Part shown: one piece after another, positions 1-64,000 of the stretch
Layout: the number at the start of each line of letters is the position of its first letter
How positions within the stretch are numbered: position 1 is the stretch's first letter
IMG/VR virus record: IMGVR_UViG_3300025401_000022
Coordinates: 1 to 64,000 of that record
Length of the DNA: 64,000 nt
Direction: 5' to 3' (one strand)
Source: a virus
The notes under the pieces: generated by a model
The model's input: only the letters and a program-made list of their open reading frames with translations
Databases searched by the model: none
What the model was told of the DNA's origin: nothing
Position numbers and translations under genes: made by a program

Positions 1-71
1 TGGTAATACGGAAACAAGTAAAAGAAATAGAAATACTTAAAAGATGTATAGGCATTGAACCACAGAAGTAA
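1..71 (+). CDS. 3' end of an unidentified CDS, truncated by the window edge
   Basis: Frame 3 is open from the left edge to a TAA at 69-71 and encodes a charged tail of 22 residues ending IGIEPQK. It lies in the same direction as the following gene, with 62 bases between them. The fragment is too short to identify, and an open frame of this length could also be chance. Confidence 0.35.
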   Translation, partial: VIRKQVKEIEILKRCIGIEPQK

Positions 72-133
72 CTTATTGATTTATATAGCATTTACCAGTA
101 AAACTTAATTTTCTAAAAAGACAGGGAAAAACC

Positions 134-400
134 ATGGCATTAAAACTATCAGTAGCAACTCAATTTGGCGTACCAGCCCCACAAGCCTACGCTAGAATTA
201 CTAACTTTTTTGGCACAAAAGACAATATCCAAGTGCAAGTGGCAATTCACTACGACCAAGCCGCTAGAGAAGGCAATATGGCTACAGTCTTAGAACACGC
301 CCATTACATCGCTATTGAGGATTTAAAAGGCGACTTGATTCCTGCAATTTATGGTGTACTAAAGACTTTTAGCCAGTATAAAGATTCAGAGGACTGCTAA
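134..400 (+). CDS. 88-aa conserved phage protein, copy 1 of 2
   Basis: I do not recognise a function. The protein is soluble and compact, with no signal peptide or membrane segment. It is clearly paralogous to the 88-aa protein at 41677-41943: same length, same opening MALxLSVxTQFGVPAPxAYARITNF, and matching blocks IQVQVAI and IEDLKGDLIPAIY. A purine-rich stretch (AGGGAAAAA) precedes the ATG. It sits just before fibre genes, while the second copy sits just after a fibre gene, so a role in fibre or tail assembly is a reasonable guess from context only. Confidence 0.75.
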   Translation: MALKLSVATQFGVPAPQAYARITNFFGTKDNIQVQVAIHYDQAAREGNMATVLEHAHYIAIEDLKGDLIPAIYGVLKTFSQYKDSEDC

Positions 401-661
401 ATGGCAATGAACCTTGACCAAACGGCAGATAAAATAACCCCTTCTACGGGGACATTAACTGTTGCAGGAACGCTTACAGGAACTACTGTAGTCGCTAATA
501 CTGTAGCTGTCGCTGATTCAAGCACTAATGCCAACTTTTATCCAACTTTGGTCAGCGCCACAGGTAGCAATCAAGCTTTAAATACTGTGTCATCTACGCT
601 AAAATACAATCCATCAACAGGAGCTTTAAGCACAGGCTCTATTATTTATATAGCACCATAG
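401..661 (+). CDS. short fibre-like virion protein
   Basis: 86 aa, rich in Thr, Ala, Val and Ser, with the phrase LKYNPSTGALST that recurs in phage tail fibres just before their repeat regions. It starts directly after the stop of the 88-aa gene and is followed after a short gap by the large fibre gene in the same direction. It may be a separated N-terminal or linker piece of the fibre, or a stand-alone short fibre subunit. No catalytic motif is visible. Confidence 0.6.
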   Translation: MAMNLDQTADKITPSTGTLTVAGTLTGTTVVANTVAVADSSTNANFYPTLVSATGSNQALNTVSSTLKYNPSTGALSTGSIIYIAP

Positions 662-670
662 GAAAAAATC

Positions 671-2449
671 ATGGGTCAATTAGTCTTTCAAGCAACAGCA
701 GGCGGCCAAGTAGCCTTAGTTGGCCCTAATCCGTCATCCAACTTTTCAATTAACGTACCAGCAGTAAACAGCACTTTAGCTACTTTAGCTGCTCAAACAT
801 TTGCAGGAACTCAAACATTTACAGTTGATGCTTCTATATCAGGTCTTACTGTTGGTAAAGGAACTGGTGCAGTTTCTAACAATACAGCTGTTGGTTCTGG
901 TGCTTTAGCTGGTTCAAATAGCGGAACTGGTGGTAATGCTGCTTTTGGTAATAATGCCCTTAATGCCAATACAACTGGTTATTCAAACATTGGTATTGGT
1001 AGCGCAAATGGAACTTACAATGGCGCACTTTACGCAAATACCACAGGAAATCAAAATATTGGTATTGGAACTGGTGCTTTAGTTGCCAATACAACAGCAA
1101 GTAATAATATTGGTATTGGTTATCAATCTCTTTATGCCAACACTACTGGCGCATCAAATATTGGTATTGGAACTGGCGCTTTGCAATTAAACACCACCGC
1201 ATCAAACAACACAGCAGTAGGGTATCAAGCTGGGTATACAAATAGCACAGGCGCTTATTTAACTGCAATAGGTTATCAATCCTTATATAGCAATACTGCA
1301 GCAGATAACACAGCAATTGGTTATCTTGCTTCTAACGCTAATACAACAGGCACATACAATGTGGCAGTTGGTGGAACTGCACTGCAATTAAACACTACAG
1401 GTTCTTACAATACAGCAGTTGGTAGGCAAGCGTTGTATGCAAATACAACAGCCTCTTTTAATACAGCAGTAGGAACTGTTGCATTGGGTGCAAACACTAC
1501 TGGTTCTTATAATGCCGCTTTAGGTTATGGTGCTCTTAATTCCAACACCACCGCATCTAACAACACCGCAGTAGGTTATCAAGCTGGTTATAGTGCAAAT
1601 ACACCTTCAAATGTGTTTATTGGTTATGTTGCTGGATATGCTGCAACTACAGGTGGAAATACCATTGTTGGTGCTTATGCTGGTCAAACTCCAACTGGAG
1701 GAAACAATACTTTAGTTGGATTTGGTTCTGGTAATGCTTTAACAACAGGAAGCCAAAATACATTTGTTGGTAGTGGTGTTTTAGGAGCTTCTTATGGTGC
1801 TGGTTCTGCTGTAACCACAGGAACAAAAAACACCATTCTTGGTGCTTATTCAGGCAATCAAGGCGGTCTAGACATCCGTACAGCAAGTAACTACATTGTG
1901 CTATCTGATGGTGATGGTAATCCTAGAGGTATTTTTGATAACAATGGAAACTTTTTAATTGGCAAAACATCAACTGCGGCTGGAACTATAGGAACACAAA
2001 TTCTTGCAACAGGTCAAATTATTTCAAGTGTTGCAACTGCTACTGGTGATACTCTTGATGTTTATAACACTACTGCAGGAGCTTATCGTTTTTATGTTGA
2101 TACTGGTGGAACAATTCATGCTACTTCAACAACAATTACCGCTATTTCTGACCAAAGACTTAAAGAAAATGTCCGTGATTTAGATGTTGGTTTAGCTGAA
2201 GTTATGGCTTTGCAACCACGCAGATTTGATTGGAAAGAAGGCAAAGGTTTAGATAAAAAAGACGATATTGGTTTTATTGCTCAAGAATTTGAAACAGTAT
2301 TTCCTAATTCAGTAACAACATCAAAGGCTGGAGAAGATGGCATAGAATACAAAGCCGTTAGCCAAAGCGAGTTAATTCCAACTCTCGTCAAAGCAATTCA
2401 AGAGCTTAAAGCAGAAGTAGATTCCCTTAAACAACAATTAGGAGCATAA
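671..2449 (+). CDS. tail fibre with YadA-head-like repeats and C-terminal S74 chaperone domain
   Basis: 592 aa. Residues about 70-430 are degenerate repeats of the NNTAVGxxAL / GxxNIGIGxxAL type, as in the left-handed beta-roll of trimeric adhesins. The last 100 residues match the Peptidase S74 (intramolecular chaperone, endosialidase-type) family: SDQRLKENV with the candidate self-cleaving Ser at about 493, then DIGFIAQEFE, and a C-terminal coiled coil ELKAEVDSLKQQL. By family knowledge this domain drives trimerisation and is then released by autocleavage. The likely role is a receptor-binding fibre. Confidence 0.85.
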   Translation: MGQLVFQATAGGQVALVGPNPSSNFSINVPAVNSTLATLAAQTFAGTQTFTVDASISGLTVGKGTGAVSNNTAVGSGALAGSNSGTGGNAAFGNNALNANTTGYSNIGIGSANGTYNGALYANTTGNQNIGIGTGALVANTTASNNIGIGYQSLYANTTGASNIGIGTGALQLNTTASNNTAVGYQAGYTNSTGAYLTAIGYQSLYSNTAADNTAIGYLASNANTTGTYNVAVGGTALQLNTTGSYNTAVGRQALYANTTASFNTAVGTVALGANTTGSYNAALGYGALNSNTTASNNTAVGYQAGYSANTPSNVFIGYVAGYAATTGGNTIVGAYAGQTPTGGNNTLVGFGSGNALTTGSQNTFVGSGVLGASYGAGSAVTTGTKNTILGAYSGNQGGLDIRTASNYIVLSDGDGNPRGIFDNNGNFLIGKTSTAAGTIGTQILATGQIISSVATATGDTLDVYNTTAGAYRFYVDTGGTIHATSTTITAISDQRLKENVRDLDVGLAEVMALQPRRFDWKEGKGLDKKDDIGFIAQEFETVFPNSVTTSKAGEDGIEYKAVSQSELIPTLVKAIQELKAEVDSLKQQLGA

Positions 2450-2450
2450 A

Positions 2451-2774
2451 ATGGCAAATACATATACAACAACTATTACTAATATGTACACAGTTAGCAC
2501 ACCTGACCCTGATTATGTGGTTAATGTGCTCTTTACTGTATCTGGTACAGACGGCACTCATACCGCTTCTATTGACGGCAACATCCAATTTGCCCAAGAA
2601 GCTAAAGAGTCAGGGTTTATTCCTTACGCACAACTTACTCAAGCAGAAGTATTAAGCTGGATTAACGAATCAGGTCAAATTCCTAATTTAGAAGCTAATA
2701 TTGATGGTCAAATTGCTTCTATGGTAAACCCACCAGTAAGCCCACAAAACACTCCGCTTCCTTGGTCTGCATAA
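2451..2774 (+). CDS. small fibre-associated protein, possibly DUF7936-like
   Basis: 107 aa, beta-rich N-terminus (ANTYTTTITNMYTV), then YAQLTQAEVLSWI and a Pro-rich end PPVSPQNTPLPW. From memory this pattern matches short conserved phage proteins found beside tail-fibre genes; the function is unknown. It begins two bases after the fibre stop and its stop overlaps the next ATG (TAATG). The neighbouring 2774-3079 protein is a divergent relative, suggesting local duplication. Confidence 0.65.
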   Translation: MANTYTTTITNMYTVSTPDPDYVVNVLFTVSGTDGTHTASIDGNIQFAQEAKESGFIPYAQLTQAEVLSWINESGQIPNLEANIDGQIASMVNPPVSPQNTPLPWSA

Positions 2775-3079
2775 TGTTTACTTGGAAAATCCTAGAAGTT
2801 TCTGCAAAAGATAACGTGATTACTCATGCTCGTTATCATGTCACGGCTACACAAGACGATAAATCAGTAGAAACTGAGGGAAATTGGTATTTTGACTGCC
2901 CTACTGCTAAGATTCCATTTGATGAAGTAACAGAAGAAATGGTTGCAAAATGGATTGAAAAAGAGGCAGTAAAAGATGGTCAATGCCATATTACTGCTAG
3001 ACTACAAGAACAATTAGAAGCATTAGAAGATAAAGTAATTCCTCCTTGGCAACCTCAAGTATTTACACCAGGACAATAA
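2774..3079 (+). CDS. small fibre-associated protein, related to its upstream neighbour
   Basis: The chosen start is the ATG overlapping the previous stop (TAATG), giving 101 aa beginning MFTWKILEV; an earlier in-frame start at 2762 would overlap more. The layout mirrors the preceding protein: short beta-rich N-terminus, then PFDEVTEEMVAKWI, then a C-terminal helix EQLEALEDKVIPPWQP. The function is unknown. Translational coupling to the fibre operon suggests an assembly or virion role. Confidence 0.65.
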   Translation: MFTWKILEVSAKDNVITHARYHVTATQDDKSVETEGNWYFDCPTAKIPFDEVTEEMVAKWIEKEAVKDGQCHITARLQEQLEALEDKVIPPWQPQVFTPGQ

Positions 3080-3080
3080 A

Positions 3081-4070
3081 ATGACTCAGCCAATCGACAT
3101 CATTTCTCGTGCTTTAAAAGATATTGGCGCATTAGAAGCAGGTGAGACTCCAACACCGGATGCTGCTGCCGATGCCTTTGATATGCTAAATGACCTTATA
3201 GACCAATGGTCTAACGAGGACATGATGGTGTATAACACCACTGAGATTATTTTTCCTTTGATTTCAGGTCAGGTGCAATATACGATTGGCCCAAATCCTT
3301 CTACTGCTAACTTTATTGGCGCAGTTTTTACAGGCTCAATTCAAGGCAACATTCTGACTGTAACTAGCCTTACAAGCGGTGCTATTGCTCAAGGACAGAC
3401 CTTAAGCGGAACAAGCATATTGCCTGGAACTCAAATTGTGCAGTTTTTAACTGGCGCAGGCGGTCAAGTAAACGAAACCGGAACTTACCAGCTAAATATT
3501 AACTACACCACCGCTATTTCATCTGAAACTTTAACTGCCTACTATCAAAAGCCATTATTTATTGACCAAGCCTATGTAAGGGTAAACACTCAGTCTAATG
3601 GTCAAGCAGTGCAAAATGGCGGTCTAGACTATCCTGTAGCGGTTTTAGCTTTAGAAAACTACAACCAAATCGGTTTAAAGACTTTGAATGGCCCTTGGCC
3701 TAAAGCGCTTTATTACAATCCAAACGCTATTTCAGGCAACCTATTTGTATGGCCTAATCCTAGCCAAGGTGAGATGCATATGTTCTCATCTACTATCTTT
3801 AGCAACTATACAAGCCTTAATGACAATATTGTGCTTCCACAAGGATATTCTATGGCGCTTAGGTGGAACTTAGCCGAGAGATTGATGCCAATGTATGGCA
3901 AGGCTTCACAGACCCAAATAGCGATGATTTCAGCCTATGCTGCTCAATCTAAATCGACTATTAAACGTAATAATATGCAACCAATAGCTGCTGCAGGTTA
4001 TCCTGATTCTATGTTGGTTGGCAGAGCAAAAGATGCAGGTTGGATATTATCAGGTGGTTTCTTTAGATAA
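3081..4070 (+). CDS. P22 gp4-like tail accessory / head-completion protein
   Basis: 329 aa. Residues 1-70 (IDIISRALKDIGALEAGE, DAFDMLNDLIDQW, MMVYN) follow the P22 gp4 tail-accessory family, which forms the ring below the portal. Residues about 82-155 are an inserted beta domain of the form GSIQGNILTV...GQTLSG, which also occurs in the next protein. The helical fold resumes afterwards. P22 gp4 is about half this size, so the insertion is the main departure. The gp10-like gene follows directly, the usual order for a P22-type neck. Confidence 0.75.
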   Translation: MTQPIDIISRALKDIGALEAGETPTPDAAADAFDMLNDLIDQWSNEDMMVYNTTEIIFPLISGQVQYTIGPNPSTANFIGAVFTGSIQGNILTVTSLTSGAIAQGQTLSGTSILPGTQIVQFLTGAGGQVNETGTYQLNINYTTAISSETLTAYYQKPLFIDQAYVRVNTQSNGQAVQNGGLDYPVAVLALENYNQIGLKTLNGPWPKALYYNPNAISGNLFVWPNPSQGEMHMFSSTIFSNYTSLNDNIVLPQGYSMALRWNLAERLMPMYGKASQTQIAMISAYAAQSKSTIKRNNMQPIAAAGYPDSMLVGRAKDAGWILSGGFFR

Positions 4071-4078
4071 GGTTAAAA

Positions 4079-6052
4079 ATGGCAGACTTTGGATTCATTG
4101 GGCCATCTTACGAAGCACCCTCGATTTATCAGGATGCTCAAGAGTGCATCAATTTTCGACCTGAGATTGACCCTTTAAAGTTGCCTGGTCAAAGGGGCAT
4201 TGTTGCGCTTTATCCAACACCAGGGCTAACCACCCAAGTTGTATTGCCAAACACCCAAGAAGTGCGTGGAATGCGTACTGTTAGCGGTGGAAATCAATTG
4301 GTGGCGGTTTGTGGCCCTTATGTCTATGTTTTATCCTCAAATCTAACTCCTACTATTATTGGGCAGTTAAATACCAGCACAGGTCGTGTCGGCATTACAG
4401 ACAACGGAGTAAACGTTTATATTGTTGATGGCGCTTATCGTTATACATGGCGCATTAATAATCCTACAGCTGCGACTATTCAAGGCTCTATTTCCGGCAC
4501 AACATTAACTGTAAGCCGTACTTATTCAGGCACTTTGGCTATTGGTCAAGCATTGTATGGCATCGGTCTAAGCAATGAAACTGTTATTTTGTCAGGTTCA
4601 GGCACTACTTGGACATTAAATAAAAGCCAAACTGTAACTTCTACGCAAATTTACGCTTCAAACACTATTTCTTTTCAAGGTGCAATTGCTGACGTAACAG
4701 TCAGTAGCGTTGTTTACCATCAATTAACTGTAAGCCCACCTGTTACTCTTTATCTTGGTCAAACTATTGTTGGCTCAGGAGTATCCGATGGCACAATTAT
4801 TACTCAGATTGTGACTGCTAGTTCTCAATACTATATTAACAAGGCTTACACTATTAGTTCAGAGCAAATGTATGCCTTGAACTTTACTGTAATACCCAAT
4901 ACCGATGGCGCTTTTACAGGCGCAGACGTTGTAGATACTGTAGATAATTACTTTGTTTATAACGACCCTAATACTCAAATATTTGCTTCTTCTGATGCCC
5001 TAAGCCCTATTACTCAGCCTTTGAGTTTTGGCTCTAAAGATGGCTCACCGGATAACCTTGTGTCCTTAATCGTAGACCATCGTGAAGTCTATTTATTGGG
5101 TGAAAACTCCAGCGAAGTATGGACTGACGTAGGCACGTTTCCATTTCCTTTCCAAAGAATTCCTGGCACTTCAACACAGCATGGTATTGTTGCCAAGTTT
5201 TCAGTAGCTCGTGTTGGTAACTCATTTGCTTATGTAAGTCGTAATATTCGTGGTCAAGCCCAAATTATGATGATGCAAGGCTACACACCAACTCGTATCT
5301 CAACCCATGCGGTAGAGAATACTTTGGTCAATCAATATGTGGGCGATGCTGTAGCTTGGACTTATCAGTTAGAAGGTCACGAAGTTTATGTGGTGTCTTT
5401 CCCATCTTTAGACTTAACTTGGGCTTACGACAATACCAGCCAAATGTGGCATAAATGGCTGTGGGTAGACAATAACAACGTTTACCATCGTCATCGTGGC
5501 AATTGCCTAGCTTTATTCCAAGGCATGGTTCTTGTAGGCGATTGGCAAAATGGAAAGATTTACGAGCTAGACCCTAATAATTACACTGATGATGGCGATG
5601 AAATACGTAGGCTTCGTAGATGCCCTCATTTGGTTGAAGATTTACAAAGAGAGTATTTTGACGAATTACAGCTTCAGTTCCAGCCAGGTGTTGGTATTGG
5701 TGGAACTTTTACAAATACAAACGTTTATTTAGGCAATACTTATACGATTGGCGCAAGCCAAATAGCGACTATTCCACCCTTGGGAATCTATGTGATTGGA
5801 AACCAAGAAAACGTGGACAATACGACCCCTTACACCAATCCAAGGGCTATGCTTCGCTGGTCTAATGATGGTGGCTCTACTTGGAGTAAAGAATATTGGA
5901 TTCCTATTGGTCAGCAAGGTAAATACAAGAATCGTGCTATTTGGCGCAGATTAGGTATGGCTCGTGACCGAGTATTTGAAGTGGTAATTACCGACCCTGT
6001 AAAAGCGGTTATTGTTTCTGCAAACCTAAAAGCCTCTGTAGGAGAGAACTAA
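4079..6052 (+). CDS. P22 gp10-like packaged-DNA stabilisation / tail nozzle protein
   Basis: 657 aa. The N-terminus (GPSYEAPSIYQDAQECINFRPEI) and C-terminal region (AYDNTSQMWHKW, GDWQNGKIYELD, RRLGMARDRVFEV) match the P22 gp10-type tail stabilisation family, a hexameric nozzle that plugs the packaged genome. Residues about 133-193 and 200-270 look like two copies of the same small beta insertion (GSISGTTLTV...GQ.L.G) found in the gp4-like neighbour. The stop overlaps the next ATG. A second, quite different nozzle protein is at 52859-55018. Confidence 0.8.
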   Translation: MADFGFIGPSYEAPSIYQDAQECINFRPEIDPLKLPGQRGIVALYPTPGLTTQVVLPNTQEVRGMRTVSGGNQLVAVCGPYVYVLSSNLTPTIIGQLNTSTGRVGITDNGVNVYIVDGAYRYTWRINNPTAATIQGSISGTTLTVSRTYSGTLAIGQALYGIGLSNETVILSGSGTTWTLNKSQTVTSTQIYASNTISFQGAIADVTVSSVVYHQLTVSPPVTLYLGQTIVGSGVSDGTIITQIVTASSQYYINKAYTISSEQMYALNFTVIPNTDGAFTGADVVDTVDNYFVYNDPNTQIFASSDALSPITQPLSFGSKDGSPDNLVSLIVDHREVYLLGENSSEVWTDVGTFPFPFQRIPGTSTQHGIVAKFSVARVGNSFAYVSRNIRGQAQIMMMQGYTPTRISTHAVENTLVNQYVGDAVAWTYQLEGHEVYVVSFPSLDLTWAYDNTSQMWHKWLWVDNNNVYHRHRGNCLALFQGMVLVGDWQNGKIYELDPNNYTDDGDEIRRLRRCPHLVEDLQREYFDELQLQFQPGVGIGGTFTNTNVYLGNTYTIGASQIATIPPLGIYVIGNQENVDNTTPYTNPRAMLRWSNDGGSTWSKEYWIPIGQQGKYKNRAIWRRLGMARDRVFEVVITDPVKAVIVSANLKASVGEN

Positions 6053-6288
6053 TGTCAAACGGATTATGGTCTACCTCGCAAAACAACCCTTATCCGCAGT
6101 CCGAATTTTTGGATGCCACGACTAAAAGGCCGACTCGTGCATGGCAACAATTCTTTTTAAATTTGCTGAACTTTACTTCTGCCACTTCCGCTACAGCAGG
6201 GTCGGCTAGTTTGCCAGCTAACCCTGTGGGCTTTATTAATGTGACTGTTAATGGTAAAAAATACAAAGTTCCCTATTATAATGTTTAG
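6052..6288 (+). CDS. small conserved neck-region protein
   Basis: 78 aa, starting at the ATG that overlaps the gp10-like stop. It has a WxxFFxNLLNF helix in the middle and a C-terminal VNGKKYKVPYYNV strand. I recognise it only as a type of short gene that often follows gp10-like genes; the 89-aa protein at 55015-55284 holds the equivalent place in the second cassette (with less obvious similarity). Function unknown. Confidence 0.6.
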   Translation: MSNGLWSTSQNNPYPQSEFLDATTKRPTRAWQQFFLNLLNFTSATSATAGSASLPANPVGFINVTVNGKKYKVPYYNV

Positions 6289-6290
6289 TA

Positions 6291-6698
6291 ATGATACTCA
6301 AACGAATAATGCCAGACGAAGTGGCTCAAAAGTGGTCACAAGTATCTGATTTTATTGAAAAAGCTCTAGTGTATGCAGATGGTGATTATACGATTGACCA
6401 AGTAAGATTAGCAGTAGTTAGTAATCAATGGTTACTAATAGGAGTGTATGAAGGTGAGTTTATTAAAGGTGCTTTAACAGTTTCATTTATAAATATGCCT
6501 AACGACAGAATTGGTTTTGTAACTGCAATAAGTGGCAAAAACATCTTTACTAAAAACACTTACAAGCAATTAGTTGATATTTTGAAACAATTTGGAGCAA
6601 CCAAAATACAAGGTGGAGTTCGAGAATCCATTGCTAGATTATGGCGAAGAGTAGGGTTTAAAGAACGATACATTCTTGTGGAGAACGATATATGTTAA
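6291..6698 (+). CDS. GNAT-like protein of the tail/ejection cassette
   Basis: 135 aa with alpha/beta pattern resembling a GNAT acetyltransferase fold: WLLIGVYEGEFIKGALTVSF, FVTAISG, and a C-terminal SIARLWRRVGFKERYILVE strand. The acetyl-CoA loop (Q/RxxGxG/A) is not evident, so it may be a structural relative only. T7 internal virion protein gp13 is also annotated as GNAT-like, and the 126-aa protein at 55344-55724 stands at the same place in the second cassette. It is probably virion-associated; enzyme activity is doubtful. Confidence 0.55.
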   Translation: MILKRIMPDEVAQKWSQVSDFIEKALVYADGDYTIDQVRLAVVSNQWLLIGVYEGEFIKGALTVSFINMPNDRIGFVTAISGKNIFTKNTYKQLVDILKQFGATKIQGGVRESIARLWRRVGFKERYILVENDIC

Positions 6699-8095
6699 AA
6701 AGCAAGCATTCCGGTTGGACTTGGGATTTAAAAAGAACTCCTTTTAGTGGCGGTGGCGGTGGCTTCATTTCATCTATTACAGACCCTATTTCTAGCGCAC
6801 TAGGCACAGATGGTGGCGGTGGCGGTTTATTAGGCGGTCTTGCTCAAGTTGATAAAGCTGTAAATAATGCTATTCCTGGCGGTTGGATTACTGTTGGTGG
6901 TCTTGCTGCAGGTGGCGCTGCTTTGGCTTATGCCCCTGAAGTTATGGCTTTGGCTTCCTCATCAGGAATTGCCCCTGAAGCTGCTGCAGTTGAACTTGGT
7001 ATTGCACCAGTTGACGCTGCGACAGGCGCTACTGTTCCTTTGTCAGACTTAGGCGCAACAGGCGCAGCAGCAGGAAGTGCAGCCACAGGCGGTGTTGCTG
7101 TAGATGCAGCAGGTTTGCCAATAGCTGCTGACACAGGGGTAGCAGGTGGCACAGGTTTAACAGGCGGTGCAGGCGCAACAGGATTAACTATCGGTGGCAC
7201 AGTAGGCTCTTTAACAGCCCCTTCAGCTGCTGCAATTGATGCCTCAGCAGGTCTTGCACCAGCTTCAGGTAGCGCACTAGTTGGAACATCATCAGGTTTG
7301 GCAGCGCCAACAGCTGCAGCAGCAGGTGGCGGTAGCTTATTAGGCAGTCTTGGTGGTGGCGGTCTTGGAACAGCTTTAGGTGTAACCGCAGGCGCTAATG
7401 CACTAGGCAGTTTATTAGGCGCAAACGCTTCAAACAAAGCAGCGCAGATTCAAGCTAATGCTGCAAACAATGCATCGCAATTAACTGCAGCAATGTTTAA
7501 CGTGCAAAACCAGCAACAGCAACCATATAGAAGCTCAGGATATAACGCATTAAATCAAATTGGCGCATTATCTGCAGGGCCATATACTCAGTACGATGCT
7601 TCCGGTAATCCTGTAGGAACAGGCACAGGCTCAGGCTATTTAACGCATCAATTTAATGCTCAAGACTTAAATGCTAATTTATCGCCTGGCTATGCTTTCC
7701 AATCAGAACAAGGTCAACGTGCCAACTTAAACGCTGCTAATGCTTTGGGCGGCAGAGTTGGCGGTAATACATTACAAGGTTTGCAGAACTATACCCAAGG
7801 TCTTGCTTCTACTAGCTATCAAAATGCCTTTAATAACTATCAAGCGCAACGTCAAAATATTTATAACACTTTGGCAGGTATTGCTGGTATTGGTCAAACA
7901 TCACAGCAACAAACAGGCAATTTGGCGCAAAACGCTGCAACCACTCAAGCTCAGCTTGGTGTTGGCGGTGCTGCTGCACAAGCTGCAGGTCAAACAGGTG
8001 TGGCAAGCGCATTAACTGGTGGCGCAACAGGCGTGGCAAACAACCTTCTATTGGCTAGTTTATTAGGCCAAAACCAAAGCGCAGCAGGAGCTTAA
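6692..8095 (+). CDS. DNA-ejection-type virion protein with Gly/Ala-rich N-half
   Basis: 467 aa, overlapping the preceding gene by 7 bases. Residues about 25-75 (DPISSALGTDGGGGGLLGG, PGGWITVGGLAAGGAALAYAPE) are clearly related to the start of the 1093-aa protein at 55721-59002. The middle is low-complexity Ala/Gly. The last 200 residues are Gln/Asn-rich helix (AAQIQANAANNASQL, SEQGQRANLNAANALGGR) and resemble the protein at 59002-60036, so this gene may equal two genes of the other cassette. Position after the nozzle genes fits an ejected internal protein. Confidence 0.65.
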   Translation: MLKSKHSGWTWDLKRTPFSGGGGGFISSITDPISSALGTDGGGGGLLGGLAQVDKAVNNAIPGGWITVGGLAAGGAALAYAPEVMALASSSGIAPEAAAVELGIAPVDAATGATVPLSDLGATGAAAGSAATGGVAVDAAGLPIAADTGVAGGTGLTGGAGATGLTIGGTVGSLTAPSAAAIDASAGLAPASGSALVGTSSGLAAPTAAAAGGGSLLGSLGGGGLGTALGVTAGANALGSLLGANASNKAAQIQANAANNASQLTAAMFNVQNQQQQPYRSSGYNALNQIGALSAGPYTQYDASGNPVGTGTGSGYLTHQFNAQDLNANLSPGYAFQSEQGQRANLNAANALGGRVGGNTLQGLQNYTQGLASTSYQNAFNNYQAQRQNIYNTLAGIAGIGQTSQQQTGNLAQNAATTQAQLGVGGAAAQAAGQTGVASALTGGATGVANNLLLASLLGQNQSAAGA

Positions 8096-8096
8096 T

Positions 8097-9494
8097 ATGG
8101 CAAGTTTTAACTTTAATACTGATTTAACAGTTAAACCACAGGAATATGGAACTGGTTTAGGTGACATTATTAACATGGCTCGTGGTGTGCAAGCTTATCA
8201 ACAAGCACAACAAATTAATCCATTAGAAGTGCAACAAAAAAAAGCAGAAGTAGATGCAAAAAAATTAGGATTGCTTAGGGCTAGGTCAGAAAATATTGTG
8301 CAAAATATTCAAGATTTATTGCAAAAAGATGATTTGACTTACGATGACATTTATAAAAAAGCTAGTGAAATTAATGCTAATGCTGGTGGAGATGAAAATT
8401 CTTTAAAACAAGTAATGGCTTCTTTTAACCCTAAAAGTAGTCCCACACAACATAAAGCTTCTTTAGCTCAAGCATTAGCTAAAAATTTAACATCGCAAGC
8501 ACAATTAGAAAAACTTTATCCTTCTGTTCAACTAGAAGATATTGGCGGTCAAAAAGTTTCTATTGCACAAGGAAATCCATTGTTGGCAGCAGAGCAACCA
8601 GGTGTGCCAACTGGGCCATATTTGCAAAAATCTCTTGCTCCTCAAGTTGCTACAAGTCCTACAGGGGGGCCTATGCAATTTGGGGGTGGTGGTATTCCAC
8701 AAGCAGGAAATTTAAATAATAGACCTGTTTTAGTTCAAACTGCACCTGCTATGGGTGGTCAAGCAAATATGCAACCAACTGCAGGTGGTGTAACACCACA
8801 ACAAATGAGCCAACCAAAATCTGCATCAGGGCCAATCCCATATATGCAAGGTGAAACTTATGACTCTTACAAAGACCGAGTTGCTAAAGTTCAAAAAAGT
8901 GTAGGACAAGCTGCTGAAGATTTGAAAACGTCAAACGCTAATTCTGTAACTAATGCAAGATATACAAATGAACAAATTTTAAAAGCTTTGGACAACAAAG
9001 ACGTTAGAGTTGGGCCTTTAATGCAAGCAATAGCAAATAAAACTGAAGGTTTAAATTTAACTGCTGATGAACAGTATGTAAAAAAACTGCTTGAACAAAG
9101 AATCCAGCAACAACAATCAAGAAGTAATATTGACCAAATTTCAAAAGAAATAGCAAGTGGAAATTTTGGAAATAGCAAAGACACAATTCGTAGCGTATTG
9201 TTTAAAGATAATGGAAATTTAACAGCCCAAGAATTGCAAGCTAAAGGCATATTAAACAAAGCAGGAAATGTTAATAAACCAAATTTAGCTGGTGTAAATG
9301 AATTTCAAAATAATTTTGCTTTGAAATCTGACCCTGAAGTAATGCATTTAATGGGTGTTATTGGTGATAAACCATTAAATCAATTAACTAAAGCAGAAAT
9401 TAGCCATTTACAAAAAGAATTTAAAGGCAAATCTTTGGCTGAAATAGATGCTTTAATGAAAAAACGGCAAGAACTTATTGATTCAATAAGGTAA
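8097..9494 (+). CDS. putative internal virion (ejection) protein
   Basis: 465 aa, no recognised domain. The N-terminus (GLGDIINMARGVQAYQQAQQINPLEVQQKKAEVDAKK in part) is a long amphipathic helix rich in Gln, followed by a Gly/Pro linker at about 185-260 and further helices. This type is common in phages as the second of three ejection proteins. It holds the position of the 756-aa protein at 60046-62316, but no lysozyme-like segment is visible here. It starts one base after its upstream neighbour. Confidence 0.6.
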   Translation: MASFNFNTDLTVKPQEYGTGLGDIINMARGVQAYQQAQQINPLEVQQKKAEVDAKKLGLLRARSENIVQNIQDLLQKDDLTYDDIYKKASEINANAGGDENSLKQVMASFNPKSSPTQHKASLAQALAKNLTSQAQLEKLYPSVQLEDIGGQKVSIAQGNPLLAAEQPGVPTGPYLQKSLAPQVATSPTGGPMQFGGGGIPQAGNLNNRPVLVQTAPAMGGQANMQPTAGGVTPQQMSQPKSASGPIPYMQGETYDSYKDRVAKVQKSVGQAAEDLKTSNANSVTNARYTNEQILKALDNKDVRVGPLMQAIANKTEGLNLTADEQYVKKLLEQRIQQQQSRSNIDQISKEIASGNFGNSKDTIRSVLFKDNGNLTAQELQAKGILNKAGNVNKPNLAGVNEFQNNFALKSDPEVMHLMGVIGDKPLNQLTKAEISHLQKEFKGKSLAEIDALMKKRQELIDSIR

Positions 9495-9497
9495 AAA

Positions 9498-11126
9498 ATG
9501 GGCATAACTTCAGAAAATTTATACAACATTATTAATGGCAGTAGTTTGCAAGATAATGCTATGCCATCAAATACTGTAAATTCTCAAAATTTATACAACA
9601 TAATTAAAGGCCCTGCCGTAGAAAAAGAATCTGCGCCTTTAAGTGATGTTTTGTCAAGAGCAGTTACTAATACCCCTAAAAGTGCTTTAGAGTTTGGAAG
9701 AAATATTTATGAGTCTGTAATACATCCACTTGATACTCTTGAGGGCATAGGTCATTTAGTTGTTGGAGCAGGTCATGCATTAAAACCTAAGCATATTGAA
9801 GCTTTTATGCAAAAAGGTGGGTGGGAAGAAAAAGATTTGGAAAAATCCATACAAACAGCTAATGCTGTAGGCGATTTTTATAAAAATCGTTATGGAAGCG
9901 TTGAAGGTTTTAAAGAAGCAGTTGCAACTGACCCTGTAGGTGTTGCAAGTGATTTAGCCACTATTTTGTCTGGTGGAGCAGGATTAGCCAACAAAACTGG
10001 AGTTGTAACTAAGGCTACAGAATTAGCTGGAAAAATGGGTGCATCTCCTGAAGCTTTAGCTACTGCAGGAAAAGTTGCGGAAAATTTAAATCCTGTAACA
10101 GCTACAGGTAATGTAGTATCAGCAGTTGGTAAACCTTTGCTTGGTTCATTAACAGGTGTTGGTTCAGAAAATATCGCAAATGCTGCTAAATCTGGATTTA
10201 TGGGAGATACATCTTTTATAAATCAAAAACGTGGCAATTCACCAATGAACGCACCATTAGATGCAGCACGAGCAAATTTATTGGCTATGCGCCAAAACAA
10301 AAATAATGCTTATCGTTCAGGCATGACAGACATTACTGGCGATAAATCTGTTTTAAGTTTTAATGATATTGATTCCGCTTTGCAAAAAGCAAAAGATTCT
10401 ATTTCTTTCAAAGGAAAAGCTAAAGATGATGTTGCTTTGCAAAATATTGATGAATTATCAAAAGAAATAAATGCTTGGCGCAATCTTAATCCTGCTGAAT
10501 ATCATACTCCTGAAGGTTTAGATGCTTTAAAACAAAGAATTGGCGCAATTACCAATCGCATACCTTATGAAGAAGCAAATTCAAATCGCATAGGTGGCGA
10601 TATTTATAATTCTGTTAAAGATACTATTTCTGCACAAGCTCCTAAATATGCAGAAGTAATGAGTGATTATCATGAAGCTTCTGATGTAATAAAAGAAATT
10701 GAAAAGGCATTGTCATTAGGAAATAAAGCATCTGCCGATACTGCAATACGTAAATTGCAAAGCATCACTAGAAATAACGTTAATACTAATTATGGTCAAA
10801 GATTAACTCTTGCTCAGCAATTAGAAAAAGAAGGTGGCAAACCATTTATTAATGCTTTGTCAGGCCAGGCTATGAGTTCTCCAGTAGCAAGAGGATTAGC
10901 AGGAACAGTAGAAAATTTATCAGCTTTGGGTGGTTTAATTAATCCAACATTATTAGCTGCTATTCCATTCCAAACCCCAAGTCTTGTTGCTGAAGCTTTA
11001 TATGCTGGAGGCAGAGGAGCTAAAGCAATTTCTAATTTATCTAAAAAAACTGGCATTAATCAATCTAGAGGAAATGCTTTAGCTGATTTATTGCAAAATA
11101 TAAATAAACAAAAAGAGGAGCAATAA
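9498..11126 (+). CDS. putative internal virion (ejection) protein
   Basis: 542 aa. It opens with two near-copies of a short segment, ITSENLYNIINGSS and NSQNLYNIIKGPA, about 28 residues apart. Ala/Gly-rich and helical stretches follow (ATDPVGVASDLATILSGGAGLA, RGLAGTVENLSALGGL), of membrane-interacting character. No catalytic motif is recognised. It is the last of three ejection-type genes and its stop overlaps the next ATG (TAATGG). Confidence 0.6.
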   Translation: MGITSENLYNIINGSSLQDNAMPSNTVNSQNLYNIIKGPAVEKESAPLSDVLSRAVTNTPKSALEFGRNIYESVIHPLDTLEGIGHLVVGAGHALKPKHIEAFMQKGGWEEKDLEKSIQTANAVGDFYKNRYGSVEGFKEAVATDPVGVASDLATILSGGAGLANKTGVVTKATELAGKMGASPEALATAGKVAENLNPVTATGNVVSAVGKPLLGSLTGVGSENIANAAKSGFMGDTSFINQKRGNSPMNAPLDAARANLLAMRQNKNNAYRSGMTDITGDKSVLSFNDIDSALQKAKDSISFKGKAKDDVALQNIDELSKEINAWRNLNPAEYHTPEGLDALKQRIGAITNRIPYEEANSNRIGGDIYNSVKDTISAQAPKYAEVMSDYHEASDVIKEIEKALSLGNKASADTAIRKLQSITRNNVNTNYGQRLTLAQQLEKEGGKPFINALSGQAMSSPVARGLAGTVENLSALGGLINPTLLAAIPFQTPSLVAEALYAGGRGAKAISNLSKKTGINQSRGNALADLLQNINKQKEEQ

Positions 11127-11671
11127 TGGCCGTCTTACTCTCACCTATTGGTAATGGATTTCAATTCTTTACTACTACAGGCTTGCCTTTGGCTGGTGGC
11201 TTACTTTATAGCTATCAAGCAGGCTCTAGCACTCCTTTGGCAACCTATACTGATTCCACAGGCGCTGTTGCTAACACAAACCCTATTGTTTTAGGAACAG
11301 ATGGCAGACCCCCTTACGAAGTATGGCTTACTTCAGGATATTCCTATAAGTTTGTATTAGCTACGTCTACCAATGCAGTAATTCAGACTTACGACAATAT
11401 CTATCCTATTCCTAATGCATCAACTACAGGTACTACTGTGCCTGCTGGTGCAATTATTATGTGGTCAGGCTCTATTGGTTCTATTCCAAGTGGCTATGTT
11501 ATTTGTAATGGTTCTAATGGCACACCGGATTTAAGGGACTCATTTATTGTAGGCTCAGGCAACAGCTACGGAGTTGGTTCTACTGGTGGCTTTGTCAATA
11601 GCGGAGTTATGACTAGCTCAGGAACAAATATTCCTCTTTACTATTCATTAGCGTTTATTCAAAAGACTTAA
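11126..11671 (+). CDS. short tail fibre with tail-collar domain
   Basis: 181 aa. The N-terminal 95 residues (GNGFQFFTTTGLPLAGGLLYSYQAG, TYTDSTGA, VLGTDGRPPYEVWL) form a beta-rich attachment module common to phage fibres. Residues about 105-145 (PAGAIIMWSGSIGSIPSGYVICNG, TPDLRDSFIVG) match the phage tail-collar domain, which caps short fibres. It lies between ejection and lysis genes, a usual place for a receptor-binding accessory. Confidence 0.75.
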   Translation: MAVLLSPIGNGFQFFTTTGLPLAGGLLYSYQAGSSTPLATYTDSTGAVANTNPIVLGTDGRPPYEVWLTSGYSYKFVLATSTNAVIQTYDNIYPIPNASTTGTTVPAGAIIMWSGSIGSIPSGYVICNGSNGTPDLRDSFIVGSGNSYGVGSTGGFVNSGVMTSSGTNIPLYYSLAFIQKT

Positions 11672-11680
11672 GGTGTTACT

Positions 11681-11911
11681 ATGTCTTTTGATTTTGACCC
11701 TGTGAAATATGGCGTTTTATGGCAAAAGGTAGAAGGTTACGAAGCCAAATTTAATGAGATTTCCAAAAAGCAAGATAAGATGGAATCTCAGTTAGAAGAA
11801 CTAGTAGCACTTGCCAATAAAAGTCGTGGTGGCTTTTGGATGGGCATGGCTATTGTTTCAGGTATTAGCGGATTAATTAGTTTTTTTGCAGGATTATGGC
11901 ATGGAAAATAA
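11681..11911 (+). CDS. small membrane protein of the lysis cassette
   Basis: 76 aa. Residues about 15-48 are a coiled coil (EGYEAKFNEISKKQDKMESQLEELVALA), followed by one C-terminal membrane segment (GMAIVSGISGLISFFAGLW). The second lysis cassette begins with a protein of the same size and opposite layout, membrane segment first and coiled coil after (47433-47666). It may be a pinholin-like or antiholin-like part; the exact role is not visible. Confidence 0.6.
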   Translation: MSFDFDPVKYGVLWQKVEGYEAKFNEISKKQDKMESQLEELVALANKSRGGFWMGMAIVSGISGLISFFAGLWHGK

Positions 11912-12260
11912 TACATTTGATTCAGCAAAAGAAGTAGCTGGTCGTTCTATCGGACAGCATGGATTGGCTTACATTACCGCCATCATTGTCATTTCTGTGG
12001 CAGCTAGTATTTTTCTAGATACCGCCAAGATTGCTGCAGTTATTGGTATGGCTGGCGGTGCAATCATGGCTATCATCAATATGATGAACGCTGTTTCAGG
12101 TACAACTGAAAAAGAAGAAAAGCCTGAATTTACTGTTATTCAGCAGTTAATTGAGAGGCTTGACCATTTAGCCGACAAAGAACCCCCTATGTCTGTTACT
12201 GTAGATGGTGATAAGGTAACAGTTACTAAAGGCTCAGATACTATTACTACCAAAAAATGA
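11901..12260 (+). CDS. putative holin-like membrane protein
   Basis: 119 aa from the ATG at 11901, which overlaps the previous gene by 11 bases; an alternative in-frame start lies at 11886. Two closely spaced hydrophobic segments (AYITAIIVISVAASIF and AAVIGMAGGAIMAIINMM) precede a charged C-terminal domain ending in VTVTKGSDTITTKK. The topology and position between a coiled-coil membrane protein and another small membrane protein suggest a holin function, by inference. Confidence 0.6.
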   Translation: MENNTFDSAKEVAGRSIGQHGLAYITAIIVISVAASIFLDTAKIAAVIGMAGGAIMAIINMMNAVSGTTEKEEKPEFTVIQQLIERLDHLADKEPPMSVTVDGDKVTVTKGSDTITTKK

Positions 12261-12499
12261 AACTATTAAAAGACATTTTGACCGAGGACAATAATGAAAC
12301 CTATTGTGCAGCTAGGGTTTGCGCTGTTGCTGCTCTTTTTGGTTTCTTGGCTATTGCTATCATTCATGTTTTACATGGTGGCTCTATGGATTTCTCACAA
12401 CTTGGTGTGGGATTTGGCACAGTTTTGGGTGGCTCAGGTGTCATGATTGGTGCTAAAGCTGCAACTCAAAAGGATGACGATGTTCCCCCTTCCAATTAG
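12257..12499 (+). CDS. putative holin, paralogue of the 74-aa protein in the second cassette
   Basis: 80 aa with a central hydrophobic helix (VCAVAALFGFLAIAIIHVLH) and a second Gly-rich hydrophobic stretch (LGVGFGTVLGGSGVMIGAKAA). The opening MKLLKDILTEDNNETYCAARV parallels MNDILKQLLTGKDNTTYDIGRV of the protein at 47666-47890, and both end in a short charged tail right before an Rz-type gene. Two-pass topology and conserved position support a holin-like call. Confidence 0.6.
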   Translation: MKLLKDILTEDNNETYCAARVCAVAALFGFLAIAIIHVLHGGSMDFSQLGVGFGTVLGGSGVMIGAKAATQKDDDVPPSN

Positions 12500-12887
12500 T
12501 TCTTATTTAATGATTGGCTTGGCGGTAATTGCTATGGCTGGAGTTGGCTATGGTAGATATGAGCACAATGTTTTTGAAGAATATAAAGCTGAAGAAATTA
12601 AAAATGCCAGAGAAAAAGAACATCAAATGCAAGATGCTACAGACCTAATAAGGAAAGACAAAGATGCTCAAATCAATGCTATTAACAATCAACTTGCTGA
12701 TGCTCTTATCGAGTTGCGGAACAGGCCCAGTAGGACAAACCAAAGTTCCAACAATGGACAAAATGGAACTGGGGCAACCCTTTTTGCCGAGGATGCAGAA
12801 TTTCTTATCAGGGAAGCTACCAGAGCAGACCAAATAAGAACTGCCCTTGATGCTTGTTATAAACAATATGACGAAGTAACTAAATGA
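12480..12887 (+). CDS. Rz: i-spanin (Rz-like)
   Basis: 135 aa from the ATG at 12480; this start gives MFPLPISSY, matching MFPLPIFTY of the second cassette, and overlaps the holin-like gene by 20 bases. An N-terminal membrane anchor (YLMIGLAVIAMAGVGYG) is followed by a long periplasmic helix with IRKDKDAQINAINNQLADALIELRNRPSR. By family knowledge Rz spans the periplasm with Rz1 and fuses the membranes in the last step of lysis. An Rz1 frame lies inside it. Confidence 0.85.
   Translation: MFPLPISSYLMIGLAVIAMAGVGYGRYEHNVFEEYKAEEIKNAREKEHQMQDATDLIRKDKDAQINAINNQLADALIELRNRPSRTNQSSNNGQNGTGATLFAEDAEFLIREATRADQIRTALDACYKQYDEVTK
12664..12837 (+). CDS. Rz1: o-spanin lipoprotein (Rz1-like), embedded in Rz
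   Basis: 57 aa in the +1 frame, wholly inside Rz. It begins MLKSMLLTINLLMLLSSCG: a short lipoprotein signal with lipobox LSSC, so Cys18 would become the acylated residue. The mature part contains TMDKMELGQPFLPRMQNFLSG, nearly the same as the embedded frame at 48080-48292 (QMDKVELGCPFLPRM, FLSGTLPE). Conservation of the second frame in two diverged Rz genes is strong evidence that it is translated. Confidence 0.85.
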   Translation: MLKSMLLTINLLMLLSSCGTGPVGQTKVPTMDKMELGQPFLPRMQNFLSGKLPEQTK

Positions 12888-13480
12888 CCAATGAACAATT
12901 ACAAGCCCTTGGCATTGATGCTAAGTGGCTGCAACCTTTAAATGATACTTTTGCCAAATATGGCATTGATACTTCAAAGCGACAAGCTGCATTTATAGGA
13001 CAAGCACAACATGAGTCCAACAACTTTAAAACCCTTGAAGAAGGACTTTCCTACTCAGCTCCTAGACTTATGGCTGTTTGGCCCAGTAGATTTCCTAGTC
13101 TGGATGTGGCTAATCAATATGCGAATAATCCTGAAAAATTAGCTAATAAGGTTTATGGCGGTAGAGCAGACCTTGGTAATACAGAAGATGGTGATGGGTT
13201 TAAATTTCATGGCAGAGGCATTTTTCAGCTTACTGGGCGGTCTAATGTGACTGTCTGTGGCAATGCCTTAGGACAACCCTTTGCGGAGCATCCTGAGCTT
13301 CTTTTAGAGCCTGAATGGGCTTGCCTATCCGCAGGATGGTATTGGAATCGAAAGCAGTTAAATTTATTGGCTGACGATGAAAACTGGGAAACCATGACTA
13401 AGCGGATTAATGGCGGTACAGTAGGCTTAGATGACCGGATAAACCGCATCCATAAAGCAATCGATATTTTAGGGTCTTAA
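12884..13480 (+). CDS. endolysin, GH19 chitinase-like lysozyme
   Basis: 198 aa. The GH19 signature is clear: FIGQAQHESNNF with the candidate catalytic Glu at about 44, a second acid in the LEEGLSY loop (52-53), FHGRGIFQLTGRSN, and the C-terminal ITKRINGG-like segment (MTKRINGGTVGLDDR). This family cleaves peptidoglycan. No signal peptide is seen, so holin-dependent release is expected. The start overlaps Rz by 4 bases. The second cassette uses an unrelated GH24 enzyme. About 100 bases of convergent spacer follow, with no clear terminator. Confidence 0.88.
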   Translation: MTNEQLQALGIDAKWLQPLNDTFAKYGIDTSKRQAAFIGQAQHESNNFKTLEEGLSYSAPRLMAVWPSRFPSLDVANQYANNPEKLANKVYGGRADLGNTEDGDGFKFHGRGIFQLTGRSNVTVCGNALGQPFAEHPELLLEPEWACLSAGWYWNRKQLNLLADDENWETMTKRINGGTVGLDDRINRIHKAIDILGS

Positions 13481-13584
13481 AAAAGTAGGGCATCAATTTG
13501 GCAACTGCTATCTGTAAGGTCGAAAGCCTAAAAAGCCCTTACTTGTTGCATCCTTGACTGTAGGCTTAACTGCCCTTAAGAGGA

Positions 13585-13770
13585 TTACTTTTTCTTTTTA
13601 TGCTTGAGGTTTAATGCAAGCTCTATGGTGTATTTTAGGGCTTCCCATTCACCTCTTTGCATAACAACCGGAATTAACTCTTGTTGCTTATCAATTTCAG
13701 CAAACTTCTTAGTCAAATATTCAGCCATTGCTTCTTGCTCTTTTCTGGTCTGAATTTTCTCTTTTTTCAT
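13585..13770 (-). CDS. small charged protein, function unknown
   Basis: 61 aa, strongly Lys/Glu-rich, helical, ending in KHKKKK. It overlaps the next upstream gene by 4 bases (ATGA type) and is the last gene of the minus-strand run. I do not recognise a family. Confidence 0.55.
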   Translation of the reverse strand: MKKEKIQTRKEQEAMAEYLTKKFAEIDKQQELIPVVMQRGEWEALKYTIELALNLKHKKKK

Positions 13771-13955
13771 AAAAGCTGAATTAGTTTCTTATTATCTTCA
13801 ACCCAATCTAATGCATTAAACCAAGCATGAGTCCATAAATTAAGGGCTGTAGAGCCTTCATAGAAAAAGTCTGGGTATAAAGCAAAAAAAGCTTCTTCAC
13901 AGTCATCAGATGGCACTTTCATATTGCCACCAAAAGGAATTTTTTCTTCAGTCAT
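13767..13955 (-). CDS. small acidic protein, function unknown
   Basis: 62 aa with aromatic-rich C-terminal half (FFALYPDFFYEGSTALNLWTHAWFNALDWVE in part). No membrane segment long enough to be sure of. Its ATG lies inside the end of the 30-aa membrane ORF upstream, consistent with translational coupling. Confidence 0.55.
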   Translation of the reverse strand: MTEEKIPFGGNMKVPSDDCEEAFFALYPDFFYEGSTALNLWTHAWFNALDWVEDNKKLIQLL

Positions 13956-14040
13956 TGTCTTTTCCGATTAAATAAAAAACGATGAAAGCTGTGCCAATCA
14001 TTACTATCGCTGTGAAAAGCATAGTTTCATCGTTTGACAT
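13948..14040 (-). CDS. 30-aa single-pass membrane peptide
   Basis: Starting at the ATG that overlaps the stop of the upstream gene (TAATG), this frame encodes 30 aa: a short polar lead MSNDET, a hydrophobic helix (MLFTAIVMIGTAFIVFYLI) and a charged tail GKDND. It fills a gap between two genes and its stop overlaps the next start. Both ends are thus coupled, and the hydropathy is that of a real membrane peptide. Function unknown. Confidence 0.6.
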   Translation of the reverse strand: MSNDETMLFTAIVMIGTAFIVFYLIGKDND

Positions 14041-14324
14041 TACATTTTCTTCTTTTTAATACCTTCAGCCCTGCGTAGGTCATGGCTGTGTAGTTTTTTG
14101 CCCACAGACTTGGGAACTTCGCCAGCTTTCTCGGCTACTTTGGCAGCTACTTTCCTAGTAACAATACGACCATTGGAAAGCTCAAACTCGTGTTTAGCGT
14201 GTTTAGCCTGTTTGCCTTCACCTTTTTTAAGCTCTTGATGACTCCAGGCTTTGCTTGGAGCAACAACAACTTTTCCAGACTTCTCTTTGATTGCTGGCAC
14301 AAGCACTTTTAGCTTAGTTCCCAT
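14040..14324 (-). CDS. basic protein, function unknown
   Basis: 94 aa, very Lys-rich throughout with a C-terminal GIKKKKM. Regions such as ELSNGRIVTRKVAAKVAEKAGEVPKSVGKKLHSHDLRR (shortened here) look like a nucleic-acid-binding basic protein, but no named fold is recognised. It overlaps both neighbours by one base. Confidence 0.55.
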   Translation of the reverse strand: MGTKLKVLVPAIKEKSGKVVVAPSKAWSHQELKKGEGKQAKHAKHEFELSNGRIVTRKVAAKVAEKAGEVPKSVGKKLHSHDLRRAEGIKKKKM

Positions 14325-14527
14325 TATTTAATCCTCATAACCTTGGCCTTACGCAAGACCTGTTCATATTGCTCTTTAGCTGTGTCATCAAGGTTTCTTA
14401 AAGGCAAATTTTGGTAATACTTCCACTTGTCTTTGTATTCCTGCAACTCTGATGGCGGAGTCCAGCCAGCAAGCCTCCAACGAATTGTAATGTCAGTTCC
14501 TGCAGCAGTCCAAATATGTTCGTTCAT
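14324..14527 (-). CDS. small protein, function unknown
   Basis: 67 aa; the first half has beta character (HIWTAAGTDITIRWRLAGWTPPS) and the second half is a charged helix ending VMRIK. It lies between the basic 94-aa gene and the SSB-like gene. No family recognised. Confidence 0.55.
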   Translation of the reverse strand: MNEHIWTAAGTDITIRWRLAGWTPPSELQEYKDKWKYYQNLPLRNLDDTAKEQYEQVLRKAKVMRIK

Positions 14528-14535
14528 GTCAACTC

Positions 14536-14802
14536 CTAAAAAGGAATATCAGATTCAATATCATTCAAATCAGGCGCTGTGGCTTGAGTTGCTGTTTGTG
14601 TTGGCTTGTCTTCAGGAACATTTAAATAGGCCCACAAAGCGCCTTCTTTTAGCCCTAAAAGCGGAATCATCTCTAGCTTCATCATTAAGTCACCTTTTTT
14701 GGTTTCCGTAACAATTCCAATAGTTTGATAGCGTTTTTTAGCCTCGCCATTTTTATCTGTGTATTCGGACACAGGTGCTTTTACATACCATTTAATTCCC
14801 AT
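14536..14802 (-). CDS. candidate single-stranded-DNA-binding-type protein
   Basis: 88 aa. The body is beta-rich (IKWYVKAPVSEYTDKNGEAKKRYQTIGIVTETKKGDLMMKL in part), a short disordered Thr/Ala/Gln linker follows, and the protein ends DLNDIESDIPF. The acidic, aromatic-terminated tail is the hallmark of SSB C-terminal tips (DDIPF) that recruit partner enzymes. It is directly downstream of the YqaJ-type exonuclease gene. The OB fold itself is inferred, not proven. Confidence 0.55.
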   Translation of the reverse strand: MGIKWYVKAPVSEYTDKNGEAKKRYQTIGIVTETKKGDLMMKLEMIPLLGLKEGALWAYLNVPEDKPTQTATQATAPDLNDIESDIPF

Positions 14803-14803
14803 A

Positions 14804-15439
14804 TTAACTTCCCTTCATCAAATTAACTTCTACTTCTACTTCACTCAAAAACTGCTTAATTTCTGTTTCCATATAAACGATAAATTCATTATCCCTTGGG
14901 ACATTTACAATTAAAAGCTGGCTGCGTTCAGGCATACGAGGGTCAAAGCTGACAAAGTCGCACCACTTAGCCCCTGTGCAAGCCATCTGCGCCTGCATCT
15001 GAATAAAGTATTTTTTAGGCGGTTCTTTAGCTTTAAAGTATTCCCAATGCGTAGCAGAGTTAGGACATTTAATTTCTATTAGCCCATCGCCTACTAAACC
15101 ATCAGGCGAGCAACCAAACCATTTAATTGTGGGATGGTCAATAAATGCCACTTGGTCTACAAAGTTATGCGTTGCAACTTCATAAGCAACCCTGGCTTGG
15201 GGTTCTGTTTGAGTACCCCATTCCATTGCGCTGTTGGAGTAAGATTCAGCAATAGAGCCTGTTGTGCGTTGCAAAGCTAGTTCTATAAGGTAATTCTGCC
15301 GACTTGCAGAAGGCCCAGTCTTTGTCTTTGCTAATATGTCGGCAACCCTAGAAGCAGTTACTTTTCCAGCCCTAAGCTGATGCCATTCCGGTGTTCCTTG
15401 TTGCACAGCAACCCTGTCTTCGGTTGTAAAGGTGGTCAT
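14804..15439 (-). CDS. YqaJ / lambda-exonuclease-like recombination nuclease
   Basis: 211 aa with all main motifs of the YqaJ viral recombinase family: GTPEWHQLRAGKVTAS (15-30), AMEWGTQTEP (acid near 73-79), GCSPDGLVGDGLIEIKCP giving D113 and the E122-x-K124 pair, and YFIQMQAQM near 144. These are the metal and DNA-end residues of 5'-3' exonucleases that start single-strand annealing. The SSB-like gene next to it fits a phage recombination pair. Confidence 0.85.
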   Translation of the reverse strand: MTTFTTEDRVAVQQGTPEWHQLRAGKVTASRVADILAKTKTGPSASRQNYLIELALQRTTGSIAESYSNSAMEWGTQTEPQARVAYEVATHNFVDQVAFIDHPTIKWFGCSPDGLVGDGLIEIKCPNSATHWEYFKAKEPPKKYFIQMQAQMACTGAKWCDFVSFDPRMPERSQLLIVNVPRDNEFIVYMETEIKQFLSEVEVEVNLMKGS

Positions 15440-15666
15440 TTCTCTTGTGCCTTTCTTAGTTGATTCCTATAACATTCAACATGAATTTCTTGTTGGGCAA
15501 GAATTAGTTGTAACTCCTTTATGGTTTCAGCCTGTTCTCTTAGCATTTTTACTGCCGCCTTTACCTCACGATACCTAAAGCCTTTTGTATCCATTGCATC
15601 AGCTAATTCGTAGGCAGTTAATGTCTTGCCTTTAATGCTTTCTTTATGTGCATCATAGTTGTTCAT
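15436..15666 (-). CDS. ELADAM-family small coiled-coil protein
   Basis: 76 aa with TAYELADAMDTKG followed by a helix KAAVKMLREQAETIKELQLILAQQE and the end RNQLRKAQEK. It is a paralogue of the next gene upstream, which has ELADAMEIR, ATMLRQQQAEIEAL and the same end LRKAQEK. Such proteins occur in groups in many uncultured phages; function unknown. It overlaps both neighbours by 4 bases. Confidence 0.65.
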   Translation of the reverse strand: MNNYDAHKESIKGKTLTAYELADAMDTKGFRYREVKAAVKMLREQAETIKELQLILAQQEIHVECYRNQLRKAQEK

Positions 15667-16058
15667 TTCTCTTGTGCCTTTCTTAGTATTGCTCTAGCGA
15701 AAAGAATTGCGTATTTGTCCACAGTTTTCATATCAAAATAAGTTTTATACACTTCTTCTATTTCCTCATCTGTTAGTGTCTTTGCTTTCAACGCCTCTAT
15801 TTCAGCTTGATGTAGTTTTATTGCTTCTTTGGCAAAAAGACATTCTTCATCCAAAAGAATATAACTTTCTTCTTCCATTATTAATTTTTCTTTCAACGCT
15901 TCTATTTCAGCTTGTTGCTGGCGTAGCATGGTGGCTGCTTGTTCTAATTGGTCAGCAAGTCTATCATTAGCACCTTCTTGTACGCTTTTACGACTTGTTG
16001 CCTTTCTGCGAATTGACGCACGGATTTCCATTGCATCAGCTAGTTCATTTGCGTCCAT
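15663..16058 (-). CDS. ELADAM-family coiled-coil protein
   Basis: 131 aa, opening MDANELADAMEIR. The helix QAEIEALK occurs twice (about 48-56 and 83-90), suggesting internal duplication, and the C-terminus is AILRKAQEK as in its downstream paralogue. Probably an elongated oligomeric helix bundle. Function unknown. Confidence 0.65.
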   Translation of the reverse strand: MDANELADAMEIRASIRRKATSRKSVQEGANDRLADQLEQAATMLRQQQAEIEALKEKLIMEEESYILLDEECLFAKEAIKLHQAEIEALKAKTLTDEEIEEVYKTYFDMKTVDKYAILFARAILRKAQEK

Positions 16059-16254
16059 TATTCACCTCATCAATTTTTTCTTGGTAACTACTTGTTCCGG
16101 ACCATTCGTCGTTGATGTACGAGATACACAACGCTTTTAGTCGCTCTATTTCGGCTAGTTGGCTATCAATCAGCTCTTTTACTTTTGGTAGCATTGTGTG
16201 TACTACCGCCAACTGTGTAACGATTCCCTCGTTTGCTATTTGATTTGCGTTCAT
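16045..16254 (-). CDS. ELADAM-family related small protein
   Basis: 69 aa, opening MNANQIANEGIVTQLAVVHTMLPKVKELIDSQLAEIERLKALC in part; the MNANxIA start and the QLAEIERLKAL helix link it to the two genes downstream. It overlaps them at both ends. It lies at the edge where base composition begins to change from AT-rich to GC-richer. Confidence 0.6.
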   Translation of the reverse strand: MNANQIANEGIVTQLAVVHTMLPKVKELIDSQLAEIERLKALCISYINDEWSGTSSYQEKIDEVNNGRK

Positions 16255-16418
16255 TTGTTTTCCTTTATCAATGGTACACCGCCGGTGTCGCCTTTGAATG
16301 CTTCTTTCTCTGCATAATCCTTGATTGCTTTTTTGAATATAGCGTCCCAGTTATTCTCAAACTGCTCCTTTGGTACGCCTAGTGGGCGACGTGCATCGCC
16401 TTTGCCTCCGTCTCTCAT
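16251..16418 (-). CDS. small conserved phage protein, GGKGDARRP type
   Basis: I place the start at 16418 because AGGAG stands at proper distance (TTTAGGAGATAGT) before that ATG; the longer frame from 16457 would overlap the upstream gene. This gives 55 aa beginning MRDGGKGDARRPLGVPKEQFENNWDAIF. Short proteins with the GGKGDxRRP start are widespread in phages, function unknown. Confidence 0.7.
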   Translation of the reverse strand: MRDGGKGDARRPLGVPKEQFENNWDAIFKKAIKDYAEKEAFKGDTGGVPLIKENK

Positions 16419-16419
16419 A

Positions 16420-16668
16420 CTATCTCCTAAACTGTGGTACTGGTTTACGTCTGCCAAATGTTTTGCGAACCTTTAACGCCCATATACTACCGTGTACTTT
16501 GTTGCGCCAGCCTTGATGGGCACGGCGGATCTTTTGCATCTTAAAGCGAGCTTTAATACGCTTTGGCTTATTATAGTAGTCTTGAATAAGCCGCCGCTTT
16601 CCAGCGTCACCAAAGATGACGCCGAACAAGCTACGCTTAATGATGCGTGGAAATCTAAACTTCTTCAT
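16420..16668 (-). CDS. small highly basic protein
   Basis: 82 aa if begun at MKKFRFPRII (16668); an ATG at 16683 (MANHKMKKF) is an alternative. Neither has a good ribosome site, and both overlap the end of the upstream 49-aa gene. Arg/Lys-rich throughout (KRRLIQDYYNKPKRIKARFKMQKIRRAHQGW in part), likely binding nucleic acid. No family recognised. The long TTG-started frame to 16749 is not favoured because it runs across the upstream gene. Confidence 0.5.
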   Translation of the reverse strand: MKKFRFPRIIKRSLFGVIFGDAGKRRLIQDYYNKPKRIKARFKMQKIRRAHQGWRNKVHGSIWALKVRKTFGRRKPVPQFRR

Positions 16669-16804
16669 CTTGTGGTTTGCCATTAAGCGCAAACTGTGCG
16701 TACTGCCACGCTGTATCGCGGACCTCTGAGGGGCTTGCCCCTCTGGCAATGAGGCCCATGGTGGCCGCGCAGGCCAGTGTGAATAGTTGCTCTTCTTGTG
16801 TCAT
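16655..16804 (-). CDS. 49-aa conserved small protein
   Basis: Frame beginning at the ATG that overlaps the primase stop (TAATG): MTQEEQLFTLACAATMGLIA followed by RGASPSEVRDTAWQYAQFAL and an acidic end DEEV. Amphipathic helices, no Cys pairs. It fills the gap between the primase and the basic protein and is coupled to the primase. Function unknown. Confidence 0.65.
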   Translation of the reverse strand: MTQEEQLFTLACAATMGLIARGASPSEVRDTAWQYAQFALNGKPQDEEV

Positions 16805-19113
16805 TAAAATATCTCTCCGTTGTCTAGTCTTTCAATACTGTCAATGTACCTCTGAGCCTTTGAGTTCAGTCGTACGCCCTTATAAATGTGCTGCCGCTGG
16901 CCACCGATGCGCGTGGAGTCCGATTCAACGTGGTGCTCCTGAATCGCCGCCAAGAATCTGCGCTTGAATGACAGCTCGTTGCCCGGCGTGATGCTCTTGT
17001 GCAGAGCCCAGCGCTTGTAGCACGCGAAGATGTCGTCCTTGTTCACGGTGTACTCGGGGCCAATCTCGAGCACGTCGTCGATGAACGAGCCGATCGGATT
17101 ACCAAGTTCGCTCATCAGATCCAAGTACTCTCTGCCCGACTTAGGCTGGATAAAGTTGCCACCGCGTGCCAATCGTCTACGTTGCCCCTCGATCACCCAG
17201 TTAAAGATGCCCGAGAGCTCTGACCTGAGCTTAGATGATAGCGAGGTGTCTTCGTTGTTGTAGAACGACTTGCTCATCTTTAGCACCAGCATGCGCCCAG
17301 TGAGCGCGTTGGAGTTCTCAGTCAGCTGGAGTACCTCGTTGCTGTACACGATTATTCGTGTGGGTAGGTATCCGTTCCATGACTCCTTGTTCTTTCTATT
17401 AACTGTAACAGTGTCGCCGCCAACAATTCTAAGGAGTTGGCTAACAACAGCACTACGGTTACGCTCAGGGGCACGGGCGTCTGTGAAAGAAGCGAGTAGC
17501 TTACCCAGCCAAGGTTGCAGACCAAAAGTATCACACAATTCCTCCAGTTGTGGTGCCACTGTATTGTGTTGGCCTAGTAGGTCAACGAGCACCTTGTTAA
17601 TAGTTCCCTTGCCGCTACGCCTAGGACCGATCACGTTCAAAAACTTCTGCTCTGAGGTGTCCCCTGAGAGTATGTAGCCAAAGTACTCCTGCAGTAGGTC
17701 CTTGCTCTCTTGGTCCTCGCCCCACACGTCGTCCAAGAACTTCATCCACTGTGGGCAGTCCTTAGTGGGGTCGTACTCGAACGGCAGTGAGTTGTACGTG
17801 AAGAATCCCAGTGAGTGCGCAAACAGTACCAGCTGGTCCATCTGAAACAGTCCGTTGACCATGCTGATTAACTTCTCAGCTGGCGGGTTGGACTGCGCGT
17901 AACCGTCTAACCAAACTGGTGGCTTGGTGTTCGGGTCGTTGGCCAAGTGCACGATGGACTTGATCGCGTCAATCGCGGCGTTCACCACTGCAGGGTTGGC
18001 GTTGAACGGCACCAGCGCGCCCTTCTTGTCTAGCTTCTGACACTTGTCCAAGAACTTATACAGCTGGGAGCGCACCGTTGCCTCCTCGATGTTGGTGTAG
18101 TGCGTGCCGGTGTACACGAAGAACTCTTCGGCGTAGTGCACCAGCTTATAGCCATCTTCCACCGTGTACATCGATGACAAAAACTTCCTTGCGTGGTCTA
18201 GCGGGTTGGAGATCTCGAGCACGATCTCTCCGTTGGCCAGAGCCACCTGCAGCTTTTTTTGGTTCACCTTAAATATCAGGGAGCGCAACGTGATGCCCTG
18301 ACCCTTAAAGCTGTTCCACTTCGTCGTGCATGAGTTGATGCCCGTCACGGTGTACTTGTTGGACTGCGCACTCCAGCGCTCCCACGCCTCTAGTGCCTCG
18401 ACGTCCTTGTTAAACTGGTGGTGCAAAGCCATACCCACGTTCTTCCAGTCATCGTAGCCACAGTCAGGGTCCAGCTCTGAGAGTAGCTCCGTTTCAACGC
18501 GGAGCAAATCCCAGCCCTCGACTGGCGGCGTGTAGTTTGCAAAGTCGTCATCTGACTGGCGCATTGCCCGTGGTGGTACGTGCGCAGTGAGGTCCTGAGG
18601 CTCGTTGGGCACGTCGCCTGCAATCTTGTGCCCCGTCATGGTGAAGTAACGGCTCTTAGGATACACCTCCAGCCCGATGGTGTGGTCAACGTGGGCCGAG
18701 TGCAGGTCTGCGCGGGTGAATATCTTGATGCCAGTACCGCTTGGTGACACCTCAACGTAGCCCTTCACGTTGTCCATGATGGACTGTGCTAGGTCGTTTA
18801 GATCACCGCTCTCAGGATCACGGCAATCGTCAATGTCAATGCCAATGAGGTTATCATCCCCAGTAAAAACGAATCCAATACCGTCAAAATTACCATTCTC
18901 GTATGCCTTCTGTGCCGTGAAAAAATCTGTCCAAGTTGCTGGGTTGGTTGATGAGGCAAACTTGCCAGTGCTCTGTACTGGGAGCTTGCTCCACTTTTGC
19001 GACTCACCGTCGCCGACTAGCGTGTACTTCCACAGGCAAAACCGTGGTATGCGCTTCAAGTCGCTCGGTATCGCATTAAAATCTACCTCTAATGCTGGCG
19101 GTTTTTGTAACAT
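16804..19113 (-). CDS. PrimPol-type primase fused to SF3 helicase (replication protein)
   Basis: 769 aa. N-terminal archaeo-eukaryotic primase (PrimPol) domain: IGIDIDDC (D93, D95), SPSGTGIK (123-130) and EVYPKSRYFTMTGH (149-162). Residues about 200-275 (DCGYDDWKNVGMALHH, WERWSAQSNKY) fit a PriCT-2 linker. C-terminal SF3 / D5-like helicase with Walker A GPRRSGKGT (496-504), then FTDARAPERNRS and IVYSNEVLQLTEN. A strong GAGGAG precedes the ATG. It should prime and unwind at the phage origin; the P4 alpha protein is an analogue. The dyad/iteron region A lies just upstream of its promoter. Confidence 0.88.
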   Translation of the reverse strand: MLQKPPALEVDFNAIPSDLKRIPRFCLWKYTLVGDGESQKWSKLPVQSTGKFASSTNPATWTDFFTAQKAYENGNFDGIGFVFTGDDNLIGIDIDDCRDPESGDLNDLAQSIMDNVKGYVEVSPSGTGIKIFTRADLHSAHVDHTIGLEVYPKSRYFTMTGHKIAGDVPNEPQDLTAHVPPRAMRQSDDDFANYTPPVEGWDLLRVETELLSELDPDCGYDDWKNVGMALHHQFNKDVEALEAWERWSAQSNKYTVTGINSCTTKWNSFKGQGITLRSLIFKVNQKKLQVALANGEIVLEISNPLDHARKFLSSMYTVEDGYKLVHYAEEFFVYTGTHYTNIEEATVRSQLYKFLDKCQKLDKKGALVPFNANPAVVNAAIDAIKSIVHLANDPNTKPPVWLDGYAQSNPPAEKLISMVNGLFQMDQLVLFAHSLGFFTYNSLPFEYDPTKDCPQWMKFLDDVWGEDQESKDLLQEYFGYILSGDTSEQKFLNVIGPRRSGKGTINKVLVDLLGQHNTVAPQLEELCDTFGLQPWLGKLLASFTDARAPERNRSAVVSQLLRIVGGDTVTVNRKNKESWNGYLPTRIIVYSNEVLQLTENSNALTGRMLVLKMSKSFYNNEDTSLSSKLRSELSGIFNWVIEGQRRRLARGGNFIQPKSGREYLDLMSELGNPIGSFIDDVLEIGPEYTVNKDDIFACYKRWALHKSITPGNELSFKRRFLAAIQEHHVESDSTRIGGQRQHIYKGVRLNSKAQRYIDSIERLDNGEIF

Positions 19114-19127
19114 GACTCTCCTCTTTT

Positions 19128-19146
19128 CTTGCCCTTACTAATACGC
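19128..19146 (-). promoter_or_regulatory. GCGTATTAGT promoter-like motif before the primase
   Basis: Read on the minus strand, GCGTATTAGTAAGGGCAAG begins at 19146, about 33 bases before the primase ATG. The ten-base core is perfect, but the TATA box seen at +13 in the best copies is absent (GGCA here). It is the only minus-strand copy found, and it would drive replication genes away from control region A. Confidence 0.55.
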
Positions 19147-19183
19147 AAATCGGCTGACCTGCGTTTCACATTATGAAATATTG

Positions 19184-19386
19184 AAAAATGCTGCACTGCA
19201 TCCTGGATTTGGATCCACCATACAAATGAGAATGATTCTTATTTGGTCTATACAAATCAATAACTTACGAGCTCGGATCCACAGTATCCATAGTATCCAC
19301 CCTTTATTCAGGTTATTTTTTATTTTAAAAAAATAAAAAATAAATATCTGGAGTAAAAGTGAAAACTACTGTGGATACTGTGGATC
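19184..19386. repeat. control region A: 25-bp box plus 111-bp dyad with iterons (origin candidate)
   Basis: A 25-bp box (19184-19208) is repeated exactly at 26264-26288. At +92 starts a dyad: GATCCACAGTATCCA (19276-19290) and its perfect reverse complement (19372-19386), enclosing an AT tract. The arms hold 9-bp units GGATACTRT in tandem (read on the minus strand on the left side). Region B has the same box-to-dyad offset and the same 111-bp dyad length. It lies in a 400-base gene-free stretch beside the PrimPol-helicase gene, so an origin or operator is likely by inference. Confidence 0.75.
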
Positions 19387-19527
19387 GTACTCAAAATATC
19401 TATTGGAATCAAGCACTTACCGTGCCACCCTTTGGCACCTGTATCCTGCCACTATCCTGCCACTTTTTAAAATCGGGCCATAGAGGCGTTTAAAATGACT
19501 GGGTAAGGGGGTAGCCTCACATAGCCC

Positions 19528-19548
19528 TAAAAAACGCCTCTATGAGGC
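19528..19548 (-). terminator. intrinsic terminator at the end of the early minus-strand operon
   Basis: On the minus strand GCCTC-ATA-GAGGC is followed by G and six T. The stem overlaps the TAG of the 90-aa gene. The same GAGGCGTTT sequence recurs inverted at 19479-19491, giving a 13-bp inverted repeat (with 19532-19544) around it. This closes the 25.6-19.5 kb operon before control region A. Confidence 0.75.
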
Positions 19549-19820
19549 TATAAACAGACTATGGTGCCGATGCTGGTCTTCGTGCACCTGACAATCGTGC
19601 CGTCAGGCATCTGCACAACCTGAGCCAGCGCACTGGCGATGTGAAAGCCAAAGTACAGAATAAACGCCACGATGGCAATCCAGCCATACTTATTCCAGCG
19701 GTGGTACTGGCGCTCACGCTCTAAAAAGATAAAGCGCTCGGGTTTGCCGTAGTCTAGCTCAATCCCCCTGCAGTCGCAAACACTGCGCCCTTGGTTACAA
19801 TTTCCTGAGCACCCCTTCAT
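19548..19820 (-). CDS. Cys-rich single-pass membrane protein
   Basis: 90 aa. N-terminal Cys cluster (CSGNCNQGRSVCDC), a charged helix, a membrane segment (WIAIVAFILYFGFHIASALA) and a short beta tail with two more Cys. The Cys spacing could bind metal. Last gene of the early operon; overlaps the upstream gene by 4 bases. Function unknown. Confidence 0.6.
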   Translation of the reverse strand: MKGCSGNCNQGRSVCDCRGIELDYGKPERFIFLERERQYHRWNKYGWIAIVAFILYFGFHIASALAQVVQMPDGTIVRCTKTSIGTIVCL

Positions 19821-20014
19821 TTGTTCACCTCGTATCCTAAGTTGTCTTTAATAAATTTGTACGCCCACTTTCTAAACGCGATGCGGTTCTCGCTGGTCTG
19901 CTCCTCCCGCTCGTCCCACTTAGCCTCGACCAAGAAGTTACCCTCCAAGTCGTTGAACTCAATCGCGGTAATGTTGCCGTCCTTGTCATAAATATCCGTT
20001 GGTATTGCTTTCAT
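19817..20014 (-). CDS. small protein, function unknown
   Basis: 65 aa; beta hairpin DIYDKDGNITAIEFNDLEGNFLVEAKW followed by a charged helix (shortened here). ATGA overlap at both ends. A ribosome site (AAGGAGATAAC) precedes the ATG. No family recognised. Confidence 0.6.
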   Translation of the reverse strand: MKAIPTDIYDKDGNITAIEFNDLEGNFLVEAKWDEREEQTSENRIAFRKWAYKFIKDNLGYEVNK

Positions 20015-20346
20015 GTTATCTCCTTAATTAGTGGTGACTTATCCTTCCATGAGTCGGTGTCACCGTAGTCACCCCTAATCATGCTCATGCGCTCCTCTTT
20101 TCTAAACGCTGGCTCGATGGCCCACCATGCTAGGCTGGCCTCCTTGTACTCGACCCACGCGTCATTTTCTAAAAACATGGGATGGTTGAGCCCAGCCACG
20201 TCCACGGTGCACACCACGTCACTGGTGGGTTGCCACCCCTTGGCGTTCTTCCTGCGGTACTGCCCCAGCGAGACGTTGTCTCGGGCGCGGATAAAGCGTA
20301 CGTATGCGCGGGTCTGTTCGTCTGTTAATTTAATCATCGTGTTCAT
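20011..20346 (-). CDS. 111-aa early protein, function unknown
   Basis: Begins MNTMIKLTDEQTRAYVRFIRARDNV, helical, then a beta segment (VVCTVDVAGLNHPMFLEN) and an aromatic stretch SLAWWAIEPAF. It overlaps the end of the sigma gene by 17 bases; the internal Met4 (20337) would still overlap. No known family recognised. Confidence 0.6.
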   Translation of the reverse strand: MNTMIKLTDEQTRAYVRFIRARDNVSLGQYRRKNAKGWQPTSDVVCTVDVAGLNHPMFLENDAWVEYKEASLAWWAIEPAFRKEERMSMIRGDYGDTDSWKDKSPLIKEIT

Positions 20347-20893
20347 CTTCCATCTTGTCTAATTGTAGGGCGTCTAATGACGTTGGTTCTTGCAACATAT
20401 AAAACTTTAACTGGTTTACGCGCTTGGTTGTTTTCCCAAGCACCTTGGCCAGCTCCTGAACCGTTGGCGTTCGGCCTAGGGTCTGAGTCAGTGCACGCTC
20501 GGTGTACGTCATCTTGCGTATCTCTTCGCGCACCTTAATCGGTATGCGAACTAGGTTCTCCTCGTCGTCCTGCCCACGCTCTACCCCACGCAGGATAAAC
20601 CGCTTGGCAAAGGTCGCGAACTTGGCGCCGTTCTTTGGCACCCACTGACGTGCCGCCTTGATGAGCGCCTCGTTGCCCATGCCAATCAAGTCCTCCTGAG
20701 GCGTGCGTGAGTGGTTCCACGCGGTCAGCTTGCGCACCGTGTACACCACAAAGCGCAGGTTGTGCGTCACTAGCCTGTCCAGTGCCTGCTCGTCACCTTG
20801 CTGAATGCGACGTGACAGCTCGTACTCCTCTGCCGAGTCCAGCACTGGTATGCCGTACAGTGACTGCAGGTAGTCAGTTAAAAAGTCGTTCAT
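20330..20893 (-). CDS. phage sigma-70-family factor lacking region 4
   Basis: The start is set at 20893, where ATG overlaps the upstream stop (TAATG); 187 aa. Region 1.2 is seen at about 22-40 (AEEYELSRRIQQGDEQALDRL), region 2 at about 41-118 (VTHNLRFVVYTVRKL, QEDLIGMGNEALIKAARQW, GAKFATFAKRFILRGVERG), and a region-3 helix-turn-helix at about 136-173 (LGRTPTVQELAKVLGKTTKRVNQ, EPTSLDAL). The protein then ends in an acidic tail, with no region 4. T4 gp55 is a known late sigma without a normal region 4. Likely role: redirecting host polymerase to phage promoters. Confidence 0.82.
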   Translation of the reverse strand: MNDFLTDYLQSLYGIPVLDSAEEYELSRRIQQGDEQALDRLVTHNLRFVVYTVRKLTAWNHSRTPQEDLIGMGNEALIKAARQWVPKNGAKFATFAKRFILRGVERGQDDEENLVRIPIKVREEIRKMTYTERALTQTLGRTPTVQELAKVLGKTTKRVNQLKFYMLQEPTSLDALQLDKMEDEHDD

Positions 20894-21147
20894 TATGAGT
20901 CCATCCATATAAGAGTTGTTGCCACGGCCGCGGCTATTAGCAATGGCCACAGCTGTGGAAAGAAAAAACACAACACAATAAATCCAGCCAGTGCCACCAT
21001 GCCCCTATAACCTATCTTGGCAAACAACACTGGAAAGCCCTTGTAAGCCACGTAAAGCAGTTGTGCCGCGGCTATTAGTAACGATACTCCGACGATAAAT
21101 TGCACCTTGTGTCCTTTCGATGGTTTATGCCCGTGATGTCCGCTCAA
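20893..21147 (-). CDS. small multi-pass membrane protein
   Basis: 84 aa. After a His/Lys-rich start (SGHHGHKPSKGHK) there are about three hydrophobic segments (FIVGVSLLIAAAQLLYVAY, MVALAGFIVLCFFF, LLIAAAVATTLIW). Its stop overlaps the sigma start. Function unknown; an inner-membrane early protein is likely. Confidence 0.6.
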   Translation of the reverse strand: MSGHHGHKPSKGHKVQFIVGVSLLIAAAQLLYVAYKGFPVLFAKIGYRGMVALAGFIVLCFFFPQLWPLLIAAAVATTLIWMDS

Positions 21148-21323
21148 AATGGTGCCTCCTGCAGTATGGCTACTGCGACTTGGTACGGGTTTGCTTTAGG
21201 CTCGCGCGGTAGTGTCACCAAGCTCATACCATTGGTTAGGTAGGGGGTAGCCTCCAGCTTTGATACAAACTTCCTGCAGGCCCCTCCAAACTCATCCATG
21301 AGGACGTAACGATATTGGCTCAT
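21144..21323 (-). CDS. 59-aa early protein
   Basis: The start at 21323 (MSQYRYVLMDEFGG) is chosen because its ATGA overlaps the upstream stop; the longer frame would run through the neighbour. Contains Cys16 and a PREPKANPYQVAVAILQEAPF end (shortened). No family recognised. Confidence 0.6.
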   Translation of the reverse strand: MSQYRYVLMDEFGGACRKFVSKLEATPYLTNGMSLVTLPREPKANPYQVAVAILQEAPF

Positions 21324-21520
21324 GGTATGAATGCCTCGCGCTTGAGCTGGTTGCCCAGCTTGTCCTGCAAGTACATCACCACGTCCCACTCGCCGTCGTC
21401 GCGGCCGCGTGAGCGCTCCGCGTTGGTCAGCTTGTCAGCGTACCAGTAAAGCGCACGCTTGATAGCTAGGAACTCCTCCGCGTCGAGGTTTAACTCAAAG
21501 CGGTTAGTGTTGATCTTCAT
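21320..21520 (-). CDS. 66-aa early protein
   Basis: Mostly helical: FELNLDAEEFLAIKRALYWY, then KLTNAERSRGRDDGEWDVV. 4-base overlaps with both neighbours. No family recognised. Confidence 0.6.
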   Translation of the reverse strand: MKINTNRFELNLDAEEFLAIKRALYWYADKLTNAERSRGRDDGEWDVVMYLQDKLGNQLKREAFIP

Positions 21521-21786
21521 GCTGACACCTTGCGCACGACGACTGCGTCCACTGCCTTAATTGCTGTGACCTTAGCCACAGTAGTCACGTCGCAAAACTC
21601 GCGAACTAATTTAGGGTCAATGCTGGCTCGGTCGTAGTGTTGCACCTCGGCAATGAAGTCCATTCCTTGGTACTTACCTACACCGCGAGCAATGAGCTCA
21701 GCCTTGAGCTTACGAGCTGTAGATTCGAGCTCAGCGATCTGCTGGTTAATGATTCCTAAGTCGTCGATCATGTTATCTGTAATCAA
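21517..21786 (-). CDS. conserved phage protein with N-terminal coiled coil; TTG start
   Basis: 89 aa. AAGGAG stands about seven bases before the TTG at 21786, so TTG is preferred over the ATG five codons later. Residues 1-35 form a coiled coil (IINQQIAELESTARKLKAELIA); then GVGKYQGMDFIAEVQHYDRASIDPKLVREF in part and a final strand VVVRKVSA. Similar small proteins are frequent in phage early regions; the function is unknown to me. Confidence 0.65.
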   Translation of the reverse strand: MITDNMIDDLGIINQQIAELESTARKLKAELIARGVGKYQGMDFIAEVQHYDRASIDPKLVREFCDVTTVAKVTAIKAVDAVVVRKVSA

Positions 21787-21814
21787 TTTAATTCTCCTTT
21801 GTGTGTTTTCTAAA

Positions 21815-21820
21815 ATTATA
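21815..21820 (-). promoter_or_regulatory. TATAAT box inside the early operon
   Basis: On the minus strand TATAAT overlaps the stop of the Cys4 protein gene, with a start point expected near 21808 and the TTG-start gene about 22 bases on. No good TTGACA lies 17 bases upstream, so it would be a weak or activated host-type promoter. Confidence 0.4.
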
Positions 21821-22061
21821 CCACGACTGATTCGTGCATTGTTTTGTTGATCTCGCGTATCAGGCTTGCGTCCTCAAACCACATAACGCGTGCGTACGTC
21901 CTGCGTGTTGGCTTGCGCGGTGTGCTTTCAGGCGCGTCGCCTGTGTGCACGAACAACGCGAAGGCGTAGCACGCCAGCTTGTCAGTCGCGCACTTGGTTG
22001 CGTGCACGCACCCGTCGCACGGCATTGGCTCATTTAAAAACTTTCTCATTTTAAAGTTCAT
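21816..22061 (-). CDS. early protein with N-terminal four-Cys cluster
   Basis: 81 aa from 22061, chosen because CAGGAG precedes this ATG at good spacing. Cys15, Cys18, Cys24 and Cys31 (MPCDGCVHATKCATDKLAC) form a likely zinc or iron-sulfur site. The rest is basic (RKPTRRTYARVMW). It may bind nucleic acid or a host protein; no family recognised. Confidence 0.65.
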   Translation of the reverse strand: MNFKMRKFLNEPMPCDGCVHATKCATDKLACYAFALFVHTGDAPESTPRKPTRRTYARVMWFEDASLIREINKTMHESVVV

Positions 22062-22065
22062 AGTA

Positions 22066-22260
22066 TTACTCCTGATTATCAAGTTGTTCTAGGTCTTCCT
22101 GCCACCATGCCATCACGGTGCATATATCGCTCCACTCTGCGTCGTACTGGGGATCTTGACCCTCAGGTATGCAGTCCTCGCGATACGCCTCTAGGGCACG
22201 CCAAATCGCGCCAAATTGGCTGTCTCTGTCATTACTGGTTACTGGTTTAAATGTCGCCAT
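22066..22260 (-). CDS. 64-aa early protein
   Basis: Preceded by CAGGAG. Acidic, with QFGAIWRALEAYREDC and a Trp-rich second half (EWSDICTVMAWWQEDLEQL). Function unknown. Confidence 0.6.
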   Translation of the reverse strand: MATFKPVTSNDRDSQFGAIWRALEAYREDCIPEGQDPQYDAEWSDICTVMAWWQEDLEQLDNQE

Positions 22261-22447
22261 CTTGATCTCCTGTGTCCCAATTGCTTACTGCCACAAATAC
22301 CTGCTGGATGTCGCACTTTGGAAACTTCTCACGCGCGATACTTACAGCCTCATGCGCGTCCTGCGCCCAAAATTGATGCCAGTCATAGTGGCGTGGCTCT
22401 TCGTGTGTTGCCAGTTCAATTGCAAATACTTTAGTCTCGTAGCTCAT
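22247..22447 (-). CDS. 66-aa early protein
   Basis: The start at 22447 (MSYETKVFAIELATHEEPRH) follows GAGGAG at good spacing; the longer frame to 22600 would cover the zinc-ribbon-like gene. A small alpha/beta protein with WAQDAHEAVSIAREKFPKC. It overlaps the downstream gene by 14 bases. Function unknown. Confidence 0.62.
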   Translation of the reverse strand: MSYETKVFAIELATHEEPRHYDWHQFWAQDAHEAVSIAREKFPKCDIQQVFVAVSNWDTGDQDGDI

Positions 22448-22451
22448 GGTG

Positions 22452-22604
22452 TTACTCCTCATCAAATTCAAAGTTAATAGTTTGCTTGCAGTGCAGGCAC
22501 TGCTCCACATATATGATGCCGTTGTCACTGACCGCCTCAGTCTGAGCCCCATCGTATGGGCAGGTGAACGGAGCGTCAGCGTCCGCGATAAACACGTCAA
22601 TCAT
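22452..22604 (-). CDS. 50-aa zinc-ribbon-like early protein
   Basis: The ATG overlaps the upstream stop (ATGA). The frame gives FTCPYDGAQTEAV and, 20 residues on, VEQCLHCKQTINFEFDEE. Cys15, Cys36 and Cys39, with Asp18 as a possible fourth ligand, suggest a small zinc ribbon. Its presence fills the gap between two neighbours. Function unknown. Confidence 0.65.
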   Translation of the reverse strand: MIDVFIADADAPFTCPYDGAQTEAVSDNGIIYVEQCLHCKQTINFEFDEE

Positions 22605-22879
22605 TTTGGTCCTTTCTTGCTTTCTCTGAGCACGCGTAGATCTTCGCGATACTGCTCCTTGTTCTCTTCGTACTGGCGACGTGTCATCTCTACGCCACGC
22701 TCACCACTGATTGTAGTCGGATCGGGTCGGCACACTAAAATCATGTCGTCAGGTGACTCGACTGGTACCTCGTACACTGGCTCCCATGGCACGTCAGGTG
22801 CGCTGGGTTGTTTGGACCAAGTCCGTGACACGTAGCGTGCCTCGTCACGTGCCCTACAAATTGCGTTAAGTGATCTCAT
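22601..22879 (-). CDS. 92-aa early protein
   Basis: Charged and Pro-rich (SKQPSAPDVPWEPVYEVPVES), ending in a helix EENKEQYREDLRVLRESKKG. No family recognised. Its stop is coupled to the zinc-ribbon-like gene. Confidence 0.58.
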   Translation of the reverse strand: MRSLNAICRARDEARYVSRTWSKQPSAPDVPWEPVYEVPVESPDDMILVCRPDPTTISGERGVEMTRRQYEENKEQYREDLRVLRESKKGPK

Positions 22880-22880
22880 G

Positions 22881-23132
22881 TTAAGCCTCCCATACAGTTA
22901 GCTGGGCAGGGTTCTGCCATTCAGCGAATAAATTATACTTGCGCAGTGTCTCAGTAATCACTGGTGACACGCCGAACTCCCAGTCAGGGATCATGTGCCC
23001 GTCATAGTAGTCACAGAAGTCGTGACCGTCCTCAGCACTAATCCAAAAATTAGGCTGGTCGTCGTGGTACTCACGTACCGCTACGCCTTGTTTTTTGAGC
23101 GCGTTGAACGCGTTGCGAAAAGCTCTTTTCAT
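22881..23132 (-). CDS. 83-aa early protein
   Basis: Begins MKRAFRNAFNALKKQGVAVR, then EDGHDFCDYYDGHMIPDWEFG. Looks like a compact alpha/beta protein of the kind found in phage early regions. Function unknown; overlaps the upstream gene by 4 bases. Confidence 0.6.
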   Translation of the reverse strand: MKRAFRNAFNALKKQGVAVREYHDDQPNFWISAEDGHDFCDYYDGHMIPDWEFGVSPVITETLRKYNLFAEWQNPAQLTVWEA

Positions 23133-23356
23133 ACTGCCTCCTGTTTCAGAAATAAATTATATAAACCATCTTTGACCTGAGCCAAAGTGTTGCGTACTAC
23201 ATTGGCTGAGCTCGAGAGCTCGACAGCCAACTCACTATCACCACGCGCATTGGCGCAGTCTGCGAGCTCAGTGAGCTCTTTAATATGCGCTCTGAGCGCA
23301 TTTTCCATCAACAACGCTTGGCGTTGTGTCAGGAATATATCAAAACCTTTTACCAT
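23129..23356 (-). CDS. 75-aa helical early protein
   Basis: Nearly all helix (QRQALLMENALRAHIKELTEL, then SSSANVVRNTLAQVKDGLYNL). The DNA of this gene is unusually rich in GAGCTC palindromes (near 23211-23227 and 23260-23278). Function unknown. Confidence 0.6.
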   Translation of the reverse strand: MVKGFDIFLTQRQALLMENALRAHIKELTELADCANARGDSELAVELSSSANVVRNTLAQVKDGLYNLFLKQEAV

Positions 23357-23364
23357 ACATCCTC

Positions 23365-23667
23365 CTATTTGATATGAATAAATTTAAAGTGGTCTTTAAT
23401 AAACTTATTAGTATGCGCAATAGCCTGCTTGCGGATCTCGTTGAGCTCCTTGGCGATGTTGTCACCGCTCAGCTCCTTGATCCAGCCACGACCGTACCAC
23501 TGCTCGTGGTTAGGGTGGTAGTCCAGCTCGATGCAGTTCTCACCCCACGTGATGCAGAACGACTTGCCACCCTGCTTTAGGTACTCAGCAAGCGTGCGCA
23601 TGATGACTGCACGTGATGGCTTGCGCTTGTTGAACTCGATGTCAATTACTGGGAATAGTTGGCTCAT
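23365..23667 (-). CDS. 100-aa early protein
   Basis: Preceded by CGGAG. Lys-rich, with SFCITWGENCIELDYHPNHEQW and a final helix NEIRKQAIAHTNKFIKDHF. No family recognised. It lies just after a TATAAT box and palindrome, so it may start a sub-operon. Confidence 0.6.
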   Translation of the reverse strand: MSQLFPVIDIEFNKRKPSRAVIMRTLAEYLKQGGKSFCITWGENCIELDYHPNHEQWYGRGWIKELSGDNIAKELNEIRKQAIAHTNKFIKDHFKFIHIK

Positions 23668-23693
23668 AAAATCTCCGTTGTGTTGATGTGTCT

Positions 23694-23725
23694 ATTATAC
23701 TGGGTCACTGGCTCACTGAGTGAGC
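23694..23725 (-). promoter_or_regulatory. TATAAT box with adjacent 15-bp palindrome
   Basis: On the minus strand TATAAT (23699-23694) lies about 30 bases before the ATG at 23667. Upstream of it is the palindrome GCTCACT-G-AGTGAGC (23711-23725), overlapping the end of the upstream gene, where a -35 element or operator would be. No TTGACA is seen. Confidence 0.45.
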
Positions 23726-24108
23726 TCGTATGGTTTATCCCAGTCGCCTACGTTCAGGTGAAAGTAGTACGCGGTGTCAAAGTAGTCCACCTGCGCGTCC
23801 GACTTGTCATAGTAGTCCGCGCTCTTAAGCGCGTCAATGATCTCACCGATCACGCGCTGAGGGCGGTGTGTGAAGTGATCTTCGTACCAGTACGGGTTCA
23901 CTTGGATGTGGTTGCGTACGTGCAAGTCAAAGTCTTTGCCAGTGGTCTGCTTGAAGTTCTCCATGAAGTCCACTGGGCCACTGCGTAGGGTGCAGGTGAT
24001 GCTCATGTGATCCTGCACGCGCAGGCTGTACTTGATGCCCAGTGGTTTGAGCACCTTGTCTAGGTTAGCCTTGATGATCTTCTTCTTGTCTTGGTTCATG
24101 TATGCCAT
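23713..24108 (-). CDS. 131-aa conserved phage protein
   Basis: MAYMNQDKKKIIKANLDKVL, then a beta core (SLRVQDHMSITCTLRSGPVDF) and a Tyr/Asp-rich C-terminus (DYYDKSDAQVDYFDTAYYF). I recognise the overall pattern from other phages, without an assigned function. Ribosome site AAGGAG precedes it. Confidence 0.65.
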   Translation of the reverse strand: MAYMNQDKKKIIKANLDKVLKPLGIKYSLRVQDHMSITCTLRSGPVDFMENFKQTTGKDFDLHVRNHIQVNPYWYEDHFTHRPQRVIGEIIDALKSADYYDKSDAQVDYFDTAYYFHLNVGDWDKPYELTQ

Positions 24109-24119
24109 GGTGTAGCTCC

Positions 24120-24251
24120 TTATTGGTTATGGTGTAGTTCGTCCATCAGCATGGCCCACTCAATCTCTGCGTCGGTCTGCTCAAGCTCGTCAACGCCGTA
24201 GCGTCTCTCTAGCTCTTCAAGTACTTCGGATAGTGGTAGATCTTTGGTCAT
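24120..24251 (-). CDS. 43-aa acidic early protein
   Basis: GAGGAG precedes the ATG at 24251. The sequence MTKDLPLSEVLEELERRYGV, then DELEQTDAEIEWAMLMDEL, is an acidic helix pair. Its ATGA overlaps the upstream stop. Short acidic early phage proteins are often inhibitors, but nothing specific shows this here. Confidence 0.6.
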   Translation of the reverse strand: MTKDLPLSEVLEELERRYGVDELEQTDAEIEWAMLMDELHHNQ

Positions 24252-24424
24252 GTTAGCTCCTCAAGTTTATGTAGTACATCAGTATAGCCGTCGTTACGTT
24301 GCAGGACGCCGTCCTTGGCGCGTTTAGTAGCTTGGCGTAGGTTGTTGTCAGTGAACTCCCAGTAATGCGTCACAGCCCCGTCTATGGGGTCTGTGTACGT
24401 TGCTCTGTATCGTTTGTTGGTCAT
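24248..24424 (-). CDS. 58-aa early protein
   Basis: MTNKRYRATYTDPIDGAVTH starts a beta hairpin, followed by a helix NLRQATKRAKDGVLQ. It fills the gap between the 43-aa and 214-aa genes with coupled ends. Function unknown. Confidence 0.6.
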   Translation of the reverse strand: MTNKRYRATYTDPIDGAVTHYWEFTDNNLRQATKRAKDGVLQRNDGYTDVLHKLEELT

Positions 24425-24433
24425 GTTGCCTCC

Positions 24434-25078
24434 TTATGCGGTTTGTAAAGTGCGCCAAGAGCGCGGTGACATCCAAGATTTTAACACCCTGCCAGTACTC
24501 TCTTGCGTGTAGTTGAACCACAAGCGCTGTCCGTCTTGCTGTACTGCTGTCATCACTAACCCCTTGGCGTTGACGCGCTTGTCACCAGCCTGAATGCGCT
24601 CGGCTGGTACTGGCTTAGCTACTACTGCCAGCTCAGTGCCGTGCACCTTGTCAGCCAGTGCGCTCATCATCTTAGCGAAGTCTTCACCAGCCTTAGCACG
24701 GTACGTCATCAGGTAAGCCTCATGCTTACGAATGTCTTGTTGGCGATACTCAGGCGCATCGGCAAACAATGCCACTTCTGCTACGCGCTTGCCGTCTACC
24801 ATCTTCATGTAGCCAGTCTTGTACTCGACTGGGTCGTGCATGCCTGCCAGTGTCTCTTCTGCCTTGATGCGCAGGTCGTGGGCTTGTTTTAATACATCAG
24901 CGATCATGCTGTCAGTCTCAGTACGACGCTTTTCAAGCGGTGCGTAGCGGTGACCTTGACATACGCCTTGGAACCAGCCGTTAGCTACTGTGTAGCCGTG
25001 AGCTGAGATGCCGCCGCGTACTGCCTGCTGACGTCCACAGCACTGGCAGTGACCGCGTGTTTGAGTTGATGTTGCCAT
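24434..25078 (-). CDS. 214-aa early protein with N-terminal Cys/His zinc site
   Basis: Residues 9-45 (GHCQCCGRQQAV, GVCQGH) have the spacing of a small zinc-binding domain. The middle is helical (SMIADVLKQAHDLRIKAEETL) and the C-terminus is a beta domain (RVNAKGLVMTAVQQDGQRLWF). It looks like a conserved phage hypothetical protein; a nucleic-acid contact is possible. AAGGAG precedes the ATG. Confidence 0.65.
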   Translation of the reverse strand: MATSTQTRGHCQCCGRQQAVRGGISAHGYTVANGWFQGVCQGHRYAPLEKRRTETDSMIADVLKQAHDLRIKAEETLAGMHDPVEYKTGYMKMVDGKRVAEVALFADAPEYRQQDIRKHEAYLMTYRAKAGEDFAKMMSALADKVHGTELAVVAKPVPAERIQAGDKRVNAKGLVMTAVQQDGQRLWFNYTQESTGRVLKSWMSPRSWRTLQTA

Positions 25079-25153
25079 GGTGATAGCTCCTTTAGTTAAT
25101 TGATCTCATCAGTACCAGCCTAACTGGTAGACAGCCGTGAGGCTGTTTCGATC

Positions 25154-25303
25154 TTAATATCCAGCATCCCACTGGCATCCGTTGTCAATCCATCGTGCCT
25201 CGTCTTTGGCAGTTTGATAGAGCTCATCTTGCCAGTCGTCATAACCTTGGCAATCTTCTGCGTTATCAAACTCTGTACCGTCTTTGGCGATGTATTTAGT
25301 CAT
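25154..25303 (-). CDS. 49-aa acidic early protein, first gene of the operon
   Basis: TAGGAG precedes the ATG at 25303. MTKYIAKDGTEFDNAEDCQG, then YDDWQDELYQTAKDEARWID; Cys and Trp rich, acidic. It would be the first gene translated from the early transcript. Function unknown. Confidence 0.62.
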   Translation of the reverse strand: MTKYIAKDGTEFDNAEDCQGYDDWQDELYQTAKDEARWIDNGCQWDAGY

Positions 25304-26246
25304 AGTGATTCTCCTATTGATTGGTTAGTACTGCCTCGAGAGCACTGCATTGCAATGCGCTCTGAGCACTACTATCTGCCAGCTGTTGGGACACCCTACC
25401 CCGCTGGTACTTCTTTAGAGCTCCATCCACTGTCTAGGCGGAGCTCACAGGCACCTATGCACCTGATCTGCCACACGTTTTACAAGGCTGGTACTTAGTC
25501 ACCTTGCACTGGTAACGCCAGTGAGTCGATCGCTCGGCTAGTGGGCTCTTCGCTTAGTTACTGCATGACACGCTGAACTGTGGCACCGCTCCTAATCACC
25601 TGACTGCCTTACAACAGACTCCATTATAGTCACAGATATACGCATTTTGATTCCACGATGTGAAATAATTCGGAGTGTGCACTAACATAATTTGGTCACT
25701 GGAAAACGGACAGCTAACCCCCGTGGTTACTGGAATACTAGAGATCTCAGAGAGTTGAGGGGTAAGTATCACCTGATAGCGATCGCGTCTCTATGGCCCG
25801 ATTAGGGGCATTGCTGGGGATTCGCTATCGGGCAATATCGCCACCTCACGTCCACCCACCCTCTCAGGCTCTCGCGTGCGCGTACCACTCAGCCACACCA
25901 CCACACTGCACCACCGCGCCCACTCCACCACCCCACCAGCCTGCCGTCCCTAGCACACTGCCAGCTCAGCGTCAAGCAATACCCATACTGCCAGTGTGGT
26001 TATTAGCTGGGCCAGCACGCTGGGGCCCGCGTCCACTCTGTCCCCATTACTAGCAGTCAGGGTGGGTGAGTGCCAGCGTGGGGCGCGAGGGGCTGTTCCA
26101 CATTGTGAGATGGCGTTCCGCATTGTGGTGGCCCTCCTTTGTGGCGCAGGGTCCCCTTTTTGCCAAGTCGACACCCCGTGAGCAGGTACCCAGGGGGCCG
26201 GGCGGAGGCCCCAGGTCAAAGCTCAAGTTTGTATAATTTTTTATTA
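25304..26246. other. gene-free GC-rich leader / control stretch
   Basis: I find no convincing gene here: open frames on both strands are low-complexity (Pro/His/Thr) without ribosome sites. The part 25840-25950 is strikingly C/A-rich on the plus strand, with many CCACC runs. Hairpins include GATAGCGA (25776-25783) with TCGCTATC (25823-25830), a competing GCCCGAT/ATCGGGC pair (25797-25834), and GGGGCC/GGCCCC near 26185-26205. It probably holds the early promoter, a long leader RNA and cis sites. Confidence 0.6.
25623..25628 (-). promoter_or_regulatory. candidate early promoter (TATAAT) for the minus operon
   Basis: On the minus strand GTGACTATAATGG is a perfect -10 box with TG slightly upstream. 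A start near 25616 would give a leader of about 310 bases before the first small gene. No close match to TTGACA is visible, so the extended -10 region may compensate. This is the best host-type promoter for the early operon. Confidence 0.5.
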
Positions 26247-26524
26247 TTTTTTGTTATATAGACAAAAATGCTGCACTGCATCCTGGATATTTGCCAGGGT
26301 ACAATTTTGTATGGTGGCACGATAACCCGTTGATTTTAAAGAACATTATACTTACGATCCACAGTATCCACAGTAGTTTTACTTTTTTTTATTTTTTTTT
26401 AAAAAAGATAAAAAGATATATAGGGTAATAGTCGTTTAGACCCTGGATACTATGGATACTGTGGATAGTGATTACTTTTAGTTATATAGACCGGCCGTTA
26501 ATATGATTTTTAGTTATATAGGCC
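26247..26524 (+). repeat. three TTAGTTATATAGRCC-type repeats
   Basis: TTTTTTGTTATATAGAC (26247-26263), TTTTAGTTATATAGACC (26476-26492) and TTTTTAGTTATATAGGCC (26507-26524). The last two are 31 bases apart. The end TATATAGR resembles the 3' half of the GCGTATTAGT promoter family. The first and third are each followed by AAAATGCWGCA. They may be a second promoter class or activator sites for rightward transcription. Confidence 0.6.
26264..26466. repeat. control region B: second copy of the box plus 111-bp dyad
   Basis: The 25-bp box (26264-26288) equals that of region A. At +92 the dyad starts (26356), again spans 111 bp, and encloses an AT tract. Its left arm (21 bp from 26356) is the reverse complement of A's right arm and its right arm (23 bp ending 26466) that of A's left arm, so the inner segment is inverted relative to A. 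Tandem GGATACTRT units are at 26446-26466. It lies just before the first rightward promoter motif. Confidence 0.75.
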
Positions 26525-26539
26525 AAAATGCAGCATTGT

Positions 26540-26558
26540 GCGTATTAGTAGGAGTATG
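26540..26558 (+). promoter_or_regulatory. GCGTATTAGT promoter-like motif (AGTATG variant)
   Basis: GCGTATTAGTAGGAGTATG: the core is perfect, and position +13 onward reads AGTATGAA. The same AGTATGAA follows the copy at 32495. The ATG of the next gene is part of the motif, so the mRNA may be leaderless or the start may use the overlapping AGGAG at very short spacing. Confidence 0.6.
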
Positions 26559-26864
26559 AACAAGTACGTTTACCAAATCCAAGGCGCACTGGAAGACAGC
26601 AACCAAAACCTACTAGGGTTACGAGTGCTGGTGTGTGACCTGCACAATTTTGATTCAGTAGACGTACCAATTGAGGTTTTAGATAAAGAGACAGCTAAGT
26701 ACTTAGCTTTTCGTCTAAAACTAACAGACGGCGCCTTGGTTATCCAAAAACTACCCAATGGCGTCATTAACAAAATTAGACTGCTATTAGGCAAATACCT
26801 AGATAAGTGGGTATTGGAAAACTTTCATGGCAATATTGGCAACACAAAAGGTGTTAACCCTTGA
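26556..26864 (+). CDS. 102-aa protein at the head of the rightward region
   Basis: Start at the ATG at 26556 (MNKYVYQIQGALEDSNQNLL); an upstream in-frame codon at 26538 lies inside the promoter-like motif. Beta-rich N-terminal half, helical C-terminal half. No family recognised. It overlaps the Hint-like gene by 38 bases. Confidence 0.6.
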   Translation: MNKYVYQIQGALEDSNQNLLGLRVLVCDLHNFDSVDVPIEVLDKETAKYLAFRLKLTDGALVIQKLPNGVINKIRLLLGKYLDKWVLENFHGNIGNTKGVNP

Positions 26865-27819
26865 CTATTGGAAAATAGCGCAGGACATCAGACCGGGTGA
26901 CATTGTATTTGACAGACTGGGCCGCAAGGTCCGGGTAAAGCTCGTCCACCCCCTGGACAAACGCGCATGTTACCGAGTCACGTTCCTAGATGGAACCTCA
27001 GTGGCTGGGGATAAAGACCTCAAATTGCCAATTGAAACGCCAAAGTACCGCAAAAGGACTTGGGAATACAAAGGCAAATTCCAATTTCGCAGGCCGCTAT
27101 CCAATCTCTCCCTTGGAACGCTGTCTGAAATGGAACTGATTAACAAGCACGGTAGGCTTATGTACAGCGTACCGACCGCTGGACCGTTAGAACTGCCCCA
27201 TAAAGACCTGCCAGTGCCGCCGTTTGTGTTTGGGTTGTGGTTTTTCTCTAAAAGAAAAGACGGAACCATAAAAATTCCAGAGAAACACTTTGATTTTATT
27301 GTGGAAAAACTAAAAGACTACGGCTATATACCAACATCTTGGCGTGATCCCATCAAAAAACGCCGGGTGTACAGCACAAAGCCAACTGTCATGTCGCACT
27401 TGGCGCCCAATGTGCCATACAAAATCCCAAACAACTACCTGTTAGCCAGCCCAGAGCAACGTCTTGAGCTGCTTAGTGGGATTATGTATGGAAAACCAAA
27501 TCAATATAACCAAAAGTTAGATAGATTTCAGTTTAGCTCCAAACATTTACCAACAGTCAAACAAATTCAGTACCTTGCTGAGACGCTTGGCTGTAAAACT
27601 TTACTTGAGGGACCCAATCCATTATCAGGATACACGGTCTACATCAAAACAAAATTAAAACTCATGGAACATCAGACCCCAGCGCCAATCAAAGTGCGAC
27701 AAAACTGGAGAATGATTACCAAAATTGAAGAAATTACACCACAGGCGTGCGTTCACATCGAATTAGATGGCGACGATAGCACGATGTTGGTAGAAGAAGG
27801 ATTTATTGCATGCCTTTAA
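26827..27819 (+). CDS. Hint (intein-like) protein with degenerate LAGLIDADG-type region
   Basis: 330 aa. Residues 8-60 follow the Hint N-terminal block: KVLTLDYWKIAQDIRPGDIVFD, then CYRVTFLDGTSVAGD. Around 130 (FVFGLWFFSKRKDG) and 213 (RLELLSGIMYG) are the two places where a DOD endonuclease has GLxxGDG and GLxDADG, but the catalytic acids seem replaced. The end (KIEEITPQACVHIELD, LVEEGFIACL) fits the C-terminal Hint blocks without the usual His-Asn. The first-residue Cys is missing too. Likely a non-splicing relic or a repurposed protein, overlapping the terminase start by 10 bases. Confidence 0.6.
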   Translation: MAILATQKVLTLDYWKIAQDIRPGDIVFDRLGRKVRVKLVHPLDKRACYRVTFLDGTSVAGDKDLKLPIETPKYRKRTWEYKGKFQFRRPLSNLSLGTLSEMELINKHGRLMYSVPTAGPLELPHKDLPVPPFVFGLWFFSKRKDGTIKIPEKHFDFIVEKLKDYGYIPTSWRDPIKKRRVYSTKPTVMSHLAPNVPYKIPNNYLLASPEQRLELLSGIMYGKPNQYNQKLDRFQFSSKHLPTVKQIQYLAETLGCKTLLEGPNPLSGYTVYIKTKLKLMEHQTPAPIKVRQNWRMITKIEEITPQACVHIELDGDDSTMLVEEGFIACL

Positions 27820-29255
27820 CACCCGAAGATAAAAAAGAACTGATCAAGTTCGCAGCCGATCGACCACACTGGCCCAAACCAGAGCTTGACGCCGCAATAT
27901 GGCGCATCACTTGGGCTAAACAAGCGTTAGCACACCAACAAGAACCCGAAGATGGAGAGTATGACACGTTCCTTATGCTTGCAGGCCGCGGCTCTGGCAA
28001 GACACACACTGCTAGCCATTGGATTGGCATTCGTGCTTGGCGCTTCCCCGGCACTCGCTGGCTTGTCACCGCCCCAACCTCTAATGATATTCGTGCAACT
28101 TGCTTCGAAGGAGACTCCGGTCTTCTCAATATCATACCCAAGAGCCTTATACGAGATTACAACAAGTCCCTCTTTGAAATTACCCTCATCAACGGATCAA
28201 TCATTCAGGGGATTCCAGCTTCAGAACCAGAACGTTACCGCGGTAAACAATACCACGGAGCTTGGTTCGACGAGCTATGTGCATTCGACTATCTTGACGA
28301 CGCATACGACGGCGTACAGTTCACCTTACGACTTAAAGATCCAAGAATACCCCGTGTCCAGCAGATCATCACCACCACCCCTAAGCCAAGGGAGCTCATT
28401 GTCGACCTCGCCGAAGGTAAAGTCGGTGGCGACGTCTACATGGTCAACGCGTCCTCGTTTGACAACCGGGAAAACCTGTCAGAAACGTTTTTCAAACAGT
28501 TAGAGACATACGACGGCACCGACATTGGTCGTCAGGAGATCTACGGTGAGATTCTGGACCCAGAGTCCGCCGGTATTATTAAACGTAAGCAGTTCAAGAT
28601 GTGGCCTGCTGATAAGCCCACACCAGAGCTGGAGTATGTCCTAGCTTCCTACGACCCCGCTACATCGGAAAAGACACACAACGACCCCACTGCTTGCACA
28701 GTATGGGGAATCTTTGAACAACAAGACGGTGGCACATGCGCAATCCTTCTTGATTCCTGGGACAACCACCTTTCCTACCCAGAACTACGCCGCAAAGTAG
28801 TAAATGATTTTAAAGAGGTTGTATACGGCGCAGATAATGAGTTTGCTAAGGGCAAAAAGGCAGACCTCATCCTCATGGAAGACAAATCTGCTGGTATCTC
28901 ACTAATCCAAGAGCTCAGAGGCGCAGGAGTGCCAGTCCAAGGTTACAACCCCGGCCGCGCGGACAAAGTGCAGCGCCTAAACATCGTAGCACCCCTGGTA
29001 GCTAAGGGAAAAGTGTTCATTCCAGAAGACCCCAAAAAGCCCGGCGAGTTTGCTGACTGGGCAAAGCGTTTTCTGCGCCAAGTCTGTTCGTTCCCTGAAA
29101 TGGGTGGCCATGATGACTATGTGGATTCCCTATCACAAGCCCTTCGTATCCTACGAGACGATGGTTGGCTGCAGTTAGACTACCTCCCAGCTAGGGATTA
29201 TGACTACGCTGACGATGATGTACGCAAGCGTTTTGCCAATCCCTACGCCCAATAA
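27810..29255 (+). CDS. terL: terminase large subunit
   Basis: 481 aa. ATPase: Walker A GRGSGKT (59-65) and Walker B AWFDE (151-155), with ITTTPKP as coupling motif. Nuclease: ASYDPAT (about 279-285), LMEDKSAG, and GGHDDYVDSLSQAL near the end supply the acidic metal residues. It packages DNA into the prohead through the portal. No intein interrupts it, but an intein-like gene overlaps its start. The small subunit is not recognised; the 102-aa gene at 26556 is one candidate by position only. Confidence 0.92.
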   Translation: MPLTPEDKKELIKFAADRPHWPKPELDAAIWRITWAKQALAHQQEPEDGEYDTFLMLAGRGSGKTHTASHWIGIRAWRFPGTRWLVTAPTSNDIRATCFEGDSGLLNIIPKSLIRDYNKSLFEITLINGSIIQGIPASEPERYRGKQYHGAWFDELCAFDYLDDAYDGVQFTLRLKDPRIPRVQQIITTTPKPRELIVDLAEGKVGGDVYMVNASSFDNRENLSETFFKQLETYDGTDIGRQEIYGEILDPESAGIIKRKQFKMWPADKPTPELEYVLASYDPATSEKTHNDPTACTVWGIFEQQDGGTCAILLDSWDNHLSYPELRRKVVNDFKEVVYGADNEFAKGKKADLILMEDKSAGISLIQELRGAGVPVQGYNPGRADKVQRLNIVAPLVAKGKVFIPEDPKKPGEFADWAKRFLRQVCSFPEMGGHDDYVDSLSQALRILRDDGWLQLDYLPARDYDYADDDVRKRFANPYAQ

Positions 29256-29296
29256 GGGCGGATACGTCAAAAACAGCGTATTAGTAAATATAAGGG
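29246..29296 (+). promoter_or_regulatory. GCGTATTAGT promoter (strong copy) preceded by hairpin
   Basis: GCGTATTAGTAAATATAAGG at 29276: ten-base core, three more bases, TATA, then AGGG. Upstream, CGCCC-AATAA-GGGCG (29246-29260) forms a small hairpin at the terminase stop. The portal ATG is 39 bases after the motif. The 13-base, TATA, purine layout equals that of T7-type promoters. Confidence 0.7.
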
Positions 29297-29334
29297 TTGA
29301 GTTAGGCCCACCAAATTCCAAAATGACATAATCT

Positions 29335-32241
29335 ATGGCACAACCACAATTACCTATCCAAGCTGGCGGCAATTTGCCTGGTCTTGATCGTGAAAATGAT
29401 ATTCAAGATGCAAAACAGCAAGACGCTGACATGGAAGAGTACGAAGACATACTGGGTTTAGACTCCGACGAAGTAGAACAAGAAATAATTGAACTGGACG
29501 ATGGTTCGGTGGTGGTTAACTACGTCGAAAAATCTAGCCCACTAAAAAATCCAGAGTTCTACGCAAACCTTGCAGAAGTGTTTGATGAGCAGACATTAAA
29601 TTCACTCTCCATCGAATACCTTGACTACATTGATGTAGACAAGGAGGCACGCAAGCAAAGAGATAAGCAATATGAAGAAGGACTTCGTAGAACGGGCCTT
29701 GGTAAGGACGCTCCTGGTGGTGCTACTTTCGACGGCGCTTCTAAAGTTGTTCATCCCGTCATGGCCGAGGCTTGTGTTGACTTCGCAGCTTCCGCCGCCA
29801 AAGAGCTATTACCATCAGACGGCATCGTCAAGTCCAACATTAAAGGAAACGACGACAAAACCAAAGAAGAAGTCGCAGAACGAAAAGTCGAGTTTCTTAA
29901 CTGGCAATTAACCCAACAAGTCCCTGAGTTCCGCGATGAGATGGAGCAGTTGTTTACTCAATTGCCGCTTGGTGGGTCACAGTACCTTAAATGGATGTAC
30001 GATGAAGAACAAGCTCGCCCAACGTGCGAGTGGGTTCCAATTGACAACATCATTTTACCTTACGCCTCAACAAACTTTTACACAGCGCAGCGCGTTACTG
30101 AGCAACAAGACATCACTGGCGATGAATACCTAAAACGTATTGATGCTGGTCTGTATCGTGACTTGGATAATTTAGAGTATACCTCTGACGCTCCGCTTAA
30201 TGACCAAACTAAGAGTAAAGCAGCAAACGATAAGATTGAAGGTATTGATATGCCTTCTAAAAATATCGACGAGTTACGCAGAATTTATGAAATCACTTGC
30301 TTTATGCGACTGGAAGCTGATCCGGAAACAGAAGGTAAACGTGCACCATACACTTTGACCATTGACGAATCAACAAACAAGGTATTAGCCTTGTACCGCA
30401 ACTGGGATGCAAATGATGAAAAACGTGAAAAACTGGACTGGATTGTTGAGTTCAAGTTCATCCCTTGGCGTGGTGCTTATGCTATTGGTCTCCCCCATCT
30501 TATTGGCGGTCTCTCTGCTGCTCTCACTGGTGCTCTACGTGCTCTGCTTGACGCTGCTCATATCAACAACAGCCAGACGTTACTTAAACTCAAAACTGGA
30601 AGAGTGTCTGGACAATCTGATCGAATTGAACCAACTCAAGTAGTTGAAGTAGAAGCGGGCGCTGGCGTGACTGACATTCGTCAGATTGCTATGCCAATGC
30701 CATTTAACCCACCTTCAAGTGTATTGTATGATTTGCTTGGTTGGTTAACACAAGCTGCTAAAGGTGTTGTTACTACAGCTGAAGAGAAGATTGCTGACGC
30801 TAATAGCCAGATGCCAGTAGGCACAACCCAAGCTCTGATTGAGCAGGGTGCCAAGGTATTCTCTAGCATTCACGCACGCTTACACCGCAGCCAAGAAAAA
30901 TCACTGGCCATCATCTCACGTATCAACCACTGGTACTTGCAAGAGATGGACAACCAGTCCGGTACTGAAATTGAGGTACGTGACTTTGCGTATAACTCAG
31001 ATGTTCGCCCAGTATCCGACCCTAACATTTTTTCTGAGACACAACGTCTTGCTCAGAATCAAGCCCTCCTACAGATGGCAGGCACTGCACCTCCAGGAAT
31101 GTTTGACATGCGCGCAGTATACAAACGCGTACTCAAGCAATTAAAAGTTCCTGAGATGGAAGAAGTACTGCCAAACCCACAAGGCGCCAACGAATCCAAT
31201 CCGGCCTTAGAGAACGTCTCTATGACGATGGGACGACCCGCTGCCGCCTACCCCGACCAGGATCATATTGCACACCTTAAGATTCACTTAGAGTATGCAC
31301 AAAATCCTGCGTACGGTGGTAACCCTATCATTGGCCCAATCTTTGCGCCGCACGCACTTGAACACATCAAGCAACACTTGACACTGCACTACTTGCAATC
31401 TATGCGCTCTTATGTTGCCCAGGCTTCCGGCGGCGAAGATGTACTCAAACTACACCAAGAACAGCCACTGGATCAAGAAGCCCAACAAGCCTTGGCACTT
31501 GCTTCCCAAATGGTTGGCCAAGATGCACAGCAAACTATTGGACCATTCCTACAGCAAATTACTGGTCTGGCTCAGAAAGTATCACAAGCTCAACAACAGC
31601 AACAACAAACTATGCTTATGTCTGATCCAACTGCTGCGGCAATTGTTAAGACCCAGACAGCTGAGACTCAACGTAAGTTGCAAGAAGCTCAGGCTAAAAT
31701 GCAGCTTGATACTCAGAGCATGCAACAAGATTATCAAATTAAGATTGCAGAGCTACAACAGAAAGTTCAAGAGTTGCAAGCTAAGTACAGCACGCAGACT
31801 AATATTGATAACCAACGCAACGCCACAGACATTGCAATGGCTAACATCAATAATGCTGCAAAAGAGCGTGTTGCCATGATTTCAGCTGGTACTCAGATGG
31901 ATCAGCTACAAACAAAACTAGAAGCAGATCAAAATCAATCTGCTATGGAAGCTATCCAAGCCTCTGACCAAGATATTCGTCAGCATGGTTTAGCAATCCA
32001 GCAACAAGCATTCGAGCAACAAGCTCAACAAGTTCAACAACAAATTGAGGCACAACAAGCCGCTCAACAGCATCAACAAGGTTTAGCACAGGCCCAACAG
32101 CAGCATGCAATGGAGATGCAGCAACAGGACCAGCAACACCAACAGGGTTTGGCACAAGCCCAGCAGATGCACGAACAGCAAATAGCCCAAATGCAAGAGC
32201 AACAAGCTCAACAACCACAACAACCCACTGAAGGACAATAA
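29335..32241 (+). CDS. portal protein with long Gln-rich C-terminal extension
   Basis: 968 aa, well beyond the roughly 725 aa of P22 portal. Residues about 60-640 are the portal body (YLDYIDVDKEARKQRDKQYEEG, GASKVVHPVMAEACVDFAAS, LIGGLSAALTGALRALLDAAH, GTTQALIEQGAKVFSSIHARLHRS as fragments). From about 730 the chain is a Gln/Ala-rich helix with many QQAQQ and QHQQG units, likely a long coiled barrel inside the capsid. It forms the dodecameric DNA gate. ACAAAATGACATAATCT precedes the ATG without a strong ribosome site. Confidence 0.85.
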   Translation: MAQPQLPIQAGGNLPGLDRENDIQDAKQQDADMEEYEDILGLDSDEVEQEIIELDDGSVVVNYVEKSSPLKNPEFYANLAEVFDEQTLNSLSIEYLDYIDVDKEARKQRDKQYEEGLRRTGLGKDAPGGATFDGASKVVHPVMAEACVDFAASAAKELLPSDGIVKSNIKGNDDKTKEEVAERKVEFLNWQLTQQVPEFRDEMEQLFTQLPLGGSQYLKWMYDEEQARPTCEWVPIDNIILPYASTNFYTAQRVTEQQDITGDEYLKRIDAGLYRDLDNLEYTSDAPLNDQTKSKAANDKIEGIDMPSKNIDELRRIYEITCFMRLEADPETEGKRAPYTLTIDESTNKVLALYRNWDANDEKREKLDWIVEFKFIPWRGAYAIGLPHLIGGLSAALTGALRALLDAAHINNSQTLLKLKTGRVSGQSDRIEPTQVVEVEAGAGVTDIRQIAMPMPFNPPSSVLYDLLGWLTQAAKGVVTTAEEKIADANSQMPVGTTQALIEQGAKVFSSIHARLHRSQEKSLAIISRINHWYLQEMDNQSGTEIEVRDFAYNSDVRPVSDPNIFSETQRLAQNQALLQMAGTAPPGMFDMRAVYKRVLKQLKVPEMEEVLPNPQGANESNPALENVSMTMGRPAAAYPDQDHIAHLKIHLEYAQNPAYGGNPIIGPIFAPHALEHIKQHLTLHYLQSMRSYVAQASGGEDVLKLHQEQPLDQEAQQALALASQMVGQDAQQTIGPFLQQITGLAQKVSQAQQQQQQTMLMSDPTAAAIVKTQTAETQRKLQEAQAKMQLDTQSMQQDYQIKIAELQQKVQELQAKYSTQTNIDNQRNATDIAMANINNAAKERVAMISAGTQMDQLQTKLEADQNQSAMEAIQASDQDIRQHGLAIQQQAFEQQAQQVQQQIEAQQAAQQHQQGLAQAQQQHAMEMQQQDQQHQQGLAQAQQMHEQQIAQMQEQQAQQPQQPTEGQ

Positions 32242-32468
32242 TGGCAACTAAAAAATCAGCTGAAGACCAATTAGGCTTCCGCAAAGCATACAAAATGACT
32301 GGCACCCCTGGCTACGCTGGCGGTCCTGGTGAGACAACTATCGACAAAGGCGCTTCAGGTTCTAAGCGTGCTAACAATGCAGTACTTAACCAAAACAAAA
32401 TGGCTAAGTCACCTAAAGTTGGCCCAGGTAAAAACCTTAACGAAATCGAAGGCGGCAACTTTTATTAA
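32241..32468 (+). CDS. 75-aa small head-region protein
   Basis: Overlaps the portal stop (TAATGG). Polar, Gly/Lys/Asn-rich (MTGTPGYAGGPGETTIDKGA), probably flexible. No family recognised; by position it may be virion-associated. Confidence 0.6.
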   Translation: MATKKSAEDQLGFRKAYKMTGTPGYAGGPGETTIDKGASGSKRANNAVLNQNKMAKSPKVGPGKNLNEIEGGNFY

Positions 32469-32475
32469 TATTTGG

Positions 32476-32513
32476 GGCGGATTTATCCGCCACAGCGTAT
32501 TAGTAAAAGTATG
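32476..32513 (+). promoter_or_regulatory. hairpin plus GCGTATTAGT motif (AGTATG variant)
   Basis: GGCGGA-TTTA-TCCGCC (32476-32491) lies between the stop of the 75-aa gene and the motif GCGTATTAGTAAAAGTATG (32495-32513). As at 26540, the ATG of the next gene is the end of the motif. The hairpin has no T-run, so it may separate transcripts only partly. Confidence 0.6.
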
Positions 32514-32702
32514 AAAGACTTTATTAGTGAAATTATCGGTCGCGTAAGGACTGAGATACAAAATCATGCGGAAACCGTCACCGCCGGCACTAACATCAAC
32601 TCGTTTGATGATTACAAGCAGTACGTAGGCATTATTCAAGGTCTGCAAATGACTTTAGATATTGTCAACGAAATTCTGACGGAGAATGACGACGAATCGT
32701 AA
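32511..32702 (+). CDS. 63-aa conserved head-region protein
   Basis: MKDFISEIIGRVRTEIQNHA, then SFDDYKQYVGIIQGLQMTLDIV and an acidic end. I recognise this type of short helical protein as common between portal and capsid genes of podovirus-like phages; its role is unknown. No ribosome site: the ATG touches the promoter-like motif. Confidence 0.65.
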   Translation: MKDFISEIIGRVRTEIQNHAETVTAGTNINSFDDYKQYVGIIQGLQMTLDIVNEILTENDDES

Positions 32703-32723
32703 GATTCAGAAAGGGATTGCCGG

Positions 32724-33164
32724 ATGGCGATTGATTTTAGAGAACAAGACGAACCAGATTTACGAACAGAACTTGAGTGTTTCCCTGACGTAGACCCTGG
32801 AGTCGAGATTTTAGGTGACCGAGTACTTGTGCAGTTACGCAGGGAAAAGGTAACCAGTAAAGGCGGTATAATCCTAGTGGATGAGACCAGACAAACCTTA
32901 CGTTTTAACGAAACAGTAGCTAAAGTACGAGCAATTGGACCCTTAGCATATAAGAGCCCAGAAGATTTAACCCCTTGGATTGAAGGTCCTTGGTGTCAAG
33001 TTGGCGATTTAGTTCGCACAATCAAGTACGGTGGTGATCGTTTCGTAGTGCAGCCCGACGATGATGGCGCGCCTGTGGTGTTTATTACATTACAAGCCCG
33101 TGAAGTGATCTCCAAGATCAAATCATTCGAAGCAGCACAGAAAATGAAAGCGTTTGTAGACTAA
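32724..33164 (+). CDS. phage GroES-like co-chaperonin
   Basis: 146 aa. Residues about 29-112 follow the Cpn10 fold: ILGDRVLVQLRREKVTSKGG, IILVDE (base of the mobile loop), NETVAKVRAIGP, CQVGDLVRTIKYGG and DRFVVQ. T4 gp31 is a known phage GroES substitute that adapts host GroEL to fold the capsid protein; scaffold and capsid genes follow here, which fits. An N-terminal acidic lead and a C-terminal helix (SKIKSFEAAQKMKAFVD) are extra. Confidence 0.75.
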   Translation: MAIDFREQDEPDLRTELECFPDVDPGVEILGDRVLVQLRREKVTSKGGIILVDETRQTLRFNETVAKVRAIGPLAYKSPEDLTPWIEGPWCQVGDLVRTIKYGGDRFVVQPDDDGAPVVFITLQAREVISKIKSFEAAQKMKAFVD

Positions 33165-33185
33165 TAACTTTGTAGAAAGTAAAGA

Positions 33186-34157
33186 ATGGCAAAGAAAGAC
33201 GACGACCATGTTCCAATGAAGGAACAGGAAGATGGCACACTGGTAGCTAAAATAGATTTACCAGAAGAAATTGAAGACCACGAAGAAGGTGGTCATGTAG
33301 AAGCAGAAGACACCCGCAGTGATGAAGAGCGTGAAGACGACGAAGCAGCCGAAGAAGGCGAAACCGACGAAGAACGTGAAGCAATCCGCGAGGCCCGTAG
33401 AGAAGAGCGTAAACTCAAAAAAGAGTTAAAGAAGCAACGTGAAATCTCTGCTAAGAACAAGATTACAGCACTTGAGCGCCGCAATGCCGAACTGGCAGAG
33501 CGTCTAGCTAAGGTTGAAAGCACTACAGTATCTTATCAATTTGCACAGATTGACAAGGCTATCGAAGACGAAGCCACACGTGTCGAATACGCAAAGATGA
33601 AGATGCTACAAGCAGCACAATCTGGCGACGCAGCCGCTCAAATTGAGTATTTGGAACAGTTGACAGACGCTAAACAGCGTTTAAAACAAGCCGAACACTA
33701 TAAGAAACAACAAGTAGAGCAAGCTAAAGTACCAAAAGAAAACGTACCTAATCAGATTAATACTGAAGTACAAGCCAACGCAACAAAATGGCTTAAAAAG
33801 AACTCTTGGTATGATCCACAAGCTCGAGACACAGATAGTAGAATTGCAAAGGTAATTGACCAAGAACTAGCAGCCGATGGTTGGGATCCAGCAGATCCCG
33901 AGTATTGGGATGAGCTAGACAGTCGTTTGCAGTCTCGTTTACCCCACAGATACACTTCAAAAGGAGGCTCTGTGAAACGAGCAAACGCATCAACATCCGG
34001 CCGTACTGCCGCTACAAATAGCGCAAAACCCGGAACCATCACATTGAGTCGTGATCGTGTACAAGCGATTAAAGACGCTGGTGCATGGGATGATGTAGAG
34101 AAACGAAACAAAATGATCCGCGCTTATGCGTCGTATGATCGTCAAAATAAAGGTTAA
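33186..34157 (+). CDS. capsid scaffolding protein
   Basis: 323 aa. Acidic N-terminus (EGGHVEAEDTRSDEEREDDE), long charged coiled coil (about 75-190), and a basic C-terminal part (RYTSKGGSVKRANASTSGRT) ending in a helix. This charge layout and the position before the capsid genes are typical of scaffolding proteins, which guide prohead assembly and then leave. Confidence 0.78.
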   Translation: MAKKDDDHVPMKEQEDGTLVAKIDLPEEIEDHEEGGHVEAEDTRSDEEREDDEAAEEGETDEEREAIREARREERKLKKELKKQREISAKNKITALERRNAELAERLAKVESTTVSYQFAQIDKAIEDEATRVEYAKMKMLQAAQSGDAAAQIEYLEQLTDAKQRLKQAEHYKKQQVEQAKVPKENVPNQINTEVQANATKWLKKNSWYDPQARDTDSRIAKVIDQELAADGWDPADPEYWDELDSRLQSRLPHRYTSKGGSVKRANASTSGRTAATNSAKPGTITLSRDRVQAIKDAGAWDDVEKRNKMIRAYASYDRQNKG

Positions 34158-34162
34158 TTATC

Positions 34163-34717
34163 ATGGCAAACAACAGAATCAAACGTGACTTAGATGATCG
34201 CTTAGCCGATCGAGTTACCGCAACAAAAGAACGGATCGCTTCTGAGGATCCAAACGAATTAGCAAAAAAGGAGCGTGTAGCTGCGTTCCGCGATAAATGG
34301 CAAAACAGTGCATTACCTGATTTGCCAAACGGGATAATTCCCGGCTTTCATTTGTGCTGGTTATCCACTACAAATAATTATGACAGTATCGACAAACGTA
34401 TGGCGTTGGGTTATGAGCCAGTTAAAGCCTCAGAATTAGGAGTAGGCTTTGAAGGACTAGGCAAAATGAGCTCGGGCAAGTTTGAAGGCTGTGTTAGCTG
34501 TAATGAAATGGTTCTCTTCAAGTTACCAGAAGAAATCTATCAAGAAGTGATGAAAATGTTGCACCTTGAGGATCCCCTTGAGCACCAACGTAATATCACC
34601 GCGCAAGTTCGGAGCACTGCTCAAGAAGGCAAAGGTGGTAGATCAATTCTTGAAGGTGGTATTCTGGAAATGGAAAAGGAAGCCGCAAAAGCAAACAGTA
34701 ATGTTCGCTTCCAATAA
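34163..34717 (+). CDS. 184-aa head-region protein
   Basis: Charged helical start (RIKRDLDDRLADRVTATKER), then a compact middle with PGFHLCWLSTTNNYDSIDKR and GCVSCNEMVLFKLPEE, and a C-terminal helix. It resembles conserved head proteins of marine and freshwater podovirus-like phages, without a proven role. It lies between scaffold and capsid-type genes. Confidence 0.65.
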   Translation: MANNRIKRDLDDRLADRVTATKERIASEDPNELAKKERVAAFRDKWQNSALPDLPNGIIPGFHLCWLSTTNNYDSIDKRMALGYEPVKASELGVGFEGLGKMSSGKFEGCVSCNEMVLFKLPEEIYQEVMKMLHLEDPLEHQRNITAQVRSTAQEGKGGRSILEGGILEMEKEAAKANSNVRFQ

Positions 34718-34746
34718 CATTCTTCAAAAATAACAAAGGAAAATAA

Positions 34747-35412
34747 ATGTCCGCAACATTTCAACCCTTTGGTCTGAAGCCTGCATATCACCCAAGTGGT
34801 TTAGATCGTGCAGTACCATTCGCTGGTACTAACACGTATGTCACTGGTGTTTCAGGTTACAGCGCTCCTTACAGCTTGAGCTCTGGCCAGTCTTTCTGGC
34901 AATATCAACCTGTAGCGATCACTTCTTCTGGCCAATTGACTATCGCCAACCAAACTGCATCTTCTGGTAAAGTTTATGGCGTATTTGACGGTGTAGAGTA
35001 CACCAACTCTGACGGTCGTCGTTCAGTAGCTAAGTATGCTTCTAAATTGACACTTGACGCTTCTACAAACATCGTTTTCTGGATCTTCTCAGACCCAGCA
35101 ATCGTATACGAAGCTCAAATCAATGGCTCAGCAACAGCTTCTGCCATCGGTACTGAATACAATTTCGACACAACAACTAACTACACAGTTGCAGATGGCT
35201 ACGCTATCGGTAATGGTGGTGCTGGTTTCTCTACTACTGCGTTGCTTGCAACTGCTGTTGGTAGCACAAACCAAGGTCAAGTTCGCGTGGTTGGATTAGG
35301 ACGTGAAGTAGCATACCCAGCTGGCAACACCAATGCTTGGGGCGATGCTTACACAATCGTTCAAGTTCAGATCTGCAACAACCAGTTCGCCGCTCCGTCG
35401 ACGTCCGTTTAA
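34747..35412 (+). CDS. head decoration / capsid-associated protein
   Basis: 221 aa, beta-rich. The start SATFQPFGLKPAYHPSG is typical of a class of virion proteins encoded next to the major capsid gene. YDGVEYTNSDGRR-like segment (FDGVEYTNSDGRRSV) and the GQVRVVGLGREV end are beta strands. A decoration or stabilising role is inferred. AAAGGAAAAT precedes the ATG. Confidence 0.6.
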   Translation: MSATFQPFGLKPAYHPSGLDRAVPFAGTNTYVTGVSGYSAPYSLSSGQSFWQYQPVAITSSGQLTIANQTASSGKVYGVFDGVEYTNSDGRRSVAKYASKLTLDASTNIVFWIFSDPAIVYEAQINGSATASAIGTEYNFDTTTNYTVADGYAIGNGGAGFSTTALLATAVGSTNQGQVRVVGLGREVAYPAGNTNAWGDAYTIVQVQICNNQFAAPSTSV

Positions 35413-35433
35413 TTAATACGAAAGGAATAAGCA

Positions 35434-36351
35434 ATGGCAACCCCAATGCGTAGTACCGACTTTCGTGCGGTAGTCGAGCCGATTATCAACGAAGTCTTTG
35501 ATGGCGTTTATGAACAACGCGACGACGAGTGGAAAGGATTTGTAGAACAGATCCAAGGTATTCCACGTAACTACCATGAAGAAGTAATGCTTTATGGCAT
35601 GAACGCAGCTCCTGCAATGCCTGATGGCACTCCAGTTAGCTACGATCAAGGTGGTACTTTGTACATCACCCGTTTCATCTACCAAATCTATGGCTTGGCA
35701 TACGCCTTGACCAAAGTTTTGATGGAAGACGGCGATCACATCCGTATCGGTTCAACTTTCGCTAAGCACTTGGCTCAGTCTATGATTGAAACCAAAGAAA
35801 CTCTTTGCGCTAACATCCTTAACTTTGCGTTTACCGCTGGTTATGTTGGTGGCGACGGCGTTACTTTGATCAACACAGCTCACCCAATCGCTAACGGCGG
35901 TTCTTACTCTAACCAATTGTCTACTGCAGCTGCATTGAGCCAAACTTCTGTTGAACAGATGTTGATTCAAATACGTTCTGCTGTTGACAACAACGGTAAG
36001 CGTATCCGCTTGAAAGCAGAGCAGTTAGTTGTTCCTCCAGCACTCGAGTTCCAATCAGAAGTAATTCTGAAGTCAGTTCTCCGTTCTGGTACAGCTGACA
36101 ACGATTTGAACCCAATCAAATCAACAGGCATGTTGCCTAAAGGTACACACGTTGTAACACGTTTGTCCTCTAGCAAAGCCTGGTGGATTCAAACTGATGC
36201 AGAAAATGGTCTCATGCTCGTTATGCGTCGTCCAATGGAGAAATCCATGGAAGGCGATTTCGAAACTGATTCTATGCGTTATAAGGCTACTGAGCGTTAT
36301 GCTACAGGTTGGCACGATGCGCGTAACATTTTCGGTACAGCCGGTTTGTAA
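35434..36351 (+). CDS. major capsid protein
   Basis: 305 aa. N-terminal helix (TDFRAVVEPIINEVFDGVYEQRDDEW), central region with LLYITRFIYQIYG-like strands, LCANILNFAFTAGY, and the C-terminal LVVPPALEFQSEVILKSVLR and RYATGWHDARNIFG blocks. The pattern fits an HK97-fold capsid protein, and the gene ends a transcription unit with a strong terminator. AAAGGAATAAGC precedes the ATG. Identification rests on pattern and order, not on a search. Confidence 0.8.
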   Translation: MATPMRSTDFRAVVEPIINEVFDGVYEQRDDEWKGFVEQIQGIPRNYHEEVMLYGMNAAPAMPDGTPVSYDQGGTLYITRFIYQIYGLAYALTKVLMEDGDHIRIGSTFAKHLAQSMIETKETLCANILNFAFTAGYVGGDGVTLINTAHPIANGGSYSNQLSTAAALSQTSVEQMLIQIRSAVDNNGKRIRLKAEQLVVPPALEFQSEVILKSVLRSGTADNDLNPIKSTGMLPKGTHVVTRLSSSKAWWIQTDAENGLMLVMRRPMEKSMEGDFETDSMRYKATERYATGWHDARNIFGTAGL

Positions 36352-36371
36352 TAAACCCCCTCGTAGCACAG

Positions 36372-36406
36372 AAAAGCCACCCACAAGGTGGCTTTTTTGT
36401 TTTTTG
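36372..36406 (+). terminator. strong intrinsic terminator after the capsid gene
   Basis: AAAAGCCACC-CACAA-GGTGGCTTTT (36372-36396), followed by more T (to 36406). Ten-base stem with a T-rich end. The next promoter-like motif begins 21 bases later. Confidence 0.9.
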
Positions 36407-36426
36407 GGGCGCTTTGCCACAAAATA

Positions 36427-36447
36427 GCGTATTAGTAAGTATAGGAA
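36427..36447 (+). promoter_or_regulatory. GCGTATTAGT promoter (strong copy)
   Basis: GCGTATTAGTAAGTATAGGA: core, TATA at +13, then GGAAG. It follows a strong terminator and precedes an 85-base leader and the 189-aa gene, the clearest terminator-promoter pair in the window. Confidence 0.72.
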
Positions 36448-36531
36448 GAATCATCCCTTTCTGACCGCCGAACTTCCCGGTGAGACGACTTAGAGACAGC
36501 TAGGGATACCCACTAAGATAAGGAATTAAAC

Positions 36532-37101
36532 ATGTCAAGTACATTTACTGGCCCAATTCGCATTTTTAAGCGTAACAACCCAACTAACAACGGCGTAATC
36601 GCTCCAGACAACACTGGCGCAGCTCGCTGCTCACAACAGAGCTTTATTGCTCCAATTACAGCTACCACTTCTGGTGCTGTAGTTCTACCAACTTTCGATA
36701 TTGGCCAAACAACTGCAACTCCATTCGTGTTGCCAGCTGGTGCTATTATTGAGAACATCAAGTTCTACGAAACAACTATCCCTTCAGCTTTGACTGGCGG
36801 CGTTATCACTGTTAACTTGCTCACTACAAGCCCAACAACTGGCAACGTAACAACTACAGCTATTGGTACAATCACCCCAACAGCAACTAACGGCGGTGTT
36901 ATTTCTATCGCTTTTGCTACAACAGCAGCTGCTACAGCTTTGTTGGCAAACATCGGTACTTTGGATGCAACATTGCAATTTAGCCAAGCTACTATCAGTG
37001 CTTTGACTGGTACTTTGGCTGGCACATTTACTGCTGAATACACAGCTCGCAACGTTGATGGTTCTACAACTGCTTACGGTTCTGGCTACACCAATAATTA
37101 A
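36532..37101 (+). CDS. Thr/Ala-rich virion protein
   Basis: 189 aa, almost wholly beta strands with Thr, Ala, Val (TATTSGAVVLPTFDIGQTTA, FVLPAGAIIENIKFYET). The LPAGAIIENI phrase is common in capsid-decorating and head-fibre-like proteins. TAAGGAATTAAAC precedes the ATG. First gene after the capsid-unit terminator. Confidence 0.6.
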   Translation: MSSTFTGPIRIFKRNNPTNNGVIAPDNTGAARCSQQSFIAPITATTSGAVVLPTFDIGQTTATPFVLPAGAIIENIKFYETTIPSALTGGVITVNLLTTSPTTGNVTTTAIGTITPTATNGGVISIAFATTAAATALLANIGTLDATLQFSQATISALTGTLAGTFTAEYTARNVDGSTTAYGSGYTNN

Positions 37102-37106
37102 TTGCC

Positions 37107-37125
37107 TAGGGGGCTAGTCCCCCTA
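37107..37125 (+). terminator. GC-rich hairpin between virion genes
   Basis: TAGGGGG-CTAGT-CCCCCTA, seven-base arms with no T-run directly after (CTTTAAC). It may slow polymerase or stabilise the upstream mRNA rather than stop transcription fully. Confidence 0.5.
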
Positions 37126-37149
37126 CTTTAACATTTAAGGAAATTAATT

Positions 37150-37950
37150 ATGTCAAATTTAGTAACAAACTTACAAAATATTCCAGCGGCAGTTGAATCT
37201 GTTACCAAAGTTGGTCGTACAGAACCATTTGATTTACAAGTTTCTCGCGGTCAAATCATGGGTCACTCCTTGGTCAACATTAATGGCTACAATGCAGCAG
37301 TGGCAGGCACATCAATTCCATTATGGGAAAATGCAACAGCATATACTTTCCCTAGTACTGCTTTAACTATGACTGTTGCAAGCTCATCTACAAGTGATGT
37401 AAGTCCCGCAAAAGTAACTATTAACGGTCTTGATGCCAACTACAACCAATTAACTGAAGTAGTATCTCTAAACGGCACAACCGGCGTAACCACAGTTAAC
37501 CAATTTTTACGAATTAACAGCATTGTTATGACTGCAGTAGCTTCTGGTCAAACTAGCAATGCAGGCACAATTACCGTAAAAAATGGAAGCACAACTTATG
37601 CGCAGATTAATCCTGGTTTAGGTCGTAGCCAAATGACAGTGTACACTGTCCCGAATGGATACACATTTTACCTTAACCGTATTAATGCTTGGTCTGGTAG
37701 TAGCTTGTCTAGCAACGTATACATTTTTTACAATCTGACTAATACCACAAACGGCATCAATATTTCTACCGCACAAATTAGTTTCACATTGTTTATGGAT
37801 GTACACCGTTATGCGCCAAATGTGTTTCAACAAAAAGCCGATTTGACTTTTGCTTTTTCAACAAGCGATAGTTCTTCTCAGCACGTTGCAGCATATATTG
37901 AAGGATTTTTGGTTCAAAACGACGGTCAAGCGTTAGCATCAGCAATCTAA
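37150..37950 (+). CDS. beta-rich virion protein
   Basis: 266 aa, Asn/Thr/Ser-rich strands. Contains VTKVGRTEPFDLQVSRGQI, NYNQLTEVVSLNGTTGV and VYTVPNGYTFYLNRI. It looks like a known class of head or neck surface proteins in uncultured phages; the function is unknown. AAGGAAATTAATT precedes the ATG. Confidence 0.6.
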   Translation: MSNLVTNLQNIPAAVESVTKVGRTEPFDLQVSRGQIMGHSLVNINGYNAAVAGTSIPLWENATAYTFPSTALTMTVASSSTSDVSPAKVTINGLDANYNQLTEVVSLNGTTGVTTVNQFLRINSIVMTAVASGQTSNAGTITVKNGSTTYAQINPGLGRSQMTVYTVPNGYTFYLNRINAWSGSSLSSNVYIFYNLTNTTNGINISTAQISFTLFMDVHRYAPNVFQQKADLTFAFSTSDSSSQHVAAYIEGFLVQNDGQALASAI

Positions 37951-37959
37951 GGCGTTTAA

Positions 37960-38586
37960 ATGCCTGTCTACCTTGACACCCGTGGTAACTCTGTCCTATC
38001 TGTAGCGGTCTGTGACCGCTGCAATAGGAAGTTTGCCTATACAGAGCTTATGCCCGACCCCAACTTTCCGGGGATGCGGGTGTGTAAGGACGACCTAGAT
38101 AACTTTGACCCATGGCGATTACCAGCACTTCAGACCGAAAACATTGCATTACGTTTTCCGCGCCCAGACGTGGATATTGCTACAGGTCCAATTGGTGGCA
38201 ATCAAATTATGACCGAAAATGGTTTCCAAAATGATAACTCTATTTTCATTGAGGGAACTAACGGCACATACGCAAATGGTACTGGCGATTTAAACAAGAA
38301 CAGCAACGTTGTTCCTTCGCCTTCAGTACTCAATCCCTATGTCTACACAGTGTCACCAAATACAGGTTCCCGTACAGGCGGAACTTTTGTGGTCATCACT
38401 GGAGCTAATTTTACAGATGTTAACACCGTACGTTTTGGCGGTGTGGTGGCATCATTCGAGTTAATCAACTCCACACAAATCAATGCGTTTACGCCAGCTT
38501 ACCCAGTAACCGGTTTGGTAGACGTTTCAGTAATATCCCCTTTTGGCACAGGCACCTCGCATGGTGCGTTTACCTATACTACATAA
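37960..38586 (+). CDS. virion protein with zinc-ribbon-like N-terminus and IPT/TIG Ig-like domain
   Basis: 208 aa. Residues 14-45 hold Cys18, Cys21 and Cys42 (VCDRCNRKFAYTEL, MRVCKDDLD), a likely metal site. Residues about 125-207 (VYTVSPNTGSRTGGTFVVI, GANFTDVNTVRFGG, VDVSVISPFGTG) match an IPT/TIG immunoglobulin-like fold. Ig-like domains on phage surfaces aid weak adhesion. It directly precedes the collagen-like fibre. Confidence 0.7.
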   Translation: MPVYLDTRGNSVLSVAVCDRCNRKFAYTELMPDPNFPGMRVCKDDLDNFDPWRLPALQTENIALRFPRPDVDIATGPIGGNQIMTENGFQNDNSIFIEGTNGTYANGTGDLNKNSNVVPSPSVLNPYVYTVSPNTGSRTGGTFVVITGANFTDVNTVRFGGVVASFELINSTQINAFTPAYPVTGLVDVSVISPFGTGTSHGAFTYTT

Positions 38587-38589
38587 TAC

Positions 38590-41500
38590 ATGGCCGATCA
38601 GTCGATAACCCAGCTACCCATCGCCACCGCGCTAACCGGTGATGAGCAGGTACCTGTCGTACAACGTGGTGTAACAAAACAGGCGTCTGTTTCACAGATC
38701 GCCAACGCTGCCTCGCCCGGCAAATTAATTACTAATATTATTTACAACCCAACAAACGGTGACCTCGTTATTTATTACAGCGATGGTTCAACTGAGGTTG
38801 TTGGTCCGGTCTCTGGCTCATCTGGTTATAGTGGTTTGTCAGGATACAGTGGTATTTCTGGCTATAGTGGTATTTCTGGCTATAGTGGCATTTCTGGCTA
38901 TAGCGGTAAATCTGGCTTTAGTGGTATTTCAGGTTTTAGTGGCTACTCTGGCAGCGGAGTGTCAGGCTATAGCGGAAGCGGTATATCTGGATATAGTGGC
39001 TATTCTGGTATATCTGGATATAGCGGTATCAGCGGATATAGTAGTTTTTCTGGATATAGCGGTGTCAGCGGATATAGTGGGTATTCTGGTATATCTGGTT
39101 TGTCCGGAATAAGTGGATACAGTGGCACATCTGGTTGGTCCGGAATAAGTGGCTACAGTGGTACATCTGGTTGGTCTGGTACTTCTGGTTATAGCGGGTA
39201 TAGTGGATATAGCGGCATATCTGGCTGGTCAGGAATTTCTGGTTATAGCGGCTATAGCGGCACATCTGGTTGGTCTGGTTTTAGCGGTTTTAGCGGCTAT
39301 AGTGGCATATCTGGACAGCAGGGTACCTCAATTAATATTAAAGGTACTGTTGCCACACCAGCAGATTTACCCCCTACAGGTAACCAAGTAAATGACGCAT
39401 ATATTGTTAGCTCTAATGGTGACTTATATGTTTGGTCTGGAACCTCTTGGAACAACGTAGGAGAGATTGTAGGACCACCAGGAACCTCGGGGTACTCCGG
39501 GTATTCTGGTATTGGAACGTCTGGTTATAGTGGCTATTCTGGCTATTCTGGCGTATCTGGCTGGTCTGGTATTTCAGGCTGGTCTGGATATAGTGGTTAT
39601 AGTGGTGCGTCAGGTATATCTGGGTACAGTGGTACATCTGGCTATTCTGGTACCTCTGGCTACTCTGGTACATCTGGTTACTCTGGCTATTCTGGTACGT
39701 CTGGATATAGCGGTACATCTGGCTATTCTGGCTATTCTGGCGTATCTGGCTGGTCTGGTATTTCAGGCTGGTCTGGATATAGTGGTTATAGTGGTGCGTC
39801 AGGTATATCTGGGTATAGTAGTTTTTCTGGCTATAGCGGCATATCTGGCTATAGTGGGGCAATTGGCCCTAGTGGTTATTCTGGTGTATCTGGCTACTCT
39901 GGTATCTCCGGTTATTCTGGTGTCTCCGGTTACTCAGGCTACTCTGGTTATTCTGGCATCCAAGCACCTATTGGTGGCACTAACACACAGATTCAGTACA
40001 ACAATGCTGGTGTATTAGGCGGTGTTCCATTGCTAACCTACAACGGCACAACACTAGCCATGACTGGCTCAACAATCGACAGCGCCACCATTGGTGGAAC
40101 TACCCCAGCCGCTGGTACATTTACTACTTTAGGCTCAACTAGTACAGCTTCATTAGGCACAGCTTCAACTACTTATGTTCAAGTTATTGGTGATGCTTCT
40201 TATCCCGGCATTTACGCTACTGGCGGTACAAATACTCCATTAGTTTTACAACCTTTAGGAACAGGCGCATTACAAGCACAAAAGACTACTTCATCAGCAA
40301 CAGGCGGTAACGCTAGGGGTGCTAATGCGGTTGATTGGCAGACTTTAAGAAATATAGCGGCACAAGTAGCAGCACAAACTTCATCTGTAATTGCTGGAGG
40401 CCAAAATAATGGTGTGAATGGCTCATCGGGAACTGTTTCTGGCGGCTCTGGTAATCAAGTTAGCGGAGCATTTTCAACCATCGCTGGCGGATATTCAAAT
40501 TCACTATATGGACAAACTTCTGTTATTGTTGGTGGACATTTAAATGGCACAACTACTCAAACTGGTTTTTTAAACTTTATTGGTGGTGGTGAATTAAATA
40601 CAGGTACATTGATTGCCGCAGTAACCACTCAAGCTACTTCTACAATTACAAGTGGCTCTACAGCAGTAACATTAAGCGCAACAAATGCCGCAATTAAAGT
40701 AGGTCAATTAGTAACTGGTACACCAATTCAATCTGGTACTGGTTCTTTACCTTATACTTATGTTGCAGCTATTTCAGGCACATCATTAACATTAAGCCAA
40801 AATGCTACATCTTCAACCAACGCTACTTTGTCTTTTTACACTCCTCATGGTGTAGTAGTCGGTGGTGGTAATAACCAAGCAACAGGAGCATATAGCTTTA
40901 TCGGTGGCGGTGGTGATGCTGGTACAGCGGCTAATCGAAATGTGGCAAGTGGTGATTATGCTACTGTAGTTGGTGGTAAAGCAAACCAAGCAACAGGTGA
41001 GTCAGCGTTTGTTGGTGGCGGTGGAAGCATTTCTGGAACAGTTTATATTAATACAGCGAGTGGTGCGGCTTCTTCTATTGTTGGAGGATTACAAAATACC
41101 GCAAATCAAATTGGTGCTTTTGTTGGTGGTGGATTTAATAATCTAGCAAATGGCGTATACTCATCCATAATGGGTGGTACTTATGGTTCTGCTAGAAGTA
41201 TTGTAGGAAATATGGTTTTCCCAGCTACTCGACAACCTTTCGGAGCTGGCGCATCAGCAGTTGCACAATCTGCTTTACTAGTTCTTGGTCGTCAAACCAC
41301 AGATGCAACAGCCACAGTTCTTTGTTCAGACTCTAATGCCGCATCAGGAACAAACCAAGTAATCCTACCCAACAACTCTGCTTATTACTTTAAAGTCAGA
41401 GTTATTGCTGGTGTAACTGGCGCAGGAAACACAAAGGCTTGGACACTAGAAGGTGCTATTAAGCGTGGTGCTGGTGTAGGTACAACTGCTATAGTCGGTA

Positions 41501-41664
41501 CAGTAACAACGACTGTAGTAGCGGCAGATGTAGGCGCAGCAACTTGGACAGTAACCGCCACAGCAGATACAACTAATGGTGGATTAGCAATAACAGTAAC
41601 AGGACAGGCTTCTACAACAATTCGTTGGGTTGCCAAAGCCGAAACCGCAGAGATGACATTCTAA
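38590..41664 (+). CDS. giant collagen-like tail/head fibre
   Basis: 1024 aa. Residues 1-75 are an attachment module (ITQLPIATALTGDEQVPVVQ). Residues about 76-242 and 300-457 are Gly-X-Ser triplets (GYSGISGYSG), a collagen-like triple helix, split by a beta module (GTVATPADLPPTGNQVNDAY). Then come GTNTQIQYNNAGVLGG, YadA-head-like repeats (SNQVSG, SIVGGxxN, FVGGGxNN) and a C-terminal beta tip ending AETAEMTF. It should be a long trimeric receptor-binding or surface-adhesion fibre. No S74 domain is seen. Confidence 0.82.
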   Translation: MADQSITQLPIATALTGDEQVPVVQRGVTKQASVSQIANAASPGKLITNIIYNPTNGDLVIYYSDGSTEVVGPVSGSSGYSGLSGYSGISGYSGISGYSGISGYSGKSGFSGISGFSGYSGSGVSGYSGSGISGYSGYSGISGYSGISGYSSFSGYSGVSGYSGYSGISGLSGISGYSGTSGWSGISGYSGTSGWSGTSGYSGYSGYSGISGWSGISGYSGYSGTSGWSGFSGFSGYSGISGQQGTSINIKGTVATPADLPPTGNQVNDAYIVSSNGDLYVWSGTSWNNVGEIVGPPGTSGYSGYSGIGTSGYSGYSGYSGVSGWSGISGWSGYSGYSGASGISGYSGTSGYSGTSGYSGTSGYSGYSGTSGYSGTSGYSGYSGVSGWSGISGWSGYSGYSGASGISGYSSFSGYSGISGYSGAIGPSGYSGVSGYSGISGYSGVSGYSGYSGYSGIQAPIGGTNTQIQYNNAGVLGGVPLLTYNGTTLAMTGSTIDSATIGGTTPAAGTFTTLGSTSTASLGTASTTYVQVIGDASYPGIYATGGTNTPLVLQPLGTGALQAQKTTSSATGGNARGANAVDWQTLRNIAAQVAAQTSSVIAGGQNNGVNGSSGTVSGGSGNQVSGAFSTIAGGYSNSLYGQTSVIVGGHLNGTTTQTGFLNFIGGGELNTGTLIAAVTTQATSTITSGSTAVTLSATNAAIKVGQLVTGTPIQSGTGSLPYTYVAAISGTSLTLSQNATSSTNATLSFYTPHGVVVGGGNNQATGAYSFIGGGGDAGTAANRNVASGDYATVVGGKANQATGESAFVGGGGSISGTVYINTASGAASSIVGGLQNTANQIGAFVGGGFNNLANGVYSSIMGGTYGSARSIVGNMVFPATRQPFGAGASAVAQSALLVLGRQTTDATATVLCSDSNAASGTNQVILPNNSAYYFKVRVIAGVTGAGNTKAWTLEGAIKRGAGVGTTAIVGTVTTTVVAADVGAATWTVTATADTTNGGLAITVTGQASTTIRWVAKAETAEMTF
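38815..39960 (+). repeat. Gly-X-Ser (collagen-like) coding repeats
   Basis: Nine-base units encoding GYS, GIS, GTS, GVS, GWS occur in two blocks (38815-39315 and 39488-39960). A long near-exact duplication is visible inside the second block (39530-39625 against 39720-39815). Codons are varied (GGC/GGT, AGT/TCT), which suggests selection on protein rather than recent slippage alone. Confidence 0.8.
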
Positions 41665-41676
41665 AAAGGAAAAATC

Positions 41677-41943
41677 ATGGCATTACGTTTATCCGTTTCA
41701 ACACAATTTGGCGTACCAGCACCAGAAGCCTACGCCCGCATCACTAACTTCTACGGCACTAAAGACCAATTACAAGTCCAAGTAGCTATTTACTACAACG
41801 AAGATGCAAGACATCAAAATATGAGTACAGTTAAAGAAAATGCTCACTACATTGCTATGGAAGATTTAAAGGGCGATTTAATTCCAGCAATTTATGAAGT
41901 ATTAAAGAGTTTTGCTGATTATCAAGGCGCAGTAGACGCTTAA
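41677..41943 (+). CDS. 88-aa conserved phage protein, copy 2 of 2
   Basis: Paralogue of the protein at 134-400, most residues shared, including VSTQFGVPAPEAYARITNF and MEDLKGDLIPAIYEVLKSF. AAAAAGGAAAAATC precedes the ATG, nearly as in copy 1. It follows the collagen-like fibre and ends that transcription unit. Function unknown. Confidence 0.75.
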   Translation: MALRLSVSTQFGVPAPEAYARITNFYGTKDQLQVQVAIYYNEDARHQNMSTVKENAHYIAMEDLKGDLIPAIYEVLKSFADYQGAVDA

Positions 41944-41967
41944 TTTAGGACAGTTTTTAACTTTTTT

Positions 41968-41992
41968 GCGTATTAGTGGTAGTAGATTAAGG
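41968..41992 (+). promoter_or_regulatory. GCGTATTAGT motif (AGTA variant)
   Basis: GCGTATTAGTGGTAGTAGAT: perfect core, AGTA where the best copies have TATA. It stands 25 bases after the 88-aa gene and before the glycosyltransferase genes, with a T-rich tract and a host-type -10 box following. Confidence 0.5.
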
Positions 41993-42015
41993 TTTTTTTT
42001 TTGCATAAGTAGTAT

Positions 42016-42039
42016 TATAATAGAGGTTCGTATGAACCT
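42016..42039 (+). promoter_or_regulatory. host-type TATAAT box and start-region hairpin before glycosyltransferases
   Basis: TATAAT at 42016-42021, preceded by a T10 tract. Downstream AGGTTC-GTAT-GAACCT (42024-42039) forms a perfect 6-bp hairpin only five bases before the AGGAAACC ribosome site. Transcription by host polymerase and structure-based control of translation are both possible. No clear -35 box. Confidence 0.5.
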
Positions 42040-42050
42040 AATAGGAAACC

Positions 42051-43268
42051 ATGAAATACAGCATAGTAATACCCACATATAACAACTGTGAGAAGTACCT
42101 AAAGCCGTGCATTGACTCAATTATTAAGCACACCGACATGGCCCAAGTAGAGCTGATTATCAGCGCCAACGGGTGTACAGACAACACCAGAGCCTATTTA
42201 GACTACTTAGAGACCGCAGTACCGAACCTGTACGTGGTGTGGAACCAAGAGCCACTGGGGTTTGCCAAGGCTACAAACAAGGGCATCCGTGTGGCTAGGG
42301 GCGACAAGATTGTCCTGCTAAATAACGACACAGTCGTGCTAGATAGTAGCTGGTTAGAGCGCCTAGATCAGGGCGACATTGGGGCGGTACTGACGCAGCA
42401 CTCAGACATCACCCGCAGCCGTTTTGGCGTGTTCTTCTGCGTGATGATCGACCCGAAGGTGTTTCAGACCATTGGCTTTTTGAACGAAGATTATGCCACT
42501 GGGGGCTGTGAGGACATTGAGTTTTGCCATAAGGCACAGCTGAGTGGCTTTAATGTTGTGGACGTTGGATACAGGGGAGACTTCCCAATCTACCACGCAG
42601 CAGAGGGCACGATGCACGACCCGCAGCTGGTACAGGACTGGGACAACACGTTCCTACTTAACCAGCTCAAGCTGGCAAAGGAGTACAACCTAGACTGGTA
42701 CCGCTGGCGTCTGTCAAACAACTACGAGCGGGCTGTGTTCCTCAAGGACGATCTGGTTTTTCCCCGTGAAAAGCAAAGATACGAATTTGCAGGGAAAAAC
42801 ATACTGCCAGGCTCTGTGCTCGAGATTGGCTGCTCTACTGGATACGGCTACCAGTTTTTAAACACGCAGGCCTATATGGGGCTGGACTACGACCCCATTA
42901 TTGTAAACGTAGCCAAGGAACAAGAGTGGTCTGATAACGCCACGTTTTACCAAGCCGACATCAACGCCTATGATCTTGGTACGTACACCAACATCATTGC
43001 GTTTGAGGTAGTTGAGCACCTTGACAACGGCTTAGAGGTTGTTGAAAAGCTAAAGCAGCACTGCAAGCGCCTACTAATTACGGTGCCACATAACGAGCCA
43101 AAGGGCTTTTGGGGCGAGCACCACAAGTTGCATGGTTTAACAGAAAAAGATTTTCCTGGATTTACGTTTGCGTACATCAGCCACGACGGAACAATTTCGG
43201 ACAGAATGCAGGCAGTAAACGCCGCCAATCCGAGCAACCTGATGATTTGCAGGTGGGACAATGAGTAG
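42051..43268 (+). CDS. glycosyltransferase family 2 fused to SAM-dependent methyltransferase
   Basis: 405 aa. N-terminal GT-A domain: SIVIPTYNNCEKYLKPCIDS, LIISANGCTDNT, and the nucleotide-sugar metal site LLNNDT (91-93), later GGCEDIEFCHKA. C-terminal methyltransferase from about 240: SVLEIGCSTGYGYQF (SAM site), GLDYDPI, IIAFEVVEHLDNG, LLITVPHNE. It should add and methylate a sugar, either on virion proteins such as the fibres or on host surface glycans. It overlaps the next gene by 8 bases. Confidence 0.82.
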   Translation: MKYSIVIPTYNNCEKYLKPCIDSIIKHTDMAQVELIISANGCTDNTRAYLDYLETAVPNLYVVWNQEPLGFAKATNKGIRVARGDKIVLLNNDTVVLDSSWLERLDQGDIGAVLTQHSDITRSRFGVFFCVMIDPKVFQTIGFLNEDYATGGCEDIEFCHKAQLSGFNVVDVGYRGDFPIYHAAEGTMHDPQLVQDWDNTFLLNQLKLAKEYNLDWYRWRLSNNYERAVFLKDDLVFPREKQRYEFAGKNILPGSVLEIGCSTGYGYQFLNTQAYMGLDYDPIIVNVAKEQEWSDNATFYQADINAYDLGTYTNIIAFEVVEHLDNGLEVVEKLKQHCKRLLITVPHNEPKGFWGEHHKLHGLTEKDFPGFTFAYISHDGTISDRMQAVNAANPSNLMICRWDNE

Positions 43269-44229
43269 TATCCTGTGCTCTGTAGCGACCCGTGGCAGGT
43301 ACCACACCACGCTGCCTCTCGTACTAAACGCCATCATCAACCAGACCAGGCTGCCAGATAAGCTAGTCATCTTCGATGATAATGATAAGCCGCAGGACAT
43401 GCGGAAAGAGATGATTTACCAATATTTCTTTGAGATGCTAAAGCACAAAGGTATTGAGTGGGAATGGCGATATGCAACCCGTAGGGGTCAGCATCATATT
43501 CATCAAAGCGCTAACAACGAAGGTTTTGAATGGGTGTGGCGCGTTGATGATGACGCGGTGCCAGAACCTAATGTACTAAAAGAATTGTATAGATTTACTT
43601 CCCCCATTGTTGGAGCAGTTGGCGGTCAAGTGTTAACTCCACCGTATTCGCCAGATACAAATAACATAACTGGCAAAATTGATAACATTGACTCCGAACC
43701 AAATGTGCAATGGGGTAAGTTTAATATAGCAAGAGAAGTTGAACACTTACACTGTACTTTTTTATATCGTGCTGGGGTTGTTGATTATAATCTTGGTCTT
43801 TCACGGGTAGCACATAGGGAAGAAACTTTATTTACCTATGGTCTACATAAAAAAGGCTATATACTTTGGGCAATACCAAACGCAGTAACTTGGCACATGA
43901 AGAATCCTCAAGGTGGGATTCGTAGCGAAACAAAGAAGGAGATGTATGACCATGATGAACAGATTTTTAGAAATATTCTTGGACACCGTGATCGTACCAT
44001 TGTGGTTCTCAATTGTGGTCTCGGTGACCATATTGTATTCAGCCGCATACTTCCTTCAATACCTAACGCTGAAGTTTTTAGCTGTTACCCTGAAGTGGTT
44101 CCCGGGAAGTCAATAGCTCAGGCAATACAGTTATTTGGTGACATTGACCATTGGAACGTCTACAAAAAGATGGATCAGTGGAAATGGAAAGATAGTTTAG
44201 AAGCTGCGTATAGAAAGATGTATTTATGA
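43261..44229 (+). CDS. glycosyltransferase family 2 domain fused to the N-half of a heptosyltransferase-like (GT9) domain
   Basis: 322 aa. Residues 1-235 are GT-A: SSILCSVATRGRYHTTLPLVL, KLVIFDD, WRVDDDAVPEP with D96-D98, and a later EETLFTYGLHKKGY. From about 240 (TIVVLNCGLGDHIVFSRILP, FSCYPEVVPGKSIAQ) it is the N-terminal domain of an ADP-heptose-type GT9 enzyme, which then stops; the C-terminal half is the next ORF. The stop overlaps the next start (ATGA). Confidence 0.75.
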   Translation: MSSILCSVATRGRYHTTLPLVLNAIINQTRLPDKLVIFDDNDKPQDMRKEMIYQYFFEMLKHKGIEWEWRYATRRGQHHIHQSANNEGFEWVWRVDDDAVPEPNVLKELYRFTSPIVGAVGGQVLTPPYSPDTNNITGKIDNIDSEPNVQWGKFNIAREVEHLHCTFLYRAGVVDYNLGLSRVAHREETLFTYGLHKKGYILWAIPNAVTWHMKNPQGGIRSETKKEMYDHDEQIFRNILGHRDRTIVVLNCGLGDHIVFSRILPSIPNAEVFSCYPEVVPGKSIAQAIQLFGDIDHWNVYKKMDQWKWKDSLEAAYRKMYL

Positions 44230-44660
44230 TCATCATATCGCCATACGCACAAAAGCTCAGAACCGGAGCTTTAAACCCAAAAAACTATCCGTATTGGAAA
44301 GAGCTCATTGAGCAAATCAACGAGCCAATAGTTCAGATTGGAGTTGAGGGTGAAGAGCAATTAGTACCAGACTTTAGAAAGAACCTACCAATTGCATCAT
44401 TGCGTGAACTGTTATGGCAGTGCCGCACTTGGATTGGAATTGATAGTTTCTTTCAACATCTTGCATGGGATGAGGGTGTGCCAGGAATAGTGTTATGGGG
44501 TCCGTCTGATCCACTAATATTTGGGCATCCAGAAAACATTAATCTACTAAAAGACCGATCACATTTAGTAGCAAACCAGTTTATATGGTGGGAAGCCACC
44601 GAACATAGTAATGATCGCTTTGTAAAACCACAAGAAATATTAGAGTATCTAAAGGAATAA
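44226..44660 (+). CDS. C-terminal half of a heptosyltransferase-like (GT9) enzyme
   Basis: 144 aa. IISPYAQKLRTGALNPKNYP, PIVQIGVEGE, LRELLWQCRTWIGIDSFFQH and GIVLWGPSDPLIFGHPENIN are the nucleotide-sugar-binding motifs of GT9. The N-half is fused to the preceding protein, with an ATGA junction, so the enzyme is split at the domain boundary or is made by coupling or a -1 frameshift. The family transfers heptose or a like sugar to LPS core. Confidence 0.72.
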   Translation: MIIISPYAQKLRTGALNPKNYPYWKELIEQINEPIVQIGVEGEEQLVPDFRKNLPIASLRELLWQCRTWIGIDSFFQHLAWDEGVPGIVLWGPSDPLIFGHPENINLLKDRSHLVANQFIWWEATEHSNDRFVKPQEILEYLKE

Positions 44661-44663
44661 ACC

Positions 44664-46181
44664 ATGGCCCAATCCGGCTACACACCGATTAGTCTTTACT
44701 ACAGCGCAACGTCTGGCGTAGCGCCGACGTCTGGCAATCTTACCAATGGTGAGTTGGCTATTAACATCACCGACGGTAAGTTATACTTTAAAAATACTAG
44801 CGGCGCTGTAACTTTATTGGCTTCTGCCTCTGGTGCTGCAGCTGCGGGTAACCTATCCGGCGGTACATCAGGCCAGATTCCGTACCAAAGTGCGCCGAAC
44901 ACCACTGTGTTTATGCCTGCACCAGGGACATCCGGTACTTACCTTGGCTACAATGGTAGTGGTTTTTATTGGTCTACAACAACTGGCGCTTCCGGATACA
45001 GTGGCTACAGTGGCTTTTCCGGCACAAACGGCATAAATGGTACTTCTGGATTTAGTGGTATTTCAGGATATTCTGGCTTTAACGGCTCTGGTGTTTCTGG
45101 TTATAGCGGCTCCGGTATTTCAGGTTTTAGTGGATACTCTGGCATATCTGGCTATAGCGGCTATAGCGGCTCAAACGGTTTATCAGGATTTTCTGGCTTT
45201 AGTGGCTACAGCGGTTCCGGTATATCTGGCTACAGTGGTTTTAACGGCGCAACAGGTCCAACAGGCAACTCCGGTTACAGCGGCTACTCTGGCTACAGTG
45301 GCCAAGATGGTATTTCAGGAACAAACGGTCTATCTGGCTACAGTGGTCGTAGTGGTTTTTCTGGCTACAGCGGTTCTGGTATCTCAGGATATAGTGGATA
45401 CAGCGGTTTAGGTTTGTCTGGTTATAGTGGTTACTCTGGAGCTACTGCAGCTTCTGGTTATAGTGGCTACAGTGGCACTAATGGCGCGTCTGGTATTTCT
45501 GGCTATAGTGGCGCTAATGGTGCGTCTGGTATTTCTGGCTATAGTGGCACTAACGGTACTTCTGGTATTTCTGGCTATAGTGGATTTAGCGGATATTCCG
45601 GTTCTACAGCATATACCGCAACCAACTTATCCGGTGGTTATGTGAATGCAACAAGCATTACATATTCCACTACTCTTACTGGTGGTACTGGTATTGTTAA
45701 CTTAGGTTCTGGTCAGTTTTACAAAGATTCTAGCGGCAACGTATCTATTGGTTCTACATCAACACCTGCAACACTATATGTAAAAGGTGGTAATTCAAAC
45801 AACCTATCTATTGACAATGGTGGTCAGCAATATACCACAGTGTCTTTATACAACAACGGCACTGAAAAAGCGCAGATGTATTGGGACCAAACTAATACAC
45901 TATTTGTATTTGGTACTGACGCTGGTGCTCCTGTAGTATTTAAAGCCGCTACCGTTGAACGTATGCGCATTTCTGCAGCTGGTGGTGTATCAATTGGTAC
46001 AGCAACAGATCCGGGCGTTGGTAATTTATTGGTTAACGGCGCATATAAAACAGTTAACTTTTCTATTTTTGAGTCCGGTGGTAAGCTATATTTTGCCTAC
46101 CAAGGAAATAATATAGCTTCATTAGATTCATCAGGTAACTTTACATCATTAGCTTCAGTAATTGGTGGCGGCACACCTTAA
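44664..46181 (+). CDS. second collagen-like fibre
   Basis: 505 aa. N-terminal module (LYYSATSGVAPTSGNLTNGE, LAINITDGKLYFKN) as in many phage fibres, Gly-X-Ser triplets at about 108-315 with G-N-G and G-A-T breaks, then a beta tip (NVSIGSTSTPATLYVKGG, GVSIGTATDPGVGNLLVNG). The ending resembles the region just before an S74 domain, but no S74 domain follows. Likely a shorter partner of the giant fibre. Confidence 0.78.
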   Translation: MAQSGYTPISLYYSATSGVAPTSGNLTNGELAINITDGKLYFKNTSGAVTLLASASGAAAAGNLSGGTSGQIPYQSAPNTTVFMPAPGTSGTYLGYNGSGFYWSTTTGASGYSGYSGFSGTNGINGTSGFSGISGYSGFNGSGVSGYSGSGISGFSGYSGISGYSGYSGSNGLSGFSGFSGYSGSGISGYSGFNGATGPTGNSGYSGYSGYSGQDGISGTNGLSGYSGRSGFSGYSGSGISGYSGYSGLGLSGYSGYSGATAASGYSGYSGTNGASGISGYSGANGASGISGYSGTNGTSGISGYSGFSGYSGSTAYTATNLSGGYVNATSITYSTTLTGGTGIVNLGSGQFYKDSSGNVSIGSTSTPATLYVKGGNSNNLSIDNGGQQYTTVSLYNNGTEKAQMYWDQTNTLFVFGTDAGAPVVFKAATVERMRISAAGGVSIGTATDPGVGNLLVNGAYKTVNFSIFESGGKLYFAYQGNNIASLDSSGNFTSLASVIGGGTP

Positions 46182-46197
46182 TTTTTAGGAAATATTT

Positions 46198-46842
46198 ATG
46201 GCAAATACAACAATTAACAGTTCTGGAGTAACCTTTCCAGACGGAACAACTCAAAGCACTTCTGGCGCACCTTTTATTAAAGGTCAAGTTTTTACATCCA
46301 ATGGAACATTTACTATTCCTACTGGAGTTACTGCACTTAAAATTACAGTAGTTGGTGGCGGCGGGGGTAGTGGCGGGGGTGCTAGCACTCCAGGAGGAGG
46401 TGGAGGGGGCGGCGGTGCTGCTGTTGCTTATTTAACTGGTTTAACATCAGGTAATACTTTAGCAGTAACTATTGGTGGCGGTGGCTCTGCTGGTGGAAAT
46501 GGTAATAATGGTAGTGGTGGCGGAAGTTCAACTGTTGCTTCAGGAACACAATCTATTACAACATTAACTGGTAGTGGTGGCGGTGGTGGCGGTGGTTCTA
46601 ATTCTATTGGGGTTGGCGGTGGTGGCGGAAGTGGAACTAATGGAACAATAAATGTTGGTGGGGGCGGTGGCAGTTGGAGTGGTGGAAATTCTATATTAGG
46701 TGGTGGTGGTGCATGGGGTGTTAATAATGCAAATGGAAATTCAGGCAAGGCTTATGGCGGTGGCGGTGGTGGTGGTGGTGTTTCTGGATGTGGCAGTAGT
46801 GGTGCGGCTGGTGCTGCTGGTGTTGTAGTGTTTGAATGGTAA
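46198..46842 (+). CDS. glycine-rich fibre-tip adhesin
   Basis: 214 aa. MANTTINSSGVTFPDGTTQS is a fibre start; KITVVGGGGGSGGG opens a domain of polyglycine runs alternating with short variable loops, ending GAAGVVVFEW. Gly-rich sandwich tips (as in T4-like gp38 adhesins) recognise receptors through the loops. It follows the second collagen-like fibre and may be its detachable tip. Confidence 0.72.
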   Translation: MANTTINSSGVTFPDGTTQSTSGAPFIKGQVFTSNGTFTIPTGVTALKITVVGGGGGSGGGASTPGGGGGGGGAAVAYLTGLTSGNTLAVTIGGGGSAGGNGNNGSGGGSSTVASGTQSITTLTGSGGGGGGGSNSIGVGGGGGSGTNGTINVGGGGGSWSGGNSILGGGGAWGVNNANGNSGKAYGGGGGGGGVSGCGSSGAAGAAGVVVFEW

Positions 46843-46854
46843 TAGGAAAATAAA

Positions 46855-47148
46855 ATGACAACTCAAAACTATTTAGTAGTAGAAAACAATGTAGTCACAA
46901 ACATTGTTGTATGGGATGGTAATACACAAGATTGGACACCTCCAGCAGATGCGACAATGCTAATTCAAGACACAACCCCAACAATGGTTTGGAAATTATC
47001 TGCTGACAAATCTACTTTTGTTTTAACAGAACAAATAGGTGCTGGTGCTATTGGATTTACTTGGAATGGTAGTGTATTAACAACTAATGAGCCACAACCA
47101 GCACCTCCAAAAGACCAACCAATAGCTAGTGGAACTACAACTGCATAA
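46855..47148 (+). CDS. 97-aa fibre-associated protein
   Basis: Beta-rich: NYLVVENNVVTNIVVWDGNT, WTPPADATMLIQDTTP, FTWNGSVLTTNEPQPAPP. The N-terminal part is a common phage tail-accessory pattern (NxVxNxxxWDG). Role probably in fibre assembly or attachment. Stop overlaps the next start (TAATGG). Confidence 0.62.
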   Translation: MTTQNYLVVENNVVTNIVVWDGNTQDWTPPADATMLIQDTTPTMVWKLSADKSTFVLTEQIGAGAIGFTWNGSVLTTNEPQPAPPKDQPIASGTTTA

Positions 47149-47429
47149 TGGTTACTCATATAGGAACTGCCCATAGCTTTACTTATGATGGGGCACAATT
47201 AAATATTTACCATGCAAATAAAGGCGAAGGCTTGCCAAAGCATGAACATATTTATAGTCATGCAACTATGTGCAATAGCGGTTCTTGTTTAGTAAGCCTT
47301 GAAGGTCGTAGCTACACAATCAATAAAAATAGCCAACCTTTAAATCTTCCTGCTGGTGAATGGCACGAAATTGAAGCATTAGAAGATGATACAGTATTTG
47401 TAAATGTATTTGCAGAAGGAAAGTATTAG
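47148..47429 (+). CDS. cupin-fold protein
   Basis: 93 aa. LPKHEHIYSHATMCNSGSCL gives His32, His34 and His38, and LPAGEWHEIEAL gives His73: the metal ligands of a small cupin barrel. It might bind a metal or a sugar at the virion or cell surface. It sits between fibre and lysis genes, where its role is unclear. Confidence 0.7.
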   Translation: MVTHIGTAHSFTYDGAQLNIYHANKGEGLPKHEHIYSHATMCNSGSCLVSLEGRSYTINKNSQPLNLPAGEWHEIEALEDDTVFVNVFAEGKY

Positions 47430-47432
47430 GTC

Positions 47433-47666
47433 ATGGATCTCCAAACACTAATTAACACCGTATTGCCACTAATTTGTGTGGCAATTGGATGGTTCTGCAA
47501 AGAACTTTGGAATGCAGTTCAGGAGCTTAAAGATGACGTCTCCAATTTGCGCAATCACCTTTCGGATAACTATGTTCGCAAAGATGATTTTGCAAGTCGC
47601 TGGGATGAAGTTTTAAAAGCGGTTCATCGTATTGAAGACAAGCTAGACATTCTTCGTGATAAATAA
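47433..47666 (+). CDS. small membrane protein of the second lysis cassette
   Basis: 77 aa. N-terminal membrane segment (TVLPLICVAIGWFCKELW) followed by a coiled coil (VQELKDDVSNLRNHL, VLKAVHRIEDKLDIL). It stands where the 76-aa protein (11681) stands in the first cassette, with the order of segments reversed. Function unknown; lysis control is possible. Confidence 0.6.
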   Translation: MDLQTLINTVLPLICVAIGWFCKELWNAVQELKDDVSNLRNHLSDNYVRKDDFASRWDEVLKAVHRIEDKLDILRDK

Positions 47667-47890
47667 TGAACGATATTCTAAAACAGCTGTTGACCGGTAA
47701 AGATAACACAACCTATGATATTGGCCGAGTTACTTGGCTTATTAGTTTAACAGCCGTTATTGGATTGGCTTTTTACGAGGTGATGCACAACACCGTTAGT
47801 ATTCGTGAACTTGCCGAATCCCTTGGAATTGTCTCAGCTGCAGGTGGTGCCAGTGTGGCAATGAAGTCCAAAACAGAACCCGATCAATAA
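47666..47890 (+). CDS. putative holin of the second cassette
   Basis: 74 aa. MNDILKQLLTGKDNTTYDIG precedes a hydrophobic helix (VTWLISLTAVIGLAFYEVM) and a weaker second one (LGIVSAAGGASVAMKS). Paralogue of the 80-aa protein at 12257-12499. Overlaps both neighbours by one base. Confidence 0.6.
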   Translation: MNDILKQLLTGKDNTTYDIGRVTWLISLTAVIGLAFYEVMHNTVSIRELAESLGIVSAAGGASVAMKSKTEPDQ

Positions 47891-48300
47891 TGTTTCCATT
47901 ACCTATATTTACTTATGTCAAAATTGGATTATTTGCTACACTTTTATTTTTGGCTGGCTATACTGGCTTTAGCTTGGAAGCTGCGCGATTCGATCGCTAC
48001 AAGGCGAGCCAACAAGCCCTCACCCAAACGCTCCAGGAAGAACACCAAGCCGCCGCAGACCAAATAAGGAAAGATAAAGATGCTCAAATTGCTACCATCA
48101 ATAACAGCCTCGCTGATGCTCTTGTGCAGCTGCGCAGCCGTCCCAGTCGCGCCCAAGACGCCGCAAATGGACAAGGTGGAACTGGGCTGTCCCTTTCTGC
48201 CGAGGATGCAACTTTTCTTGAGCGGGACGCTGCCAGAGCCGACGTGCTCCGAAGCGCCCTCTCAGCCTGCTACGCCCAATACGACTCACTAAGTAAATAA
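47890..48300 (+). CDS. Rz: i-spanin (Rz-like) of the second cassette
   Basis: 136 aa: MFPLPIFTYVKIGLFATLLF membrane anchor, then a periplasmic helix with IRKDKDAQIATINNSLADAL and QLRSRPSRAQ. Clearly homologous to the protein at 12480-12887. Rz1 is embedded in its second half in the +1 frame. Confidence 0.86.
   Translation: MFPLPIFTYVKIGLFATLLFLAGYTGFSLEAARFDRYKASQQALTQTLQEEHQAAADQIRKDKDAQIATINNSLADALVQLRSRPSRAQDAANGQGGTGLSLSAEDATFLERDAARADVLRSALSACYAQYDSLSK
48080..48292 (+). CDS. Rz1: o-spanin lipoprotein (Rz1-like), embedded in Rz
   Basis: 70 aa in the +1 frame. MLKLLPSITASLMLLCSCAA is a lipoprotein signal with lipobox Cys16 or Cys18; the mature part has TPQMDKVELGCPFLPRMQLF, as in the Rz1 at 12664-12837. 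The C-terminus is Pro-rich (APSQPATPNTTH), usual for Rz1. Confidence 0.85.
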   Translation: MLKLLPSITASLMLLCSCAAVPVAPKTPQMDKVELGCPFLPRMQLFLSGTLPEPTCSEAPSQPATPNTTH

Positions 48301-48310
48301 CCCCCAATTT

Positions 48311-48330
48311 GCGTATTAGTGTAAACTGAC
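48311..48330 (+). promoter_or_regulatory. GCGTATTAGT motif (degenerate downstream part)
   Basis: GCGTATTAGTGTAAACTGAC: perfect core, no TATA at +13 (AACT). It precedes the endolysin gene by 38 bases, with AAGGAGCAAAA as ribosome site. A separate promoter for the endolysin would let it be timed apart from the spanins. Confidence 0.5.
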
Positions 48331-48348
48331 GCAAAGTAAGGAGCAAAA

Positions 48349-48870
48349 ATGAATAAGAAGCTATTTTTGGTAGTATGGTTGTTCACGTTGGTTTGGGTAG
48401 TTCAAAACCTACAGATAACTAAAACAATAGAACGAGACATTGTGGCAATTACAGAATCAACATTCCAGTTTATTACCAACTTTGAGGGTAAACGCAATAA
48501 AGCGTACCGTGACTCCAAGGGCTTATGGACTATTGGCGTTGGTCACCTCATAAAAGCCGATGAAGAGTTCCTAAAGACCATTACCCTGACAGACTACGAC
48601 GTACAAGAGCTATTTAAACGCGATTTAAAGTGGTGTGAAGAGGCTGTAGACGAGTCGGTAAGGGTACCCCTTAACCAGAACCAATACGACGCCCTGTACA
48701 GCCTGTGCTTTAATATTGGCGAGACTAACTTTAAAAAATCCGAAGTAGTCCAGCATATTAACAAAAATGACTTAAATGGTGCGGCAAATGCCTTTTTAAA
48801 CTGGGCAAACCCACCAGTATTAAAAACCCGTAGGAAAAAGGAACGGGAGTTGTTTTTAAGGGCGATTTAG
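48349..48870 (+). CDS. endolysin, GH24 lysozyme, probable signal-anchor type
   Basis: 173 aa. Residues 5-22 are hydrophobic (LFLVVWLFTLVWVVQNLQ). The GH24 catalytic triad is at E46-D55-T61 (FEGKRNKAYRD, GLWTIGVGH). Later NQYDALYSLCFNIG and the C-terminal RRKKERELF match T4/P21-type lysozymes. The N-terminal segment suggests signal-arrest-release export like P21 R21, which does not need a large holin hole. TAG overlaps the terminator stem. Confidence 0.87.
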   Translation: MNKKLFLVVWLFTLVWVVQNLQITKTIERDIVAITESTFQFITNFEGKRNKAYRDSKGLWTIGVGHLIKADEEFLKTITLTDYDVQELFKRDLKWCEEAVDESVRVPLNQNQYDALYSLCFNIGETNFKKSEVVQHINKNDLNGAANAFLNWANPPVLKTRRKKERELFLRAI

Positions 48871-48878
48871 CCCTTTTT
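48858..48878 (+). terminator. intrinsic terminator overlapping the endolysin stop
   Basis: AAGGGC-GATTTA-GCCCTT followed by TTT. The stop codon is in the loop/stem. A strong promoter-like motif begins two bases later. Confidence 0.85.
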
Positions 48879-48879
48879 A

Positions 48880-48900
48880 GCGTATTAGTAGATATAAGGG
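48880..48900 (+). promoter_or_regulatory. GCGTATTAGT promoter (strong copy)
   Basis: GCGTATTAGTAGATATAAGG: core, TATA at +13, then AGGG. It follows the endolysin terminator and leads into the Lys/Gly-rich gene and the second nozzle cassette. Confidence 0.72.
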
Positions 48901-48936
48901 CTGATCACCCGTTTAACCAATAACCTCGAGGAAACC

Positions 48937-49734
48937 ATGGACGATTTCAAAAAACTACCTAAGATGCAGCACTTCAAAGAAGGCGGCTCTGTACAACGCG
49001 AAGTAAAGAACTTCACTAAACGTGACCGTAAGTCCGTGGAAATGGCTGACACAGCCCAAGATAAAAAGATTGTTAAAAAAGCTATTGGTATGCACGATAG
49101 CCAACAGCACGAAGAAAAGACCGACTTGTCTGGCCTCAAAAAAGGTGGCCGCGCTAAAAAAGAAGCTGGTTCAGTTCGTAAGTATAAAACTGGTGGTAGC
49201 GTAACCAATGTATACGAAGCCAAAAAATCATCTGGTGACATTGACAATATCAAAAAAGTAAAAGACATCAAGCCAGCTAAAGCAGCTGCCCCATCTAAAG
49301 CAGCCACAAAGCCAAACTTCAAAGGCTCTGACGTAGCTAAAACAAACAAGCTCCCAGCTGGTGACAAAGACTCAATTAAAAAAGTACCTCCAACTGGCGA
49401 CAAAAAAGCCGCTGCTAAATCTGGCGCTAAAGGTGGCCCTAATAAATACAAGACTGGTGGCGGCGTTAAGAAAATGGCTGTTGGTGGTCCAGCACTACAA
49501 GACCTTATGCAAGCCAAAGAACTTGTGCGTTTAAGAAATGCCCGTAAATATTTAAGCCCAGACCAACAAGGTCAATTTGCTGCCGGTGAAATGCAACAAA
49601 CCCCCGCAATGACTGGCTTAGGTCAACAAGCTCCAGCACCAGCTCCAATGCCTCCTGTGCAAGCTCCGGGCGGTACAAGCCCAGCGGGAGCCATTCCAGC
49701 ACAAAAGCGCGGTGGTAAAGCAGGTAAGTGCTAA
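48937..49734 (+). CDS. Lys/Gly-rich basic protein
   Basis: 265 aa. Repeated short motifs [22 protein letters not shown] and a Pro/Ala-rich C-terminus ([17 protein letters not shown]), ending [11 protein letters not shown]. Largely disordered and strongly basic, so DNA or capsid-interior binding is plausible. GAGGAAACC precedes the ATG. Known to me only as a type seen in uncultured phages. Confidence 0.62.
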
Positions 49735-49735
49735 T

Positions 49736-49903
49736 ATGCCGTACAAATCTGAAAACCAGCGAGCCGCAATGTACGCTGCAGCTGCTGGCAAATCAACCCT
49801 TGGTATCCCTAAAAAGGTTGCCAAGGAGTTTATCAAAGCTGGTCCAGCTTCAAACAAACTACCAAACAAAGTAACTAAGCGAGCCGCTGGCCGCGGAAGG
49901 TAA
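49736..49903 (+). CDS. 55-aa basic protein ([15 protein letters not shown] type)
   Basis: Start at 49736, two bases after the previous stop; the longer frame would overlap. [20 protein letters not shown] and [11 protein letters not shown] form basic helices. The opening [16 protein letters not shown] is a recurring pattern in phage small proteins near neck genes; function unknown. Confidence 0.65.
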
Positions 49904-49904
49904 C

Positions 49905-50975
49905 ATGGCTTATAGCAACACCACTGGCCAGACAACAATCAATGTCGACCAGTTAATCTCCTACGCGTTCCGTGATGCAGGTAAAACTGCAGAAGAAATT
50001 ACGCCTGAGTACATTCAAGCAGGTAAACAGGCTTTATTTTACAATTTACAAAACCTGTCTAACCTTGGTGTTAATCTTTGGCTTTTGGAAAACCAACTGT
50101 ATGGCGCTCTTACACAGCAACAACAGCTAGTACTCCCAAAGACTACTATTGACGTTCGTGAGGCTAACTGGGTTTATATCCAGAACATCCAAGCCTCTTC
50201 ATACCTCCCAATTGCTAATCCAACATCTCCAGCTGCGTTTGATTTAAGCCCAACGCTATCCACAGTGGCGGATACCACTGGATACGCAAACTACTTTGGT
50301 TCTACCTACCAGCAGTCACAGAGCGTATATTACGTTGGTTGGAATGCTTACGCACCAAACACAACACAGACCTATAACCTAGCGTTTGAGTACAGTGATG
50401 ACGGCATAAACTGGTTCTTAAAAGAACAGTTCCCAGCCATCACAATGAGTGACTACCAGTGGCAGTACTATAATATCTCCACCACTGAACCACATCTCTA
50501 CTGGCGCTTGCGTGAGACTGTAGCATCACACTATTCTGTTCGCCAGATTGTGTTCTCTACCAGTCAGCAAGTTATTCCTTTAGCTCGCTTAAACCGCGAC
50601 GATTACTGGAATCTCCCAAACAAACAATTCCCATCTGTTCGCTCTTTGCAATATTGGTACGATCGTACAATTGAACCATCAATGTACCTCTGGCCAGTGC
50701 CAAATAACCCCTATCAAATGTTCCAATTAGTTGTTGAAAAGCAAATGGAAGATGTGGGCTCTTTGACAAATCAAATTTATGTACCAGATCGTTGGATTAC
50801 TTCAGTACAAGCTAGTTTGTCTCACAAGTTGGCGCTACAACTTCCGGGTGTTGAGTTGACTCGCATTCAGTATCTTGAAGCTCAAGCGGACAAATTGTTC
50901 ATGCAAGCCTCTAACGAAGAGCGCGACAAGTCACCAATCTATTTTCAACCTAATATAAGCTACTACACAAGATGA
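49905..50975 (+). CDS. gp4-type tail adaptor (head-completion) protein, second cassette
   Basis: 356 aa. INVDQLISYAFRDAGKTAEE and IQAGKQALFYNLQNLSNLG parallel the start of P22 gp4-type proteins, though divergent from 3081-4070. The middle is a beta insertion (NYFGSTYQQSQSVYYVGWNA), the end a helix with SHKLALQLPGVELTR. It overlaps the next gene by 4 bases. Confidence 0.62.
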   Translation: MAYSNTTGQTTINVDQLISYAFRDAGKTAEEITPEYIQAGKQALFYNLQNLSNLGVNLWLLENQLYGALTQQQQLVLPKTTIDVREANWVYIQNIQASSYLPIANPTSPAAFDLSPTLSTVADTTGYANYFGSTYQQSQSVYYVGWNAYAPNTTQTYNLAFEYSDDGINWFLKEQFPAITMSDYQWQYYNISTTEPHLYWRLRETVASHYSVRQIVFSTSQQVIPLARLNRDDYWNLPNKQFPSVRSLQYWYDRTIEPSMYLWPVPNNPYQMFQLVVEKQMEDVGSLTNQIYVPDRWITSVQASLSHKLALQLPGVELTRIQYLEAQADKLFMQASNEERDKSPIYFQPNISYYTR

Positions 50976-51586
50976 GCGTTATAATGACCTACGACTCGCT
51001 GGTGTTAAACATCCAGCAATATATGGAGCGGAATGATGCTGACTTTGTGGCGCAGATTCCTAATCTAATAGCATTAGCTGAATCGTCTATTGCAGCTGAG
51101 CTTAAAACTTTTTTACAACTTATTGTTGTGGAAACTAATCTTACCTCTAACGTGGCAGTTTTAAACAAACCATCGCGTTGGCGTAAAACTGTATCCATGA
51201 AAATTAATGGTCAACCTGTCTTGTTACGTAGTCAGGATTATATCGCTCAGTATCAATCTGAGTCATCTACAAGCCAGCCGTTGTACTACGCAGATTATGA
51301 CTATAACAACTGGAACTTTGCGCCGGTTCCGGATAAGAGCTATCCAGTAGAAATTATCTACTACGCTGAAATACAACCACTAGACGCGTCTAACCAACAA
51401 AACTTGTGGACATCTATTGCACCACAAGCAATGCTTTATGGCGCGCTGTTGCAAGCTCAAGGGTATTTAAAAGCACTAGACAAATTACCTGTCTGGAAAC
51501 AATACTACACAGACGCAATTGCTGCATTGAAAAAAGAAGACAATTCACGTCGTGTGGATCGCAATACATCGGTTCAGGAACCATAA
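50972..51586 (+). CDS. head-tail adaptor-like protein
   Basis: 204 aa. LVLNIQQYMERNDADFVAQI and IPNLIALAESSIAAELKTFL start a helical adaptor; later NWNFAPVPDKSYPVEIIYYA, then QAMLYGALLQAQGYLK and a final helix. This pattern is that of small phage adaptor proteins bound under the portal. No counterpart is seen in the first cassette. Confidence 0.65.
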   Translation: MSVIMTYDSLVLNIQQYMERNDADFVAQIPNLIALAESSIAAELKTFLQLIVVETNLTSNVAVLNKPSRWRKTVSMKINGQPVLLRSQDYIAQYQSESSTSQPLYYADYDYNNWNFAPVPDKSYPVEIIYYAEIQPLDASNQQNLWTSIAPQAMLYGALLQAQGYLKALDKLPVWKQYYTDAIAALKKEDNSRRVDRNTSVQEP

Positions 51587-51589
51587 TAA

Positions 51590-52858
51590 ATGACTACTCC
51601 AGTTTATACCTCACCCTTTACAGGCACCGTTGTAACTCCAACGGATGTATCTTACTATGCGCTGGCTTTTAATTCAAATACACAGCTTTCTTGGCCCAGT
51701 ACAGTCAATGGTAGCGAAATACCCGCAGCTCGCATCATTGATTGCACTCCTAGCACTGGTGGCTTATCTATTGCTCTTCCTGAAGGTGATCAAGGAACGG
51801 TAGGCGCCGACATTCTGTTTCGTAACCTAGGATCTAGCACCTTTACAGTAACAGATTTTCTCGGTGGTAATTCAGTAACTGTCCCCGCTGGTGTGTCTAA
51901 GTATTTTTACCTCGCCGATAATACTACTGTTGCAGGTACTTGGCACAATGTGACCTTTGGAACTGGCACATCTTCTGCAGATGCAGCCTCCTTGGCTGGA
52001 AATGGTCTAACAACAGTAAATGGTCAACTAGCCACAACACAAAACATTCTTGATGTTTCAGTTGCACCGACATTAACAGACGCCAGTCGTGCAGCAACAT
52101 ACAACTGGACAGCTGGTGTTGGCACAATTAATTTGCCAAGCGTATCCACTCTGTCCCGCGGTTGGTTTATTGCATTTAGAAATAGCGGATCCGGAGCACT
52201 AACATTTGCACCTAGTTCTACCCAGCTAATTAATGGTAAAACTACCATTGTTACAAATCCTGGTGATTCTGGTTATATTTTTTACGATTACAGTTCTGGT
52301 GGATTTATTACCGTTGGTTGGGTAACACCAAACAATGTGGTGTTTACCTCTGCAACTTATGACGTTGATGCAGTTGTTGGTAATACACTTAACTTAGTTT
52401 CCAACGCACCAATTATTCAAACTTATATAGCTCAGTCTGGAACCCGCACACAGAATTTAGCTGTGACATTCCCAGCGATTACCCAACTATATATTTTGGT
52501 TAATAACACTAACCAATCTGGTTATGCAGTTACCTTCCAAAACCAAGGTAGTAGCCAAGCTCCTTTAGCTTTGACAACAGGTAATACTTATACCATATTG
52601 AGCGACGGCGAGTTTTTATACATCCTAAATTCTTCTTCCTCAAGCTCATTTAAAGCTATTAACGGAATCGCTGGCGCACCATCATACTCGTTCCTTAACG
52701 ACAATGCCACTGGTATGTACTTACAGGGAACAAGCATTTTAGGACTGGCAGCAAACGGTACTGAGATTATTGACATCAACGCAACAAACTTGTCTGCCCC
52801 AGTAGTAACAGTAAATGGAAGGCTATACGCAACAACATTTAGTGGCGGAACATTCTAA
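51590..52858 (+). CDS. fibre-like virion protein of the second neck cassette
   Basis: 422 aa, beta-rich. Two modules of the form LPSVSTLSRGWFIAFRNSGSG and FPAITQLYILVNNTNQSG, each a strand-rich unit. The C-terminus (GAPSYSFLNDNATGMYLQGT, GLAANGTEIIDI) is a phrase found in fibres before their tip. Likely part of tail spike or fibre; lies between adaptor and nozzle genes. Confidence 0.62.
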   Translation: MTTPVYTSPFTGTVVTPTDVSYYALAFNSNTQLSWPSTVNGSEIPAARIIDCTPSTGGLSIALPEGDQGTVGADILFRNLGSSTFTVTDFLGGNSVTVPAGVSKYFYLADNTTVAGTWHNVTFGTGTSSADAASLAGNGLTTVNGQLATTQNILDVSVAPTLTDASRAATYNWTAGVGTINLPSVSTLSRGWFIAFRNSGSGALTFAPSSTQLINGKTTIVTNPGDSGYIFYDYSSGGFITVGWVTPNNVVFTSATYDVDAVVGNTLNLVSNAPIIQTYIAQSGTRTQNLAVTFPAITQLYILVNNTNQSGYAVTFQNQGSSQAPLALTTGNTYTILSDGEFLYILNSSSSSSFKAINGIAGAPSYSFLNDNATGMYLQGTSILGLAANGTEIIDINATNLSAPVVTVNGRLYATTFSGGTF

Positions 52859-55018
52859 ATGGCGGCTGATAACCAGCAACAAGATACCTCGCAATACACA
52901 TCAATCTACAGCCTAGCAATTCCGGCTGGGATTAAGCGCGACGGTACCCAATTCCAAAACGATCAATACACCGATGGTGTATGGTGCCGTTTCCAACGTG
53001 GCGACCCTAAGAAAATGGGTGGCTATCGTACACTATTTACCAGCAACGTTGGTATCTATCGCGGCTTGGTATCTCAGCCATACAACGGTGTAAACTATAT
53101 TTTTGCTGGCACTTATCAAGAGCTAGATGTATTTACATGCGGTATTAACTACGGCACTGGTGCGGGGCCATTTACAGCAAACATTTTGCCGGGTACTGTA
53201 CCGTTTACACTTGTTTCTCACACTACAAACACCTTTGTGATTGCTGGTGATGTAAGATCTAGTTTCCCCTCTGGAACAACAGTTATTTTTAACCAAACAA
53301 CTCCAGTAAATTACACTACCACCGGTACTCCAACTTATACATCACCAAATACCACAATAACGGTTACTACAACAATAACTGGCAGCCCAACAACTGTTTG
53401 GTTGAACAACACATCGACTTTTACTGAAGATCCTCAAAATGGTCCATATCGTATTACATGGCAGTTTGACGCTCAGTTTAGCCCACAAGGTGGCAACCTA
53501 GCGCTATTTGCTCATCCGGGCTACAACTTAAACGACATTGATAATGGAGTGCCATCTCAAGTTTTAGTTGGAAACGTTGCACCAACAACCGGAAACACTT
53601 GGACCTTTACTGGCCTGTCTGATAGCGCCGGTGCTAATCCAACATACCAACCAATCAGTGTTGATGGTGGTGTTTGTGTGCTATATCCATTTATTTTTGT
53701 GTATGGCTCACATGGTTATATTGCTAATAATAACGTTAGTAGTACATATCTACAACAGAACTTTTATGATTGGAATGGCCCATTAGCCAACCAAACTAAC
53801 GTATCATCTTCTAAGATTGTTAAGGGCATGCCAATGCGCGGCGGTACCAATTCGCCAGCGGGTTTATTCTGGGCAACTGATAGTTTAATTCGTGTTTCAT
53901 TTAACTCTTCGGCTTCTAGCACCGCAACTACTAGCCAATTTTGGAACTACGACATTGTTTCCAGCCAAATCTCAATCATGTCTTCCAATGCTATTGTGGA
54001 GATGGATGGCGTTTACTGGTGGATGGGTGTTGATCGCTTTTATGCCTATAATGGTAGCGTACAAGTGGTGCCTAATGATAAGAACGTAAACTGGCTTTTT
54101 GACAACATCAATTACACACAACGTCAAAAAGTGTGGGCAACTAAAGTACCACGCTACAATGAGATTTGGTTTTTTTATCCTAGGGGCACGGCTACAGAAT
54201 GTACCGATGCTATTATTTATAATACCAAAGATAAGTTATGGTATGACGCTGGTTCAGCTGTTGGTGCGCAACGCTCTTGTGGTTATACTACAGAGATTTT
54301 CCCAACACCTATTTGGGCTGATTGGAACTACACCCCGTCATTTAGCCAGCCGTATACTGTCATAACGCACCCAGCTAGTTTGCCTGCACCAACAACAGAT
54401 CAAATGTATTTATCTGGCGATGTTACTTCGGTATTTAGTCCTGGTACTATTATTACTTTTGATAAGACAGCAGATTACAATTCCACGTACCAAGTAAGCT
54501 CTTCAGTATATACCATCAATGGTACTATTGGTGCGCCGGGGGTTACCTTGGTAACGTTTACCGAACAGTCTCCAATTACTGTGGCGCCCGGCACTTTGGT
54601 ATACCAGCAGATTGGTGGTTTTACTATTTGGCAACATGAGTACGGCCAAAATGCTGTAGGGTTAAATGGTGAGACTGCGGTGTATTCTAGTATTACTACC
54701 AGCGACATTGGTTGGCTAACCGGTAACCCAAGTCAAGATGGTTTGGTGGGGGTAAACCGCCGTATGCACTTGCGCCGTGTTGAGCCAAACTTCTTACAGA
54801 CTGGCACTATGTCTATGACTATTTTAGGTCGTAAATTTGCGTCCAGCCCAATGGAAGAAGACTCTGGACCATACTACTTCACTCAAGATACTGGCAAGAT
54901 TGACCTTCGTGTCGAGCACCGCTTAATCCGTTTGAAGTTTGAATCCAATGAGATTAACGGCAATTATGAGATGGGTCGTAATCTGATTACCTGCGAATTT
55001 GGTGACGAGCGTCCATGA
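52859..55018 (+). CDS. tail nozzle protein, second cassette
   Basis: 719 aa. Repeated beta-propeller-like segments (WCRFQRGDPKKMGGYRTLF, MRGGTNSPAGLFWATDSLIR, VEMDGVYWWMGVDRFYAYNG, EIWFFYPRG, IIYNTKDKLWYD) and a C-terminal HRLIRLKFESNEI, with two inserted modules at about 118-185 and 500-580. The overall form is that of T7 gp12/P22 gp10-type nozzles. It is unlike the first nozzle protein in sequence. Confidence 0.68.
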   Translation: MAADNQQQDTSQYTSIYSLAIPAGIKRDGTQFQNDQYTDGVWCRFQRGDPKKMGGYRTLFTSNVGIYRGLVSQPYNGVNYIFAGTYQELDVFTCGINYGTGAGPFTANILPGTVPFTLVSHTTNTFVIAGDVRSSFPSGTTVIFNQTTPVNYTTTGTPTYTSPNTTITVTTTITGSPTTVWLNNTSTFTEDPQNGPYRITWQFDAQFSPQGGNLALFAHPGYNLNDIDNGVPSQVLVGNVAPTTGNTWTFTGLSDSAGANPTYQPISVDGGVCVLYPFIFVYGSHGYIANNNVSSTYLQQNFYDWNGPLANQTNVSSSKIVKGMPMRGGTNSPAGLFWATDSLIRVSFNSSASSTATTSQFWNYDIVSSQISIMSSNAIVEMDGVYWWMGVDRFYAYNGSVQVVPNDKNVNWLFDNINYTQRQKVWATKVPRYNEIWFFYPRGTATECTDAIIYNTKDKLWYDAGSAVGAQRSCGYTTEIFPTPIWADWNYTPSFSQPYTVITHPASLPAPTTDQMYLSGDVTSVFSPGTIITFDKTADYNSTYQVSSSVYTINGTIGAPGVTLVTFTEQSPITVAPGTLVYQQIGGFTIWQHEYGQNAVGLNGETAVYSSITTSDIGWLTGNPSQDGLVGVNRRMHLRRVEPNFLQTGTMSMTILGRKFASSPMEEDSGPYYFTQDTGKIDLRVEHRLIRLKFESNEINGNYEMGRNLITCEFGDERP

Positions 55019-55284
55019 CGATTTATGTCAATAAAAACAACCAGCAGTTCTTCCCCTTTGTGCCAGAAATGTCGAGCTGGGAAGACTGGAACGGTAATTT
55101 TATTATTTACTATGGCCAGCTTAATATACCATACAATCCCGAAGAAAATTGGAAAGACACGGCCAGCGTAATTGCCAGTACGTTTACGTTTTCCGCGTTT
55201 CCAGTTCCGACCCCGGATGACTTTGAAAACTGGCAAGATTGGGCTAAAGAAGTCACGCTAATAATCAACGGTAAGAGCCACTAA
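55015..55284 (+). CDS. 89-aa small neck-region protein
   Basis: Overlaps the nozzle stop by 4 bases. MSSWEDWNGNFIIYYGQLNI and DFENWQDWAKEVTLIINGK are Trp-rich. It stands where the 78-aa protein stands after the first nozzle gene. Function unknown. Confidence 0.6.
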   Translation: MTIYVNKNNQQFFPFVPEMSSWEDWNGNFIIYYGQLNIPYNPEENWKDTASVIASTFTFSAFPVPTPDDFENWQDWAKEVTLIINGKSH

Positions 55285-55286
55285 TA

Positions 55287-55326
55287 GGGGCGCAAAGCCC
55301 CAAAAACGCGTATTAGTGTATATAGG
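55287..55326 (+). promoter_or_regulatory. hairpin plus GCGTATTAGT promoter (strong copy)
   Basis: GGGGC-GCAAA-GCCCC (55287-55301), then AAAAAC, then GCGTATTAGTGTATATAGG (55308-55326) with TATA at +13 followed by GGAAC. It leads to the ejection-protein genes, the last motif copy in the window. Confidence 0.72.
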
Positions 55327-55343
55327 AACATCTCGGATATAAA

Positions 55344-55724
55344 ATGACACCATCACAGATTATCGCAGCGGATCACAAACGCTTTGGCCATAGCCAAGCG
55401 GATACTGCTCGTTTGATGGAAACCATGCAAGCCATGATTAAAAAAGATGTAGGCCATTTAGTGCAGCATGGAGATTCACTTTTGTTTTTAGCAAACCTTG
55501 GCAATAAATCAGCCGAGATTAGCTTTTTTACTACAGATACCCCACAAAAAATTAAATCTGCTATGGTGTATTTTATTAAGCAAGTAAAACATGCTGGGTT
55601 TAATAAAGTATACGGCCAAGATGGCGGCCCGATATTAAATAAAACTTTACCTCTATTGCAAAAATTAGGGCTTAATATAGAAAAGTCTGACAAACCAACT
55701 TATTACTGGATGGCAGATTTATGA
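55344..55724 (+). CDS. small ejection-cassette protein, GNAT position
   Basis: 126 aa. ISFFTTDTPQKIKSAMVYFI and GLNIEKSDKPTYYWMADL suggest an alpha/beta fold. It takes the same place as the GNAT-like protein at 6291-6698, directly before a DPISSALGTDGG-type gene, but sequence similarity is low. Function unknown. Confidence 0.58.
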   Translation: MTPSQIIAADHKRFGHSQADTARLMETMQAMIKKDVGHLVQHGDSLLFLANLGNKSAEISFFTTDTPQKIKSAMVYFIKQVKHAGFNKVYGQDGGPILNKTLPLLQKLGLNIEKSDKPTYYWMADL

Positions 55725-58700
55725 GCGGCGGAAATCCGATAAGTGCTGTAACAGACGCTTTTTCGAGTGCCCTTGGTACTGATGGTAGCCATGGTGGTTT
55801 ATTGGGTCTTGGTGCCCAATTAGATAAATCAGTACGACAAGTTGTTCCTGGAGGCTGGGCTACTATTGGTTTAGCTGCTCTAGCTATTGCCGCGCCGTAT
55901 GCAGCACCCGAATTATTTGCTGCGGCCCCAACTAGCATTGGTTTTGATGCTGCTGCAACAGGCGCTTCAGCTGGTATGACCGCTGGGGGAGTCGGTGCTT
56001 CTGGTGGAATTTTAGGTGGTGCTGCCACAACAGCTGCCGGTATTACAGGTACTGAGGCAGCCGCTGGATTAGGTTTAGGCGCTGCTGCAAATGCTGGACT
56101 GTCTCCAGCTGTTGCGTCGATGTTAAGCTCGGCGCAGACTGGTGCGTTAACCGGTGGTGCTATGGGTGGTATTAACAGTGCTATTCGTGGAACTGACCCG
56201 TTAACGGGCATTTTGTCCGGTGCGTTGATGGGTGGATTAACTGGTGCATCTTTAGCAGATGTATCTAGTTTATTAGCCGCTAATGGTGTTCCACAATCCA
56301 TGATTCAGCCAATGTCTTCTGCATTAGTTGGTGCTGCAAAATCTGTAGCAGCCGGCGCGGACCCTGTTACTGTATTAGAAAATACCGCGTTAAGTTCTGG
56401 GCTGGGCGCTCTATCTAATTCAGCTAAAGCATTAATCTCACCAGACATTGGTACTACCGCATCTAATATTGCTACCAGTGCCGGTACTGGTGCATTGGGT
56501 TCTGCTATTAAGGGTGGGGACCCAACAACGGGGGCATTAAGTGGGGCTGTTGGTTCTGGATTAAATTCTTTGATGGCCCCAGTTGCAAATATTTTGTCAT
56601 CGGCTTCTTCAACATCACCGTACGACCCAACAGTTGCTCAGACACCTGTAGATCCAGCCAGCACAGTACTCGGGCAGCAGCTATCACAAGAAGCGCAGAC
56701 TATTGGTAGTCAGGCTTCTGCGTTAGAACCGACTATTGCACAGCAAAATGCTGCCTTAGCTTCACAAGCTACAGCTACAAACAGCGCTTACGATCAGGCA
56801 TATAAAGATCAAACAGCGTTAAATAACGCAATTAGCAGCGCATACACTCCAGCATATAATAATGTTGTGAGTTTACAAAAAACAGCAAATGATTTATACA
56901 GTCAGATTACTCCACTACAATCTGCCTACGATACAAATGCTGCTGCTTACAAGGCAGACCCAACAAATACAACGGCGTTGACAGCGGCTAATGACGCAGC
57001 AACTCAATTAAATAATTTAATACCTCAGTATAATTCAGCATATGATGCGTTTAATACCGCAAATACCTCGTTAACTGATTTATACAACACACAAATTGCC
57101 CCGTTACAGCAGACGTTCCAAGCTAGCAATCAATCATTGCAAACACAACTTGGTAATTATACTGCAGCTCAAACGGCACTACAAAACACAACGCAGCAAT
57201 TTAGCACTTATTTATCTAACCTAAACCAGATCGCTAGCGGTAATTTGGTTAGTGGCGTGAACGCCCCGGAGACATCTTTAGGTAACGCAAATGCGGTTTC
57301 GCAAATACCTGCAGCTCCTGAATCAAATCCAATCACTGATGCTGCTAGCGCGGTACTGAATGCGATTATACCAAGTGCAAATGCTGCTGAGCCCATCCCC
57401 GGTGATAAGGGCTCAGTAACAGTTCAAAATATTGGTGACAATACCACAACCGCAGCCCCAGACAATCCAGTAGTAGATGTATCTGCGCCAGATTCACAAG
57501 GTAATGTTACAAAAACCTACGCTTCTGGTGATGCTATTACATTGAATGCTAATGGAGATGTTGTTTCATCAACAACTCCAGATGGAGTTACAACGCCAAT
57601 AACACCTGCAGATAGTTCCGCACCTGTCGATAATACAACACCAGCAACAAGTACGGGTGTTTCATCTTCAGATGTTGTGGCTAATTTGGCTGCAAATCAA
57701 CCAGCAAGTACACCAGTAGACCAACCAGTGACTCCACCGGTACAACAACCGGTAAGTACTCCGGTAGACCAACCAGTGACTCCACCGGTACAACAACCGG
57801 TAAGTACTCCGGTAGACCAACCAGTGACTCCACCGGTACAACAACCGGTAAGTACTCCGGTAGACCAACCAGTGACTCCACCGGTACAACAACCGGTAAG
57901 TACTCCGGTAGACCAACCAGTGACTCCACCGGTACAACAACCGGTAAGTACGGATACTGGTGGCCTTGCAAATACTCCAGTATCCCAGCCAACAACAAGT
58001 GGTGGATTACCAGTACCTGTTAACCAAGTAACTAATCCTGATAGCAGTGTAACAACTACTTACTCAGATGGTAGCCAATCTACTTCTTCTGGTACAACAG
58101 CTATTGGTGGCTTAACAGCTGGTACAAGTACAGGTACAAGCACTGGAACCACTACAGCTGGTACAGGTACAAGCACTGGAACCACTACAGCTGGTACAGG
58201 TACAGGTGCAGGTACAAGCACTGGAACCACTACAGCTGGTACAGGCAGTACATCAACTGGTACAGGCAGTACATCAACTGGTACAGGCAGTACATCAACT
58301 GGTACAGGCAGTACATCAACTGGATTAGGCAATTTAGGAATGGCTACAACAGGAACAACACAAACTTTAGGAGGCGTGGCTTTGCCAACAGCTAAGACAA
58401 TTAAGGGCACGCAGATCGCCTCACCTTTGGCCCAATCATATAATGTGCCAATCGAAACATATCAGCAGCCGACATACAACCCACAGTCTTTAGCTGAAAT
58501 TCAAAATGCCGCTGAAGGCGGATTAATACACATGGCTAGTGGTGGTTCTGCTGATTTTCCAGCAGCTCAGGGCTTAATGCACGGTCGCATGACCAAGCAT
58601 GCTGATTTATTTGGTTTAGATGGCGCTGCACTAGCACAAGCACCACATTTAGCTGCTGGCGGTAATATGGCATTTGAAGACCGCACATTACCAGAGGGGC

Positions 58701-59002
58701 ACAATCCTCAGTTCTTTAGCGAAGGTGGATTAAATTCAATCCATCACCGCTATGTAACTGGCCAAGGTGATGGCACTAGCGACTCTATTCCAGCGATGTT
58801 AGCAAACGGTGAGTTTGTTATTCCCGCTGATGTGGTATCATCACTGGGTAACGGCAGCAATGATAGTGGTGCTAAGGTATTAGACGAGTTCCTTAAAACA
58901 ATCAGAGAGCATAAGCGTAAAGCTGATGCCAAACACCTACCACCTGACAGCAAGGGCGCGTTGGGTTATTTATTAGAAGCAAAAAGAAAAGCGAGCAAAT
59001 AA
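55721..59002 (+). CDS. large ejection-type virion protein with repeat arrays
   Basis: 1093 aa. N-terminus (AVTDAFSSALGTDGSHGGLL, PGGWATIGLAALAIAAPYAAP) is homologous to 6692-8095. Then Ala/Gly stretches, a coiled region (350-500), five 16-residue Pro/Val/Gln repeats (about 665-744), a Thr/Gly/Ser repeat zone (about 800-867), and a C-terminal motif GTSDSIPAMLANGEFVIPAD, VVSSLGNGSNDSGAKVLDEF. That motif is widespread in phage virion proteins. Probably ejected with DNA or part of the internal core. Confidence 0.7.
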   Translation: MSGGNPISAVTDAFSSALGTDGSHGGLLGLGAQLDKSVRQVVPGGWATIGLAALAIAAPYAAPELFAAAPTSIGFDAAATGASAGMTAGGVGASGGILGGAATTAAGITGTEAAAGLGLGAAANAGLSPAVASMLSSAQTGALTGGAMGGINSAIRGTDPLTGILSGALMGGLTGASLADVSSLLAANGVPQSMIQPMSSALVGAAKSVAAGADPVTVLENTALSSGLGALSNSAKALISPDIGTTASNIATSAGTGALGSAIKGGDPTTGALSGAVGSGLNSLMAPVANILSSASSTSPYDPTVAQTPVDPASTVLGQQLSQEAQTIGSQASALEPTIAQQNAALASQATATNSAYDQAYKDQTALNNAISSAYTPAYNNVVSLQKTANDLYSQITPLQSAYDTNAAAYKADPTNTTALTAANDAATQLNNLIPQYNSAYDAFNTANTSLTDLYNTQIAPLQQTFQASNQSLQTQLGNYTAAQTALQNTTQQFSTYLSNLNQIASGNLVSGVNAPETSLGNANAVSQIPAAPESNPITDAASAVLNAIIPSANAAEPIPGDKGSVTVQNIGDNTTTAAPDNPVVDVSAPDSQGNVTKTYASGDAITLNANGDVVSSTTPDGVTTPITPADSSAPVDNTTPATSTGVSSSDVVANLAANQPASTPVDQPVTPPVQQPVSTPVDQPVTPPVQQPVSTPVDQPVTPPVQQPVSTPVDQPVTPPVQQPVSTPVDQPVTPPVQQPVSTDTGGLANTPVSQPTTSGGLPVPVNQVTNPDSSVTTTYSDGSQSTSSGTTAIGGLTAGTSTGTSTGTTTAGTGTSTGTTTAGTGTGAGTSTGTTTAGTGSTSTGTGSTSTGTGSTSTGTGSTSTGLGNLGMATTGTTQTLGGVALPTAKTIKGTQIASPLAQSYNVPIETYQQPTYNPQSLAEIQNAAEGGLIHMASGGSADFPAAQGLMHGRMTKHADLFGLDGAALAQAPHLAAGGNMAFEDRTLPEGHNPQFFSEGGLNSIHHRYVTGQGDGTSDSIPAMLANGEFVIPADVVSSLGNGSNDSGAKVLDEFLKTIREHKRKADAKHLPPDSKGALGYLLEAKRKASK
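57713..57952 (+). repeat. five tandem 48-bp repeats
   Basis: Each unit encodes PVDQPVTPPVQQPVST. The copies are nearly identical in DNA, which points to recent expansion; the spacing is exact, without spacers, and the unit is in frame within the 1093-aa gene. Confidence 0.9.
58114..58326 (+). repeat. Thr/Gly/Ser coding repeats
   Basis: Units GTSTGTTTA (about three copies) followed by four copies of a 21-base unit encoding GTGSTST. Low-complexity linker within the 1093-aa ejection-type protein. Confidence 0.85.
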
Positions 59003-60036
59003 TGGCAACAACTGGATCCTCTGGATTAAATAACGCGCTATCAAACACCGCGGTCACCCAGACCACGCTACCGAGTTGGTATGATACCGCGCAACAAAAT
59101 ATCATTAACCAAGCTGGCACAGCGCAGCAGGCTGCTCCGCAGTTTCAAAATACTGCTGCTCAGGGTGCAGTTAATACGCTTCAAGGTGCTAATAATCCAT
59201 TTACCCAAGCATCTGGCACATTAAATACAATTGCTCAGGGTGCCGCTAACCCTTGGATCGTAGATCAAAGCACTGGTGCTGTAACACCGAATACCAGTAC
59301 CGCTTTAGGTGGATTATTTGCTGCTCAAGGCCAGCAACTTAACACCATGCTGCCATCTCTCACTTCTGGCGCAGAAGGTGCAGCAATCGGTTCGGGTAAC
59401 TTTGGTAGCTTGCGTGGTCAGACAGCGGTTGACACTGCTAAGACCCAAGCACTCGCTAATTTGCAAGCACAACAGATGCAATCTGCGTTGCAAAACCAAC
59501 AGACTGGTGTATCGGCTTCAACCGGTTTGGGCAACGTTGGTGCACAAGGTATTTCTTCTGGTTTAACAACTGGTGCAGCTCAAATGAATGCGCCGTTCCA
59601 AGGAGTTACAAACTATGCCAACTTGGTCAATGCAGTCAACGCACCTACTACAGCATCACAGCAAACTCAGTTATCACCATTAAACATGTTGGGTTCAATT
59701 GGAAGTGCTGGCACTGGTTTATTAAATAGTTTGTTACCGACTGGGGTATCTGGAACTTCGGGATATAATCCGGGGGTTCTTAACCAACTCCAAAGTTTGT
59801 TCCCATCGCTTTTCGGAAGTAACAGTAGTGGTTCTAGCAATTCTATATACAACCCAAATATTGTGTCGACCGGCGGTAGTGGTACAGTTACAACCAATGA
59901 CGGACTTTCAAATATCAATACTGGTGGTACTGGCGGTACATCTACTGTGGTTGATAATACAACCGGGCAAGTATTAAACACAACATCTAACCAAACTTTG
60001 CAAGACCAGCAAGTTGCTCAAGATCTACAACAATAA
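59002..60036 (+). CDS. putative internal virion (ejection) protein
   Basis: 344 aa. Gln/Ala/Thr-rich helices (WYDTAQQNIINQAGTAQQAA, LANLQAQQMQSALQNQQTG) with GSLRGQTAVDTAKTQA in the middle, resembling the C-half of the 467-aa protein of the first cassette. Gly/Ser/Asn-rich end. Starts on the stop of the previous gene (TAATGG). Confidence 0.62.
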   Translation: MATTGSSGLNNALSNTAVTQTTLPSWYDTAQQNIINQAGTAQQAAPQFQNTAAQGAVNTLQGANNPFTQASGTLNTIAQGAANPWIVDQSTGAVTPNTSTALGGLFAAQGQQLNTMLPSLTSGAEGAAIGSGNFGSLRGQTAVDTAKTQALANLQAQQMQSALQNQQTGVSASTGLGNVGAQGISSGLTTGAAQMNAPFQGVTNYANLVNAVNAPTTASQQTQLSPLNMLGSIGSAGTGLLNSLLPTGVSGTSGYNPGVLNQLQSLFPSLFGSNSSGSSNSIYNPNIVSTGGSGTVTTNDGLSNINTGGTGGTSTVVDNTTGQVLNTTSNQTLQDQQVAQDLQQ

Positions 60037-60045
60037 GGAATAATT

Positions 60046-62316
60046 ATGGCAGGCTTAGACAATATTCCAAAATACGAAGATGGTGGTGAAGTTGTGGTAA
60101 CCCCAGCAAGCGTTAAGGGACAACCCACCGTTGCTGGTAAAGTTCCACTTGACCCAACTGAAACAGCTAACATTTTGGCTGGTATGCAACAAATGCTTGA
60201 CGAGCGCACTGGCCCAATGGCTCAGTTTATGAGCGGATTAAAAGATGCCGCAGCTTGGACAGCCGGTGGCGCACAGGGCCCTAGTGAAGCGTTAAACCAA
60301 CGCGCTATTGTAAAAAATGCCGAAGACAAAGACCTCATGGGCATTCGTAGCCAAATGGCTACTTACCGCAGCGCTGCAGCTCAAAACGAAATAGCTAAGC
60401 AACATCTTCAAAATTTGATGGGTGGTTCTGGAACTATCCCTGGCATTGCAGGTACTGCTTCCCAACACGCTAAATTGCTAAACGATCCCAATATACAATT
60501 ACGTATGTCAGCATTACCTGAATGGGATTATCAAGGCCGTTTAGATATTCTTGGCGACGCAGCTAAAACTGAATTTGGTAATATTTCTAAGAGCCGTTCT
60601 GAAGCTGCTTCAAACACTCCGCAGGATTATATGATCCCGGGTGTTGGTCCAATGCGCATGACTCCAAATCAATTTAATGATTTACCGCAAGATATTAAAC
60701 AGAAAATTGAAATGGAAACCCTTAAGCAGTTTGGTAAGTTGCCTGGTGCCCCTGTAACTGGTACAGCAAATACCCCATCTGCTGCTACGGGAACTCAAAC
60801 AACAGCCCCAACTGGTGATGCTGCTGCTGCACGTGTCGCTACTAATGAGTCTGGTGCTAATCCAAACGTCGGTTACCATGACTTGTCTAAGAGCTCTGCT
60901 TACGGAACTTATGGTATTACTAAAGGTGCTTACCAAGACATTCAAGCGGCTAATCCTAAATTCAAAGATCGTCCAATTACTTCACTTACTCCTGCTGAGC
61001 AAACTGAAGCGTTTAATACGTATCGCCAGTTATCTGGTAATCGCTTGTCACAATTAGGTGTTGAGACTTCACAGCCAAATTTAGACTTGGCGCATTTCTT
61101 GGGTGCCGATGGCGCTGCAAGATTCCTAAAGAATGGCACCATTAGTGACGCAGCTGCCGCCGCTAACGGCGGTAGAGAAAAAGCAACGGCAATTGCTCAA
61201 AGCCTTTTAGGTGGCAAACCAACTACCGTATCCCCTGCTGCAGGACAACAAACTGCCCCATTGCCTCCTCACCCGTCAACCATTAAGCCTGCTGCTCCAA
61301 TCGGTGCTGCTACTCCTACAGTTAATGAGTGGGATGACAACACTAAGATGTTGCCTAAGAATGAATGGGACGACAATACTAGAATGTTACCAGGCCATGC
61401 TGCTCCTGCCGCTGCTCCTGCCGCTGCTCCTGCCGCTGCTCCTGCCGCTGCTCCTGCCGCTGCTCCTTCTCTTTCACCAATCTCTTCTGCAGCTGCAGCT
61501 CCGGCTCCGGCTCCGGTTGCTACAGAGCCTCAGCCAGATCCAGCTAAATATGGTAGTAACTATGAAGCATTTAAAAATGATTTAGCTGCGTGGCAAAAAC
61601 GTCAAGAAGAACGTGCTAAAGGTCTTGGAACTGCTTCAACTAAGACAGCTGAGCAAGATACCGATAAGAAAAATGAGTATCGTGATAGCCTTGATACAAC
61701 TCAAAAAACTTTTGACCAGTATGACCGTTTATTGAGTACTTCTAAAGGTAACTCAAATGCGTTTAATTTGGCTGGTGGTTTTGTTGGTTCTGCAGCAGCT
61801 AAAGTAACACCGCAGTTAAGCTCAGACCCTTCTGAACACCATGCAATTGCTAGAACTTGGTTCTCCAATAGTCCATTGTATACTCACTTTAAAAATATTG
61901 ATCAAGGTGCTGCTGAAGCACAAGCTGCTTGGGCTAAAAACTTAGTGCAAGGTGCTGGTGGTCGATTGACCAACGCTGATTTGCAACTTGGTAAGCCTGC
62001 TAAGGGTGTTGGTGTTGAGACTACCTATGAGTCACACATGGCAAACTTAGCTAAAAACATGCAAGATATTCGCACTGCGTATTATCGCGCAGTTGAGTTC
62101 CAAAAATGGGAAAAACAACATCCTGAAGGGACAGCTGCCCAGTTTGAATTGACACCATACTATCAAACTTATTCTAAAGTGGATGCTGCAAGGGACGTAG
62201 CTAAGAAGTTTTTAGATGTTCCTGAAGTTATTGGTAAGGGTAGTGATAAATACATTCACAAAGATACAAACGGCAAACCTTATGTAATAGTTAACGGAGA
62301 GGCTTACCCACTATAA
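60046..62316 (+). CDS. ejection protein with lytic transglycosylase-like domain
   Basis: 756 aa. Residues about 262-375 look like an SLT/lysozyme-like domain: VATNESGANPNVGYHDLSKS with Glu268 as candidate acid, SAYGTYGITKGAYQDI, and ETSQPNLDLAHFLGADGAAR. A low-complexity AAPA array (about 453-475) and a helical C-half follow. Such domains in T7 gp16 and similar proteins open peptidoglycan during DNA entry. AAGGAATAATT precedes the ATG. Confidence 0.72.
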   Translation: MAGLDNIPKYEDGGEVVVTPASVKGQPTVAGKVPLDPTETANILAGMQQMLDERTGPMAQFMSGLKDAAAWTAGGAQGPSEALNQRAIVKNAEDKDLMGIRSQMATYRSAAAQNEIAKQHLQNLMGGSGTIPGIAGTASQHAKLLNDPNIQLRMSALPEWDYQGRLDILGDAAKTEFGNISKSRSEAASNTPQDYMIPGVGPMRMTPNQFNDLPQDIKQKIEMETLKQFGKLPGAPVTGTANTPSAATGTQTTAPTGDAAAARVATNESGANPNVGYHDLSKSSAYGTYGITKGAYQDIQAANPKFKDRPITSLTPAEQTEAFNTYRQLSGNRLSQLGVETSQPNLDLAHFLGADGAARFLKNGTISDAAAAANGGREKATAIAQSLLGGKPTTVSPAAGQQTAPLPPHPSTIKPAAPIGAATPTVNEWDDNTKMLPKNEWDDNTRMLPGHAAPAAAPAAAPAAAPAAAPAAAPSLSPISSAAAAPAPAPVATEPQPDPAKYGSNYEAFKNDLAAWQKRQEERAKGLGTASTKTAEQDTDKKNEYRDSLDTTQKTFDQYDRLLSTSKGNSNAFNLAGGFVGSAAAKVTPQLSSDPSEHHAIARTWFSNSPLYTHFKNIDQGAAEAQAAWAKNLVQGAGGRLTNADLQLGKPAKGVGVETTYESHMANLAKNMQDIRTAYYRAVEFQKWEKQHPEGTAAQFELTPYYQTYSKVDAARDVAKKFLDVPEVIGKGSDKYIHKDTNGKPYVIVNGEAYPL

Positions 62317-64000
62317 TGAGCGACGATAACAGATATACCCCGCTACCTAAAGAACTGCATACCCACGACGCTGGGGTAACTCCCCAGCCAGTAGTTACTG
62401 AAGGTAATGCTGGAAACTATGCCCCAGTACCGATAAACCAAGTACAAACTGGTGGTGAAGACCCGCAAATAAAACATCCTTCTGCCTATTCTGCTAACGA
62501 TTACGGTTTAGTTGGAGCTGGTTTGGGTCTTACTGGCGCAGAAACATTAAATACGGCAAAATTAGCTGGTGAGAAATTGGGCATTGTTCCGCAGAGTTTG
62601 CAAAGATATGCGGATACTCAGATTGGGCACAAGTTTAATCTCCCTTTGGAAGCATTAAAAAAGGAAGCTGGGGTGCCTTATGATTTGGAAACATACCCAC
62701 TAATTCAACGTGCAATTAAAAAGGTATCGGGTTCGGAAGCGGTTCCAGATGCGTACAAAAAAGTATATACTGTTGGCCCAAATGGTAAGCCTGTGTTTAG
62801 CCACATGGAAATTACTCCGGGCACACCTGAAGTCCCTCCGGTTGACCTTAGCAAATATAAAAGAACCCCAATGCAGATTGCAAAACACTTTGGTGAGTTG
62901 CCTGTGCGCGCGGGTGTAGCTGGTTATGATATTGGCCGTGGTCTTAGCGATCCTACTTCCATTGGTGGTTTGGCTGACATCGGCGCAGGTATTTCTGCCG
63001 CTGCAGCTCCGCTTTTAAAAGGTAAAGCAAAAACTATTGCTAACGTAGCTGGTGCATTGCCTATCGTTGGTGGTCTTATTCCAGGTGCTAGCGCTGCTCC
63101 ATTAAAGCCACATGAAGTTGCTGGTACTGCTGTTGACTTAGCCACTGGTTGGATGTCACCTACTGAGTTAGGTAAAGGCACAACGCAACCTGAAAATGAA
63201 GCATACTATCCCGGTATGACTGGTATTTTACATGGCACAACACTTCCACCCGGCCATGCCGAAGGGGGTGACATAAAAAAGTCTCCGGCCAGTATAGCTG
63301 GCACCCTACAAGAGGTTGGTACAGTACAGGGACCTAGCCTTGCATCAAAGTGGGCTGAGCACTTAGCCTCACTGCCACAGACCACAGAAGACAATCTGCG
63401 TCACCAGCAAGACGTAATGAACCGCGCCATGCCTATCAGCATGAACAACGGCAAACTTGAGTTTGGTCAGGCTGACCCAGAGGCAATGCGCGAGATGACC
63501 GACATGGTATCTGGTATTGGTGGTATGACTAAGGTTGTCAAAGATCCGATTATCAACGCGCTGTCAAAAGTAATGGAGCCGATTAAAAAATCTGGCGCAC
63601 AACTGGCACGCGAGGCTGAGTACGTTCACGATGTAAGACCAACACACAATTTCTCAGAAGCACCAAAAATTAGTATCCAGGACTTACAGGGTGGATACTT
63701 AGTTGGTGTCCCTGGAGATAGGTCACTGGCAGGGCACTCATTAGTATCTGTAAACGGTGTGCCGCTTAGTAAAGATACTGGATTGTACGGTGGCCCGCGT
63801 TATGGTCAGCGTAAATCTGACCTTGGTGAAGATACATTTTGGGCATCAAAAAGCGGCGCCGCAACTGCGCTGCAAAACAAAGCAAGAAGAGCTGCGGAAT
63901 TAGCTGGGGATAATCCAGTGTTTGGTATGTATACTGCCATGGCACCAGACTCTTCTAACTTTGCGTTACACCACACAGAGGCTTTGGTAAATCAATTAGA
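62316..64000 (+). CDS. large virion protein, truncated by the window's right edge
   Basis: Open from the ATG at 62316 (overlapping the previous stop, TAATG) to 64000 without a stop, at least 561 aa. The N-part has SANDYGLVGAGLGLTGAETL and VRAGVAGYDIGRGLSDPTSI, Gly/Ala helices of membrane-active type; later YGGPRYGQRKSDLGEDTFWA and NPVFGMYTAMAPDSSNFA. It is the next member of the ejection series; the remainder lies outside. Function inferred from position. Confidence 0.7.
   Translation, partial: MSDDNRYTPLPKELHTHDAGVTPQPVVTEGNAGNYAPVPINQVQTGGEDPQIKHPSAYSANDYGLVGAGLGLTGAETLNTAKLAGEKLGIVPQSLQRYADTQIGHKFNLPLEALKKEAGVPYDLETYPLIQRAIKKVSGSEAVPDAYKKVYTVGPNGKPVFSHMEITPGTPEVPPVDLSKYKRTPMQIAKHFGELPVRAGVAGYDIGRGLSDPTSIGGLADIGAGISAAAAPLLKGKAKTIANVAGALPIVGGLIPGASAAPLKPHEVAGTAVDLATGWMSPTELGKGTTQPENEAYYPGMTGILHGTTLPPGHAEGGDIKKSPASIAGTLQEVGTVQGPSLASKWAEHLASLPQTTEDNLRHQQDVMNRAMPISMNNGKLEFGQADPEAMREMTDMVSGIGGMTKVVKDPIINALSKVMEPIKKSGAQLAREAEYVHDVRPTHNFSEAPKISIQDLQGGYLVGVPGDRSLAGHSLVSVNGVPLSKDTGLYGGPRYGQRKSDLGEDTFWASKSGAATALQNKARRAAELAGDNPVFGMYTAMAPDSSNFALHHTEALVNQL

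Follow-up and report, generated by a model that had tools for sequence, protein, structure and literature searches.

The 64,000-nucleotide stretch analysed here (the window; positions 1-64,000 of the 80,308-base IMG/VR record IMGVR_UViG_3300025401_000022) carries a ten-base word, GCGTATTAGT, that recurs at gene starts and raises the question of what reads it. The original prediction offered two readings, promoters of a phage RNA polymerase with T7 geometry or sites of a phage sigma factor, and the analysis strongly supports the second. With a probability of roughly 0.9, GCGTATTAGT would be an extended -10 element for host RNA polymerase in complex with a sigma factor that the phage itself encodes, with a start at A, assistance from GGGC or a palindrome further upstream, a regulon of phage genes and leaderless transcripts from about a third of the sites. 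A phage sigma regulon of a known kind, new in sequence and layout, is thus our best reading, which would turn an anonymous repeat into the sigma regulon of a freshwater phage group that the searches recovered from environmental contigs alone.

The ten-base core and its geometry

All nine copies predicted for the window lie exactly at their predicted coordinates (Table 1), against a chance expectation of 0.11, and none of 100 shuffled sequences contained nine. Counting over the whole 80.3-kb record gave 14 copies, the five beyond the window all being on the minus strand (67696, 70494, 72106, 73765 and 75457), and the reversed word has no copy in the whole record. The sites mark gene starts and are oriented into the downstream gene, as had been proposed. 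The site at 75457, beyond the window, overlaps the final codons of the preceding gene. Across three genomes two sites were flagged within a called ORF, both ORFs being on the opposite strand and spurious-looking. In the literature six papers contain the GCGTATTAGT string, and judged by title and abstract none of them deals with phage.

Numbering each site from the core start as position 1 places the predicted +1 at position 17, the seventh base past the core. All 14 copies of the record have a pyrimidine at position 16 and 13 have an A at position 17, the sole exception being 48311. The same holds for 60 independent sites from relatives fetched by their sigma factor, where position 16 is a pyrimidine in 60/60 and position 17 an A in 57/60. 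This constancy fits an extended -10 element read by a sigma factor with +1 at the A.

The TATA described for four copies (29276, 36427, 48880 and 55308) and the AGTA described for three (26540, 32495 and 41968) are indeed present, and TATA at positions 14-17 recurs in 13 of the 60 independent sites, in agreement with the layout of 13 bases, TATA and +1 purine of promoters for a T7-type single-subunit phage RNA polymerase. T7-type promoters consist of a conserved block from about -17 through TATA to G at +1. Such a block was not found here: different positions are conserved, the T7-like layout is confined to a minority of sites, position 18, which would be the T7-type +1, is not conserved (G in 13/60), and a further element, near -36 and at a fixed spacing, stands upstream beyond the span of a T7-type promoter, leaving the T7 geometry unsupported. 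Moreover, were +1 at position 18, transcripts of genes whose ATG begins at position 17 would lack the first base of the start codon. The polymerase itself was also searched for, without any PF00940 match in the record and four large relatives (G000-G004), the positive control, T7 itself, matching with E=1e-109; the large ORFs encode structural or replicative proteins or have no known function. Since the sites in addition covary with a sigma factor, we regard a T7-type origin as hardly credible and the likeness as superficial.

Table 1. Coordinates of predicted promoters and associated genes in the window
Feature	Position	Strand	Remarks
Promoter	26520..26556	+	GGCC -36..-33; core 26540-26549; predicted +1 26556 = A of ATG (predicted leaderless)
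ORF MNKYVYQIQG..., predicted leaderless gene	26556..26864	+	start conserved in both clades
Promoter	29256..29292	+	GGGC -36..-33; core 29276-29285; predicted +1 29292; portal gene at 29335
Promoter	32475..32511	+	core 32495-32504; predicted +1 32511 = A of ATG (predicted leaderless)
ORF MKDFIS..., predicted leaderless gene	32511..32702	+	family recurs in both clades
Promoter	36427..36443	+	core 36427-36436; predicted +1 36443; upstream, a strong terminator-like stem at 36368-36400
Promoter	41968..41984	+	core 41968-41977; predicted +1 41984
Promoter	48311..48327	+	core 48311-48320; predicted +1 48327; lysozyme gene at 48349
Promoter	48860..48896	+	GGGC -36..-33; core 48880-48889; predicted +1 48896
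Promoter	55288..55324	+	GGGC -36..-33; core 55308-55317; predicted +1 55324
Promoter	19130..19146	-	core 19146-19137; predicted +1 19130; palindrome TTCACATTATGAA at 19165-19177 replaces GGGC; primase gene start 19113
Phage sigma factor, regions 1.2, 2, 3	20330..20893	-	longest ORF 20330-20971; conserved start 20893
Protein X, 111 aa	20011..20346	-	start overlaps sigma end; candidate partner by linkage and conservation only
Protein Y, 65 aa	19817..20014	-	follows X; candidate partner by linkage and conservation only

Joint change of the core and a phage sigma factor

One minus-strand ORF (20330-20971) matches regions 1.2, 2 and 3 of sigma70 and resembles RpoD/RpoS structures by profile and by predicted fold, the structure model having a pLDDT of 73 (medium confidence). 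The protein ends soon after a QEPTSLD segment that aligns with SigA, sigma proteins of this type ending near 187 aa. For region 4 nothing above the cut-off was found in the record and five relatives, a weak PF04545 match falling inside the sigma factor's own region 3, so that of the features that define the sigma70 family homology is present in regions 2 and 3, but not in region 4. Each of these genomes encodes one sigma factor only. Another candidate sigma factor, the 187-aa gp049 of Caulobacter phage RLK, which is encoded close to the primase, gave no match.

Loci were sorted by their best sigma match, near loci being those that match the near type (67-100% identity in the first set) and the far clade comprising loci with a 48-57% identical sigma factor. 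Exact GCGTATTAGT is present in each of the 31 IMG/VR loci that were initially retrieved through their sigma factor only (67-100% identity); loci with a 48-57% identical sigma factor have no exact copy, and many far loci carry TTGCATTAGT at orthologous gene starts with the same downstream spacing. In near-sigma loci 131 sites are of the near type and one is of the far type, against no near-type and 45 far-type sites in far-sigma loci, a comparison that reflects mainly one evolutionary switch. No site was present in the stretch examined of L085 (82% sigma identity, a short contig of 4.8 kb) and of seven far-type loci. By terminase the nearest named phages are MW202545 and Caulobacter phage RLK; their whole records gave no match to the sigma factor, and GCGTATTAGT is absent from 49,958 of 57,457 and 49,967 of 62,366 bases, respectively.

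Between the clades the sigma factors differ at residues 128, 131 and 146 in region 2.4/3.0, which, from the alignment with SigA and the sigma70 numbering, we take to be Q437, T440 and H455 of sigma70, the residue aligned with H455 changing from K146 (near) to N146 (far). The single far-type site among the near-sorted loci belongs to L087, whose sigma factor (57% identity) has near-type residues 128 and 131 but N146. Far-type sites together with N146 point to residue 146 and its neighbours as a possible determinant of specificity, which, coming from one locus and one main switch, is a lead and not proof. The change from GCGT to TTGC before ATTAGT would be a natural specificity switch with few candidate residues (K146/N146 and neighbours), making sigma-promoter recognition directly testable.

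Phage operators are often repeated between genes. The core might instead be the site of another phage regulator, that is, an operator or a processing signal, with transcription starting from host sigma70 promoters. However, the core is not palindromic, a fixed YA resembling an initiator follows it at a distance of seven bases, its sequence varies together with the sigma clade, and sigma70-like sites around the copies are not above chance, which makes another regulator very improbable. We therefore retain the phage sigma factor: host RNA polymerase carrying it (20330-20893, minus strand) would recognise GCGTATTAGT as an extended -10 element and start at the A seven bases past the core, and the regulon, spread over both strands, would include genes for the virion, for lysis and for DNA replication.

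The upstream element and its candidate readers

GGGC begins at position -19 in 23 of the 60 independent sites and occurs once in total at 21 other offsets. A scan of the collection with the correct spacing returned at least 117 viral stretches, compared with one when the spacing was three bases shorter, and the far-type core at the same GGGC spacing is found in at least 120 stretches. A palindrome, TTCA-N5-TGAA, lies upstream in 8/60 sites, none of which has GGGC, its offset placing the centre near -41.

The hairpins reported just upstream of several copies are real at 32495, 36427, 48880 and 55308, and those at 32495, 48880 and 55308 include GGGC, as would be expected if GGGC were an arm of terminator hairpins ending the upstream genes and the promoter consisted of a single element as in phiEco32. 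Yet a hairpin arm of at least 4 is present at only 7 of the 23 GGGC sites and the GGGC spacing is fixed in both clades, so we consider terminator arms an unlikely source of the element. As part of the promoter, GGGC(G) at about -36 to -33 would assist the extended -10 element, the palindrome centred near -41 taking its place at some promoters.

A fixed -35-like element raises the puzzle of its reader, given the absence of region 4. Since no region 4 can be recognised in the sigma factor, GGGC is probably read by a separate factor. The genes of proteins X and Y immediately follow that of the sigma factor and, with that of the primase, are the early genes most widely kept across both clades, which makes the two proteins candidates for the missing contact. 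Domain searches identified no known domain in X or Y, nor did a fold comparison give a match for X. The idea that either protein represents a split-off sigma region 4 was rejected, as no HTH or region-4 match was obtained. A complete two-part system, in which the region-4-less sigma factor would read the extended -10 element and X and/or Y GGGC(G) near -35, with a subset of AUG-start promoters yielding leaderless mRNAs, is a tentative proposal that we hold to be rather doubtful as a whole.

Predicted leaderless transcripts, related systems and neighbouring sequences

Of 68 independent near sites 15, and of 32 far sites 11, have an ATG whose A falls precisely on position 17, and no other offset examined has as many. 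The enlarged set, which includes loci fetched via the promoter pattern, gave 99/294 near and 70/235 far sites. Three gene families with ATG at +1 recur, represented by 26556 and 32511 in the window and 75450 beyond it, and at the 26540 site relatives of both clades have the ATG at this position too. The predicted +1 would thus coincide with the A of ATG at roughly one site in three, so that leaderless mRNAs are predicted as a built-in class. Shine-Dalgarno motifs are absent from the ATG sites (0/92 and 0/70), which is partly built in as the core occupies their positions and was not used as evidence.

In the portal leaders (29292-29320 and relatives) a small hairpin lies just past the predicted +1, and relatives differ in it by paired changes (GGGC/GCCC, GGAC/GTCC). 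As a general feature of transcript starts a 5' hairpin was rejected, the mean z being near 0 and only some portal leaders having one.

The nearest described systems in mechanism are phiEco32 gp36 and phage 7-11 gp47 (PMC8948821). The former, a sigma factor without region 4, uses single-element promoters, tAATGTAtA (PMC8948821), and has in common with the system here the missing region 4, a short conserved element and sites upstream of middle and late genes. Transcription in phiEco32 starts 6-8 bases downstream of the element, compared with the predicted start at YA seven bases downstream of the core. The systems differ in the element (tAATGTAtA versus GCGTATTAGT) and in the upstream element, none being described for phiEco32, as well as in the resemblance of the sigma factor here to RpoD/RpoS regions 1.2-3 and the large predicted leaderless class. 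Phage 7-11 shares with the system proposed here a bipartite promoter, a phage sigma factor and a start just downstream, but its late promoters read GTAAtg-(16)-aCTA and gp47 has region 4 (PMC8948821), which the sigma factor here lacks. The T4 late system (gp55/gp33/gp45) combines a reduced sigma factor with a separate coactivator, gp33 alone being without DNA binding (PMC7892883). The likeness is functional and partial, comprising the reduced sigma factor and, as a possibility here, a small separate coactivator, which in our case is a guess with X and Y as candidates by linkage.

From position 1 to about 15450 the window has low G+C, no core and another complement of genes for tail, ejection and lysis functions, hardly any of this part having homologues in two relatives (65.6 and 65.8 kb) with repeating ends, and contigs near-identical to the window end at about 15.4 kb. 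The first 13-15 kb probably derive from another phage, the assembly probably being chimeric, and were excluded from the argument.

A palindrome, GTTTAAAC, occurs 15-27 times per locus in the early regions of ten loci (L089, L090, L091, L096, L100, L101, L104-L106 and L113), often at gene junctions but also inside ORFs, reminiscent of operator arrays. Far-clade loci contain 256 copies over 418 kb, near-clade loci 4 over 451 kb; considered as a far-clade promoter, the palindrome proved to be an early-region repeat unconnected to the sites described here. Just upstream of the 26540 promoter TTTTAGTTATATAG occurs twice, at 26476 and 26508, and the two clades have many copies of TTTTAGTTATA (23 and 12, versus 0 for a control word); TTTTAGTTATATAG/TTTTAGTTATA are a possible early promoter or operator. 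Finally, two overlapping ORFs at 26827-29255 match different parts of large terminase profiles and possibly represent a split terminase.
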